A DNA stretch of 64,000 nucleotides from Physcia stellaris (lineage: Eukaryota > Ascomycota > Lecanoromycetes > Caliciales > Physciaceae). A program made the translations under genes and the position numbers. The notes under the pieces are model-generated. The model saw only the letters and a program-made list of their open reading frames with translations, made no database searches and was not told the origin of the DNA. The stretch covers positions 310,001 to 374,000 of the forward strand of contig JABSSW010000031.1 in NCBI GenBank assembly GCA_018902385.1. The letters run 5' to 3'. Of the stretch, positions 1-64,000 are shown piece by piece; position 1 is the first letter of the stretch, and every line of letters begins with the position of its first letter.

Positions 1-513
1 GTTGAGCGGGAGTCCACAGATACCGCGGAGGTAAAGTATGACTCCGAAGATGTGGTGGGGTCCGTTGGGGACAAAGCGCTCCGTCCTGTGTAGGTCGACA
101 ATATTGACTGTTCCGCGTCTTGCGCACTTTGTACTGCCCTTGCAGTCAGCGGATATCCGGCCGTGTTGCAGGCATTTTGCCAGGCCTTCAGAGGGGCAGT
201 AAGGGTCAGAGGGTTGGCGTAATCGTCGCAACCCTGCTTGACACAGGATATTAAGGAAGTGAATGTTGAGCCGGTGGCTCGAGGACAGACGCCTGCGATG
301 GTTGTCAGTAATACACACTCCAAGGCAGTGGCATGACATACAGTCCAGAGCCTTGTCAGATGCCAACTGGTCAGGACACTTTGGAAAGGTGGATTGAAAG
401 CAAGTCTGCCAGCACTTAGGCATTGCGTTGAGAAAGCCGCCAGTGTGCTGGGCCATGGTGAGTGAGAGAGGAAGGAAGAAGAAGAGAACGGATTGCGAGG
501 CATGAGAGCGCAT
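1..513 (-). CDS. Secreted eight-cysteine CFEM-like protein, 5' part (runs off the left edge)
   Basis: Exons read 513-319 and 233-1; the 85-nt intron (318-234) has GT/AG ends and a CTGAC branch site, and exon 1 is exactly 65 codons. Residues 1-21 form a signal peptide (hydrophobic run VLFFFLPLSL). The mature part opens with a P-x-C-x3-C motif and carries eight cysteines (residues 34, 38, 46, 58, 61, 63, 67, 87), the number found in CFEM domains, followed by a Ser/Thr-rich tail that continues out of the window. CFEM proteins are secreted or GPI-anchored fungal cell-surface proteins used in heme uptake, adhesion or pathogenesis. The spacing between cysteines 4 and 7 (x2, x1, x3) is tighter than the family pattern, so the domain call is tentative; that this is a small secreted Cys-rich surface protein is more secure. 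Start chosen because it gives the signal peptide. Confidence 0.55.
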   Translation of the reverse strand, partial: MRSHASQSVLFFFLPLSLTMAQHTGGFLNAMPKCWQTCFQSTFPKCPDQLASDKALDCMSCHCLGVCITDNHRRRLSSSHRLNIHFLNILCQAGLRRLRQPSDPYCPSEGLAKCLQHGRISADCKGSTKCARRGTVNIVDLHRTERFVPNGPHHIFGVILYLRGICGLPLN

Positions 514-1904
514 GCTTGGGTTGGTAGAGAGAGTGTTGCTAATAGACAGGACGAAAGGCTCGAGCGTGATGTGTAGACAGGGGAATCCTGGAGACTCTTT
601 GTCGATGCATTCGTGGTGGATCCAAAGAAGGAACAGATATTAAAACGAAAGAATAGTAGCGAGTGTAGAGGATGGAGGGAAAAGGAGCTTGAGCTCGGGA
701 AATGTGGAGATTGAGAATTGGGGAGATGATACGTCATTGGTCCCTCTTTGTTTGTTTCACTTCCGCTTTTCGCTTGAAGCTTCCGCCAAGACCCCTCTGA
801 GCGAATGTTTCATCTTCTAGCGCCCGGTTAGCCGAACGTGGGGGTTAGACAAGGCAAGAACTGGCACATGTCATCATGTTCCGTCTGATTCTGGCCTGTT
901 ATATCAATGCCGTCTCCCACGGTGACGGTAATTACGCCAAGGTAATTACGTGATAATTACCGTCACCATAAAGAATGCTGACCGCTAACTATAAATAGTG
1001 ACTTGAATGTGTGTATAAAATGCATATTTCATTCAAGATTTTGACGTTTTTTCACAATGAAAAAAAAAAGTTTTTGATTTTTCACGAAATGTGAGTGTAC
1101 GATGAAAAGTCTTCCACTTCAATTTTGATCTCTTCGTTTAGAATACATTAATCCTAAAATCGAATCAATCAAAACGTCTACACGTGATAGTTTTGACGCT
1201 TAGTCATGTTGACGCGTCTGTCACCATAGACATGATTACGTGACGGTAATTACCAGCTTTTTCAACTTTACCGGTAATTCTTCATCCCTAATGAGCACAG
1301 GCTTTCTTCTGTTATTCTATGCCTTTCTCGAAAATTTACATGGCCGTTGCTAGTTTGCAACTTCACGATCAAGTAGAAGCCGTGGAACAGACAGTCCTGC
1401 AGCACAGCTCATCTGTGCGTTTATATCCTCAAAACCGGCGACACGTTAGGATAGGCAGGTTCGGCCATGGGATATCCAAGGCAGACAGGGAAATATCTTC
1501 TTTTCATAGTAATCTCTTTTTGCAATGGAAATACCACAAAGAATCTATTGCTGGAACCTAAGGTATGACGAGATGTTGACACAGGGAGGTAGCTCACGAG
1601 CAAGTAGGCTAACAAAAGCCTTACTCGCGAGTTTGGGATTTCTCATTGAAACATCTCTCACGCATTTGATCATTTGCTACGGATAAGCGCTGCCCTATGT
1701 GCCACAGCGGCTCAACGCCTCATGCGAAATTTTGTGGCTCCCGCTTCACTGAGCAGCATATGCGACTATCTACAATCACCCTCAGGCCCCAGACTATGCG
1801 GGTGCTCGCCTCTCAAGTACTGATAGGTCAACCGTGGAAATACTGAAGAGCTCACGCTGGATTGTCCCCTGCAGGCTACGCTCGAGCTCTCGCACTACTG
1901 CCCC
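514..1904. other. Intergenic stretch with a small fold-back repeat
   Basis: Holds the upstream region of the CFEM-like gene, the AT-rich fold-back at about 920-1275, and the promoter region of the secreted-protein gene at 1905. The overlapping open frames near 1319-1615 on both strands lack recognisable motifs and I do not regard them as genes. Confidence 0.6.
920..1275. repeat. Fold-back/MITE-like element built on GTGACGGTAATTAC
   Basis: The 14-mer GTGACGGTAATTAC occurs at 922-935 and 1240-1253 in direct orientation, and a near-inverse copy lies at 952-967, so 921-967 can form a hairpin. Between the outer copies the DNA is AT-rich with no coding potential. The right edge is uncertain because a further GGTAATTC variant follows at about 1272. 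This looks like a small non-autonomous element or its remnant; no target-site duplication was identified. Confidence 0.45.
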
Positions 1905-3279
1905 ATGTCATCTACGATGTGGTCTTCGAAATTTCTAATATGCATCTTGGCGTTCAGCACCGCACTTTCAGCTTTGCCCTCTTCCAGTTATCAGACTCCT
2001 GAAAATCTGTCTTCAAGCCCTTATCTAGTAGACCCAACTCTCTTCAACCAGCCGTTGAACCAAACCGTTGGCGCCGCCCTTCCAGTTTGTGACTCCGGCA
2101 GGGCGGGTCGAGGGTTAAGTAGGATAAGCTGCGAAGAAGCATTCGACGAGATCCCTGCATCGGACGAACTACAATACTTTTCCAGAAAGAGAATTTCTTT
2201 GGAATACGATGTTCAGCTTCCAAGGAGATACAGTAGTTGTGAGTAAGCTGGACCAAGACTCGGCAGAATGCGAGAGGACGGTTAGCCTCGGAGCTACAAG
2301 AATACTGATACTTTGTTATAATCAGCCGATGGTACTTGCGTGATTGACACCTTCTTGCCCATTGATGCATCAGGTCAAGGAGATTTAGCTAGGTGGGATG
2401 AGATCAAACGGGCCGCAAGGGCCATAATGCGGCGGTGTGTGAAAGCCCCGGCGTTCGAAGGTGGCTACAGCACACAGATAGGTACGTAGACCCCGTCTTT
2501 AAGGCCGATTCTCTTACTTTTCCTCGCTGCCATATCTTCCGATCCCTGGAAGCGTTCTTGAAAGTAGCCGATTCTTTTCTATGGTGGGGGTGGAAGAACC
2601 CCGAATGCTCAAACTGTGTGGACACTTGAGTCGATCCTCTGGGCGCTGTTGGCGGCTGGATGACATCTCCTGCTTGATAGAGATCGGTTCTAAGTTCCCA
2701 CTCATAAAAACGTTGGTTTCTCTACAATAGCTAACAAACGATTCTCCCCCCAGGAATCAACGGCCGGATAATCGTCAGCGTGACCCTCTACAGACCCAAC
2801 ATCCTCTGCTACGGACCCCTCATACCACCAGTATCCCCACGAGACGCCGGCCAAGATCTCCTCGACCAAATCCCCACAACATTCGAGGAGCTCTTCTTTG
2901 GGCCTGCAGGTCAACCCGCCGTGCAGGTTACTGTCCCGAAAGTATTCCTATCTCACGAAGGTCAGTCGTTTCCCAGTCGCCTGAATTCCATTCAGAATTC
3001 TCTATGTTGCATTCCGAGACTATTAAGACCCCGCTTGGCGTTGTTATTATGGACGAACAAATTGGCTAAAAAGTAGATCCAGGTCCAACAGCGGTGGTCG
3101 ACACGATACGCTTGACGGCGAAGGGGAAATGGCTCGATCTGTGGGCGGGCGCGGTAGCCATCAATGCAGTCTGTGTGCAAGCACGCGGACGAGCCGGGGT
3201 AGCGGTCATGTCTCAGGGGCTCAAGATCACCGTGACTCCAGCCATGGGTGTCGGAAACAGTTCGACCAATATTGCATAA
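1905..3279 (+). CDS. Secreted cysteine-containing protein of unknown function
   Basis: Four exons (1905-2238, 2326-2481, 2754-2960, 3077-3279) join in frame to 299 residues. Introns start GTGAGT, GTACGT and GTCAGT; the first has a TACTGAT branch site. Residues 1-23 are a signal peptide. The mature chain shows an I-S-C-E-E-A start, an R-R-Y-S-S-D-G-T-C segment assembled across intron 1, then R-R-C and I-L-C motifs with a GGY...G loop. This order of cysteines and the SxDGxC core match a widespread fungal family of secreted proteins that I know only as hypothetical; it has no assigned reaction. The last exon ends in a short polar tail. Intron 2 (272 nt) is long for this genome. I do not assign a function. 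Confidence 0.75.
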
Positions 3280-5502
3280 TCACAGTATCAACTTGATAGT
3301 CAATTTGCGTATAATTATGCTCGGTGGACGGGTGGGAAATCGCTGATAGTGAGACTTTACATCATAGCATTCCCTGTGACACGTACTAATAGCGGCCTTT
3401 GATTCGCTAGCATGACTGTAGACGATGGAGTTGTCCAGGTCTCTGCAAGGGCTACAGGATGAAGGATACGGCATCAACAAAGTATTGAGACCTAGAGCGG
3501 ATAGGTAGATACACCTCCAAAAGGCCCCCCTCTTCCACTGAAAACCCCAAAACCCAAAAATAAATCAAGTCCCCCTCCCAGAAAATCCAACCCACCTCAC
3601 CCAAACAACCACAGCCTCACAACGCAGAGATCTCTCTACCGACCAGCAGATCATCACAGCACCACACTCCTACTCCTCGGAATCCTTCTTCTCCTTCTCC
3701 TTCATCTTCGAGACCTCCATTTCTGTACCCTTCACCTTTGACACCTCCATCCTAGAAACCACCACCAAGGGCCATAGATAGGTATCATCTCCCCAGATCT
3801 CTGGCAGTGCGATGACCGAAATACCGTTAACCTTCAAACTTTTGACCGCACAATAAGGAACAGAGTTTGCTCATACATGGTATGGCTCCACATACCAAGG
3901 CCCAAGAAAAAGATAGAGATGAGGTACGAGAATCCCATATTCAACCTGCGGGATCAAAATATATGTGTATCAACGAGAGTTCGCTTCGCTGCATCCAAAG
4001 AAAAGATGCGGATGGGTCAGATACGATAGCTGTCATCAGGCCCTTTTCTGTGAGAGAGAGAGAAAGAGAGGAACATGAAATTCCGAGAGATGTTGGAGAC
4101 CTTCATCGCATCCCGAGGAAAGCCCAGATGGCTCCTTCATTTAATACCCTTCCTGCTTATTCAATTGATTTCCGACCAGGCACCTAATATGCTTCGCATC
4201 ACTTGATGATTGACTCTTTGACCTAGATATCTGATCTATGTGTCAGGGGTGTGTTTATAGCAACGATAATATGAATGATAGGAGAAATTAGCGTTTAGTT
4301 GTAGTGACATCAGCATGATTGGTTTCTTCGTATTGTTCCACGACGCGGACCTAAGAGATACGGACGATCTAGAAATCGCTACGTAATAGCGATACGCCCA
4401 ACAACCTATCACTTCAGTATCTAGGCATTCTTTAAGGTTTATCCTAGAATTCTGCTCGTGAGGTCGGTTGTGTGAATCGCAAAAATTCATAAAGGAACAT
4501 ACACACCCTTTTGTTCGCTTCTTGAAATTGAACAGCACCCTCCTCGGTGTCTACTTATATTTTGGGGTAGGGTTTGGGTATGTATAAAACAAGGGGGTAG
4601 GGGTTGGGGGGGGGGCGTTGGCTTAAGTAGCGAACAAAGGAATATATCTGATAGTCGAAACATGATAGTCACTGGTTAGTTGCACTCCAACTCACCTATT
4701 AATCCCAAAAGCCGAACTTCGAGACTGGTGGTCGTGCTGTCCAGTCAAAGGAAACAGAAAAGCGAACCTTCAGACTTAACTCTTCCTACTGGGACTTTGG
4801 TTACCTTAAAAGCTGGTCTCGGAAGGAGGTTTCCTGGGTCAATAGTATCATTGATTGGCACTTTCGATAAGATTGGAGGACGGCTTGATGACTTAGATAG
4901 GTCTCTCTTGGAAGCCTTGGGGTTAAGCTGAAGAGTCTGTGATTATGACTGCATTTAACTGCGATGGTTTAGATCAAGATATCTGGTCGGGGGCACGGGC
5001 TTTTTTGCATATTTTGCATCTTGGTAAATGATTTCTTGGAATTCATATGCTCGTGGTGTTTCGTTCATGTCCTGGCCAGATCGGCTTGACATTTGTTAGC
5101 GGTCTCTGCACTGAATACGTTGGCCGTGCTAGTTGTGCTTTAGCAACCTCCTCGAGGTCAGCTCTCAGCATGTGAGAAGACAAAGAACTCAATCCTAGGA
5201 ACGAGTGCAATAAGCATTGTACGAGATTCAATGAATCGACAATGGTTTTCAATCTCCACATGTCTTCTCTTTGTCCGGATCAATGCCTTTCCCTTGTCCT
5301 TCCTTTGATTCTTTCTTTCTTTCATCTCCTTGTATTAGATCAACAAGCCCCTTCTCGAGTGCTCCCGGTCCCGTGCGTATTCGATTCTGCAACATCAACA
5401 GCAACATTCAACACCGAAACTCATCCTCGCGGCCCTTCTTCTGGCAAGAATCGCTCTCCACCCACTGGTTCCCAAACACACATTGCTTCCTAAGTTGCCA
5501 GA
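3280..5502. other. Intergenic stretch, 2.2 kb, no firm gene
   Basis: Contains a CT-rich stretch (about 3540-3720), a GA-repeat (about 4050-4075), a G-rich tract at 4564-4615 and the pyrimidine-rich upstream region of the kinase gene (about 5290-5350). A minus-strand open stretch at 3670-3850 reads like the Lys/Glu-rich end of a protein, but no start or plausible intron links it to a gene. Confidence 0.5.
4564..4615 (+). other. G-run tract, candidate G-quadruplex
   Basis: Six G-runs of 3 to 10 bases lie within 52 bp (4564-4567, 4570-4572, 4576-4578, 4593-4597, 4600-4603, 4606-4615), separated mostly by TA, TTT or TT. Short telomere-like spacing (GGGTTTGGG) is visible but there is no regular TTAGGG array. 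Fold potential is inferred only from the run pattern. Confidence 0.4.
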
Positions 5503-6585
5503 ATGCCGATCAAATTCAGGCATGTGCACGTCCGCGTGCAGCCCTTAATCCGCCGTAAAAGCGTCTGGCGCCGCGACGAGGCCTTCGACTCCTTCAAGGG
5601 CCGCCCAGAACCCAAACGCTGGGCACCCGCCCCGCCCCAACAAACCGTGATCAACGACCGCGAGCAAGGCGCGGTGGAATTCCGGCTGGTCAGGAAAATC
5701 GGCGAAGGCGGCCAAGGCCGGTGCGACCTCTTCGAGCGCAAAAGCGACCGCAAGCTCTTCGTGTACAAGGTCATGAAATGCCAAGTCGAGACCTGCATTT
5801 CCGTCACCGGCGTGGTCAGGCCCAAGGAAGCGGCCATCCTGATGGAGGCCCTTGGCCCTTCCCACCCGCGCATCATCCAGCTGTACCACTGGGTCATCCC
5901 CGCGCCGGGGCAGACGGCGTATTACATGGAGTACTGTTCCGGCGGCGACCTGTACGACTTGATCAAGGGGTATCACAACAAGCACAACCTCAAGATCCCC
6001 GAGAGCTTCGTTTGGCACGTATACCTGCAGCTTGCCGAGGCGCTCGCCTGGCTTCAGGAGAACAACAATTCCCCGGAGAAATTCACAATCGTGCACCGGG
6101 ACATCAAGCCGCAAAACGTCTTCGTTCGGAAGTCTCGCTCCGATGCAGAGTATCCAGACATCGTGCTCGCGGATTTCGGGATCGCTACCACAAAGCCGTT
6201 TTCATGTACCGGTCCCAATGACTTCTTGGGTACCTTTGCCTACCAGGGTCCCGAACTCCCCCTCCATAGTCGCTCGGGAGACACTTGGGCTATTGGCGCC
6301 TGTATTCACGAGATGACCGTAGGCAGCCCGCCTATATCAAAAGCTCCCCCTGGCCGCCGCGGCGACGATTGGTACTGTCGACCCGAAGCACGTCAAGTAA
6401 GTAGTGTCAGAAAGTATAGGTATAGCCGGGAGCTCGACGATGCTTTGCGGCTAACTTTACGTAATGACCCTAGAGATAGAGTCAAGGGGAACTCGCTGGT
6501 AGAGGCAATCACGCGGTACATGGAGAAATGGATTGGCGCAGGTGGGGAAACAGTAGCGTTAGAGTCATGGGCCTTACCTAAGTGA
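5503..6585 (+). CDS. Serine/threonine protein kinase (single exon)
   Basis: An uninterrupted 360-residue frame. After a basic N-terminal leader of about 58 residues comes a full kinase domain: Gly-rich loop IGEGGQG (66-72), probable ATP lysine K89 in VYK, a Glu-containing helix C, the catalytic loop HRDIKPQN with Asp200, the DFG triad at 224-226, and a GPE variant where most kinases have APE, followed by the D-x-W-x-x-G motif of helix F. These residues predict active phosphotransfer from ATP to Ser/Thr. The motif set is closest to NEK-like or fungus-specific kinases; I cannot name a substrate. The C-terminal lobe ends about 30 residues after the domain with no extra domain. The GC-rich first half contrasts with the flanks but codon use looks normal. 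It stands alone between two intergenic stretches. Confidence 0.9.
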   Translation: MPIKFRHVHVRVQPLIRRKSVWRRDEAFDSFKGRPEPKRWAPAPPQQTVINDREQGAVEFRLVRKIGEGGQGRCDLFERKSDRKLFVYKVMKCQVETCISVTGVVRPKEAAILMEALGPSHPRIIQLYHWVIPAPGQTAYYMEYCSGGDLYDLIKGYHNKHNLKIPESFVWHVYLQLAEALAWLQENNNSPEKFTIVHRDIKPQNVFVRKSRSDAEYPDIVLADFGIATTKPFSCTGPNDFLGTFAYQGPELPLHSRSGDTWAIGACIHEMTVGSPPISKAPPGRRGDDWYCRPEARQVSSVRKYRYSRELDDALRLTLRNDPRDRVKGNSLVEAITRYMEKWIGAGGETVALESWALPK

Positions 6586-7519
6586 GGAGCCGTGAGCCTT
6601 AAATTACTCTTGAGTTTTGCTGATTTAGAAAATGCCAATCAACGCGATCTTAGCTTCGTGATATGCTCCTCCCTTTTGCTGTATTCTAGTTTCGGATCTG
6701 GAGGTTTTTCTCTTGCAATCTGGTACTTCTCGCCGTAATGTTCAACCGTGACCGTGATTCGAGCTCTGCAATCTCCATCTTTTAGTACGTCTAAAATTAC
6801 TCGTGGATTTTTCTGTCTCAAGAAGTTACATTGCTTGAGTGTAAAGCAGTTCCACGATGGAAGTTAGAATCTTGCCTGGTCTTGGAGCCTAAAGCAACTG
6901 CAGATCCCCTGGAGACGATTACTTGACCTAGAATTATCCGCCTACTGGAAAATTGGGACGGCGGGCCCTCCTTTAGCTCGAATGAAGGACTTCCGTGATA
7001 GCCTTATTCGCTGCCTGCTACAGGTAGTGGATAAAACTTTCCAAAGGGCGCCGATGGTATATGTGATCTATGTACACATTGTTTGTGGCTGTCACTCCTC
7101 GCTAGCTGTGCCCAATTACAATGCGATTCAGCAAAACAAGCTCGAAGGCGCTTTTGCCCTCCACGTCGAAGTTAAGAGATAGGAGATAAGTTACTAAGCT
7201 TGTAGAAGAATGCAGTGGGCTGACTAAGGGGTCGTGATGTGTGGTTGGGACAGTAGCTGATAGGTGCATTCATCTGCCCTTACGGTGTATTGCAGTGTGA
7301 CCCCGCCCGAAAACATTCCGATCAACTGCCAAGCTATAGCGTGCTTTCAGGGTTCTCTATGGTCCAAAAGTGTCGCTGTCGGAATATGAATCTCCAAGGA
7401 TTGGAGTGCTGGTCATGAGAGGCGTCGTATAAGTACTGCATTGTAAAGGTATTTTCCCGTTACTTCATAGGATTACTTTGCAATTCAGAGAGCTCGCGGC
7501 ATCCACCTTTCGAAGGAAG
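6586..7519. other. Intergenic stretch with nothing recognised
   Basis: Contains the 3' flank of the kinase gene and the upstream region of the transporter. Short open frames at 6639-6821 (minus) and 6982-7182 (plus) have no recognisable motifs. Confidence 0.6.
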
Positions 7520-9592
7520 ATGAAGTCTGAGGATTTTGATCACCGTGTGGTGACCGAGGAGAAGACATTCGACCCAGTCAAGGACGACGTGATGGCAGAG
7601 GTAGTGTCATATGAAAAGGTGAGTTTGTAGGACCCGAGTCGCCCTACTGTCAGCTAAACTGAATGTTCTGTAGGGTGTTGATGAAGCGGTAGACCTGGTA
7701 GCAGGCCATACTGATGATGACCCTTTGGACTCAAGGGATGCACGGAAGGTCAGAAATAAGATTGACTGGGTGGTTTTGCCTTTGCTCTTTGCTCTGTACA
7801 CCCGTAGGTTGCAGTCTCGATCATGATTGTGGCGGTATTGACCCGTAGCTGCTTAGTTCAATTCGTCGACAAGTAGATAATGCGCATGGAGCATTGCGGG
7901 ACCGTGTAGCTAACAGTACGATAAAGAGGAACTCTAGGTGCTTCTTCCGTCTTGGGCATCATCAAGGATAACCACCTCTCAGCGGACCAATTCAACACCC
8001 TTGGATCTGCATTCTATATTGGTTTGTCATTCACACTCAGAATTCTTTGGATTGATCGCCAAATCTTTCGGTAGGCTACATGATCTTTGCATACCCGCAT
8101 TCCTGGGCTCTTCAACGGTTCCCGGTGGCAAAGTACCTGGCAGCAAATGTGTTCGCTTGGGCCGTATTCATGGGTCTTCATTGCGTTTGCCACAACTTCG
8201 GTGGTTTATGTAAGCCTTCTCAATCCGTAGAGTGTACAGATCTGACCTAGGTTGTCTGTAGTCGTTCTGCGTTTTCTCCTGGGAGCTTCAGAAGGATGCA
8301 TCACAAATGGTGTGATGCTAATCACATCGATGTTCTACACGCGCACTGAGGTTGGCGAACGCATTGGCTGGACTATCCAATGCAATGGCCTGGCACAGAT
8401 TGTCTCAGGCTTCTTGGCTTTTGGTGTCGCCCACTCAAATCCGAACAAGAAGCCTTCTCAGTGGCAGCTCTTGCTGATAGTTTATACCGTCCTATCTGTG
8501 ATAGTCGGAGTCTGGTTCCTGCTCGTGTTCCCAGATAGCCCAGTTAAAGCACGATTTTTGACAGAGAACGAGAAGGTCAAGGCAGTCAGACGAATCCGTT
8601 CTAATCAGAGTGGCACAGAAACCAAGGTCTGGAAGCGGAGTCAGCTAGTTGAAGCAGTGAAAGACATCAAGACTTGGCTATTTTTTTTCTTCGCCGCCAT
8701 ATCGTGAGTTCAGTCAAGGCGTGGAAATCTGATCTTGTCAAGCGCGCTGACAAAAAATCGAAGGAATCTGCAGAATGGCTTCGGCGTACAATATGGTCTT
8801 ATCATCAAATCTTTTGGTTTCACGACGCTTCAGACGACAGCCTTGAATATTCCTGCCGGGGCTGCTCAGATCATTTCAATAACGCTCGCCACCCTCATGC
8901 TTCATCGTTTCCCCGTAAGTCCAACAGGTCTTTTCATCAATCTATATCTGACAGGACGTTTCGGTAGAACTCAAGATGCTGGATTGCGGTGGGATTTTTC
9001 GTGCCATCTGTCCTCGCTGTCGTATTGTTGATGACTCTCCCGTTCAGCAACCGAGTTGGGCTTCTTTGTGCATTCTATATGCTCAACTTTGGGGGTGCAC
9101 CATCGTGGGTTATGGTTATTTCTTGGGTTGCGGTCACTACATCTGGCCACACAAAGGCAAGAGACCCGAAGCTGTAAGACTGGAATGTTCTAACACATGA
9201 GAATTAGAAACTTGCTGTTAATGCCATCTTCCTGGTTGGTTATTCCCTCGGCCAAGTACTGTGCACACAGTTCTGGAGAGCTGCATACAAGCCGAGGAAT
9301 TACGTCCCGTATGCCATCCATCTGGTCAGTCTTTCTAATCATCTGCGGAGAAAGTATCACTAATTTCTCCAAGGCCTCCTATACCTGCGATTTTATCTTT
9401 CTTCTTGCAATTCGCTATGTCTTGAGCAAAGAGAACAAGCGTCGAGATGCTCTGCAGGTATTCCATGCCCAAGAAGACTATGGCTACGTTGAAAAGGTTA
9501 GCGATGGAGGCCAAGTCATTCGCCAGAAAGTGGATAAGGGCATGTTAGACATGACCGATAGGCAAAACCTATCATTTCGGTACGCACTATAA
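7520..9592 (+). CDS. MFS transporter, allantoate permease (DAL5)/anion:cation symporter type
   Basis: Ten exons (7520-7618, 7674-7807, 7849-7872, 7927-8021, 8075-8209, 8262-8703, 8764-8914, 8968-9156, 9208-9324, 9374-9592) join to 534 residues without a stop. The plan fits the DAL5 family of 12-TM plasma-membrane symporters for allantoate, small peptides and vitamin-like carboxylates: acidic N-terminus, first helix ending in FVDK, the loop GASSVLGIIKDNHLSADQFN, LLGASEG in the fifth helix region, AGAAQ, and SGHTKK before helix 11. Intron 8 (9157-9207) begins with GC (GCAAGA) instead of GT and has a TTCTAAC branch site. Exon 3 is a 24-nt micro-exon; its left donor (GTTGCA) is the weakest call and a few residues there may be wrong. 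The gene converges on the P450 with 201 bp between stops. Substrate unknown. Confidence 0.88.
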
Positions 9593-9793
9593 TTCCCAGG
9601 GCAATTGCGTGCTTCTGCGTACTAGGTAGTGGTATTCCAAGCTAAAGATAGAGTACTGTGTGTAATATGGCTGTACCTACATTACTAGCAAGTTAAACTT
9701 TCTCGGAAAGCTTTTGTCTCAAAAGTCCCCTAACTGGGCTCTCATGTGTCGCGGAGGCAGCGTGTCCACCCATGTGCACTCCACCTCTGTGCG

Positions 9794-11632
9794 TTACTCC
9801 TTATCTTTAGCATCAACAATAACCCGCAAGCCTTTCGACTCCCGACTCGGCAGGGCATTAAATCCATCAACTGTAATCTTCACGTCTCGCTCGAACACAA
9901 CGCCCTGTAGTCTCATGCGGTCACCAAAACGCCGCACTACAGCTGCAACAGTCAGATACAGCTCGGCCCACGCTAGGTTGAGACCTAGACAGATGCGACT
10001 GCCACCACCAAAGACGACTAAGGACTTCCGGCGGTGACGAACTTCAGGCGCATCCAGAGGAAGCCAGCGTTCGGGTATAAAGCTGTGAGGATCAGGGAAA
10101 ATCTCGGGATTCTCGAGAATGTCCATTGGAGTCATACTGACGGCGACACCTCGGGGAATTATCAAATCACCGTACCGGAAAGACACGTCTGGAGAGACAC
10201 GGGCAAGTGGATGGGGTACGCTTTTACTCAAGCGAAGTCCCTCGTGTATCACAGCCGTCAAGTAAGGGAGCTTCTCAAGCTCTGTAACCGGAGGTAGGAT
10301 AGCAGGGTCTGGAATTACCCCAAGGAGCTCTTGGCGGAGCCGAGCTAGACAAGTCGCATTGGTAAGGAGATAATAAGTTGTATTATCAAGGGCATTGGCC
10401 GTGGTTAGAGAGCCGGCGCCCATCAAAGTCTGCGCCTCTTCGCTCAGACGTGGAATAGTCTTCTCGTGCAGTGGCACGTCAGCATCAAGCATGGCGTCAA
10501 AAATCGTGGGGGCGCCACTGGGTGGTTTCTCGCCTCGCGCATGTCGGTCTACTACGGCTTGAACCTGCTGGACAAATTCCAGTTGGCGTTGCCTCGCTTC
10601 CAGTAAACCATCTGTGGTCGCTTGTGAAGTCAACTTGGGTAGACGGCCAGCGATCTGAACAATCCACGGAAATTGTCGAACAAGATGAACGGTGCGGCTT
10701 GCAGATACCATGGTCTCATGCCACGCTCGTGCAAATACTTTGAGCTCCAAGCAATCGTACGAAAAGCCAAAGCATACGCGAGAGATAATGTCAACTGTGA
10801 GCGCCACGAAGGCGTGCGTAAGCGATACTACTTCATAGGTGCTGCAGGATGCTTCGAGTCGAGCACAAAGCCGATTCACCTTGCGTACTATGAGCGGCTC
10901 CAGATTCCGAATGGAAGCCTTCGAAAAGAACAAGCCTAGTTGGTTTCGTCGCTCCTTGTGCAGGTCGTGTTCGATGGTCTTGAATGTAGAGTTTCGAGTC
11001 CAGCTTAAAAATCAAACAAGTAAGCAAGAACGTGAAATGATGGCTTTCATGAAGGGTGGGTGTTCATACGATTGTCTCACGAGCCACATAGACTTGTTTG
11101 TCCGCCTCTTTGCCGAGTTGACGTACAAAACGTCGAAGAACTCTGGGTCGTTGCAATGCACTTCATGGGGGTTGATGCGAACGAAAGGACCTAATTTGTA
11201 CCGTTCAGAAGGATATAGAATCAGATGGTCGTAGCGTTGCATACCATACTTGTCATGCAAGTCTTGAATCTTCCATGTGTATTGGCCCTCTTGCCAGACA
11301 TCGTAATAGAATTCGTAGAGAAAGGTAAGTGCAGCTAGCTTTGGTCCTGGGAAACCGGCAATAGGAGAAAGGTAAAGGCGGTATATTATCAAGGTCCCAA
11401 GACCCAGCAAGATGCAGCCTCCCAGAACTACACCTGAAGTACTTGAGGCCGGGAACGCCTTGGCAAGAAAAACTCCGAGTGAGCCTGCAGAAGTCATAAC
11501 GACTTTATTCAGGTTTCCAATAGATCGAGGAGACTCAAAAATCCAACTATCAATCTCTGCTGGGAGTCTCTTTCTCACAGCTCCCTTGAGGTGTTGAGGT
11601 CGCTCTGGTCGGACTTGTGGTGATGCAGACAC
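9794..11632 (-). CDS. Cytochrome P450 monooxygenase
   Basis: Two exons (11632-11070 and 11003-9794, 66-nt intron with GTATGA donor) give 590 residues. A membrane anchor (VVLGGCILLGLGTLIIYRLY, about 69-88) is followed by the proline-rich hinge GFPGPK, the EHDLHKERR segment, an I-helix GAGSLTTA near residue 387, EGLR of the ExxR motif, PERW, and the heme loop FGGGSRICLG with Cys526 as thiolate ligand. It should be an ER-bound heme monooxygenase using NADPH-P450 reductase. The EHDLHKERR...FFSKAS region resembles fungal P450s of the trichodiene-oxygenase/benzoate-hydroxylase-like superclade, but the substrate is unknown. Odd point: the I-helix has Leu where Asp or Glu normally precedes the Thr pair. 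The N-terminus is about 40 residues longer than usual, so Met46 may be the true start. The convergent MFS gene could export or import its substrate. Confidence 0.92.
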
Positions 11633-12179
11633 CAGGATGGTCGCTTTTGTCTAAACGGATTAGTAATGATAACAACGCATCTCGCTGAGTCAAAATATGC
11701 TGCACGGCAAATGCTGCATCCTTCATGCATGTTCAATGGCGGGGTCGATGATAAAATGGTGGGTGACCGCGAACCGTCCAACCTATGCTCCCCACCCTCC
11801 ATCCTCGTGAAAGGGAATCCGCAAGGCCGCTAGGTACTGACAGCTCATACCATACCATGATTCCGTCCTGCAGGATGTCCTGGAGTCGTATGGTTGAGAG
11901 TTATAACGCGTAGGATGTTGCTTCTCTAGCGAGTCTTGATGAGCAGATGAATAAACACGCTAGTCAAAAATGACATAGCTCCTATTTCTCGGGCCGAGAG
12001 ATCCTACGAGTAAAAAAAGAAGAGAAAGGATAGCGAATAAGAGACAGTATAGCACGAGCGTCAGATCATTATTGATATGTGAAACTGTAACACAAATTCA
12101 ACGTAAATGAAAACTCGATGTCGAAAAACATTGAATTGAATTCTAGATTTTTTTTTTTTTGAAACAAATATCGATGTTC
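11633..12179. other. Intergenic stretch between P450 promoter and copia element
   Basis: Upstream region of the P450 gene. From about 12060 the base composition turns AT-rich, so the mutated zone extends roughly 100 bp outside the left LTR of the copia element. The last five bases (12175-12179, TGTTC) are the target-site copy of that element. Confidence 0.7.
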
Positions 12180-12323
12180 TGTAAAATTTCTGAATAGATA
12201 AATCATTGATTGCATGTTGTTCTATGAAATGTTATTTTACATGATTTTTAACATTTAATGTCATTGAAATGCGCATTAATTATTAAGTTTTTGACGATTT
12301 TTGATTGATCATTTAGTTTTACA
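12180..12323 (-). repeat. Left LTR (3' LTR) of copia element D, strongly mutated
   Basis: 144 bp, TG...ACA. Aligned with the right LTR it differs at 18 positions, all transitions and no gaps; in 17 of them this copy carries the T or A. Confidence 0.93.
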
Positions 12324-12828
12324 CATTTTTTAAAAAAAAATATTTGATATTTCGTTTTATTTTTGATGTTTTATTCATTTTTCGATGCGATTCATGATGC
12401 GATTTATTCGATTTTTGATTGATCGAATTCGTCGTTTTTTTTCGATTTTGATATCGAAATAAATTTTAAATCAATCAATTTCACGAATGTTTTTGCTTTT
12501 GAAATGATAAAGTTTTGATGAAATCGTCGATCAAAATGTTCGTTGTAAAAATTCATTGAATGTTGATCGTGTTTTTTTGCATTTTTTGACGAAATCAATG
12601 ACGATGTATATCGACATGACGTAATTTAATGATTAATTTGATCGTTAACATGATAAACGTTCGTATAATTTGACGATTATCGCATTGAATGTGAATGAAT
12701 TTTTTCATGTTCATTTGTATTGATTTAAAAAAACGATTTCATCATATTTTGATGTTGATCGTCATTGACATAATCAACAATTCGATTTCGATGAAATTGA
12801 TGATAATTGTTTTTTGTTTTGTGATTTT

Positions 12829-13221
12829 TCAATCGATAAAATCGTCGAAAAACATGAAACAATATTCATTTGAATTTTGACGAATGTTTAAATCGTTTGC
12901 GAATGACGCATTTGACGAATTTAAAAAAATAATGATTGTATAATTTGTTTGATTTTTGTAAACAATGACGTAATATTTGATGTGTGTCAGATATTTTAAC
13001 GTTCGAATCGTTTGTTTCGCATGATGTTTAAATGAATTCGTAAAATATTCAAATAATAACGAAATTGCAACGATTACATTTGATCGAATTGTTGTTGCAA
13101 CGAAATTGATTGAATCGATTTTCTGTTGATATTTGTGAATTTTCTGTGAAATAATATTATTTTCATTTTTTATCATCGAAATATAATTGATTATAAATAA
13201 TTTTGATTTTTTTTTGTTCAT
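12829..13221 (-). pseudogene. Copia RNase H and C-terminal Pol relic
   Basis: This frame keeps the copia RNase H signature in damaged form: a SINFVATTIRSNV segment, then LKYLTHIKYYVIVY, then NASFANDLNIRQNSNEYCF, corresponding to the family's D-A-S-x-A-D-D...R-x-S-x-x-G-Y core. Catalytic acidic residues are partly replaced by Asn, as G-to-A change predicts. It is the 3' end of the element's coding region, about 500 bp inside the left LTR. Confidence 0.75.
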
Positions 13222-13729
13222 ATTGATATTGAATTTATTAATAAATTTGTCGATATAATTGTTTTGACAAAATAACGTTGTTTGTTGCTTTTTATCGCGT
13301 GTAATACGAATATTGAAAAATCATTCGATTTCGTTCATCTTTTTCATTTCGTAAATTTCGAAAAGTTTTTTTTCGAAAACGTCGATTTGCTTGAAATATT
13401 GAAAATAATACATGATTGTTATATCGTTCACGAAAAAAAATAAAATCATATAATCACACATGAATAAACACTCGATGTTTGATATTTGTTTTAAATTTAA
13501 ATTGTTGAAAATGATCGATAAATGACGATATCATAACGTTAAAAATTGTTTCAATTCATAGAATGTTTTCAATAAAAAAAATAATACATTGTTTGTTTTT
13601 TTTCAATCGTCAAACGATTTGCAATAAATGAATTCGTCGATATCGTTATTTGCGAATGCGTTGATTGCGTTATATTGACGAATATTCAAATCGAAAATTG
13701 TAATTATGATTATTAATGTTCGAAAAATT

Positions 13730-14100
13730 TTAATAATTAATATAATTGCGTAAACATTTTGTTCGATTTATTGAAAATTTTTTCGAACACACAATCGAAT
13801 TTTGTGCTTTATCAAATATTTTTCGTTGTCGAATTTGTATTTGAATATTCATGTGATAAATATAGAAATTTTTTTTGTTTGTTTGACATGATTTCATGAA
13901 ATTTTTTTTCAAATTTGTTTTAATTGTAATGTTTTGATTTTCACGTCAATAATTCGTAAAAAGTCGACGATTTCAAAATGTTTAAACATTTGATAATAAA
14001 AACGTGATTCGACGAAAAAATTGTCACGATGCGATTTTTTTTTTCGTGAATGAAATAATAAATGTTTCATAAAATGAACGCATTTTTTTTGCGAATGCAT
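13730..14100 (-). pseudogene. Copia reverse transcriptase relic
   Basis: Two short overlapping minus frames. The upstream one contains a FLRIIDVKIKTLQ segment that resembles the copia reverse-transcriptase entry (acidic helix before the N-T-W motif). Catalytic YxDD was not found in an open frame; the region is too decayed to delimit the domain. Confidence 0.45.
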
Positions 14101-15868
14101 TTTTTAAAACGATGTAATAATTAAAATTTCGAAACGAATTTGATTTGCGAATGCGAATGAATTTTTCAAATTGAATATTGATTTCGTCAATCGTTGTTTT
14201 CGTTCAATGTTTCGGATTTTTTTCTTTCAACGACGATGCAAACGAGAATAATTTTTTTATTGTTTTTGCAACGACAAATGACGAGAAATTTTCTGTAACG
14301 ACAAATGACGAAAAATACGAAAAATCAAACGTATTTGACGTGTTTTCATTTTTTGACGAAAATGAAACAATTGAAAATAAATATTCTGATTCAAAATCGT
14401 TTTCAATCGTTTGTTTGTGAAATTTCTTTGCATCGCGATCGATAATAAAATTTGTAAATGTTAATTTTCATACATTTTCGTCGTTGTCTGATTCGATGTT
14501 CATTATTTTCGTGAAATCGCTTTGCGATATGTCAAACGTATCGTTAATCAAAAAAAATTCGTTAACGAATTGAATTAAATTTAATTCGTTAAAACGATAA
14601 CGTGAATTTTCGTTGAATGTGACATCACGTGTACGTATAACTTTTCGTTAATTAAAAATTCAAATTAAAAAAATGTTGATGCTGTCATATTTTACGAGAA
14701 AATCGATGTGTGTTTTGATTTTCATCTTTTTCTTTTTCGAAATATTTTTATTCAGAAAGTATGTTTTTGTTTCATATTGAACGATGTGAACAAAATTCGA
14801 TTTTTTGTCGATAATCTTTTCGAACGATGTTTTTCATTCATGTTTTTTGAAAAATGTACGATTTATTATGTAATCAGCGATTTCATTGATTCACGATCAT
14901 AAATAAACAAATAAATTTATTTCGAATTTCATTGTTCGTGATTTGATCAACAATATGTCATTTAATCGTTCGTTGTGTTCGTTTTGTGTTGAAATATCAA
15001 CGATCGAAAATTCAAATGTAATGTTTTTGAATGTGCAATAATTATTTTATTGAATGTTTAACGCACGTTTGTCGTCAAAACGTACAAATATTATTTTATC
15101 GTTGTATTTGATTTCGATGATGTGAATAATTCGAATAAATATTTTCGTAATTTGTTTTTTATTTTCGTGCGTGTATATCATGTGAAAATCGATTTCGAAA
15201 CATGTTACGTGCGATATTTATTTGTGTTTGTTCAAAATCGTTGTCATATCGATGAGATCGTATGTAATACGATAAAACGATTTGTTCGAAATTTTTGATT
15301 TTACAGAAAATTTGAATACAATTCGATGTGTTTTGAAAAATGCACATTTTTCGCATTTGTTAATTAATGACATTTTATTTTTGTTGATGAATTTCATTTT
15401 TTCAATTAGTTTTTGTAAATGTTGTATGACGTCATTATTCGCATGAACGAAAAATTGATATCATTTTAAAATAAATTTTTGTCGCACGATGATTGCGAAA
15501 ATGTTCATTTTTTCAAATTTATTATTTTCGAAAACGTAATGTGTTTTCATTCGTGACACGAAAACGATCGATGTATCGTTTTTGTGCAAATGTTTATAAA
15601 TTGTATCAAAATGCAATTTTTTGTTTGCGAAAATGCTTTTTGCGACGATATTGATCATGAAATTTGATACGTAATTGACGTTTAAAAATTTTATTGATTT
15701 TTTTTTGTGAACGTATCGATGTTAATACGCATTCGATCATATGTCAAAATAAAAAATGATTTCATGTCGAACATAATTTTCGATTCGTTTGTGCAATTTC
15801 GTTTTTTTTTGAAAACGTTGTTTTATCGTGTTGTTAATCACGTGAATGTCGAAATCGTAATTTATAAT

Positions 15869-16495
15869 TCACGACGAACGAAAAAAATAATTTGACGAAA
15901 ACGAATCGTTTGTAAACGACTTTATGACATTGACGTGAATAACGACAAAAAATTTTATTTCGATTTTTTTGTTTTTGTTATTATCGTTTTTTTTCTGACG
16001 TTTTTCGTCAATTCGTTTGATGTTCTGTTTTATTTGTTTTTTTTTTGAATTTTTTTTCGTTTTTTTTATTTTAGTCACGATTTTTGATTTTAATTTGAAA
16101 TCATTTAAACGTATGTTTTCGTTAATATAAAAACAATCGTCGTAAAAATGTTTTTTTTCGCAATAACAAAAATTTCGAAATTGATTTTGATTTCGAAATG
16201 ACGAAATGTCAAAAAAATTTCGATGATTTGTGTGTTCGCATTCGTCAATTGCGAATATCGAATTGAATATCGTTTTTTTTTTCGAATTTTCTTTCATGCG
16301 CATGTGATGACGAAAAATCTCGATAAAAATAAAAAACGTTGTTTCGTAATTCGTTACGATGTTTAATTGAAATAATTGTATTTCAACGAAAATAAATGCG
16401 ATTTTGTCGATTGCGTGTAAAAAATCACGATACGTTCGTTTGTTATCGATAATTTCAACAATTTTCGTTTGTTTAACGAAAATCAACATTTTCAA
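15869..16495 (-). pseudogene. Copia Gag relic with zinc knuckle
   Basis: A 208-residue open stretch with the knuckle C-Y-C-E-K-K-H-F-Y-D-D-C (C-x-C-x4-H-x4-C), the form used by fungal Ty1/copia Gag proteins to bind RNA, followed by a Lys-rich tail. Upstream helices (TYRDFLHAIDKIAF) look like the capsid region. It lies near the right, 5' end of the minus-oriented element, as expected. The N-terminal part of Gag is interrupted between about 16500 and 17000. Confidence 0.7.
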
Positions 16496-17176
16496 ATAAT
16501 CGTTTATTCAGACATCGATGTTTTGACGATTGAATGAATTTTTGATCAAACGATTGTATTTTTGTTTCAATTTCAAATTTTTGATCGAATCGATGAATGC
16601 AAAACGTATTTTGAAAACACGAAAAACGATTTATGAATGAATTTCAACGATTTGAATGAAATTGAAATTTGTAATCGTTATTGTATCGTAAATGTGATCG
16701 ATTATTTTTGTCATGAAATTTTTTTGTTTTTTTCAATTTTGAAATTTTTTTTTGTATTTCGACGACGCGATTTTGTATCGAACATGTTTTTCGTTGAAAT
16801 TCACATTTTGTTGTGCATCAAAATTGAATTTTACGAATTCAAATTTGTTCGTTGATCGAATATTTTTGAATAAATCGATAAAATTTCAAATCGAATATTT
16901 TGTGATTTTGATTCGTACGATCGAAAATCACGCGTTTCAATTTTTGAAAAAATTCAATTTGAATTTTCGTTTCGTATTCGTCATCGTGCTGAACGAACGA
17001 ATAAAAAAAAAAAAAATTGATTGTTGTTGATTGTAAAAAAATGTAAACAAAAAAATGTTTTCGCGATGTTTTGATTTTTCGTGTTAATTTGTCGAAACAA
17101 TCGAATGTTGAAAATATTGATAATCAAATAAATCACGTATTGAATGCAATAATTAAACGTGATTCGAATTCATAAT

Positions 17177-17320
17177 TGTAAAATTTCTGAATAGATAAAT
17201 CATTGATTGCATGTTGTTTTATGAAGTGCTATTTTACATGATTTCTAGCATCTAATGTCATTGGAATGCGCACTAGTTACTAAGCTCTTGGCGATCTCTG
17301 ATTGGTCATCTAGTTCTACA
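17177..17320 (-). repeat. Right LTR (5' LTR) of copia element D, almost unmutated
   Basis: 144 bp, same ends as the left copy. It keeps C or G at 17 of the 18 differing sites, so the mutation zone stops inside or just before this LTR. It is followed by the target duplication TGTTC and then ordinary GC-balanced DNA. Confidence 0.93.
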
Positions 17321-17705
17321 TGTTCCTTCCTTCTTTTACCCATCTCTTTGTTCTTCGGGAGTCGAGCTTTTGACAGTATAATTCCTTTCTTTGAGCAAGA
17401 TGATAGACGTATTTCCTATTTCGTCAGTAAGAATGGACCATGATTCTCTGCAAGATGTTCGATGCGGGATAGATGAAAATACCTACGGTGCTGATGGGGA
17501 GTCTTCTGAATGAATGTTATCTACACTGTTTCTCCATCAATATTTTCCCGCAAGGCTTAAGCAAAACCCCCAGGCCATTTGAACAATCAACCAATCACTC
17601 AAGCACGTTATTCGGATCCACGCGAGAAGTCACATGTGGAAAAAAAGAAAGAAAGAAAGAACGATTACCATTGAGTAGAATATTAGACAGTCAACAAAAC
17701 GACAT
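17321..17705. other. Intergenic stretch right of the copia element
   Basis: Begins with the target-site copy TGTTC. GC content returns to normal at once. Otherwise only the 3' flank of the minus-strand gene at 17706 and an AAAG-rich run at about 17640-17660. Confidence 0.6.
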
Positions 17706-20234
17706 CTACCACCTCCCATCGTGCGACCTTCTAATCTCTCGGAACGCCTCCGAGGCAACCTTTATGCCAAGGAGTTCCATAATGGCCTTCTCCTCTTCTC
17801 TCAATCTGAGCTTCTCCTCCTTGCTCATCTCCTCATCCGTTTGAGGCTTCCATAGTTGGGTGTAGTATGCGTCTAAGCTTAAGGACTCAAGGCGAGGAAC
17901 GTCATCCAGCAACTCGCTCTCTTCCTTTCGTAGCTTCTTCTGGGCGTTTCTGGCAAGATCATCCCTCTCCTTGATGCGTTGATTGTATGCTGCTAAGTCG
18001 TCTCCCGTCGTTGCGCCCTCTGTACAGTCGTACAGTATCTCATCGTCGACATTGTCGAACTTAGGTTGCATCTTGTAAACATTAGAGTGTTTCTAAAGGT
18101 TGACGGTGTGCTCACCATGTACCTTTGAGTTCCCGTTCCCAACATCAAATCGCGGGCTATCGGCATCGGACTGCCCGTCAGAGGTTGCTGACACCTCAAT
18201 ATCGGACACCCTGCTCTCCCAGAAGGTTTGCACTGCCCACCACTTCCTCCAGCCCTTCTTTTGAGGGTCATGGTCGTGTTCATGGCTCTTTTGGTATTTT
18301 CGGAGCCCGAGACGGTATTGGTGGACCATGTTTACATCATCCATGATGCCACACCCGGTCATGATTCGGCAGGTGGCGTTGAGGACCTCCGGCGGCACGA
18401 CGGTGTCCTCGAAGAGTATTTTAGTATCCAGGATACCGTTGTAAATGAAGGAGTCCTTTGTTGGCGTCCGCTTCACCGACTGCTTGGGATCTTCTGGCTT
18501 GGTCGGTTCTTCCAGTTGCTGGGGCTCTTCCAGCACTTTCGACACATCAGCTCCGACATCGTCGTCAGTATGCTCCGCCTCGTCATCGGTGACTTTTGTC
18601 CGCTTGTGCGGCTTCTCAGGAACATTCTGCGCGTTCACATCGTCATCATTCCAGACGGTAGGCTCCTCGCGCTTCCGCTTCTTCGATTCTGCCTCTGCTG
18701 TGCCGCCAACTGGAATGGCGTGTGCAGACTTCTGAGGTTTCTTGCCCTTCAACGACGCCTTTGGCCGGACAACAGTTGCTTGCTGCGGGGTTTCTAAATC
18801 CGTATCAGCAACAGAAGCATCACTGGTTACAGCGCTCTTGCGATTCTTACCATTGCCAGGGGCATTTGAGGTATCGATATCTGTACCCTCCGGCTCAGAC
18901 TCTGCTTCCGGATCAACCATCTTGGGATCCACGTTAGCAGCGCTCTGGAGGCTCTTGCTCTTCAGGGATGCTTGTGGTTGGCGTACATCTGACTTCGGCG
19001 TACCAATCAGACCATCAACATCGGGTGCGCCTAGTGTAGGGCCGTCCAGATCATGGCCATCGTCCATGTCTTGATCAGGACTACCACGGTTCTCAAGGTC
19101 GGCTGCCTCTTGAACCGGAGGACCCGAGAGCTGACCCACAGTTTCGGGGCCAGCATCCTTGGTCTTCTGCCGCTTCATCGATATAGGCTTCTCGTGTTCA
19201 TCATCTGCGTCGTTGCTATCCTCGGTCCTCCGACGCTTCTTACTATCCCCGGCCTTGATGGCTGCCACCAAGTCTTCGTTCGAGGGGGCAGGAGTAGGCG
19301 AAGAGCTCCCACGACGGTTCTGGCCAGCCCCAGAAGCAGGACTTGTCGACTGTGCTCCGTGCTCCGCAGGACTCGAGGACGAAGAAACCTCCCCAGAGTC
19401 ACCACTAGAAGCCTTGAATGCCATTTCAGCCTCCAAGACACGTGCCACCATTTTCGGCTTATTGGTGCCCTTTGCCGACTCATTCGGATTGAGCGCAGCA
19501 TTTAATCGGGTAAGCAGCACCTTGAGCGCTGGCATCTTAGTATTCACGAGCTCATAGGCTCGATTCTGGAGAGTGGTGTTGGTGCCATCCAGGTCAAACC
19601 CAATGTGGTACAGGAGCAGCCTCGCCGTTTTGATCTGGCGGTTTCCACGCTTGTCCAGGTTACGGTCGTCCAGAGCTTCGTGTAGGCTCTCCACGCTCGT
19701 CATGTTGCGGTTCGTAAGGTCTGAGAACTTGATGCTGCCAATGTAGCTCTCGTCATCTTGAGGGTCCGTGGCATTGGGTCCCGCCTCAGGTTGAACGGGA
19801 CCGATGGAGGCTTCCGAGTCTTCAGGGCTGGAGGACTTGGGTGTTGCGTCAGGTCGGATAGGAGTGCTGGACATAGCTGCCTCCCGAGGAGTGGGTGCTT
19901 TGGCTACCTTCTTAGGCTTCATGGCAACGTTCGGCGTGGAAGACTCTTCAGGGTTTGAAGCCTTAGGTGCAGCCTTCTTTGATTTGGCTACAATGGTGGG
20001 CTTGGTTTGCTCCGTGGGAGTGGGCGGCGTTGGTCCTTCCTGGGTCTTAGGGGTATTGACTGGGGTGAACTTTGAGCCTTCCATTACGTTGTAGCACGAG
20101 TTCCTTGCTACTTGTTCTTTAGAACGGACGAGCTTGATGTTCTGGGGAAGGTAGATAGGTTCTCGAAGATGGATGGTATCAAGATTCTTGACCTTGATAG
20201 TCCTTGGCGAAGTCTTGCTTGATCGATGGAACAT
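17706..20234 (-). CDS. Low-complexity, probably nuclear protein of unknown function
   Basis: Two exons (20234-18123 and 18071-17706; 51-nt intron with GTACAT donor) give 825 residues. Three regions stand out: a Pro/Thr/Ser/Lys-rich N-terminal third; a conserved-looking block at about 165-255 beginning IGSIKFSDLTNRN with a helical RLLLYHIGFDLDG segment; and a C-terminal block starting DSFIYNGILDTKILFED with a Trp-rich GWRKWWAVQTFWESR motif, followed by an acidic coiled-coil-like end (EEMSKEEKLRLREEEK). Basic clusters KKRRR and KKRKREE look like nuclear localisation signals. Long acidic and Ser-rich linkers separate these blocks. I recognise no named domain. Met51 is an alternative start. The promoter side faces the tandem duplication at 20569-20802. 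Confidence 0.75.
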
Positions 20235-20568
20235 ATGTTGCTAAAGGATTTGATGGTTGGTTAAAAGTTGATCTTAGGAGTCTGTTTTGGAGTACTTGAA
20301 GGTTTGAAGATTTTGAGAGTCAAATCCTGATATCCGAGTATTTTGCAGAAGAAGTCTCCAAAGCCCAGCAGGCGCTATTTATCCACCCCACTGATTAAGT
20401 CTTACTCGCACTCGCACTAGCTGCACGTCTTCGTGACACACGTCTGTCAAGCGTGACGCCCACCCCCATTGTGGACACAATGCGATCTCCAACACAAGGC
20501 CTTTGTCCAGACTGAGGGTGATGAGTGTTGCTTGACCTCTTTCTGGCTTTGTCCATCCAAATACATGC

Positions 20569-20802
20569 TTCCGATTGGGTAAAAACAATGACACACCCCC
20601 AGGACAAGACACAGACAATGGAAGATGATGATGAAAATGAGTATCCTCGCGCCTGCGTGTGGAGGTGGACTAGGCGCGCTAGATCTCCGATCGGATAAGG
20701 ACAATGACAATGACACCTCTGGGACAGGACACAGACAATAGAGAATGACGATGAAGATGAGTGTCGCCGCACCTGCGTGTGGAGGTGGACTTAGTCGCGC
20801 TA
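20569..20802. repeat. Two-copy imperfect tandem duplication, unit about 117 bp
   Basis: The block beginning TCCGATTGGGTA near 20570 and ending in the CGCGCTAG word at about 20680 is repeated from about 20686 (TCCGATCGGATA) to 20802. Shared words include GGACA(A/G)GACACAGACAAT and CCTGCGTGTGGAGGTGGACT. The copies differ by many substitutions and small indels and carry no open frame common to both. Confidence 0.65.
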
Positions 20803-22605
20803 GGTTCATCACTCATCACCCTTCCACGGGAATAGGGATTGTGATAGCGTCTTCGTTTTGCCAAAACGTTCGGACTGTGTGTGTTAAAATCCTTCGGGAA
20901 GGGGGTTGGAGGTAATCATCTTCTCTTCACTATAGTGTTGCTTGACTATATTGATGACATTGTGTCCGTTGCCGATGAGCTCTGGAGTGTCGTTAGCTTC
21001 CAAAAACGACTTCAAAGGTGAGTCATATCTTACGATATTAGGAATCCCGGCTCGCAGCGACATGCTCAGGACTTCGGCCAGGCTCATTCTCTTCTTTCAA
21101 AGATTTTTATTTCTACTACGCTTCTCGTTTCTTCGCATGACAGTACTATATGTATATACAGGACAATTGTAGTAACGATACACAGTATATAAGTGGGAAT
21201 CTAGCCCTTCTCTATCTCCGAACTTTCAGGGAGTATAGAGGCTTCTAAATAGCTTTCAGTCAGCGGTTTGCTTCTGCCGATGTCTTTGGGTCTCTATAAC
21301 AACCGGTAAAGCAAACACCTATAACAATCAGTTCAAAAAACACCACAATTTGATCACCAAGGTTATTGAAGTCTTCCTTTGTGATATGTGCGTAATTTGT
21401 TCTTTGACTGCTATGGTTCTGTCAACTAAGCCCAAACTTCATAATGTACGAGAACGAATCGCAGGTGCGAAGTATTCCAGGGTTACTTTTACCGCTACTG
21501 GTTTTCCCCTTCTCTTGCTTCCATTCCATATTTCAAGAGTGTGAACGATGAATAAAGTGGATTTTTGAAGGCACCATGGGGTTTCTACACTTTATTCAAA
21601 GAGAAACAAACAAAGAGTCGTGCGAGAAAGAAGTGGTTTACCATCATTACGCTCAAGTGTGAAGGAGACCGATGAACTCAGCTTCATCGTGGCTTATAAT
21701 GCAAAACGACCAGTTCCAGGACATGACGCTGTCAAATGACGGGAGCTTTGCTCTTCCCATCTTCCAACCAGCACGAAGATTAGCCAGCCGACGTCTCATA
21801 TTGATCAGGCCATTCCGGGGAGCCGTCGACATCAATACCATCTTATTTTGCTTGGATACCCGTGCTTAGGATGCTGGTCTTCTAATCTGCAGTCTCCCCC
21901 AATTTGTTGCTAAAATCACAGTTTGAGAATGGGCGGTCTCATGATGAATAATACTATGATACCACAGGCCAGCTACAGCAGATGAATTGTTGCGGTGATG
22001 GTGGTTGTTACTATGTGACGTCGGTCATAATGTTTGGAATGTAGTACAGCCCCGCCATGTCAGTATCTGGAAGACCCGACCTGCAGAGTAGACTGTACGT
22101 CTTCGGCGAACTAGTGTCAAGCTATAAACCCAAGGCTTTGAGCATCCAGAGCCTACCACCAATCAGATGACGAGACAGCGCCTACATGCGTCGGAGAAAA
22201 GACGGCACGGGAATTGCATCCTGCGTTAAGAGTCGCAGCGAAACTGAAACCCTGGACATGCTGAGCTCCTGAGCTTCTTTGTACCCGTGCTGGACAATCT
22301 TTCTTGGTAGCAGACAGCTGAGCGGGTTTGTGCGTCTATGATAAAGGGTGCCTTCCCTGCACTCGAAGAGTCCCTTATAATCTGTTCCTTTTCTACCTAT
22401 GTCTGCGCTCGGACACCGACATATCATGATGTTGACAGCCGTAAAACTGACCTGTAAGTGGCTTAGCACACGAAAAGCGTAGGTCCAGGATGCGACCAAG
22501 ATCCTGGATATCCCGACACCAGGCATCGGGGGAATGGCGGACTAGCGTGGCTTCTCGTTACAAGTAGCAGTGGAAATTAGAATTGTTTGCCATTGATGCC
22601 GTGCT

Positions 22606-22667
22606 GGCGAACTAGCGTGCTTCTTGTTGCAAAGCAGCTGGAGAAGCACATGAAATGCAGCCAATCA
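22606..22667 (-). repeat. Short dispersed repeat copy b (about 62 bp)
   Basis: Minus-strand copy: reads TGATTGGCTGC at one end and ACGCTAGTTCGCCAGC at the other. A shorter related piece with GGACTAGCGTGG lies 65 bp to the left at about 22538. Confidence 0.6.
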
Positions 22668-23608
22668 GACCTTCGAGGTGAAGACACAGCATTGGCTAAC
22701 CAAGCCAATGAGGCATTTTGGCCCTGCACTTGGCTGGGCTGCCCGCACGCCTTCTCCCTGCTTCTCTTGATGACAGCTTTACCCAAGGAGGTAAGCTAAA
22801 ATTCGAAGAAAACATTCAATACTGCTCATCCGAGGGCTTGTGCTATCGTTCCCACTCTCCGTGTGGTGGCCTCCACACTAAGGTCCTACACGTGCTCAGC
22901 GCCGTTTTCAGGGTCTAATGGCCCCAAGAAGCAGTGGATGTAGTAATTGAATTAAATTAGATGCTACACCAAAGGTAGGCGTGTAGTACTCCCACTGGAG
23001 ACATGGACCATTGTTTCACGACTGGAACTCATCCACATACCTACCAAAGACTAGAGTGTTCGTGAAACAACATTATCACTTCACCCTTCTAGCTTTACCG
23101 GTCGGGGGATGATCTCAAAAACAATAGTGAGGAGGAATTGTGGCTCGCAGATCACCAGCCACTACGCCTTGAACTTCTAAGAAATCGATATTTTCGAGGA
23201 TGTGCGAGGATTTGCGTTGGATTGGCTTCAGCAATAACCAGAGTCCGTGGGCAAATCTGAAAGCAAGAATCTGTGTGTCTTTCTGTTGCGGCCTCTGACC
23301 GATGGCCCAGGAGCGCTGTCGCAGTGTAGTAGAGTTCAGCGAAGCACACTTGATATTAAGGTTTAGAATAATAGATTCGGACTTTCTGAAACTGACCAGT
23401 GAATGCCGTCCCGTAAGCCCCTACATAGCGATATATGCACCATCATTGGGATGAATTAAAATTTTCTGGGTACGATAGATACGATAACAAGATAGCCAAT
23501 TCATGCATATCCTTGTTGACTCGAGAGCCTCTTGCAGAGACCAGATCGCAGGTGAATTCTCCGATTATGGACATCTCCGACCATGTAGCATTAGCTGGGA
23601 ATGACCGC

Positions 23609-26450
23609 CTATCCTAGAATCTCTTTCAGGTACTGTAGCTTCCCGTAGGTAAGATCATCTTTGCTTATCCTTCCATGATCCAATGTCAGCTCCGCAAGTT
23701 CTTGCTTGCGTCTCTGGAGCTTTATGATATGTTCCTCGAAGGAGTTCCTCATGATGTATCGTATAGTCATGACTTGCTTTGACTGACCCAACCTGTGAAT
23801 GCGGTCCAAAGCCTGAGACTCGCTCATTGGGTTCCACTGCGGCTCCATGATATAGGCTCGGGAGGCAGTAGTAAGGTCTAGGCCAATACCGCCGCATGAA
23901 ATGGTCGCAAGTAGCACCTTGATGTCCGAGTCGTCCCGAAAGACTCGGAGAACGTTTGCCCGACCAGCGGCTGATAAGCTCCCGTCTAGACGGACACATC
24001 TAATTGACTTTGCCCACAAGTGGGGCTGAAGTATATCGAACGTCTTGGTCCAGAAGGAAAAAACTACACTATATACGATGTTAGATGTGAAGTTCATCGA
24101 GCTTAGGCTTAGTCACTGACCTCTTGATATTGTCTGGAGTTTCCTCGAGGTCCTGGACGACTCGCTTGATCTTGCTTGGAATGACATTACTGGCCATCAG
24201 AGACTGTCCCTCGGCTATGGGTTTTAACCCCCCATCACCGGGCGATGAGACATAGGTGCAGGAGCAGGCTTTGTTGGTCGTCGTGGGTGATGGTTGCACA
24301 CCTTCCGAAGTCGTGATGCAGCCTCGCCTTCGAGGGCTACACATGACGAGCAAAACAGATCCAGAGTCTCGCTAATGAATGGCTCATCGCAATGTTCCTC
24401 ATCCGTCAAGACAGACGATAGATCTTGCTTGCAGCTGGTGTTCGAGCACTCAGCAAGACCACCCTGGTCAAGCTCATCAAAAAAAGCCTGAGCCGAGGCG
24501 TCATTCCAATCTTGGTGGGATGGCAGCTGTCGCTGTGCGGTCATCGAGACCTGGCCAACTGTGCCATGATTGCAGAGCAGTCGAAGTTGATTGACCCATT
24601 TGAGTGCATTCATAAACGTTGTTCCAACCCTACTGCCTTGTGCAGAATCAAGTTGGTGTCGTGCTCCATCTCTCAGCTTCTGGTATTGGTCCCGTTCAAA
24701 AGCGCTAAACTCTGTATGTCTGATCTCGTCGAGTCTGACTGGCAAGTCGATTGTCTCTTTTGGTCTTCTTAGAGAAAGGCAGTTGACAAGAGTTTTGAGT
24801 TTTGCCACCGAAGTCTGATCAGATCTGGCTTTCCATTTCTCAGTAACCTCAGAATTAAAGACGTTCAGATTATCAAAGGGAGATGCTCCGAGGAACTTGA
24901 ACAAGCTAAATAAGTCCAACAGGCGGTTCTGGATAGGGGTGCCTGTCACGGCCCATTTGCGGTCGGCCCGAAGAGCACAAATTGATTTTGCAAACGTTTT
25001 AGATGGCTCTCGAATAACATGTGCTGCCAATGTCAGTGACCCGCCATGTGGCACAGCTGATACTACCCACCCTCGTCTAATACAACTCTTGCCCATACCG
25101 TACTGTGAAGCGTGGGACTGCTTTTCAATTGGCCAAGACTTTCCTTCCAGTCAATGCGAACAATCGAGTAGGTCGTGATGATCAAGGTGAACTCCTTCTG
25201 CTTTTCCAGGTAATTCTTCCGGTCCTTGCCATAGTATACGCAGTATTTGAAGGTCGATTTTGTATGAAGGTGTCTAGAAGCTGTCAATGTAAGGTGATAC
25301 GTGTGCAGCTGACTTGACCCACTTGGCTAATTCGTCCTTCCATGTTTGGATTACTGCCAAAATCAGGATATTACAGATGCAAAGAGGTAGAAGGTTCGCT
25401 TACAGGTTTTAGGTACAACAAGGAGAGTCGTAAGACCAGGGTTTTTGGCACGGCCTGCAGCGATGAGCGCAATCACACTTAGAGATTTACCAAGACCGGG
25501 TGCGTCTATAAGCAGACCACCTCGAAAAGGTGGTGGTGGTTTGGTTTGCCGCTGACTTGTGACTGTGTTAATATATGTCAAACGACCTGCTACCTGCTCA
25601 GACGTCCAAATGTCTTTACGACGTCCATCCAAAGCCCATCCCTCTTCTCGTTGTAACAAGAAGGTCAATGCCTGCTTCTGATGCCTGTACAGATTACTGC
25701 TGAGGTCTAGGGGTGTATCTGCCTCTTCCAGCCCTGCTTGTTCCTCTCCCGCCGTGAAAAGCTCGATAGGGTTTGCAAGACTGCCCTCGTAGGGGACCAC
25801 GGTGACCAGTGTTTGGGCGAGATCACAGGTATATGTTATCAGGTTTGTTCTTGGTCTCAGACACTGTGGGTTCTTATAGGGAACGTTCCGGTCGCAGTAT
25901 CTGGGATGCTGCAGGAACAAGTTGCATCTGGCTGTGAATATTCCTACATGATCGAAAAGTGTAGGGGGCCCATAAAGAACAACGTATACCTCCAAGATTG
26001 GCCTTTTGCTCTTCTGTTTGGCCTTCACAGATGATTTCTCGACCCTGCTGTTGACAGTAGAAGTTTGAGGTCGTATAGAGTCATCGGCAAATAATTGCAA
26101 TATAAGTTCCTGCTGCAGCACATCCAATATTTTCCTCGCGTCGCAATGGAGGTCGCTCAGCCGTTCTCCGGTGTTTGCATTGAGGATTGAACATGAGGAT
26201 CGTGTGACTTCGAGAGGGACTGGCGTTTGTGGATGATTGTTGGCCAGCGGGGTAGTTGTCTGGAGGCCAACGATCTGAATTGCCATGTTAGCGTTGCAAA
26301 GAGTATGATATACCTAGGAGGATAATCGTTTTGGCTGTAGAGGTCTCATACCATGCCAAAGCACCATTGCTCCTCCATCGGCTGAGCTGGTGCCGGAATT
26401 GAATCTCCAGCCACTGCACGCGTAGTGTGAGTGGTGTCTGTAGGATCCAT
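23609..26450 (-). CDS. SNF2-family ATPase, RAD5/RAD16-like
   Basis: Seven exons (26450-26352, 26274-25404, 25353-25314, 25273-25071, 25023-24302, 24203-24122, 24069-23609) sum to 825 residues in one frame. Order: short N-terminal region with CFGMIVG; RHQKQALTFLLQREEGW; Walker A APGLGKS near 290; a DEAH box at 403-406 whose Ala codon spans intron 4; TGTPIQNR; a Cys-pair region (SNTSCKQD...FCSSCV) that may be a reduced RING or zinc ribbon; then the helicase C domain with VRLDGSLS, GGIGLDL, EPQWNPMSESQALDRIHRLGQ. This is a DNA-dependent ATPase of the RAD5/RAD16/HLTF group, nuclear, acting in repair or chromatin remodelling. Intron 3 is only 40 nt. The Met at 26286 lies inside intron 1 and is not the start. 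The gene is head-to-head with the NLR gene. Confidence 0.88.
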
Positions 26451-27403
26451 CTTGACAGAAGCTGCAATTCGAGATTTCTATGTGAGGGACAACCAGACAT
26501 CGGTTAAACGTTGCATTGCGGAAACAATGTCATGGCGAATTCTTCCAGGGAGTGTAAAAATGTCGAGGAGCATTGCCTGGTTCGCAAACATGGTATGGCA
26601 GGCTTTCTGTTGGGCTGTGAGCAGGGCTATCTGCAGACCATGAACAGGCCAACCAATTCATTTGCGGCGGAGGCAAAAGAGGGTGCGTCTGACCGATGAT
26701 CGGGTACCGCATGTATGCTGCCTTCGTGAGATCCATTGTTTTGCTGACTCACGCTTCAGTCCCTGATAATCACTCGACTTTGTAATGCAGTTTGCAGGGC
26801 GACGGGAGGCTTCCAGGTTCCAAGGTTGGATGAAAGCACCTCACGTGACTCCAAGCATCGGGCCGACGTGTATCACGTGACAGATGCTCCAACTTCAAAC
26901 TCCATCAAACCCCCGCGAAGCACGTCTCTCACTCTTTCACTGTAGGAAAGGTTGCACCGAGAGTTTGACACCGTAACAGCAGCATTTCGGATGCCTTCTT
27001 TCTTGGGATCCTCAAGCAAATCTCTCAATGGAAAACGGATCAAGAGTCCGGCGGGCTGCTCTACCGACGTCGTGCAACAGCCAGCATGGCCTCGCGGGTG
27101 TCTGCATTGAACTACGAAAATCACCTTGTCTCTCGGCTGCGATCCTTCGCCACAGACTTTCCAGTGCAGCGGGCTCTCGGTGAAAAGATGCAGACTTCAC
27201 AAAGCCCGCACCTAACGGAGGTAAACTGCGCTACCTCCAGATTGAGATCTTGCGAGGCTTTTGCAAACTTGACAACCATGGCTAACAAGATGGATATCTT
27301 TCTTTCTCCTACTTCCTTGCTACCCGGGGAATCGTGCACAAGTAGCCTCGTCTTCATGTTCAAGAGCCTTGTCTGCAAGTGAGCACCGGGTCTAAATGCC
27401 GTC
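26451..27403. promoter_or_regulatory. Shared upstream region between SNF2 and NLR genes
   Basis: 953 bp between two divergent start codons. No repeated or palindromic operator was identified beyond CACGTGA words at about 26843 and 26874. An open frame starting at 27086 could extend the NLR transcript upstream but has no family resemblance. Confidence 0.4.
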
Positions 27404-30400
27404 ATGTCTACCGCATGCAATACTGTTAGAAAGACCTTAGATCGATTCAAGTCGACCCTTAGCTCAGATGATAACCGCACATTCTCGAATGCCACGCTCA
27501 AGGATCTGTTGGATGGTCTCCATGAAATCGAGCAAGAACAAGGGCGTCGCATGGACCTTCGATTCATGCGGAGGATTCAACCATTCTTAGACTCCATGGA
27601 AAGCTACGCTTCCACCATAGAGGTCTTTACTCAAGGCTTCACACCAATGGCCTTTGTTTGGGTAGGTTTGTCGTCTACTCTACGACGATACTGAACTGAT
27701 TTCTTCTCCTAGGGTCCCATCAAATTCATACTTCATGTAAATCCTCCCTCCGCCATCTTTTAATCGTCTGACGGTCATCTTCTTAGATCGCTAGGCACTA
27801 CTCCGAGGTGATAGAAAAGATTCTGAAGGCCTACGAGGACATGGCTAAGGCCCTACCACGGATGGATAGGATACGAAAAACATTTGCAACGAGCTTGGAG
27901 CTTCAACAAATTCTAGCCCTCATATACAGCGACATAATAGAGTTTCACAGGCGAGCTTACAAGATGTTTCGACGCAAAGCCTGGCACTTGTGGTTTGCCT
28001 TGGACTGGGGCCTTTTCCAGCACCGATTCATGTCAATAATCTCACGCCTAGTCTCTCATTGCAATCTTGTCGATAAAGAAGCTGCTTCTATACACTTCAT
28101 GGAAATGAAAACCTTTAGGGACAAGGCTCTCGATGAGGAGGAGGCCACTGAGCAATACCGCCACAACCAGATGGCACAAGACGTTTTCTCTTGGCTCTCC
28201 GCGGCTGACGCTGACCAAGAAGAGTACCTCTACAGGCTATCGGATCAGCGCCTACCAGAGACGTGCAACTTCATCTTTGACGATCCAAGCATCGTTTCGT
28301 GGGCTGGTGGTGAGGGAGGATTGGAAGTGGTAAGTCCCAATGCGTATTCGTCCTCATCCTTCTCGATGATTCATCTTTAACCACAGGATTTGTCCGAAAG
28401 CGCCTGTTCAAGAAACGCATCTTGCATCTCCACACTCAGCCAAGAACAGTCGGGCTAATTCCAGAATTTCTAACAGGTTTGGATGACCGGTATCCCTGGT
28501 GCAGGCAAGAGCTTCATATGCTCTTTGATTATTCAACATTTACAGTCACAAAATGGACAGTCGCCTATCTACTATTTCTGCGGTCAGAAATCGTCAGAGG
28601 CTGATAGCTGCGCGTTGGTCCTACGCACACTAGCGAACCAGCTACTGCAGCAAAACAGGGATCTAGCTCCACTAGTGCACCAAAAATACATTGCAAAAGG
28701 GTCGAGCAAATCCAGCCCGGCCCTTAAAAGGCTCCTCAAGGAGGTTCTATCCAGCGTTAAGTCGACTCATATTGTCCTGGATGGTATCGATGAATGTAAC
28801 GAAGCAACTCAGCGCGACGTACTTTTGACCTTAGCTGAAACTCAACGGGACGTCGGTCATCACTGCAAACTTCTCGTGTCTAGTCGAAATGAGCCTTTAA
28901 TCCAACGGTCAATCCCCAAGAGAACTCAAGTTTCGCTTGATGGTAAGACTGCGGAAAGTCTAAACCTGTATATTCAAGCTAAAATTACTGAATTGAGACG
29001 CAGCTTCCCCAATGTTGGTAACTCTTTATGGACTGATATCAAGAGGAATTTACAAGAGAAGGCTGACGGCATGTTCTTGTGGGTACGACTTGTCATCGTT
29101 AATTTACAACAACAAACGTCCGAAGCAGATCTCGAAATTGCTGCAGATAAGCTACCAGACGGGTTAGACGAAGCATATGGTCGTATCTTAATCCGCATAC
29201 GCAAACGACATCCGACAGAAAGAGACCGAGCATTCAAGGTACTCTTCTGGGTTTGCACTGCATATCGGTCAATTACCGTACATGAAGTTGCCGATGGTAT
29301 AACATTGAAGCCTGGGCAAACAGAGATTAACAAGAAAACAAGATGCCAGAATGTTGATGAAAAAATTGTGGACGTTTGTGCCCCCTTCCTGGAGCGATCT
29401 GGCCGAGGCAAGCTTGAGATGATACACTTCTCGGCCAAGGAGTACCTTCTCGACGCACAAACTGGGCCCTTTGTAGACCTGCCACAGGCACACTTCAATG
29501 CTGCTTTTTCTTGCATTGTCAACTTGACCTCTACCTTGAGCATCGTTCCGCGCTATAATGATGGACATCCGGACGCCTTCTTTGAGACCATGATCGTTCA
29601 AGGGGCGTATGGACTTCAGCAGTATGCTCATGAATATTGGGCGGAGCACACGATAACATATTTTGAAAACATGCCGCAGCTGGATAGCCAAGCCCTCCTG
29701 CTTGTGGAGGCCTTGACGGCGTTTCTAAGAGTCTGCAAGCGGCAAGAGCCCGACCCTGAAAGCCAGATTCGCAAAAAAACGACAAAAGACTTTGACAATG
29801 TATCAGCTTCGCTGCGAAAACTCGGTCGCTTTCCACAGATACAAAACTTGATCCTAAGCTGGTTGCACTTCAAATCCAAGCTCAACGAAATTGCATCAAA
29901 TCTTGATGGCTTGGAAGCTTTGGAGAAATGGCAGAAACTTGAAGACAACACGTTTCTTAGTCTTATTGACATCCAGCTTCGCAAACTTCGTGAAAATGTA
30001 CTTCGTCTGCAAAGGTCTAATTTGCCATCACATATTGATGCGGGGGACTATGACGCCTTTCTTGCACGATATGGCTTCGGGTGCAGAGTGTACGACTGCA
30101 GTCTGACTTTTGATTATGAAATGGCTCGAGATCGGCATGAAGCAAGCCATGCAGTCTTCTTTCCTTGCCTGAAGTGCGATTTCTCTGGTAGGGGTTTCCG
30201 GACGCGCAAGCAGCTTGAGCAGCATACTCGTACCTATCATATGACTCATGAAGACTTCGAGATACCCCCCACTTTGGAAGCCGCTTCGAGCTACGCAATG
30301 GATCCAAATCCCCGTGACAGGAGATTTAGTCCCTTGAGTCGTCGAAGTAATGCTTGGAACGAACAAGGTCGGAAGGTCCTACAGTCAACACTTCGTAATG

Positions 30401-31893
30401 CGCTGTCTCGAGTAGAATCGGAGATGACGTTGATGGATCCGGGCTCATCAGCACAAGCTGCAGCACCTGCTACTGCTACGGCTGAGCTATCGATCTGTTC
30501 AAGTATTGAGCATTCCGCCTCCTCACTCGATATCATTCGATCTAGAATTGACGCTCAACAGTACGATACGCTAAGTGAGTTCAAAGATAACGTTCACCAA
30601 GCTCTGAACAACCCCGCTACATTGACGCTCTTGGATTCCTTAGAGGATCTCGAAAAAATCTGCCAACAGGAAATACAGAGTGCAGCGTTCAGAAATCCAA
30701 ATTTTGCATCCTCAGAATACGAGGATTCCGCGCCGTTCAATCCGCAAGACGCTGTCGTGTCAGATAATTGTGCATCAGAAAATATCAATCGGGGCATACC
30801 GAGTGTAATGGCCGCAAAAGCTCCATACTGGTCTGTCGCCGAAGAAGCCGAGCTTCCTCGGCTTGTACAAGAATATGGGCGTAATTCAAGTAAAATAGCC
30901 GACTGTCTCATGACTAAGAGTCCCAACGACGTCGAAGAACACTTGACGGAGGTGATCAAATCTGGTAGAAGAGACCTAATCGAGCTTGCTGACGCAGCAG
31001 ATGCAAGGGCGCAGCAAGAGGTCGATAGCGGTAATGTCAATCTTGAGGTGGAAGCATCGGTGCTTGCCGAATCAACGACACATGAGTCATCAGATGAATC
31101 TCTAAACCTAGATGAGTCACTTACTCCTCATTCAAGTGACAATCCGGTCCCCTTCGTAGTTGGACTCGATGAGTTGCGAAATTATAGACCTCAGAAAAAT
31201 CCTACGACCAAAGCTGCTCTGATCCCGAAGCAGCGGCTCGCTCAAGGCGAGGAAATTTCACCCACGGAAAAACGCAAACGCCGCCCCAGACGGAAGGCCT
31301 TGTGCAACTACTGCAAGGAGGAGTTCCGTGACGAATATGCAGTTTTCAAACATGTGGATCGATTCCACAAAAGTACACGCAAAGTTTGGATATGTGAGGA
31401 CGTGTCTCCCGACCAAAAGTTCTTCGGAAATTGTAAACACTGTTCGAAGAAGAAACGCTACAGCGCTAAGCACAATGCAATTAAGCACCTGCGTGGAGCA
31501 CACTTCACTGTGACGACCCCTCAAGAGACCTTGACAAGATGGGTAAAGGAGATTGAGGTAGATAACCCCACTTCCGACCACAAACATTCACAGGCACTTG
31601 CAGCCGAGCATTCCGACCGACTTCCGGCACCTTCTCTAGATTTCAAGCGTCGGAGGTTAGACAACGAGCCACAATTGCTACGGTCGCCTCAGTTCTTCTC
31701 TCAGGACAGCAGAATGACATTACCTCCGATGCAAGATCTACTAGATGACGTATCATTCGACAACCTTTTACCCACGTTCCCATTCAATGCGCCGTCGGAC
31801 CAGGCGCTTGTGCGGCCAGACAATATTCCTCGCCTTTCCCTCCCGAGCCCATTCGAGCGAGCTGCTTATCAAGACCAGGTGGACGCGCTGTAG
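27404..31893 (+). CDS. NLR-like STAND protein: DUF7708-type N-terminus, NACHT, C2H2 fingers, SANT-like, C2H2 fingers
   Basis: Four exons (27404-27661, 27713-27736, 27787-28329, 28477-31893) give 1413 residues. Residues about 1-240 match the helical fungal N-terminal domain known as DUF7708 (FVWGPIKFILHIARHYSEVI, built across two introns). The NACHT core follows: P-loop GIPGAGKS (280-287), Walker B VLDGIDE (about 375-381), SSRNEP sensor and a winged-helix-like HEVADGI region. Instead of ANK, WD or TPR repeats the C-terminal half has paired Cys/His motifs (about 810-866), a SANT/Myb-like segment YWSVAEEAELPRLVQEYG (about 1057-1105), and a second Cys/His pair after a basic KRKRRPRRK patch (about 1210-1285). 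Fungal NACHT proteins are ATP-driven switches in incompatibility and innate-type immunity; the tail suggests a nucleic-acid-linked output (inference). Exon 2 is only 24 nt. Confidence 0.88.
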
Positions 31894-32844
31894 CATGTAC
31901 TTGAGGAGGAGAACCAGACGTCACTCGTGTACAAGGATGCGCTTGAGAAGCCGAAACATCTGCCACAGGCATTGATTGGGGGACTCCGGCAGTGGCGGCG
32001 AAATGACACTTTTGTTCCGAGTATACCACTTTCATTGTAAATAATACCCTGATAAGGATTTGGTCGGACTGAATGCTTGTGATTGGCTCTCCATCGATGC
32101 ACCCAGCAGCTGCTTTTCCAAAAAGCACGCTAGTCCGCCAGACCCGGTCCAGGGGGCCGCCAGCTCCCAATTACTGGTATAAATGTCGATTGATTCATTG
32201 ACCATTCAGCGACTCGGCACGTGATTAGATCATATGCTTGGCACACAGCCTTAAGGAGTACCAACACTCTGTCTTCAGTCAAGTCCCCAAACAGCTGCAC
32301 GTTGTTACCCATGAGACATGTTGGAGATCAAAAGGACCATGAATAAATGAATCGCGGTCATCATCGGGAGACCTCTCGAGAAGCCACCTGCAATGTTGAT
32401 TGGGCTACTATCTGCCAAGAACAATGTCTTGGCAGCCAGGGTTGGGGGAATCTCAACTTTCAATTACGAGTAGTGAAGGAAGCAGCTTCCATTTCTCCGC
32501 GACGCGACTCCGATCTCCAATCGTGGAGAAGTGCGAATGTGGTTGAACTCGAGATCATATCTTTGAGTATCAAGTCATAAGTCATCTCCAGACTTGGGGA
32601 TAAATTTCGCGATGATTTCAATTAAACCGCGTCTTCCAGTCTTCCAACGAGTTGAGTATTGATTACCTACGTTCGTCTAGACTATCACATTTTCCACTCA
32701 GTGACCTCGCCGTCATGACTCAGTGTAGTTATATCCGTCCCCTAATCGATAAATCTAGCAACCAATCGGCAGCACTCGCAAACAGTCTCTCAAACGTCTT
32801 GCGCGAAGCCTTGAACTTCCTCGAGGCTAGGAGGTATCATCGCA
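31894..32844. other. Intergenic stretch with one short dispersed repeat
   Basis: 3' flank of the NLR gene, dispersed repeat copy c (32081-32142), and the upstream region of the methyltransferase relic. No other gene signal. Confidence 0.6.
32081..32142 (+). repeat. Short dispersed repeat copy c
   Basis: Starts GATTGGCTCTCC, has the central CAGCAGCTGCTTTTCC and ends CACGCTAGTCCGCCAGA; 62 bp, plus orientation. Confidence 0.6.
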
Positions 32845-33988
32845 ATGCTTCCCATTCGAATACTGGATGGCGGGTTAGGCACATGCCTTGAATCGGAGCC
32901 ATATAACATTCACTTCTCTACCGCCACGCCTTTGTGGTCATCACACCTCCTCATCTCATCCCCCGAGACTCTGCTTGAGGTCCACACAGCCTATGCTACA
33001 GCAGGAGCAGATGTCATACTTACCTCAACTTACCAGGCCAGCCTTGAAGGGTTTGCTATTACGCCTAAGAAAACCTTGGCAAACTCGCAATTGGACGCAG
33101 ATGGGCTACAGAGTGCTCGGAATAAAAATGCAGAAAGTGGCAATACGAAAGAGTGCTACGGCAGTACGGAGGCAGGAGAGCTGATGAGAAAAGCTGTTCC
33201 ACTTGCAAGGAGAGCCTATACAGACACGAGCAGGCCCGGCAAAGTAGCACTCAGCTTAGGGGCTTACGGGGCTACAATGCGACCTAGTACTGAGTATTCG
33301 GGCGACTACTTGCCACAGAAGATGAAGAGCCGTCATGGCCTAGCCCAATGGCATAAACAAAGGCTAGAGGTATTCCAAAAAGATCGCATAATCTGGGACG
33401 ATGTGGACTATGTCGCCTCCGAGACGATACCAGTCCTGGAAGAAGTGCGAGCGGTGAGACAGGTCATGGAGCAATGCAACTCCGGCTCTGATAAAAAGAG
33501 CTGGTGGATAAGTTGTGTTTTCCTGATGATAAGATCACTCTGCCTGATGGTACAAAGATCGATGATCTCGTACAAGGTATGATGAGCCTTTCTGAGACTG
33601 GTCACCAGCGACCGTGGGGCATTGGCATCAATTGTACCAGTGTCATGAAGCTAGAGCAGCTTGTCCTTCAATTTGAGGCAGCGGTGAAAACCGTAGTCGA
33701 TAATTCTTCGACGAGACCTCGAAAACCCATCGAGATTGGCCTTGGCTTGTTTTGTATCCTGATGGGGCCCAAGGCCTCGTCTACAACACGCTTGTACAGA
33801 GGTGGGAGGCCAATGACACGGCTTAACCCACTGTGGCCTGGCATCTCCAGGTCGCGAATGTGGTCGAGAGTATAAGCAAACGAGCTCTGTGGCGAGGCAT
33901 TCTTGTTGGAGGCTGTTGCAAGACTACTCCAGATGACATTGCCCGTCTGCGCATGAGATTGATCGACCAAGGTCTCTACTCGCAATGA
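32845..33988 (+). pseudogene. Homocysteine S-methyltransferase relic (Mht1/Sam4 type), two frameshifts and a stop
   Basis: The first 220 or so codons read well as a homocysteine S-methyltransferase: ILDGGLGTCLE, WSSHLLISSPETLLEVH, ADVILTSTYQAS, SLGAYGA, ASETIPVLEE. Near 33520 one base appears lost in the TTTTCC run, moving the frame; the next frame keeps RPWGIGINCTS with the first zinc Cys. Near 33750 a second shift is needed to reach YPDGA, followed by a TAA in frame near 33825 and then the intact Cys-pair block ILVGGCCKTTPDDI to the stop at 33986-33988. Functional members transfer methyl from S-methylmethionine or AdoMet to homocysteine using three Cys on zinc. All ligands survive, so the decay is recent, or the shifts are sequence errors. 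None of the breaks looks like an intron. Confidence 0.8.
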
Positions 33989-34262
33989 GTAGCCTTCATA
34001 ATTAATAATCCAGCAGGATCTGCATGTCGGCTCTACCTGCCTAAATTCATCTACAATCTAAACCCCCAGTGGAAGTGATCTGTCCGCTAGCGCATCCTTC
34101 AGCCTCATGAACTGTCGCGATAATTCACCTCCTCCCAACACCAGGACTTCGCCGTTCTTAACCGGCCTATCCTGCGATAGCTTAACTTACGGTATAGTCT
34201 GCTGCAAAGCGTGGACTGTAAAGTCCAACAGGTGCTCCTGTCCTCTGTGTACTTAGTCTGCA

Positions 34263-35701
34263 ATGTCAACTTCACCTGATGTCACTCCATTGCCTCCGAT
34301 GAGGGATGTACAAGAAGAGACAAGCCCCACCGCTGTAGGATCCCAGAGATTCGCCCATAGAGGCACGTCCCCTAAGTCCGCCGAAAAAACCGCCCAAGAA
34401 CATGAAAAGCATTATTATCCGGCCGTCGAAGCGGACGAAGACCTGCCACGCTGGCTCCACGGCAGCGCAGCCGTAACGTTGTCATCTCCAATAGGACAAC
34501 ATGTGGTCAACGTAATCCTTCAGCTCGCTGGTATCGTGGCGGCAATCTCATTCGGCTACTTTGCTGTCCAGTCTGTTCAGATTGCAAACCGAGCAAATGC
34601 TGAGGCTCACCTAGCGAATCAGATTGCAATTTATGCACTCTGCAATTCGAACAATAATATTCCAGTAAATTCTTCCCGTTGCGCTTTGTAGCTTTCAGAG
34701 GGAAGGAGGCTGACATGACCTTGTCAGTCTGCTGGTCTTCCACATTTCTGTGACCGTATCAACGGCGATGCCAACAACGTGCTCCCTGAGGCTGCAACTG
34801 CGCTGTTCACCGCTACACCTCCAGCGCCGACAACGTCTGCCAGCTCCGCTTCTCCCTCTGCGACACCTGTCCCTTCGTCTTCGACAAGTAAGGCGGGTAC
34901 CAGTGATACGCTAATCGCGTCGTCGTCCACCTCTTCGATCTCAACTGGATCTGTGTCAACCGCCAATCCTACGGTTGGCTCGGACTCATCGTCCGGTGAA
35001 TCCTCGCATAACCGATCCAAAACACTGGCAATTGCTATAGCAGTTCCCGTCGGCGTGCTCTTGATAATGTTTTCGGCTTTCATCCTATGCTGTCGGTCTC
35101 GACGGCGAAGTCGGAGGGCTGAAATACCAATGCAAGGGGCCGGATGGAGCGCCAATGCGGTCCAAAGTCACGATCATGGCGTTCAATCTCACTCGTCTCG
35201 GCCATCTCGATCAATCAGCCCTGTTCCAGATGAAGGGCGTGACAAAACTCGGTTGAGCAGATGGTGGAGGATCTATCGTCATTTATTCGTAGACTCCACA
35301 GTCTTGACACGTGAGGAAGGCATTAAGAAGATGCTGAAAGACAAAAGGAATGTTGGAATGAAGAGTGAAGAAAGGAACATTATCGATTCTACTCGGCCAA
35401 CGCATATAAAGGTGCACCGGAAACACCTGAGTCCAGATACTTTGGACATGTATGGGCTGCCTTGGGAATGGTATCCTGTGAGTTCTGTAACTCTACGCCT
35501 CCACGCCTCAATCGATGCTGACAATTAACCCCGTGCTAGAAGGACAAGGATTATATACTCATAAAACAGTGGGTTGGTGAGGAGGATCAGCAAATTTTGT
35601 TTGAGCACACACGCAAGCTTCGTGGACTACTTGATGAAGTCGCAGTCGGACCTCCCAGTGAACAAGTATATAAACCCGAGAGCAGCGACGCAATTGTCTA
35701 G
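34263..35701 (+). CDS. Two-TM membrane protein with Ser/Thr-rich loop, unknown function
   Basis: Three exons (34263-34664, 34728-35477, 35540-35701) give 437 residues; introns have GTAAAT/GTGAGT donors and a CTGAC branch site in the first. Layout: polar N-terminus of about 75 residues, hydrophobic segment VVNVILQLAGIVAAISFGYF, a polar stretch rich in Ala/Asn (QIANRANAEAHLANQ), two cysteines, a Ser/Thr/Pro-rich loop of about 80 residues, a second TM (TLAIAIAVPVGVLLIMFSAF) with the stop-transfer CRSRRRSRR, and a basic/acidic C-terminal domain ending with QWVGEEDQQILFEHTRKLR. With no signal peptide, the Ser/Thr loop probably lies outside and both ends inside. It resembles fungal wall-stress-sensor-like membrane proteins in layout only; no WSC or other ligand domain is present. 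Confidence 0.8.
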
Positions 35702-36143
35702 CCTTCAGATGCCACGCCGCTATTGAGATTCAGATAGGTGGATTTGATCTTAGTTTTACAGAGCTCAGTTAGTGCAGTCAATCCATCCTTCTTGCGAGTC
35801 GCACAGTTGACCTTTTAAAGCATGCCGGACCATCTCGACCAACCGGGGTCGATAGGAGAACCTGCTTATCGCCACCCTTCGTCTGGTCTACGTAACCCCT
35901 CCCCCGCCCTTCTCTGTCTTGGACTTCGAAGGCTGCTCAATGCCACTCATCTCCTCGTTCTTTGTGGACGACACCATACCCGGGAGTTTCAGGGACCCTC
36001 TTTGACTGCTAGTACCGCAGCATCAGAAAGGTGTCAGGAAAAGACGGTTTATCAGTAACTGCAGTCTATTACCAATGATGAGTTTCACTCGGGCACATAC
36101 CTTAGTATCGCTGTGGTTCTTGCAGGTTTGCTGTATGGTCATG

Positions 36144-36203
36144 GTGGGCTAGCGTACTTCTCTCGGCAATCGGCCGACGGAAGATAATTGAGACAGCCAA
36201 TGA
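36144..36203 (-). repeat. Short dispersed repeat copy d
   Basis: Minus-strand copy: TCATTGGCTGTCTC at one end and GTACGCTAGCCCACC at the other; more diverged than e or f. Confidence 0.45.
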
Positions 36204-36832
36204 TTCCCAGTAGAGCTGTGACACGGAATACTGCAGCCGATGGTAACGTTGCATGTCATTTTCCAGCAATCAACACTCGGTAGGGAGGTTGAGATCAAGG
36301 CATCTTCTGAAAGGTAGCTAATGTCGCATTCCAGGCGACCCTCGCTTTTACAAAACCACAGACTTCAAGTAATTCGATATGTCTCGTAATCTACCTCAAC
36401 TATCGAAGGGCTCAGCTATACATATCTCTGTCATTCGAGACTACACAGCAATGGCACAAGCTTTTGATCCTCACACGAAATTTTGCTTTATAATTCGACG
36501 CACGCTTCTCAACTTTCCCCGGCATCCATGGGCATGTCAAAGCTCTGCTATCGTTTTGACGGTCAATGTTTTCCGCTTACAACCCGTTGCAGAGCTCGCA
36601 TCAATTATTTGTACCCCAAGAGGGGCGTGGCTGGGTTCCCGTCATATAAGTGTCTTCAGAATCACTCGATGACGACTCCTCATCGGTAGATACTCTCGAC
36701 ACAGTTGAAGACTTCTTGCAGAGTCTCAGAATGAAAGAACTTTCACGATATCGAATGAATAGCTATCGATAGATGGGAATCACAGGATGCGTCTTTACAT
36801 AGTAGTGACCATAGATTTCCTATCTGCCCATT

Positions 36833-36897
36833 TGATTGGCTGCAGAACAAACACCTTGCAGCTGGTCAGCTGGAGAATCCACGCTAGTTCGCCAATC
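36833..36897 (+). repeat. Short dispersed repeat copy e
   Basis: Starts TGATTGGCTGCAG, contains GCAGCTGGTCAGCTGGAGAA, ends CCACGCTAGTTCGCCAATC. ATTGGC and GCCAAT form a 6-bp terminal inverted pair. Confidence 0.7.
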
Positions 36898-36952
36898 CTA
36901 CGCACACGGCCTCGACCTCGACACTAGACTGCGCCCGCTCCGGATTTCTTTT

Positions 36953-37017
36953 TTGATTGGTTGTAGCAGAAACGCTCTGCAGCTGCTTTGCTGGAAAGTT
37001 CACGCTAGTTCGCCAAA
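36953..37017 (+). repeat. Short dispersed repeat copy f
   Basis: Starts TTGATTGGTTGTAGCAGAAA, contains CTCTGCAGCTGCTTTGCTGG, ends CACGCTAGTTCGCCAAA. Same orientation as copy e. Confidence 0.7.
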
Positions 37018-37350
37018 TGCCCTGATACTAGTGCTCTTTACGCTGCTTCCGCCGCTGGTGCTCACTTCTGGCCCTACGAGCCACAGCTGATCACCTAAGT
37101 GGCTGGCCGTTCTTACTAAACATACCTACTCTACACTTTCTTTTTCACAGCGGATGAATAGCGTGTCTAAGTGCATTTTAACATGATGAAGTACAGCTTC
37201 ATATGGCAATACCTTGAGATTCAAGGGTTCGGAAATCTTCCCCGCTAAAACACGGGAACCCGCATTGGCAAGGAACGGTACTTAGCGTGGAAAAGTTTCT
37301 TGCAATTTCTTGGCATCCTCCTCTCAGTCCCTCCTTTTCAAATCTGTATG

Positions 37351-37533
37351 TGTAGAAATCCAAAACTAATAGAATTAATGTGAGAGATCGTTTGACTCTA
37401 TATAATAAACTAGTCGCAAAAAGCGCATAATTGATTTTGACAAAATTCAAAATCAAAATTAAATTTTGAATTTTAAACGAATATATCGTTTCGATTGTCG
37501 AAAAATTTTTTGTCAAACAATTTGATCATTACA
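37351..37533 (-). repeat. Left (3') LTR of Gypsy A
   Basis: 183 bp, TGTAGAAATCC...ATTACA. It differs from the right copy by 16 transitions with no gap or transversion; 12 of the mutated bases are in the right copy and 4 in this one. Confidence 0.9.
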
Positions 37534-37857
37534 TTTTTTTTTTTTTTTAAATAACAAACAGATAAACAATCATATTGCGCATTATCAAAAAAATTTTCGC
37601 AAATATCGTAAATTGATTTCAAATCGTGTACGAAATGAATATTTGAAATAAAAATGTTAAAATCATTTGAATATCAACAAAACATATTTTTTTTTATTTT
37701 TCGATTGAAACAACATGATCGAAAAATTTTGAATCATTTGTAAAATAATTTCGTTTTCAATCAATTTGTATGCGTAATTGATTGAATCAACGATAATTTA
37801 TGACATCGATCGCGTTCGAATTATCAATCAAACGACGATAAATGAAAATTCAATTTA

Positions 37858-39700
37858 ATGATGATCGTGATTAATAATAAACAATTTTTAAATCGTTTGA
37901 CGACGCAATTTCGTGAAAAATATTCGAATTTGCGTCGAACGACAATAAAAATGAACATCGAATATTTCGAAAATGAAAATAATTTTCAAATTACGTATTT
38001 TCAGAATTTGACAATTATTTTAATTCAAATAAAAAAATTTTCAAATTTTCAATATTTTTTCAATGATCGCGTACGAAAATCGTTCATGTTGACAATTGAT
38101 TTAATACAACGATCGAAAAATTAAATTTTCATGCGATCAATGTTCGAACAATCGTTCGTTCATTGTTTGTATAATTTTCACAAACGTCAATCAAAAAACA
38201 TGCGACAATTGCATTTACATGCATCGTGTTTTCGAATGTTTTTTTAACAAATACGTTTTCGTTGCAAATTTTGATTCGATAATTAAACAACACAATATTT
38301 TAATTACGTTCGATAATCGAATTGATACGCGTATTCACGACGATGTAATTGAAAATTTATCGTCGTATTTTTTTGTGCGAATCAATCGACGAAAATTTGA
38401 AATATTATCAATTTCAACGATTTTGTTATCGTTTTCATCGCAATCAATGTTTGCAATAACATCGATTGCGACGACGATTCAAACGCAATTCGATCAATCA
38501 TCAAATGAAAATGAAAATATTTTCATGAACGATGAAAACGATTCGATATTTTCGTCGTCAATTTTATCGTCGTTCGATATCGCGAATGAAAAATTCGAAT
38601 CGACGAGCGAAAACGAAATATCAAAATCGAATCAATCAGCACAATCAACGATTGTTACACAATCATCGATTGTAACACAATCGTCGATTGTTCAAAATTT
38701 CAAAACGATGTCGTTTTTTGATTTTTCGAAATCAAAATCATTTTTTTTTGATTTTGATTGATTGCAACGACGATTTGAACAACGTCGTCAAAATGAAAAA
38801 AATGATACACGTTTCGAACGTGTTCATGTTTTCGTCGTCAAATTTAAAAAATCGATCGTTGCGTTACGACGTCAAAAAAAAACGTTCGATCGTTCGATAT
38901 CGTGATATCGATAACGTTAAAAATTAAAAATTTCGTAAAACATAACTTTCGAAATGAAAATTGAAAAAAACGATGAATTTTTTTTGTTGAAAATTAGAAA
39001 TTCGACGTTGAACGTTATTTGTTTTTATGAATCATGTTACGAAAAATCAATATTATGAAAAACAATTTCATCGTGTTTGCGTTACAAACGACGATACGAA
39101 AAAATCAATCGATTATTTTTTGATTGCATTGATTTATGATTTATTCGTATTTCAAATTAAATTTCACAAAACGAAACAAAAATGCGAAAATTTGAATTAA
39201 TAAATACGATTTTTTTTCATTTTTCGAAAATTTCAAAAAAAAAAAAAACGACAATAACAACAACAATAACATAGAAAAAAAAACAAAAAATTCGATTTTT
39301 CGCGTGAAATCACTTTGTATGAATCGTACAAAATTCGACAAACATTTTTTTTTAAATGATTTATATTATGTCATCGTTTTCAAAAAATTCATCGTTCGAA
39401 AATAACATGTAATTTTCATTCGAATTTTTTTTTTCAACATTTCGAATTTTGCGCGATTTGTCACGTTTTTTTTTTCGATGTTACGATTTTTTTCACAACG
39501 ACGTCAATGATTTCAAATTGTTTTTTTGTTTTAAACGAACGTTTTCGATTTTTAAACATACGTCAATTTTTGTTCATTTTTTCATTTACATTGATCAATT
39601 TCATTCGATCATCATTGATAAAATATTTATTTGACGATTTTTCAAACGATTTAAACATATAAATATTCAAAATTTTATTGCGTACGATTTCGTAAAAATT
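37858..39700. other. Gypsy A 3' internal region, no domain recognised
   Basis: Mutated DNA between the integrase relic and the left LTR. The longest open stretch (38219-38761, plus) is antisense to the element and is made of low-complexity residues expected from AT-rich DNA. Confidence 0.5.
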
Positions 39701-39790
39701 ATATCAATCGATTTCGAATTTTTTTGATTTTTTGATTCGTATCAATATTTTGTCGTTTTCATGAAAAATTTTTTTTTTTATTTTCGCATT

Positions 39791-40015
39791 TCAAATTGTT
39801 TTGTTTTTTTTAACACGTTGCATGATTTTTTTGAATGTTTTTGCGCGTTCACGATTCAAAAATAAAATCGAATTTATTTTTTCGTCATACAAATCAGAAA
39901 TTGATTTATCGACATCGTTAAACAAAATCGAATTAATTTCATAAAAAAAATAAAAAAATGAAAAATCAATCGTCGTATGCGTTCGAATTCGCGTGACGAA
40001 CAAAATTTGATTCAA
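39791..40015 (-). pseudogene. Gypsy A integrase C-terminal relic
   Basis: Minus-strand frame beginning MNQILFVTRIRTHTTIDFSF, followed by YFFYEINSILFNDVD. This aligns by eye with the part of Gypsy integrases after the catalytic core, where a T-G-x-S-P-F...Y-G-x-x-P motif is usual; Gly and Pro are replaced by residues reachable through C-to-T or G-to-A change. Confidence 0.6.
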
Positions 40016-41167
40016 ATAAATGTTTCAATTTTTGATAAAATTTTCAATGCAATATTTGATCAACATATAATTCAAAACGTCATTGAAACGTTTCATTGTT
40101 TCGTTCGTTTTTGAATGATAAAAAATAATATTTTTATGTTTAATTTCAAGCAACGCAAATGTTTTAATCATAACAAATGTTCACAAATTGACATTTTTAT
40201 CAATGATGATTTTTTTGAAAATTTCGTAATCACGATAAATATCGTTGATCACGAAATTCGCAAAAATTTCGAAAATTGTTTCAAAAATAACGCGTGCAAC
40301 AAATCATTTGATCGTATAATTAATAATAATTACGATTTATTTGTTATCATTGACAATGATAAATAATGATTCGATCAAATCGAAATTTTAACGTTCAAAT
40401 GATTGATTTTTATCAAATCAAATTTTTGAAAAATGCATTACATTTTTTTTGACGTTTTTGAATTTAACGATCAATTAATATTTTGAACACGTTCGCACAA
40501 AATGTTTAATGTTTTTGCGCATGTCGAATCATTATTGTTTGATTTTAATGATGTTAAACAAAATCGTATTCGAACAATGATTATAAATTTTGTGAACATG
40601 ATTCAAATAATTCGCGCGAATTCAAAATTCGATATAAAAAATTCAATTGTTAACAAAAAAATCTCGATAATGCGAAACATTATCGTCGTTCAATTTGAAT
40701 TGATTTTCATATTTTTTCAATTTCGCATTTGATTTTATTTCATTTGACAAAATTTTATCGCGCGTATAAATTATCATCATTTCGTCGAAAATGATGATAC
40801 GCAAATTTATTTGCAAAAATCGCAAACGATAATCGTTTTTTCGATTCAAAATATCGAACACAATCATTTCAAATTTCGATTTATATTTGATGTTCAAACG
40901 ATATTTTTCGAATTCAACGAATCAACGAATCAAACGATTCGAAAATTTTATCGTATTTTTTAAATGTTGCAATTCGACGTAATTCGTACGTATCAAAATC
41001 GTCGTTTCATTTTTCACGTAACGTTTTCAATTTCGCAATTTTTTTTTGATGATCAAAAATTCATGTTCGTGAATCGCATAATTACGTTCGACGAAAAAAA
41101 ATGTTTTGTTTTCGAAAACAATAAAATGTTTTTTGTCATCGAAATTTATTTGATAAAACATCGTTTT

Positions 41168-41404
41168 TCATTCGAAATTCGAAACATCGATTTTAATAAT
41201 GAATGACAAAAACGTATCAAATTGTGTCAATACACGATCATTGTACATGACGTTTTTGATGATCGTAAAAACGTTTTTGATCGAAAATGTTATAAATATC
41301 GATTTGTATTTGCGATTTTCAGTTTTTTGAATAAATTCGTAAAGTGATTCAATAATGATGACGAAATTTTTTATAAATTTTCGATAATAAACACAAAAAT
41401 TCAA
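41168..41404 (-). pseudogene. Gypsy A RNase H region relic
   Basis: Minus frame with CVYYRKFIKNFVIIIESLYE, the connection between RT and RNase H (normally N-x-Y-R-R-F-I...F-S-x-x-x-x-P-L), then FTIIKNVMYNDRVLTQFDTF and IIKIDVSNFE, which stands for the RNase H start (T-D-A-S). Confidence 0.7.
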
Positions 41405-41518
41405 GAAAAAACGAACATCGTGTATCGTTTGAAACGACGATCAATTTTGTATAATTTTCAATTTGATTTCGTTTATGCGTATTTCATCATTGTCAACGAT
41501 ATGTTCACAAAATTCAAT

Positions 41519-41806
41519 TTATTGTTGAAAAAAAAAACATTTCGACGATTTCGCATAATAATCATATTTATAAAAAATTTCAATCACGAATTTCACATGT
41601 TCGAAATATTTTTCGACGTTTTTGAAATAAATCAATATGTCGTTCAAATAAACGATCACAAATTTGTTTAAATACGATTTCAACATATCATTCATGATTG
41701 TTTGAAAAATCGTAAAAACATTAATCAATTCGAAAAACATGACGCAAAATTCATATTTGTTTCGTTTGATATTGAATGTTGTTTTGTGACGATTTTTTTC
41801 GATCAC
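41519..41806 (-). pseudogene. Gypsy A reverse transcriptase relic with YLND active site
   Basis: Minus frame containing KTTFNIKRNKYEFCVMFFEL, then VFTIFQTIMNDML and VIVYLNDILIYFKNVEKYFE. The order is that of the RT palm and thumb. The active-site motif, YLDD in Gypsy elements, reads YLND; Asp-to-Asn is the expected result of a G-to-A change in the GG of Leu-Asp codons. Catalytically dead. Confidence 0.85.
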
Positions 41807-41992
41807 ATTGATTTGTTAATAATCATTAATTAAATCAATTTTGTTAAAACTTTTCGTTGTTTCGATTATGTTTAAACAATTTTGAATTTTCGACAATGCA
41901 TAATCGTTTTTTTGCGTCATCGCGTTGAAAATTTTATAATTTATATATATACGTCAAAAGTCATTTTTTTTGACAAAAAAAATTGACGTTTT

Positions 41993-42457
41993 TCATGACG
42001 ACGTGTTTGATGATATTAAATTTTTTTTTGTTAAATAATCGATTTGAATAATTTGTTCGTTCAATTGTTTTTTAAAAAATTCGTACGAAAACTTGTTTAT
42101 TGATTTAACGTTTTCAATATCAATGCGATGATTTTGCGATTTTTTCGAAAATGATTGATTCGAAAAATCGTTTCTAAAAACTTTTTTCAACACATTAAAA
42201 TTCAAAATTTTGTTCAATTTCGCGTTGTCGATAATGTATTAAATAAAAACAAATTTCTCAAACGATTTGACGATTTTTTGATCAATAATACGAACAACGT
42301 ACAAATAAATTTGAACGTTTTTTCGTATCAATCGTTCGAAAACACGTTTCGTTACAATTTGAATTTCAAATGATTGATTTTCGAAAATTTGCAAACGAGA
42401 ATTATGATTTTTCATATTCGCAAACAAGAATTTTTGATTTTCGTCTGTTACACGCAT
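41993..42457 (-). pseudogene. Gypsy A protease-RT linker relic
   Basis: Two minus frames. The left one has NHRIDIENVKSINKFSYEF and EQIIQIDYLTKKNLISSNTS, the conserved entry to Gypsy RT (H-x-I-D...P-Y...L...G-x-I-x-P-S-x-S). The right one, ending at 42239, probably holds the end of the protease. Element B begins 430 bp to the right. Confidence 0.65.
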
Positions 42458-42890
42458 ATCGAACGTATTGTAATCAAAAATTAAACGATATTTTTGTCAG
42501 AAGTTCTCGTTTAAAATCAAATCGTTATTCATATTAAAAATCAAACAGTCAATAATCGTATGAAATTCATTTTTGTTTCAATTAAATTTAATGAAATCAA
42601 CGACGTCAACAATTTTATCATTTTTCAATTGCATTTTGTTAAAAAAATGTTGTAATTTCAATTTCAACAAATCGACAATGCGTTGAACAATGAAACAATA
42701 AAAAACATTCGAATTTGCAAATACAACGACGCGACGTTTTTTTTTTGCGTTCACATCGAAACGTAATTACGTTTTCGACATACGTTTATTAGCATTCAAA
42801 TTGATTAAAAACATCAATTCGTTTTCGATTGTATTTTTGAAATGTACAAACTTTTTTCACGAATTTCAAAATTTCAAAATTTCGACGTTT

Positions 42891-43201
42891 TGTAAAACAC
42901 TCAGAATTCAAATCAACAGAAAGCACTGCGAATCGAATTTCGATAAAATTATATCAAACAATTCGATCATCGAAGTTCGATAGATTATGAAGACGATCAG
43001 TCTGATCACGTCAGCATCAAATTTTCGATTGAACTCAACAAACTCATACTTTCGAATAGATTTCGAAATGTGTGTACGATTGAACAAATTGATTGATTAT
43101 ATAAACAGAAGTTTGTAAAATAGTTAGTTTTGCAATTATTAATTTAGTCATACAATCGTCTCTGTTATACATCTTTGATGTCACATCTTTTGAATTTTAC
43201 A
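42891..43201 (+). repeat. Left (5') LTR of Gypsy B
   Basis: 311 bp. Compared with the right LTR: 27 transitions, one 2-bp gap, no transversions. A TATATAAA box survives at 43098-43105, placing the promoter in the LTR. Confidence 0.92.
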
Positions 43202-43250
43202 TTCTAATAATTATCATAACTCATAGATTAGCATCACTCGTGTATACAGC

Positions 43251-44335
43251 ATGTCTACATTCTTCATTAGTATGAATATTCTCACGAATCTTGAAGATGA
43301 ATTCATTTTGAATTCATCAAAGTCAAATGTCATCATGAAGAAGTATCGAGCATACATTCAACAACAACATGTTCGAATGAAAACATTACAAAATGCATCT
43401 ACATTTACATTCTCAGTCGCTCAGACTTCTGTCATTAGAGAGAAATCGTTCTATATCAAAGTAATGAACGACAAATCAAAACTATTCTCTGAAAACAATT
43501 ATAAAGAATGAATTCAATACGTCTGAAAAATGAAAAATCAATTCGACATGAATCAAATGAACGATTACGTCAAAAATTTTGACAAAATCAAGCTCTTCTT
43601 TGCTGTCATCTTTCTAAAGAGAAAATTTATTGCACAATTATTATGAAATGTCAAAATCAAAAACAACTCAAAAAAAAACTATATTTGAAAAAAGTATGTC
43701 GACTTTCTCAAAAAAAACATCAAAGAAGTTTTCATTAGAAAGAAGAATAACTTCGAAAAATATAGAAATTACAAACAAAAAGTCAATCAATCAATAAAAA
43801 ACTACGATGCACATCGCATCGCTCTGTTTTCGAATTTACATTCAATTATGAAGTTTTCATCAACAATAGAACTACAGAATTTCGTATTGAATCTAATTCA
43901 AAATAATCAGAACTTTCTGATCGAACAAAAAATTGAAAACGATAAAAACGTGATTCTGAAGCGTTTCAAACAACGAGAAAATTTTCAACGCAAAAAGCAA
44001 CGCAACGTCAATCAGAATAAATTTGATGACGATTTTAACAAACGCAAAAAAAACGAGAATAACTTCGATGAGAACGGAAAAAACAATCGTCGATTTAACA
44101 AAAATCGACGAAAAAATCGAAAGAACGATAAAAAATTCAAATTTGACAATCTTAATCGCGAGACAATCAAATTCAAAAAACTATGACGTTGAATCAAAAT
44201 TGAATACAAAAATATCGTGAATAACAATAGATGCATCGATTGCGATAAATCGGAATGCAATATTAAAAAATGTAAAAATATCAAATCGAATATCGTTTTT
44301 TTCGAGAAAATTTTTCCAAATTCTAAATCAAAAAA
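43251..44335 (+). pseudogene. Gypsy B Gag relic
   Basis: The first Met lies 50 bp after the LTR. The frame continues with interruptions, all TGA, through a capsid-like region (FDKIKLFFAVIFLKRKFI), a basic Lys/Asn-rich stretch and the knuckle CIDCDKSECNIKKC near 44230-44275. Several interruptions lie where Gag proteins carry Trp. Confidence 0.75.
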
Positions 44336-44344
44336 ATAATCGAT

Positions 44345-47300
44345 TTGATAATTTTCAATCAAGCTGATACGAAAAAAAACTCAATAACAGATGATCGCAT
44401 CGATTCAAACTCGAACGAATTCAATACGTTCATTATCGAAATCAAGAGCGCAAAACGTCGTTTTAAAAAATTTCGCACGATCAAATGCAAGAAAACAAAA
44501 ATCAAAATAAATAGAACATTTGACGAGAAAAATAAACTGAAATTCGAAATCGTTATGAATTCAGAAACAAAAATCAATTTAATAAATCAGAAGTTTGCTA
44601 AACGACTCGAATTAAAATCATTCAACGTATCGAATTGCGAAACAATGATCATAGAAAACAACTCACTCAAAAACTATGAAATCTACTTTGTACAATTCGA
44701 AATACAAAACGAAAACGACGTGAGTCGTTTTTTTAACGATAACTTTCTAGAAACGAATTTAGATTGAGACATGACTTTAGATTTACTCTGAATACAATTA
44801 TTTGAAATCGACGTGAATTGAAATATCGACAAGATCAAATCATGATCGATGATTGTAGAATCATTTTTTTTCATCACGAGTCGTATCGAGAAAATCGAAT
44901 CAGAAAAACTAATCAACGCAGTTTTCAATGAAGAAAAACATGTTTTCGTCATGTTCGTACAAATGATTTTTGACGAGATAAAATATTTGAATGACGTACA
45001 CATCGAACGACGATCACAAATCGACTTTGCTCTCGCGAAAATGAAAGAAAAAAATATCAAGAGTTTTTTATCTGAAATTTTGAAAGAATTCGTTGACATG
45101 ACAAATGAGAACAAAGCATACGAACTATTTGATCATGAATTCGACGATCACGCAATAGATTTAGAATCAGACAAAAAATCATCGTATGAATTCATTTACG
45201 CATTGTTCGAAAACGAACTCAAGATTTTGCGAGCATATCTGAATAAACATTTGAAAAACGAATTTATTCGACTTTTCATTTTCTTTGCGAGCGCTTCGAT
45301 TTTGTTCGTTAAAAAAAAGAACGAAATTTTACGATTGTGCGTAGATTACAAAAATCTTAATCTTTTAACGATCAAAAATAGATATTTTTTATCATTAATC
45401 GATGAAAGTTTGAATCGTTTAAACAAAGTTCGCAAATATACAAGTTTTGACATGATAACGATTTACAATCGATTGCGTATTAAAAAAGAAAACGAATGAA
45501 AAACAACGTTCAAAACACGATACGAGCATTTTGAGTATATCGTTATGTTTTTCGATTTCACTAATGTATTTGCAACGTTTCAGAGTTTCGTCAACAAAAT
45601 TCTGATCGAGCGACTAAATTTGTCGATCATTGTTTATCTGAACGATATAATTATCTATTTCAAAAACGAAACACAGCACGTCGAGAACGTCAAATGAGTA
45701 TTAAATCGTTTAAAAGAGCACAAACTTTTTCTTAACATGAAAAAATGTAAATTTTTTAAAAATAGTATCGAATTTTTGAATTTTATCGTTTCATTGAAAG
45801 AGATGCAAATGCAACAAAACAAAATCGAAACTATACAAAACTGATTTGCATCTAGAAACGTGTTCGAAATTTTCGAGTTTTTCGATTTGTGCAATTTCTA
45901 TAAACGATTTATCAAAAACTTCAATAAGTTGACATTATTCTTGATTTTCATGCTAAAAAAATCAGCAGAATTTCACAAAAAGAAAACTAAAAAAAAGCGA
46001 AATCGAAATAAAAATCACAATAGAAAACGATTATCGAACGAGTTTTTGATTTTCGAAGTTTTCGAATCATTCAAACGACTACGCAAAACGTTTATGAAAA
46101 TTTCTGTTTTGCAACATTTCGACTCGACTAAATTCATTCGTGTGAAGATCGACGTCTCGAATAAAACAATAGAAAAAATACTCTGTCAATCAAACGACAA
46201 AAATCATTGACATTCGATAGTTTACTTTTCAAGAAAAATGATACTCGCGAAATGTAACTATGAAATTCACGACAAAAAATTTCTGATCATAATTTTCGCA
46301 TTCAAACATTGACGTCATTATTTGAAAAAAACGAGACATCAAATTCTCGTTTTGACGAATCATCGAAATCTCAATCGTTTCATGACTACAACGAAATTAT
46401 CATTTCGACAAATACGATGAGCACAAAAACTATCACGTTACAATTTTGTCATCGATTATCGTTTCGACAGCAAAAATTTTGCGAACGATTTGTCAAAACG
46501 ATTTGATCACATGACGATCACAAAAATAAAATTGAAAACAATCGTCAGATTTTGACGCGTTTGCGACAGTTTTTACAAACAAACTCGAACGAGTTTTCGA
46601 TTTATGTGAGCGAAATTAAAATTACGATGCTCGAACTCAATGAAAATGAAGTATTCGCGTGCGAACTTCTTGAAAAAAATGAAAAAAACAATTTTTCGAA
46701 TGATTTTTTTCTCGTTCTAGATACATCAAACGTGATTATCAACGAGTGAAAGACATTAGTATTGAATAATGCAACGATTTTCGAATCGATCGATGAAATG
46801 ATTGCGCGAAAACATATTCATGAACATGATGCAACATACGACGATAACATCATTGACAATTTTGTCGAGTTGATTCGTTCATTGCTAAAAAAAAATTCTT
46901 GTGCGATTCAAATAAGACAGAAATTAATTACTTCTGAAAAATCACACTCGTCTTGAATAGACGAGAAAAAAATATTATGACATAAAAATTGTTTGTACGT
47001 TTCATCGAATTTGAAAAAAAATGTCATAAAATCAAATCACAACAATTTTTTCGCAAATCACTTCGATGTAAAACGCATCTTAAAATTAATACGAAAAAAA
47101 TATTATTGATCGAATCAAAATAAAGTCGTTGACGTCGAACACGATTCAAACATGCGTGCACAAATAAAAAAATATTGCGAAACATGTGCAATCTGCAAAA
47201 AAAGCAAAACATCTCGTCACAAATTATATGAAAAACTATCATTTTTTTTTATATCGAAATTCAAATGAACTGACATTACAATGAATTTCGTGACAAATCT

Positions 47301-48480
47301 ATTTGAAAACAGAACATGAAACGAAACAACGTATAATGCAATACTCGTTGTCGTAAATCGTTTGACGAAAATGACACACTACATTTCGATCAAAAAAACA
47401 ATGATCGCAAAAAATCTCGTCGAAATATTGATTCGAAAAATCATTAGACTTCATGATTTTTTCTTTTCGATAACAACAAACAAAAGCTCGATCTTTATTT
47501 CAAAATATCACGACGTTTTGTGCTACGTTTTAAAAATCAAATTTAAACTATCAACGATTTATTATTCGCAAACAGATGATCAGACGAAGCGTCAAAATTC
47601 AATCATGAAATAGTATTTCAAAATTTTCGTCAATTTTCAACAGAATAACTGAGTAAAACTATTGTCGATGACTGAGTTTGTTTACAACAATAGTAGACAT
47701 GCGTTCACGCAAATGTCGTTTTTTGAAACAATGCAAAAATATATTTCGAGAATGTCATTCGAAAAATCTGCAAATTTCAAAATTAAGTCAAAATCTGCAA
47801 AAAAACATGTCGAAAAACTGATCGAACTGATGAGAATATTAAAAATCAATTTAGCACAGACACAGAAACAACAAATCAAATACAAAAATGCAAAGACAAA
47901 AATAAAAAATTTCGACGTAGAAAATTACGTCAACGTCAATGACAAGAACATTCGCATCAAACGCAACAAAAAACTCGAATGAAAATTTTTCGATTCATTC
48001 AAAGTATTCAAAACAATAGAGAATCAAGCATATCAACTCGAAATATTCAAGCGTTGACGAATTCATGACGTTTTTCACGTCTCGTTGCTGAAAAAAGTCA
48101 AATCTAAAAAAGAAGAGAAAGTTTCGCTAAAACTCACGTATCAATCGAATATCGAAAATGACGAAGAACTCACGAACGAAAAATTCTGAATTGAAATCAT
48201 TTTGGACAGCAAAATCTATAAAAAAAATCAAATTTCGAATAAATCATACAATGAATCAGAGCTCTATTATTTGATTCAATGAAAAAATTACGAAAAACGT
48301 ATTTGAAAATCAATTGCAGTGATTAAACATCTAAAAAATATGTTTCGCGAATTTCACATGAATAATTCGAAAAAAAACGATGCAAACAAAATCATCAATC
48401 GTCGACGCGTTCGACGTCAAATAGATGTAATTTTCACGATGAAATCGTTGACAAAAAAATTCAATTTTTACATGTAATTC
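44345..48480 (+). pseudogene. Gypsy B Pol relic: protease, RT, RNase H, integrase, chromodomain
   Basis: In a frame different from Gag. Protease at about 44550-44770 (NLINQKFAKRLEL after the lost Asp-Ser-Gly); RT at 45330-45780 with LRLCVDYKNLNLLTIKNRY, KYTSFDMITIYNRLRI and VYLNDIIIYF (YLDD to YLND); connection NFYKRFIKNF; RNase H about 46100-46520. A frame change is needed between about 46500 and 46550. Integrase follows: zinc region ending CETCAICKKSK (47170-47215), core from NAILVVVNRLTKMTHYI to TIYYSQTDDQTKRQNSIMK, then C-terminal chromodomain (ILDSKIYKK...YYLIQ-stop-KNYEKR, about 48190-48320). Stops occur as TGA, several at positions where Trp is conserved. Confidence 0.85.
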
Positions 48481-49102
48481 AATGCTATTTACTGTTTAGA
48501 ATTTACGACGCATGAAAAGCTGAATCGTGTCAAAAACATCTTCAAAAACTGTTGTTCGATCTGATTGAACGACGAATAAAATATGAGATGAAAAAGAAAA
48601 TCAAAAAAATTTTCGAAGTTTGATATATCGAATGCGATCGCGACAACGACGTCTTTCGCGTCTAGATTTTTCATGAATTCGATATACGAAAAAAAAAAAC
48701 AAAAAGATAAAAAATGATTCGAATTCAAAACTCATTGCCAATCAATTAATTGTCAGTCATCAGATCGAGAGTTGTGAATTGTACGAAATCAAATTCTCGA
48801 TTCTGAAAACAGCAGATAGTGAAGTCATCAAATCATGTTTTTTTTGAGTCATTCAAAAAAATGTATTTTCAGATTTTTAACGCAGATTGACTAGAAATCG
48901 AAATGAAAAATATTCAAATGCGAAAATCACGATGACAATGATTTTTCAATTCAACGATTTCAGATGCGAAAATCGCGATTACAGCGATTCTTCAAATTTC
49001 AAAAAAAAAACATATTTACACAAGTTTAACGAATCTCTATTGCGAAGCATGTCAAAGAATGTTGATCATTTCAAGAAATTTCGATGTTAAAAAGAAAACG
49101 CA

Positions 49103-49411
49103 TGTAAAACACTCAAAATTCAAATCAACAAAGCATTGCGAATCGAATTTCGATAAAATTATATCAAGCAATTCGATCATCGAAATTCGATAAATCATGA
49201 AAACGATCAATTTGATCACGTCAGCATCAAATTTTCGATTGAACTCAACAAACTCATACTTTCGAATAAATTTCGAAATGTGTGTACGATTGAACAGATT
49301 GACTGACTATATAAGCAAAAGTTTGTAAAATAATTAATTTTGCAATTATTAGTCTAGTTATACAATCGTCTCTGCTATACATTTCTGATGTCACATTTCT
49401 TGAGTCTTACA
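49103..49411 (+). repeat. Right (3') LTR of Gypsy B
   Basis: 309 bp, preceded by a purine-rich tract (about 49089-49099) as expected for a polypurine primer. TATATAAG at 49308-49315. Confidence 0.92.
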
Positions 49412-49601
49412 CGTTTTTATATTTGACATTTTCGAAATCGTGATTGTGATAAACGAAATTTGTTCATTTTCAATTATCGAATCGTTTTTTTGTCGATTTT
49501 AAACGATTCATCGCGATTATCGTGCATTTTATGCGACGACGATTTCAAACGTTTTTCGAATTTTTGCTTTTGTCACGATTTTTATCGTTTCGACGAAATC
49601 G

Positions 49602-49859
49602 TCAATTTGACGAATCATTTTCAAACACGATGAAATTCGAACAAATTGAAAACAAATAATTCGTTTGATTACAATTGTAACATTTTTTCGCGAAAACATT
49701 CATAACGTTTAAATTTTTTTGTTGTTTATTGTTTTGAACGACAAAAATTTGTGTTGATTGATTCGTTGTTAAAATTGTTCGAAAAACACGAAAAACATAT
49801 TTTTTTGCATTGACATTTTCGTGTTTCGAAACATTCGTCATCATGTTGTGCAAATTCAT
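49602..49859 (-). pseudogene. Gypsy A Gag zinc-knuckle relic
   Basis: Minus frame with CYNCNQTNYLFSIC, i.e. C-x2-C-x4-Y-x4-C where the His of the CCHC knuckle has become Tyr. The H-to-Y change is C-to-T on the coding strand. It lies right of element B, showing that B landed between gag and pol of A. Confidence 0.75.
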
Positions 49860-50297
49860 GTTCGATTACATTTGATTTTGATTGAAAATGTAATTTCGAA
49901 TATCGATTTTGAATTCGTCACGATATTTTTTTTTGATCGCAAATTCAATAACGTGTTCGCGAATGTTTTCGTATATCGACGTAAATTTGTTATTGTAATC
50001 GACGATTTTGTTGTATGCGTCAAATTGAATGATTTCGTTGTATATTTTGAAAAATTTTTGTTGTCAATCGTGTTCGTTTCAACGAATGAAAAAATATTTT
50101 TTGAATTCGAATCATTTGTCATCAAATTTTTGTAAATAAACAAACAAAAAAATAAATCATTCGACGATTTTGTTTTCGAAATATTGCTCGATAACGATGA
50201 AAACGTTAATTTTGTTGATTAAATATGAATTGAACACATGAAATTTTTCGTGTTTGAATAAAAAATTTTTGATTTTAACATGATTACGTTCACGTTT

Positions 50298-50714
50298 TTA
50301 AAAAATTGAAAAACGACGATCGATAATTTGATTATCGAAAATAATTTGCGTTTCAATTTGCGCGTCAAACAAAATAAAATCAAACAAATAATTATCGTCG
50401 TTAAAATCAACGATGTTCGCAAAAAATTGATTGTGATTCATAAACAAATTGTTTCGTGATGTACGTTCACGATCGCGACGAAATTGATCATTTAATTGAA
50501 CGACGATATCATTTTCGACGACGACATTATTTTCGACAAAATCGACGTTTTTTTCGTTCGAATTTTCGACGAATTCGTCAACGATTTCATCGAATTGATT
50601 GTCGAATTTTGTTGCAATGTTCGCAAAATTGAAAAAATCGAAAACAATCGTACGTTGTGAAAAATCATTTGAACGATCACGACGACGTTTTAAATTATCA
50701 TTTTGAATAAACAT
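50298..50714 (-). pseudogene. Gypsy A Gag N-terminal relic
   Basis: A 138-residue minus frame starting 140 bp inside the right LTR, with the acidic/Asn-rich stretch expected of a mutated Gag leader. Position rather than motif supports the call. Confidence 0.5.
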
Positions 50715-50851
50715 GATGATTAATGAATAAAGAATTTTAGAAATTTTAAATTTTCAAATGATTATCAAATGCAACGAAAACAATTTGAATTGACAAAAAA
50801 CAATGAACACAATCAAATACATTGTAAATGTAAAAAAGATGATGTTATCAA

Positions 50852-50886
50852 TATAAAAATTCAAAATTAATAAAATTAATATGAAA
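50852..50886 (-). repeat. Right (5') LTR of Gypsy A, first 35 bp
   Basis: Aligns with 37351-37385; the TG end has become TA. Element C is inserted after the TGAAA at 50882-50886. Confidence 0.88.
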
Positions 50887-51096
50887 TGTTGAAATACAAT
50901 TTTCGCAAATGTTCTTCGCGAATGCTGCAATCAGAATTCAGTTAATATAATTTGACGAAAGAAAAACTAATGCGTTCTTGTTGAAATTAGTGTTTTGACA
51001 CTCGCACACTTCTTGTGCTTTGTCACTTCATGTATGTTACAAAAAATAACGAGATTCAAAGCAATAGAATGATAGTCATTCATGATTCTTTCAATA
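50887..51096 (+). repeat. Left LTR of element C
   Basis: 210 bp; differs from the right copy by 10 transitions and one 2-bp gap. Confidence 0.87.
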
Positions 51097-51377
51097 GATT
51101 ATGAGAATCGAATTAACAGTTTTCGCTACATCTAATATCAATTACAGTATGTCAGAAAACGAAACGCAATAATAACTAGTCGTTAGACAATACAGCAAAT
51201 TTGCAATACTAACAGCAATAATCAACTCAATGAAATATTCAGTCAAATCAGATCAGAACGACACAATTGCAATCGAGCAATATTCAATATCTCAGTACAT
51301 TCTCAATTACATCGATAACATCTATCTAATCATCTTGCGAATTTCTCACGAATTCGCCTATCTATCACTCAGTCAGA

Positions 51378-52811
51378 TTGACGACTTCAACATCTACATT
51401 CGACCTGACGAGCATGTCATTTTCATCAGAATTATCAACTTTCTCGATTCTTGTATCAGAAATTGTACGCGAACGTTCAGAGAGCGTATCATCGAAATCG
51501 AAATCTGCTCAACAATCTGTTGAGCATGTGATTTCATTTTCTAGTTCGATTGTTTCATCGTCTCAATCGGTAATTTTCTCATCTTCGTCATCAGAACTCT
51601 CGCTTCTCTCGATTCGTGCACCAGAAATCGTATGCAAGCATTCAGAGAGTGCACTCTTTTCTATTTCTACTTTTGCGAAGTTCACAATCTCTGCGAGCTT
51701 CGCATTTCTCGCTTTCGAATCGTCGCTCGATATTCTTCTTTGATCATCTCTTCTATGCATCTGCCTCGACGCAAATGATCCGAGAACGCAAAATCTTCGA
51801 ATTCTATATCACGAGCACACGAACTCATGTCTTACTAATGTTTCGAAATGTAATTGATTCACTCAAACCAAGAGAGCACAAGAAAATTATCATTTGCGAA
51901 AGCACGAGCAGACAATGAAAAGCAAAATGAAACAAGAAGCGAAAAAATTGTTGAAACAACAGAAAAAAATCCGTTTGATCAAGAAACGAGCAAAAAACTA
52001 TACGTGCAAACGTTGCAAGCATTCGATCAAATTCGATAGCAACATCAAATTGCACGAGCATATTCGTACTCGACATGCAAAGAAGTCGAAAACAATCTCA
52101 CTCTCTGCGCAAATCTCAGAATCGAAATCTATTTCATCTGTTTCGTCGTCTGTATCGATAATCTTCTCATCGTTCACGTCATCGAAATTGATAATCGAGT
52201 CACTAGCTACATCTTCTTCAGAATTCTCACCAGAATTCTTGTCGATTGAAACATCAAAGAAATCGATATCTTGAGCAGAAATCGTCTCACGATCGATCGT
52301 TGCACTCAAACTTTTTCGTTTTTCGATTGCGACACTCAAATCGATGTGCAAATTCATGAAGAAATCAGCAGTCATTTGCTCGCTTACTTCATCGTCTACT
52401 TCGTCTCGAACGTCTACATCATCGAGATTTTATTTTATCGTGAACGATCTGTTTCACATGTTCGCTGAAAAGCCGAGTCCATTTGATCTGCAGCGACATC
52501 GAATGAGCTCGATTTCTTCGAAAAACTCTGACAAATGCAATCGCGACAACAATTCCAAAAGCAAATGTGATCTCATACAAAGTCGCATTACGTCATACTT
52601 TTATGCGACGATCTCATTTGCTTTCAAAACGATCAAATTCGAAACATTTTCAACAGTGCATTCATCGATCAAACAGTCGATTCGCATATCATCTTCGCGA
52701 ATCTTTCGATTTTCTTCTTCGATGCGCTCTTATTTCTCGACATTTTCTCGTTCTTCTCTCGTTTGCAGACATTGTCAAAGGCGTTCTGTCATCTATCGAT
52801 CTATCGATTGA
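51378..52811 (+). pseudogene. Element C protein relic: Ser-rich, C2H2 finger, MNDLxxMF-like motif
   Basis: One frame with interruptions runs across this span. It opens with long Ser runs (consistent with Pro CCN codons mutated to TCN), then a basic region and a finger CKRCKHSIKFDSNIKLHEHI ending in a second His a few residues on (about 52005-52080), then more Ser, then YFIVNDLFHMFAEKPSPFDL and QSRITSYFYAT, and ends with a Cys pair CRHC. I recall this finger plus the NDL-x-x-MF block from repetitive fungal proteins usually annotated only as C2H2 proteins; a Gag-like, nucleic-acid-binding role is inference. The frame lacks a clear intact start and is interrupted near 51740-51890 and 52270. Confidence 0.6.
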
Positions 52812-54215
52812 ATCATGCCAAATGTCTCCAGAGTTGAGAACAATGAAATATTCATGAAAATGCGCTATTGGCGTTTCGTTTCTCTTCATTTTGCTTTGAG
52901 AGAGTATTGACTTCTCCTTGAGAAAGTCACTACTTTGAAAAAGTTAGAGCATGTTGTTTGTTTGTTTGTTTGTCGTCTTTTTTCTTTTCAGTTAATCGTT
53001 GATCGACTATGATCTGAGAAAACATAAAAGTTGTTGTTGTTTTAATGAATTCGATGTTTCGTCTCTCTCGTTCAATTTTCGATCTGAGAAAGCTTTACAA
53101 GTTGTTGTATGCTTTGTTTATTTGTTTATTGTTTAACGAATATGATAGAAACTTATCTTTGTTGTGACTTCGTCTTGATCTAACACGACTAATGATCGTC
53201 TCTTTTTCTACTACTTTTGAGACTTAGTCGCCCGATAAATACGAGAGAAAAAGAGTGACAATAGCTTCAAAAAAACGTACTGTACGTACAATTGTTAGAA
53301 GAGAAGAAACAAACTAAATAGTACGACTTCGAAAAAGCGTACTATACAATCTCGTATGACAAGAAATCAAATCAGTACAGCTTCGAAAAAGCGTACTGTA
53401 CAAACATGACTAAAAATCACATAATATCGTTTCGAGAAAACGTACTACGAGTCATTACATCTCGATCTTGCAAAGCAGAAACTCGATCAAAAAAACAAAA
53501 ACTCGATCAAGAATTGAAGATATCTGATCTTTTCGCATACTAATCGACCTGATTCTCTGACAGATCTTAGTCAGATCAGAAAAGCTCGAATCTGCACTCT
53601 TTGCATCGATGCACGCTTTTCATATCGATTTCTCGATCGTCTTCAGCTTTGCACATCGCATTGACATATCTTATGAACTTTCTACAATCAAATCGCATAG
53701 ATATCGATTCATTGATGTCGCAAGAAGTATCTGAGAACTCTGAAATTCACAATGATGCTACATGATGTGATTTGCATTCTCGTTCGCCATCGCAGAACTC
53801 AAACATAGAATATTTGCTCAATGATGTATCTTTCACTCAATTCTAGATATCAGATCCCACATCGATGTCTCATCTCATGGAGAAATCCAAAACGTCTTCA
53901 GTCACTCGATCGCAATTCTTACAAATCGACTCTACGTCATATTTGAAATCAATAGATCATCGAATCTCGATTCGTTCGTTTCTGCAATCTTCGCATCGAT
54001 GTATGATCTAGCTCTACAAAATCTACGTCATTGAGAAAGCTTGCTCGAAAGTTTCAAGCAACACATCGTTGAGAAAACTCTAAAATGCGCATCGCTGAGA
54101 AAACTACATCGTTGAAAAAGTTTCAGAACTCATCGCTCGAAGAGCTTGCACGAAAGTTTCAGATTGAACTCGTTAAAATACAGAACAAAAGACACAAGCG
54201 ATTGCTGTGAAAGAG

Positions 54216-54423
54216 TGTTGAAATACAGTCTTCGCAAATGTTCTTCGCGAATGCTGCAATCAGAATTCAGTTAATATAATTTGACGAAAGAAGAACTAAT
54301 GCGTTCTTGTTGAAACTAATGTCTTGACACTCGCACACTTCTTGTGCTGTCACTCCATGTATGTTACAAGAAATAACGAGATTCAGAGCAATAGAATGAT
54401 AGTCATCCATGATTCTTTCAATA
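54216..54423 (+). repeat. Right LTR of element C
   Basis: 208 bp, preceded by GTGAAAGAG as a possible polypurine tract. Confidence 0.87.
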
Positions 54424-54428
54424 TGAAA

Positions 54429-54576
54429 AATCGTTTGATTTTATATAATAAATTAATCGCAAAAAGCGCATAATTGATTTTGACAAAATTCAAAATCAAA
54501 ATTAAATTTTGAATTTTAGACGAATATATCGTTTCGATTGTCGAAAAGTTTTCTGTCAAGCAATTTGATCATTACA
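54429..54576 (-). repeat. Right (5') LTR of Gypsy A, remaining 148 bp
   Basis: Resumes after element C and its target copy TGAAA (54424-54428) and runs to ATTACA, then TATG. The two pieces together equal the 183 bp of the left LTR, confirming that C inserted here. Confidence 0.9.
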
Positions 54577-55468
54577 TATGATAATAATTTGAGAAAATTG
54601 ATATTTCAATCATTTTTCAAGTATAATTAAATCGTTGATATAGTTAAATTTTAAATACTTTTGTATAGTCGTTTTTTGATGTTGCAAACAGAATTTTTCG
54701 CAAAAACGATAACGTCATCAAAATTCAAATCATTCTATTTCAACGAAATGATTGACAATTTGATGTCGTCGCTAAACAAACATCATGTTTCAATTATAGA
54801 TTTCAATTATGTGCTTGAATGAATGATTGAAACATCAATTGAAACATTTTCTCAGGTTGCTACCATATAAATTGAGAGAGGGGGCTGGGAGAAGGATGCC
54901 AAGAAATTGCAAGAAACTTTTCCACGCTAAACCTTCCCGACCTTGAATCATTGGTGAACTTTTAATCTTGACTTCTGTCAAACTCTGATCTTGAACCTTT
55001 CAGTTTAATCTTCTGATCAGGACCAGATGCCTCAAGAAGGATACGTGGGACGTTTCGGTCCGGGACTTGGTCTCTACTACCGCTCTCTACACCATCGATT
55101 GGACCATAGGTGAGTTACAGTGTGGGGCAGAACGCCAGAAACAGTCCACTGTCCGCTCTTACAGACATCTAACAGCCGAGACAACCCGAACCCAGACAGG
55201 CTCTGACCATCTAAATGTACCAAGTAAGAAAATCGAATGGACTCAAAGAGAAAAACCTTGGCTTTAAGCGCTAGATTTGAGAGCAGTGGTGGCTACTTGA
55301 GGAAAGGACCACTCTTCGAGAAAAGCCAAGGCTTGTACTCCGTATGAGATCGCACCCATGACTCTGTCTCGAGGCCTGAAGTATTGATCGCAACGGCGTA
55401 ATGGACCAAATGATTGGAGACCTTTGACGTGTTTTTACATAATCATCATCGCTTTGTGTACATCATTT

Positions 55469-55530
55469 TATTGGCTGAAGGAGAAACACTCTGCAGCTTG
55501 TCTGCTGAGGAATTGGCCCTAGTTCGCCAA
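55469..55530 (+). repeat. Short dispersed repeat copy g
   Basis: TATTGGCTGAAGGAGAAA at the start, CTCTGCAGCTTGTCTGCTG in the middle, CCTAGTTCGCCAA at the end. Confidence 0.7.
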
Positions 55531-55773
55531 AGATGGGCGGTCTTCCGGTCAACAAAACAACCCGGACACCCCCAACCGCACGCCTATGTGCAATTAACAA
55601 CGATACACAATGACGTTATGGTTACGGAAATTTGAAATTTGTGTAGCCAAAACTCTTGTGCTCACGGCCGTCGTCAAGAAGTTGTAGCCGTTGTGAAAAA
55701 GAAAAATTGCTTTGGAGATGTCCGAATTATTCTGCTAGCCACGAGACTATCAATGACCCAGCTGAACAGTCGT

Positions 55774-55837
55774 TTGATTGGCTTAAGCAGAGGCACTCTG
55801 CATCTGCTCTGCTGGATATTTTACCCTAGTTCGCCTG
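55774..55837 (+). repeat. Short dispersed repeat copy h
   Basis: TGATTGGCTTAAGCAGAGGC start, CTCTGCATCTGCTCTGCTGG middle, CCTAGTTCGCCTG end; the most diverged of the three right-side copies. Confidence 0.6.
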
Positions 55838-56468
55838 CATATAGCGGGAGTCTCGGGTAACCCTCCTTCTCAGCTTTTCGAGCGGGTGCTGACATCAACA
55901 TAGCCTGCCATTCTTAGCAAACATGACGTTCCTTTTCCGCCTCGAGGTCAGAAGAGATTCTCGATGTTGTCTCCACGACTGTACAAAATCCAATACCGAT
56001 GACAGTCCTTCGGTTCTCTAGAATGCTATTAGCATTGCGCCGGCTGCACTTCTTGACTCTGAGATTGTAGTGGCGATACTCCGCGATTCTTCATCCAACC
56101 GCAGTCTCACTTCAGAGTGAGGCTTGAGGTAAGACGAGGGTCAAGAGTTTGGAATTGAAGAACTTGTGAGTGTAGTTGGTCGGTACCACACTGTAAACGC
56201 TGCGCCCGCCCAAGAATCGCCAAGCAATGACCTCTATCCACCCTCTCCCATACCTGCTACAATTGTCGTGGACATTTTAGAAATTGACAAATCTCCTTAG
56301 CGAGATCAATCATTGTATTAAAGAGTAATGCCGTCTGAGCTCCTTTGTAACGCGGGCACCAGTATGGCATCCGCTGTCTAGGTAGGCCGCCTACGGGTGG
56401 GCCGTGCCACCAGACGAAAACCCTATACGTGTTCTTACATAATCATCAGTGATTTATGTACATCATCT

Positions 56469-56531
56469 CATTGGCTGTAGAAGAAACGCTCTGCAGCTTG
56501 TCTGCTGAAGAATCCACGCTAGTTCGCCAAT
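56469..56531 (+). repeat. Short dispersed repeat copy i
   Basis: CATTGGCTGTAGAAGAAACG start, CTCTGCAGCTTGTCTGCTG middle identical to copy g, CCACGCTAGTTCGCCAAT end identical to copy e. Confidence 0.75.
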
Positions 56532-57263
56532 TGGCTTGGAAGGATTTGAATCGATGCACTCCGTGCATCATGCAGCTTTGCGACTCGGGCGCTCACTTAC
56601 GCACCACGGCTTTATTCCGAGGTAAGACGAAACAAAGGAGATACATTATAAGTTTAGAATGGAAGATGGAATAACTGCCGTCTCAAGAGTACTGATCAGA
56701 TTATCGAATCGTGAAGTTGATGTCGTACCTTTGGTATCACAACGTAACTGCTGCGTTCGAGCCAGCGCATTCAGCGCAAGAGTCGCCAAGCAATGTTGCT
56801 GCCAACAGGCACTTGAAGCGCTTGACCAATTCGCCGTCCTCGTCTTTCGAATATGGCAAGCAACATCGTAGAGGCGGAGCACTTTTTGTTTTTCGAGATC
56901 AGGAGCTAATTGTAAGCATTGTAGGTATGTAAGTCATTGAGTCGCCCAAGGTAGTGATGGGAAATGCGGGTCATTCTTAATGGATTGTATGTCGATGCTT
57001 TACCTGCCGAAGATAAAGCTATGGATATCTTTGTGCACAGTTTGGGTCCAGCGATGGGAACGTCAAGGACCTATTACGAAGTTATCTGTGTCACGACTAC
57101 GCTCCAATCAGAGGGCGATTCAAGTCAGCATGACTGTCATCCATTGCCCTTAATACGAATCATCCAAAGCCCGATCCAACGAGAGCACAAAGGCCCCCTA
57201 TCTTCCGGAGCCCAAGACCTCAAAATCCAGGACCATCCTCACAACATGCTCCACTTCAAAACC

Positions 57264-57868
57264 TCAACTCAGCCCACCCTCCTGTCTCGCCCCCTGAACA
57301 GCAGCGATCCCCTCCAGCCGCCGATGCGCATAGAACTCCACCGTAGGATCCCTCCCCAGCATCTCCCCCATCGTGCCCGCTTTCACGATCTTGAACCCCT
57401 GGTCGCCCCGTCAGCCCTAGAATCCAGCCCCACGACTAGCGCACCCCAATCCCCCAGACCTATCCGTACCTTCATACCGGTACTCTCCCGCCACATGGTA
57501 GCCGCAGAAGAAACTCGTGATCTCGGTCCCCGCGTCCGTGCCCTTGGTATAACGCTTCGGGTACCCGGTCGTCAAGACGAGGTTGGCGGCGGGCCAAGAG
57601 GTTGACGCTGAAGGCGGAGCCGGAGATGAGGCGGCAGTCGGTGCAGTGGCAGCGGGCCTGCCGCAGTGAGAAGGGTCGCGGCTGAAGGGGAAGGGATGCG
57701 GTGTTGGGGGTAGGCGGGGGAAGGAGAGACGTACCACCATCTCGGGGGAGCCGCGCAGCGAGGTCTGCAGCGCGCCACAGACTGGTTTTTTGGGGGTGCG
57801 TGATTAGGGAGCTGTGGATATCTATCTGGTCTGGTTGGGGAGGACTTACGGCAGGATCCAGACGGCAT
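57264..57868 (-). pseudogene. GFA/CENP-V-family zinc protein relic
   Basis: Minus strand. A 19-nt first exon (57868-57850) ending GSC joins after a GTAAGT intron to LCGALQTSLRGSPEM, and a second intron leads to ARCHCTDCRLISGSAFSVNLL, together the G-x-C-x-C-G and C-H-C-x2-C-R zinc motifs of the glutathione-dependent formaldehyde-activating (GFA) fold. From about 57605 the frame must shift to reach AANLVLTTGYPKRYTKGTDA and SFFCG; the next C-G-x-C-G site is degenerate (CGYHVAGEYR), and the C-terminal block FKIVKAGTMGEMLGRDP...VEFYAHRRL to the stop at 57264 cannot be joined by a clean intron. Small cytosolic enzymes of unproved substrate in fungi. One frameshift and a lost zinc ligand point to decay; a sequence error could explain the first but not the second. 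Confidence 0.65.
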
Positions 57869-58638
57869 TCTACCTAGGCACAGACAGCGGTTCGGGAAGC
57901 AGTTACCTGGAAGAGAGCGTCCCGCGGACGGCTTCTGGTTGGTTGTCAACGACCATCGCGACCCGGAGAGAGGCTTTATAACGTAATAAATCCAGGGCGG
58001 CATACAAAGGCTGGCTGCTTTACTCTACACCGATGCAAAGCATCAAAGGCTTTCGAATCATGATTCGTTCTCTTTTCACCCACGATCGAAGCCGGCGTGC
58101 GCGCCATAAGATCATGGTTATTGATAATGGGTACTGAAAGATCGGCGTCAAGCACGAGAGAATACAGCCGTCACGGGTTAGCTGCATCGTCAGGCCGAGC
58201 GTGAGCGATTCGCGACACTTTGAACTAATGTTAGCCTGGCAGAATGCACTACCTGCTTAGTGGCAACGATGATGGAATGGGTATGGTTGAATATCGTTGG
58301 TTACTATTTCGAGAATCACGGAGGCCTAGAAGTAAGAGGCTGGCGTTCATTCCCGATTAAGTTGGGGATTTTGTTTTGTTCCTCGTTGTCGTGCTTCTAG
58401 CAAGAAAGAAGAAAGAACAGCGATCGTGAACTTGTGGCACAGTGCAAAGCTGAAAATAAGCTCGCTGTCGTGCTTCTAGCAAGAAAAAAAAAGGACAGCG
58501 ATCGTAAACCTATGGCACAGTGAAAAGCTGACAATAAGCTCTACCGGTGTCGTACCCTTTCGACATGTCTGGCTTCTCTTGCTCGAAAAATCCCTCCTGC
58601 TGAGGCTCCTCGATGTGAGCCATCGCTGTCGCTTGCAG
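57869..58638. other. Intergenic stretch with a tandem duplication
   Basis: Upstream region of the GFA relic and 3' flank of the prenyltransferase gene. Apart from the 79-bp duplication at 58382-58541 nothing is recognised. Confidence 0.6.
58382..58541. repeat. Two-copy tandem duplication, period 79 bp
   Basis: Copy 1 (58382-58460) and copy 2 (58461-58539) share TGTCGTGCTTCTAGCAAGAA, ACAGCGATCGT, GGCACAGTG and AATAAG, differing by substitutions and a short change in the A-rich part. It sits about 100 bp beyond the stop of the prenyltransferase gene, in its likely 3' UTR or terminator region. Confidence 0.75.
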
Positions 58639-60096
58639 TCAATATGGCCCACCAAAAAGTTGCGGTGCAATATAGCTCGTCAAGGCAAGGTCATCTCCCT
58701 CAAAACCTACACCCACATATGTCTGCATCCCTCTTTGCTTCTCCCATTCCATGCTTCCAATGGCATTCCCTTCACGCCCATCCACTCCCGTGCGTCGCCG
58801 CCGAGAGCTCACGCTTTGTAACACTTCCTGAAAGGCATCTATCCACTGGCTCTTTCCTTCCTCCTCCAGAAAGCTCTTCAGACCGTAGAACGCCTTCGAA
58901 TCATTCTCCGCATAATGTTTCACCGGAACATAGATCTTCGCTTCAGGCAGTACATTGCCCGGTTTGACATCGAAGCTGTACAATATGCCACCAGTCTCAT
59001 GGTTTGTACTTGGGAGATCGCTGCTGGTAGGAAAGTCTGACGGCAAGCTGAGGAGTTGGTACCACAGCTTGCGGAACTTGCCGAGCGCCTTGGCAGATTT
59101 GAGCGTGGGAAGGGTGCCTCCGAGGGTGAGCATATCGATAACCTTGTCGAAGCATGTAATCGAAAAGCGAACGTAGAGTCTGAGTCGGGCCTTGCTGGGA
59201 TGCACACAATCGACGCCGACGCCGACGATAGAGGTAGAGAGACCCAAGGTGTGGGTCAAGAGGAATTCTTCTAGGATCGAAAAGGAGGGAAAGGGACTCG
59301 GGAGAGCGGCAATGGTATCAGACACGACTCCCAAGCGGGAGGTTCCTGTTTGTTCGGCTTTGAGTGGAATCAGATAGGCCTTCATTGCTATTGTACCATT
59401 ATGATTCAGGTCGAACGCTAGAAAGACGGATGATGGCGACGCCGTGGCAACTAAGGAGTCTGCTTGAAGGAGTGTCAATGGTAGACTAGGATCAACGAAT
59501 GCAGATAGAAAGTGGTTGAACCAGGTGAGATCCACATTTGGGGAATTGCAGGCTATCTCTCGCGCAGTATCCACTGCAGCGGTAATGTTAAATGAATCCT
59601 GTACGCTCCCCGCCTCAGGGCCAACAAGCTCAATGGTGTACCGCACTTTTGGTGCATCTAGAGAGCCTTTATTCCAACTCCAGCTGTATTCTAGGGGCGA
59701 GAAGTCGTCAGTCACGAAACTTCTCCACCTACTGGGCTGCTCTTGTCCGAGTGGCCAGGGTCCAAGGCGATGGACGAGGTGCTTTGAATAGAAGGTAAGA
59801 TGCTTTTGCTGACTGTGAGAGTCATATTTTGCTTCCTCCAGCATATGTAGCAATGATGGTCCTGTTGCTTGCCACCAAGAGGTGACGTGATCGTTCGGGC
59901 GCGGTTTAACCTCAGCAACCACTTGCCATGCCTGTGTCAGCGTATCAGTCTCTTCCGATCCTTCTCGTCCTCTGCTCCCAATACCAGACGCATATCGATG
60001 CCATGGAAGCCTATGTGGAGTCCAGCCGTGAAGGAAGCTGGAGATGGCAGCCACAATTTCTGGGCAAGGATTCACCCACTTCCACAGCGTCGACAT
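58639..60096 (-). CDS. DMATS-family aromatic prenyltransferase
   Basis: A single open frame of 485 residues. Family landmarks in order: WWQATGPSLLHMLEEAKYD near 75-93; VHRLGPWP; DDFSPLEYSWSWN; FDLNHNGTIAMKAYLIPLKA with the pyrophosphate-binding K-x-Y; RLRLYVRF; ILYSFDVKPGN then KIYVPVKHYAEND; and TYVGVGFEGDDLALTSYIAP near the end, supplying the Tyr/Lys/Arg shield of the ABBA barrel. These soluble, metal-independent enzymes transfer dimethylallyl or longer chains from the diphosphate to an aromatic acceptor such as Trp, Tyr or a dipeptide in alkaloid pathways. The length is at the upper end for the family and the N-terminal 50 residues are atypical, so the first part of the frame might include a short intron and a different start. 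No NRPS, PKS or P450 lies next to it; a nitrilase gene is 1.8 kb upstream. Confidence 0.92.
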   Translation of the reverse strand: MSTLWKWVNPCPEIVAAISSFLHGWTPHRLPWHRYASGIGSRGREGSEETDTLTQAWQVVAEVKPRPNDHVTSWWQATGPSLLHMLEEAKYDSHSQQKHLTFYSKHLVHRLGPWPLGQEQPSRWRSFVTDDFSPLEYSWSWNKGSLDAPKVRYTIELVGPEAGSVQDSFNITAAVDTAREIACNSPNVDLTWFNHFLSAFVDPSLPLTLLQADSLVATASPSSVFLAFDLNHNGTIAMKAYLIPLKAEQTGTSRLGVVSDTIAALPSPFPSFSILEEFLLTHTLGLSTSIVGVGVDCVHPSKARLRLYVRFSITCFDKVIDMLTLGGTLPTLKSAKALGKFRKLWYQLLSLPSDFPTSSDLPSTNHETGGILYSFDVKPGNVLPEAKIYVPVKHYAENDSKAFYGLKSFLEEEGKSQWIDAFQEVLQSVSSRRRRTGVDGREGNAIGSMEWEKQRGMQTYVGVGFEGDDLALTSYIAPQLFGGPY

Positions 60097-61917
60097 TGTT
60101 AATTATGTCCAGAGAGCTCGCAGAATATTCTTAGAAACAGCCAATGTCTTTGTTCAGGATTTGGTGACGCTCAGAAAAATGATCGGACGGTGCGTAAGGT
60201 TCGGTTTGTGGACAAAGCAGATATATTGTGCCTCGAAATGTTCAGTTCGAGAGAGACTGGACTGATTGGTCGTTTTTCTTCGTCTTGGTAATCCATGACC
60301 AATCCACCGGTGTTAAGATCGAAATCTAATTGGTTGTCGCTAATCTTCCCATCCAGTTGGAGGTGATGAGTGGCCCAGGAATGTACACCAAGATGCGAGA
60401 CGCTTGTCAAGCCTGTGTTAACGGGTGTTGAAGGCTTACCAAGCCAATCAATCTATACTAAAGAGCTAATTTGAGGCTAAACCCAAAAGAATACGAAGAG
60501 ATACTCTATTGGAAGCTGAAAATCGAGGACTCGATGTTCATGTAATTAAAATCCACCTGCAGCGGAGATGGCTTTCTCAGCAGGATACTAATGCACATCG
60601 CGTCGTACAAGCGACGTTAGACTAGCCGTAGTGGGATTTACGAGGGACTAAAATGCAATCCAGATCTACATACTGTAATGTTAGGCTCGGACATGACCGA
60701 GAAGATTTCATCTCCAAACAACTTGACATCAATCAACCTTACATAATTATGCGTCAATAGTGAAGCTTGCTTTGCCTTCCGTGCAAGAGCGAACATGCCC
60801 ATTTGAGGCCAAGGTGAAAGATATGAGCGTCATTGATATGTCTCATTCGGCGCTGGTAGGTTCAACTCTTCATAGAGCAATATCTCAACAAAAAGAGAGA
60901 AAAAAAGACTTGGATGCGGTTCTAGGCTGAAATTTTGGGATTGAATGAGGGTGCAAGTCGTTGCACGAGCAGCTCAATATGTTGTAGGTTTGACTGCATC
61001 GTTCAGATGCACCTGCCAAATAGGATTGTTGACGACTTAGGCCTTCAATTGGAGGACGGTAAACGCCAAGATCGACATAAGACCGAGGGGGCTTTGAGAT
61101 AACACCAATGCCCTGTCTTTGAATATCAGCATGGCTTTCAGACATTGCAGTGGCGGAGAGGTCTGAAGCCAATGGACTCGCACGCTGTGAGGTTTCGTGG
61201 GGCGTTGTGAAAGTCGAGAAAGATGCAGTCTGGTACCAGTGTAATCTTAGGTGACACTAAATCCTTCGACCTCGGATTTACCTACCTTACTTAGGTCTAC
61301 CTATACGAGTTTACTCTCTTAGGACTAGGAGTTTGAGTCACCTAATTTTTCCAGGTTAGATTGAGTGAAGGACATACTTGGAGTTCCGTTATACGCGTAA
61401 GAGCGTCTTCATCGCAAGTGGATTGATCTGCTATGTATAGTAAGACATCATAGCGCTCGTAAAGCTGTTTGGTAAAAGCTGCCGAGACAGAATTAGATTG
61501 ATCCGCAATTCGAGACCGTCGCGCAGGTCACCAGCAAAGCAGATCTTTGTTGGAGGTGTCAGTGCGTGGCCATTGATTCGCTCGGGACGACGTGTTCGGA
61601 GAAGTAAGATGGTGGAGAAACACCTCGAAAGCTCCGATTCTACATTTGCTCTTCAAAATGCCATCATCGCCGACAGTTTGCGAGAAGCGCTGAGACGCCG
61701 TCTTTGTGATAACCAGGAGCAGTCTTAGAATTGCACAAGTCTATCCAGCATCTGGCCTGTCGGATAGAGTTACGCCAGAGCTCCTAGGCCCACATGATGG
61801 AATATAAAGCGCCATCGATTCGCTCAAAGAAAAATATGAATCAAGATACATCCCCCTCTAAGTCGTTCAGTTCTCAGCCGTGCACTTGCTTCTTCGACTT
61901 TAGAAACTTGGACCAAC
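60097..61917. other. Intergenic stretch, 1.8 kb, divergent promoters
   Basis: Separates the divergent prenyltransferase and nitrilase genes. Includes a TATA box for the nitrilase (61803-61808). A 95-residue minus frame at 60885-61172 has no recognisable motif. A stretch of ACCTA/TAGGT words at about 61280-61320 is locally repetitive. Confidence 0.55.
61803..61808 (+). promoter_or_regulatory. TATA box of the nitrilase gene
   Basis: TATAAA inside AATATAAAGC, 110 bp upstream of the start codon, in a suitable position for a fungal core promoter with a short pyrimidine-rich leader. Confidence 0.45.
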
Positions 61918-63143
61918 ATGGGAAAGAACATCAAGGTCGCTACAGTCCAGGCTGAGCCGGTTTGGCTTGACCTTCAAGGATCGGTCAACAAAGTGATTGA
62001 CCTCATCCAACAAGCATCTTCGAAAGGGGCCAATGTATTGGGATTTCCTCAGCTCTTTGTGCCAGGCTATCCATGGTATGTAGCTCCTTATTTCTCGAAA
62101 TAGGACCACAACCTTGACCTTTGTTGCTGACAGTGTTTTTAGGAGCATCTGGACCGAGGCAACCCTAGGGAATGCGTCCAACAAGATGAAATTTCTGAAC
62201 AATTCACTGGCCCGAGAGTCTCCAGAGATGGACAAGATCCGGAAAGCCGTGAAAGATGCTGGGATAATGGTGGTTTTGGGATACAGCGAGCGTGATGGGC
62301 ACAGTCTGTATCAAGCACAGGTAGGACCATCGTCGTTATGCATGTCCTTCGTGGGTCATACATTAACCATCACAGTCATTTATTGACGTCAATGGCGAGA
62401 TTGTCAACCATCGCCGCAAAATCAAGCCAACTCATGTTGAGCGATCAATCTTTGGAGAAGGACACTCTGAGTCTTTGCAGAACGTCGTCAGCACTGACTT
62501 CGGAAAGATTGGCGGTCTTATTTGGTACGATCTGTCCTTTTAGCTGGAGGCTTACTGTTGACGTGACCATTCTCACAGCTGGGAGCATATGAAGCCTCTA
62601 CTTCGCTATTATGAGTATACTCAAGGCGTACAAGTGCATGTTGCAAGCTATCCATCCGCGTGGGAGACGGCAAAAGAGTCGCCTGTATACAGTATGACAG
62701 CAGCAGCTTCTCAAGCAGCCTGTCAAATGATGGCCATGGAAGGTGGTACCTTCGTACTGTTGGCGACTCCGATCATCAGCGACGCAAACCGAGAGAAAGC
62801 TGGCATGGCCAATGCCCCAGATGGGAAGGTCGTAAGTCAATAACCATGCCCCTGAATGCTCCCAATGTTTTACTTCGCGGTCCTTGTGCAAAAAGACGTG
62901 AAACGAGTTCGCTAACAGCAAGACTAGCCTTTTGCAGGCTATTCCCAAATTTTCGGTCCCGACGGTAGCCCACTGGCCAAGCCTTTGGGGCCCAAGGAGG
63001 AGGGAATCTTGTATGCAGACATTGATCTGGCTGATATCGCGCCAGCGAAGCACTTCCTAGATATCTCGGGACATCACACTCGGCCGGATCTACTGAGTCT
63101 GAAGGTGAAATCCTCAGCAGTACAGCACGTACACCACGAGTAG
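61918..63143 (+). CDS. Nitrilase/cyanide hydratase-type CN hydrolase with Glu-to-Gln at the catalytic site
   Basis: Five exons (61918-62075, 62143-62320, 62376-62524, 62579-62831, 62928-63143) give 317 residues, the usual size for fungal aliphatic nitrilases. Catalytic triad positions: the loop GFP[13 protein letters not shown] carries Gln45 (codon CAG, 62050-62052) where the family has Glu; the Lys loop [11 protein letters not shown] is intact (Lys127); the Cys loop [16 protein letters not shown] has Cys162, its codon split by intron 3. Later blocks [23 protein letters not shown] and [10 protein letters not shown] are normal. Intact relatives hydrolyse nitriles to acids or cyanide to formamide in the cytosol, often as helical filaments. 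Loss of the general-base Glu predicts a crippled enzyme or pseudoenzyme unless this is a sequence error, because all splice sites and the rest of the frame are intact. Confidence 0.9.
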
Positions 63144-64000
63144 GTGCTCTCAACCTGGAGGGCCCAGGGATTGGAAAACATGCCCTTGCTTTTTCCTCTC
63201 TCTAGTCACGAACAAAAAAGTGAAGCACTGTAGACCGCAAATAAGTCGTTGATGTTAACGTGCGCGTTAGCGACAAATATCAATTTCTTTCATATAAATT
63301 GTTTCTCAGAGGAGACGATAAAGTCCCATGTTGTTGCTCCAACTGAAGATGAGAAGATGCAGAAGACAAAGATACAAGTAGTGATAGTGGTAGTGGGGTT
63401 GATTGACCATGACCCAGCTTTGCCTAGTGAACCAGGTATCCACGAGATCCATATCAGACAATTCGTTCTCCAAACAATTCGGTGCCTTGTAAATCATTCA
63501 GTGCGTCCGGTGTTCTGTCTCATCCATTGTCTCCTTAAAAATTTCAGTTTCCGCCAGATGGGTCATTGTCTGAAACTCTTGGACCTTAAAATTGTTTTCA
63601 GTTTCATCGATTATATCAACATCGACCATCATTTGCTCCAAAAGTCGTCTGTTGAACATTCAGAGTTGCAGATCTGTACCCAAGTCTCGCTCCAACTGCA
63701 ATGTACGTTGGACCTCATAAGTATGCCAGATCCCCGTTTTCCTGGTCTTGCTCTATTCCCCTCCTATGATTTTTGATAGCGTCGATTTGTTGGCTTGGAA
63801 CTCCGCATTGTCTATGAATCTTTGCCCTTGCCATTCGCCTCTTCGTATTCTGCTTGGCAATGCTCAAGAATTTCGGCTGTCAGCGATCCAGTGACTCGAA
63901 CGCTCTATTCTTTCTCTAACAAAGAGGTACGCGATCTGGCAACTCACTCAGTTTTTGCTAGGATGAAGCATGGTTTTTGGTGTTTCATGATCTTGCACAG
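63144..64000. other. Right-edge stretch, no firm gene
   Basis: Mostly 3' flank of the nitrilase gene. A short clean minus frame ending at 63812 (EILEHCQAEYEEANGKGKDS then stop) could be the last exon of a gene entering from the right, but its join to the next open stretch beyond a GTGAGT at 63947 does not hold the frame. Confidence 0.4.

Follow-up and report, generated by a model that had tools for sequence, protein, structure and literature searches.

C-to-T mutation of repeats at CpY, with CpA nearly spared, in Physcia stellaris

In Neurospora crassa and most ascomycetes, RIP changes C to T on both strands of repeats, spares single-copy DNA and leaves large AT-rich blocks in genomes that carry RID- and DIM-2-type genes. 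The target there is CpA, and TpA/ApT rises; a 2025 survey of fungal genomes describes CpA preference as a feature that RIP-like defences share (PMC12543289). CpT-biased RIP has nevertheless been reported in Botrytis, Sclerotinia and Magnaporthe (PMC4352252), in Colletotrichum truncatum (PMC6180176) and in Anisogramma (PMC10998396), with many transposon CpT sites changed to TpT. This change has been called a dominant form among RIP-capable fungi (PMC7882544), has been observed in Neurospora Tad1 (PMC2621366), and is associated in three species with a motif of the RID protein (PMC4352252). Microbotryum and other basidiomycetes also depart from CpA, their target being CpG (PMC4352252). Among lichens, AT-rich mutated transposons are reported from Endocarpon pusillum, with standard indices and a TpA/ApT of 1.47 (PMC3897900), and from Cladonia rangiformis, which also has homologues of both RID and DIM-2 and shows a GC peak of ~16% (PMC12542154); the main text of the latter report gives no dinucleotide context. 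In the MIP of Ascobolus, repeats are methylated without being mutated.

The repeats of the lichen-forming ascomycete Physcia stellaris share with Neurospora all of the general features listed above, but they retain nearly all CpA, and their TpA/ApT is lowered. They share the conversion of CpT to TpT with the CpT-biased systems, unlike which (as described in PMC4352252 and PMC10998396) they lack substantial CpA change alongside; the CpT-labelled families of C. truncatum, with TpA/ApT of 1.6-1.7 (PMC6180176), differ as well. The mutated transposons of E. pusillum are AT-rich as here but follow the standard indices, and CpG, the basidiomycete target, is among the least changed contexts in Physcia. 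Sequence change in the Physcia repeats is plain, and MIP alone would therefore be insufficient. The preliminary description of this locus knew of no standard account of so strong a CpT bias. CpT bias in RIP is already known from the reports cited above, and the difference here is that CpA is spared: the literature searched, which was mostly open-access, yielded no description of CpY loss with CpA spared.

The window analyzed is a 64-kb stretch of contig JABSSW010000031.1 (positions 310,001 to 374,000) that holds several mutated elements. Element D (12180-17320) is AT-rich, with a GC content of ~0.26 and LTRs at 12180-12323 and 17177-17320; its segment 12400-14400 has 45 genomic matches, self included. 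A second AT-rich block (37377-54577) has at its two ends the direct repeats that belong to element A (37377-37534 and 54420-54577), and its segment 38500-40500 has 26 genomic matches, again counting itself. Inside this block are element C (42891-49416, plus strand; LTRs 42891-43203 and 49103-49416), whose LTR finds at least 40 matches in the genome, 29 of these copies being compared, and element B (50887-54423), which is only partly mutated. A 6.7-kb run from 37360 to 44076 contains neither CC nor GG; where the window is genic, runs of this kind reach 132 bases at most. The genic stretch 18300-36900, used as a control, has an ordinary CpN composition.

Paired LTRs of elements C, A, D and B give direct evidence of the mutation spectrum. 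Within strict bounds (those given above for C, A and D, and 50887-51096/54216-54423 for B), 66 transitions and no transversions separate the pairs, and the changes are C:G to T:A on both strands, as expected of RIP in the broad sense. By context, 5/5 CpC, 58/90 CpT, 3/119 CpA and 0/58 CpG sites are changed (CpY versus CpR, Fisher p ~1e-33), so that neither CpA, the preferred target of classic RIP, nor CpG, the context lost when methylated CpG decays, is favored. Looser LTR ends were discarded: most of the 25 transversions and 22 gapped columns that they brought in came from alignment overrunning the repeats. An earlier tally by eye of 71 transitions and no transversions (61 CpT, 6 CpC, 4 CpA and 0 CpG) differs from the present one in its bounds and had no denominators; the observation is confirmed, and in stronger form. 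These counts bear on the idea that a methyltransferase of the maintenance or de novo type methylates CpY, which is then lost by long-term spontaneous deamination, in the absence of any RIP-like hypermutation. Slow decay of this kind would be expected to show the same context and the same restriction to repeats, and older copies do carry transversions as well (618 transitions to 140 transversions, and 287 to 76, in the copy comparisons of elements D and A). The LTR pairs speak against it: with 66 transitions and no transversions, CpY change must be far faster than ordinary substitution. Element B, in which CpC has almost vanished while CpT is almost undiminished (O/E 0.11 and 0.95, respectively, over 50875-54600), is a second point against slow decay, which we regard as improbable.

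Copies from across the genome extend this picture. All four element families are concordant in the mutated context, and CpA, which would have been the main context had the preliminary reading been wrong, does not take that place in the LTR of element C (29 copies), in B (6), in D (5) or in A (4 + 2). The 29 LTR copies of element C differ by 7710 transitions and 428 transversions summed over all pairs; 12 of their 40 CpA columns vary, and 290/21392 CpG comparisons are changed. In elements D and A, 213/2418 and 131/1192 CpA comparisons, respectively, are changed. CpA is a slow minor target, and CpG change is about equal to it or less. The same alignments address the proposal that the elements were poor in CpT and CpC from the start. 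Against it, copies of a single element carry either C or T at CpT and CpC sites, and some public relatives have normal Pro and Gly. Since CpT sites vary between copies of the same element, their loss is mutation, and ancestral composition, already named as a possible refutation in the preliminary description, is rejected for CpT; overall its probability is negligible.

The preliminary description spoke of a CpT preference. The near sparing of CpA and CpG stands; what has to be amended is that CpC is a direct target too. Its plus-strand count at 12361-12600 is reproduced exactly, the 25 C comprising 15 CpG, 9 CpA and 1 CpT. Inside the AT-rich blocks CpC is depleted more fully than CpT: across 39 windows with GC <0.25 (19.5 kb from the 64-kb window and genome samples), CC and GG together number 0 against 504 expected from composition. 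A target restricted to CpT is ruled out, with CCA, CCG, CCC and CCT all at 0 in windows with GC <0.25 and CCR changing to TCR. In 48 CCR site comparisons, which set five copies against one and are not independent, the first C is T in 36, 33 being CCA to TCA or CCG to TCG, and the second C alone is T in none. Since CCR becomes TCR, CpC itself is attacked, and the mutation target in repeats is CpY. Another 10 of the 48 comparisons read CCA to CAA or CCA to CGA, which is unexplained and may reflect alignment. A simulation that starts from genic DNA and runs forward matches four partly mutated stretches when CpC is lost 2-8 times faster than CpT, and equal rates are disfavored, on the premise that the elements started with genic composition; stretches L037 and L039, with no CC remaining, lie outside the fit. 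Because CpC is lost faster than CpT, few CpC sites remained to differ between LTRs, and mainly CpT was seen at first reading.

The base preceding the target shows no comparable effect. CpT is changed at 94/135 sites after A, 8/10 after C, 83/125 after G and 227/343 after T, a range of 0.66-0.70 after A, G and T that amounts to no clear 5' effect, and in the same four of five copies (L037 omitted) no clear effect of the base following CpT was seen. It is the 3' neighbor of C that decides mutation. Strand clustering, which RIP should produce within a single copy, is weak, with runs below expectation in 5/5 comparisons (p 0.03-0.15). AID/APOBEC-like and bacterial-type DNA deaminases read the 5' neighbor. 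A deaminase of either type acting on repeats would account for dense C-to-T change on both strands, yet with the 3' base decisive and no 5' target setter in evidence, such an origin is highly improbable.

The mutated DNA is confined to repeats. Among 20 systematic 10-kb samples, taken from contigs C3, C5 and C6, three are wholly AT-rich with the signature of CpY loss and 17 lack any window with GC <0.35. AT-rich DNA is repeated and genic DNA is not (AT1 is repeated in the genome-wide search only), and the CpY/CpR index has a median of 0.05 in 50 low-GC 1-kb windows versus 1.02 in 209 high-GC windows. In the repeats sampled, C is changed to T on both strands at CpY but seldom at CpA or CpG, and no such change affects single-copy genic DNA. 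RIP indices, whose calculation on the AT-rich blocks had been suggested with the first reading, show CpT and CpC depleted and TpA/ApT not raised: the latter is 0.42-0.48 in sample windows with GC 0.20-0.30 versus 0.71 at GC 0.45-0.50. With the classic thresholds (TpA/ApT >0.89 and (CpA+TpG)/(ApC+GpT) <1.03), published indices flag 0 of the 50 low-GC windows.

The coding consequences follow the same pattern. Stops are formed mainly as TGA (127/144). The reverse-transcriptase-like frame of element C (44846-45499, plus strand) is stop-free over 217 aa, has no Pro and no Gly, and ends at a TGA where intact relatives have Trp; RIP-like mutation can thus leave long open frames. This frame has no Pfam match of its own at E 0.01 and takes its name from homologues (P0122 and others), six frames of the AT-rich block gave no Pfam match above the cut-off and one below it, and a viral_contigs search with P0170 found no relative. 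Public protein homologues likewise lack Pro and Gly, and the nearest is 84% identical; their share of 77/97 among public relatives is no population estimate because candidates were picked by words shared with the Pro/Gly-free query. Normal Pro and Gly, at 4% or more, are found in 18/97. For other species the evidence comes from proteins only, and it is probable that a number of the Pro/Gly-free "proteins" deposited in public databases are mutated transposons. These homologues also bear on a possible artefact, in which modified C would be called T in repeats. The assembly was made with Canu on Nanopore reads and polished with Racon and two Illumina Pilon rounds (PMC7513301), and polishing may fail in repeats. 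Against this, the total absence of CpC over 19.5 kb would demand near-complete miscalling, partly mutated copies coexist, and Pro/Gly-free homologues are present among proteins from other sources; miscalling is accordingly very unlikely.

Candidate enzymes are present. The preliminary description advised a search for RID and DIM-2 homologues, and two RID-type (class I) genes, RID-A on contig C6 and RID-B on C5, and one DIM-2-type gene on C3 were found. The three DNMT1-family loci all have open frames, and the PF00145 profile gave no fourth locus in the genome. Two of the three genes have relatives in other lichens. In a methyltransferase tree of 50 hand-chosen rows, built by a quick method and with several long branches, the fork at which RID-A joins Aspergillus and Penicillium is open, and the tree does not indicate the acting enzyme. 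Abundant apothecia are described in P. stellaris (PMC7513301), and the species is therefore sexual. From the observed pattern we infer timing and enzyme, and with good confidence favor RIP by a DNMT1-family enzyme of altered specificity. Repeats in the sexual fungus would undergo C-to-T change on both strands at CpY, CpC being converted faster than CpT and CpA slowly, as a minor target. The converting enzyme would likeliest be of the RID/Masc1 type (class I), RID-A first: by judgement, RID-A has somewhat below an even chance, the DIM-2-type enzyme a rather low one and RID-B one slightly lower still. Points against this reading are the weak strand clustering, the CpA changes that do occur, the transversions in old copies and a sample drawn from contigs C3, C5 and C6. 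The earlier suggestion of a mutator with different specificity fits the three genes insofar as a methyltransferase variant is meant, but no gene has been tied to the pattern.

It is also conceivable, if unlikely, that a DIM-2-type enzyme drawn to H3K9me3 heterochromatin converts CpY, the RID genes at most initiating the process. The DIM-2-type frame is intact over 1118 aa and scores 630 bits against the Neurospora DIM2 of known structure, Neurospora DIM-2 prefers CpT according to a 2026 review (PMC13297926), and older repeats in Neurospora are reported to lose RIP only in the double knockout (PMC11969663). On the other hand, Zymoseptoria Dim2 is described as promoting CpA change (PMC8016269), the DIM2 structure paper leaves context preference open (PMC11315935), and the present sequence data do not separate the candidate enzymes.

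Physcia stellaris is a clear exception to the shared CpA preference, being nearly its opposite and close to saturation, and index-based RIP screens have a blind spot for mutation of the CpY type. The determinant of context in RID- or DIM-2-type enzymes becomes testable, given three candidate genes and lichen relatives of two. We hold with moderate confidence that in a fungal lineage including Physcia, and hinted at in other genomes, the RIP enzyme has changed its target from CpA to CpY, with transposons losing Pro and Gly codons and turning Trp into TGA in place of stops from CpA-containing codons, and that this was overlooked because surveys score TpA gain. That switch, if real, would amount to naturally occurring variation in the specificity of a DNMT1-family mutator.

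The target of the mutation is a C before a pyrimidine (CpY), and CpC is lost first. The preliminary description had proposed a CpT preference from transitions seen without transversions in four LTR pairs. Strict LTR pairs indeed differ by 66 transitions and 0 transversions, the looser ends having been dropped together with their 25 transversions and 22 gapped columns, which lie mostly beyond the repeat ends, and the base count given for 12361-12600 is exact on recount. CpT change is strong (58 of 90 sites), as claimed, but CpT alone gives an incomplete target. CpC changed at 5/5 sites, CpA at 3/119, and CpG at 0/58; few CpC remained to differ between LTRs because CpC mutates ahead of CpT.

Wider copy comparisons give the same order. 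Among 29 copies of the LTR of element C (42891-49416), out of 40 matches listed, ordered comparisons found change at 162/168 CpC, 5912/8200 CpT, 1319/28534 CpA, and 290/21392 CpG, and C/T variation occupies 4/4 CpC, 52/53 CpT, 12/40 CpA, and 1/27 CpG columns. Element B (50887-54423) still has a CpT observed/expected ratio of 0.95 and a CpC ratio of 0.11. In its copy comparisons, 48 CCR cases (R, purine), which are not independent since five copies share sites, comprised 18 CCA to TCA, 15 CCG to TCG, and three further cases of T at the first C, besides one without change and 11 of other kinds. T at the second C only was never seen; thus, a C before C is attacked even when the C that follows it is itself protected. 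At CCA sites, CAA or CGA appeared in 10 of the 48 comparisons, as transversions or misalignment at shared sites. In a forward simulation started from genic DNA, CpC mutating 2-8 times faster fits four partly mutated stretches. Neither the 5′ base nor the base following CpT had a clear effect on change.

Base composition shows the endpoint. In the 39 windows with GC below 0.25 (19.5 kb, from the window and samples), observed counts against those expected from composition were 0 versus 504 for CC+GG, 113 versus 1712 for CT+AG, 2213 versus 1713 for CA+TG, and 1048 versus 252 for CG, and 27.5 kb at GC 0.25-0.30 retains 23 CC+GG. CCA and CCG are gone together with CCC and CCT. Across the 20 sampled stretches, CpC, CpT, CpA, and CpG make up 5.29, 6.77, 6.78, and 4.98% of dinucleotides at GC 0.45-0.50 and 0.00, 0.30, 5.62, and 5.51% at GC 0.20-0.25.

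Both CpA and CpG lie far behind CpY; in most sets, CpA changes more than CpG. One element B pair changed at 132/210 CpT, 8/259 CpA, and 9/234 CpG, and CpA change reaches 37/253 in the most mutated copy. With four extra copies each, family D changed at 7/7 CpC, 286/363 CpT, 213/2418 CpA, and 110/2120 CpG, and family A at 2/2, 110/120, 131/1192, and 44/1725, respectively; a further saturated family A pair gave CpA 25/261 and CpG 3/220. In saturated copies of both families (L061-L068), residual C-to-T change falls more on CpA than CpG, as a slow second target or background. Strand clustering is weak (runs below expectation in 5/5 comparisons, p 0.03-0.15).

The affected DNA is repetitive. Counting the query itself, a piece of D matches the genome at 45 places, one of A at 26, and one of B at 102. 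Within sampled DNA, 92% of L023, 43% of L027, 63% of L028, 41% of AT2, and 6% of AT1 (the last two AT-rich stretches) is matched elsewhere, as is 0-4% of seven genic stretches. The final CC/GG lies 17 bases ahead of A's left repeat (37377-37534) and 152 bases ahead of D (12180-17320). Right edges are less informative because CC/GG occur within less mutated 3′ copies (17263, 17290, and 17304 in D; 54355 and 54407). GC and AT skews have opposite signs in D and C (12180-17320 and 43000-49000). Outside the AT-rich blocks, a 111-base direct repeat (55420-55530 and 56420-56530) is 84% alike at a spacing of exactly 1000 bases.

The signature, RIP-like with nearly inverted specificity, is real and strong in the window (G000:C31:310001-374000) and in 3 of 20 systematic 10-kb stretches, drawn from contigs C3, C5, and C6 only; all 60 of 400 500-bp windows with GC below 0.35 fall within L023, L027, and L028. 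The published assembly has 46.57 Mb, 184 scaffolds, and 43.32% GC, and the accessible main text of that paper does not contain the term RIP (PMC7513301). Given one compartment near 49% GC and another near 25%, the published 43.3% suggests that the signature may extend to roughly a quarter of the genome.

The timing of RIP and the acting enzyme we infer. A PF00145 profile search of 147 contigs (43,974,083 bases) gave four matches at three loci. RID-A (C6, L013, G000:C6:789500-794500) is class I, with a 403 aa exon and further exon sequence bearing the GNAVPP motif; it matches 27 proteins at 60-94% identity and at least 91% coverage, including one from Heterodermia at 72%. The DIM-2-type gene (C3) has a frame of 1118 aa scoring 630 bits against solved DIM2. 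RID-B (C5), also class I, has a frame of 816 aa (annotation, 932 aa) with 99% identity to Physcia stellaris G7Y79_00005g016670 over 95% of the query. A quick tree places RID-A and RID-B apart, so they are hardly a recent duplication; the RID-A clade (Physcia, Heterodermia, and relatives) has a long stem (1.14). In the window, an SNF2 domain (PF00176) matches in two minus-strand pieces (24566-25024 and 25066-25683), the second interrupted by three stops within the matched part, perhaps introns.

CpT change in RIP is already known, judging from the accessible parts of several papers: it is reported together with CpA (PMC4352252; PMC10998396), in Neurospora Tad1 by the RIPCAL authors (PMC2621366), and as a dominant form, CpT to TpT, in RIP-capable fungi (PMC7882544), and elsewhere a CpT signature is, unlike here, accompanied by TpA/ApT of 1.6-1.7 (PMC6180176). 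A 2025 survey nevertheless concludes, in its accessible part, on CpA (PMC12543289), and Endocarpon, also a lichen former, has the usual RIP indices (PMC3897900). No description of CpY loss that leaves CpA nearly intact turned up in our literature search.

None of the 50 AT-rich 1-kb windows would be called RIP-affected under the published index rules; among 209 genic windows, the two-index rule picks out 3. Since CpA/CpG codons, for example CAA, CAG, and CGA, retain their C, stops arise mainly from TGG via opposite-strand CpC. With a reverse-transcriptase fragment from a relative as query, the best 60 of 158 matches hold 127 TGA, 15 TAA, and 2 TAG, 13 of these matches having no stop. Stop-free frames of at least 90 aa in the AT-rich blocks (8,352 residues) contain 0.1% Pro and 0.1% Gly, and that of element C (44846-45499, plus strand) ends at a TGA where relatives carry Trp. 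Among 97 public homologues of this frame, from a search that favours Pro/Gly-poor sequences, 77 have Pro+Gly below 1.5%, in nine clusters at 60% identity (35, 31, 5, and six singles). Of the 821 positions with Pro in normal relatives, 0% (rounded) still hold Pro in these sequences and 736 hold Ser, Phe, or Leu; Gly is retained at 1% of 503. Cys is kept at 76/89 and His at 217/318, Gln at only 81/196 and Met at only 73/189. At least 45 of the 77 share the query's type of final triplet, directly before Trp. Such sequences hint that CpY mutation is present in further genomes, and "hypothetical proteins" with long Pro/Gly-free frames, many stopping before a conserved Trp, are probably mutated retrotransposons.
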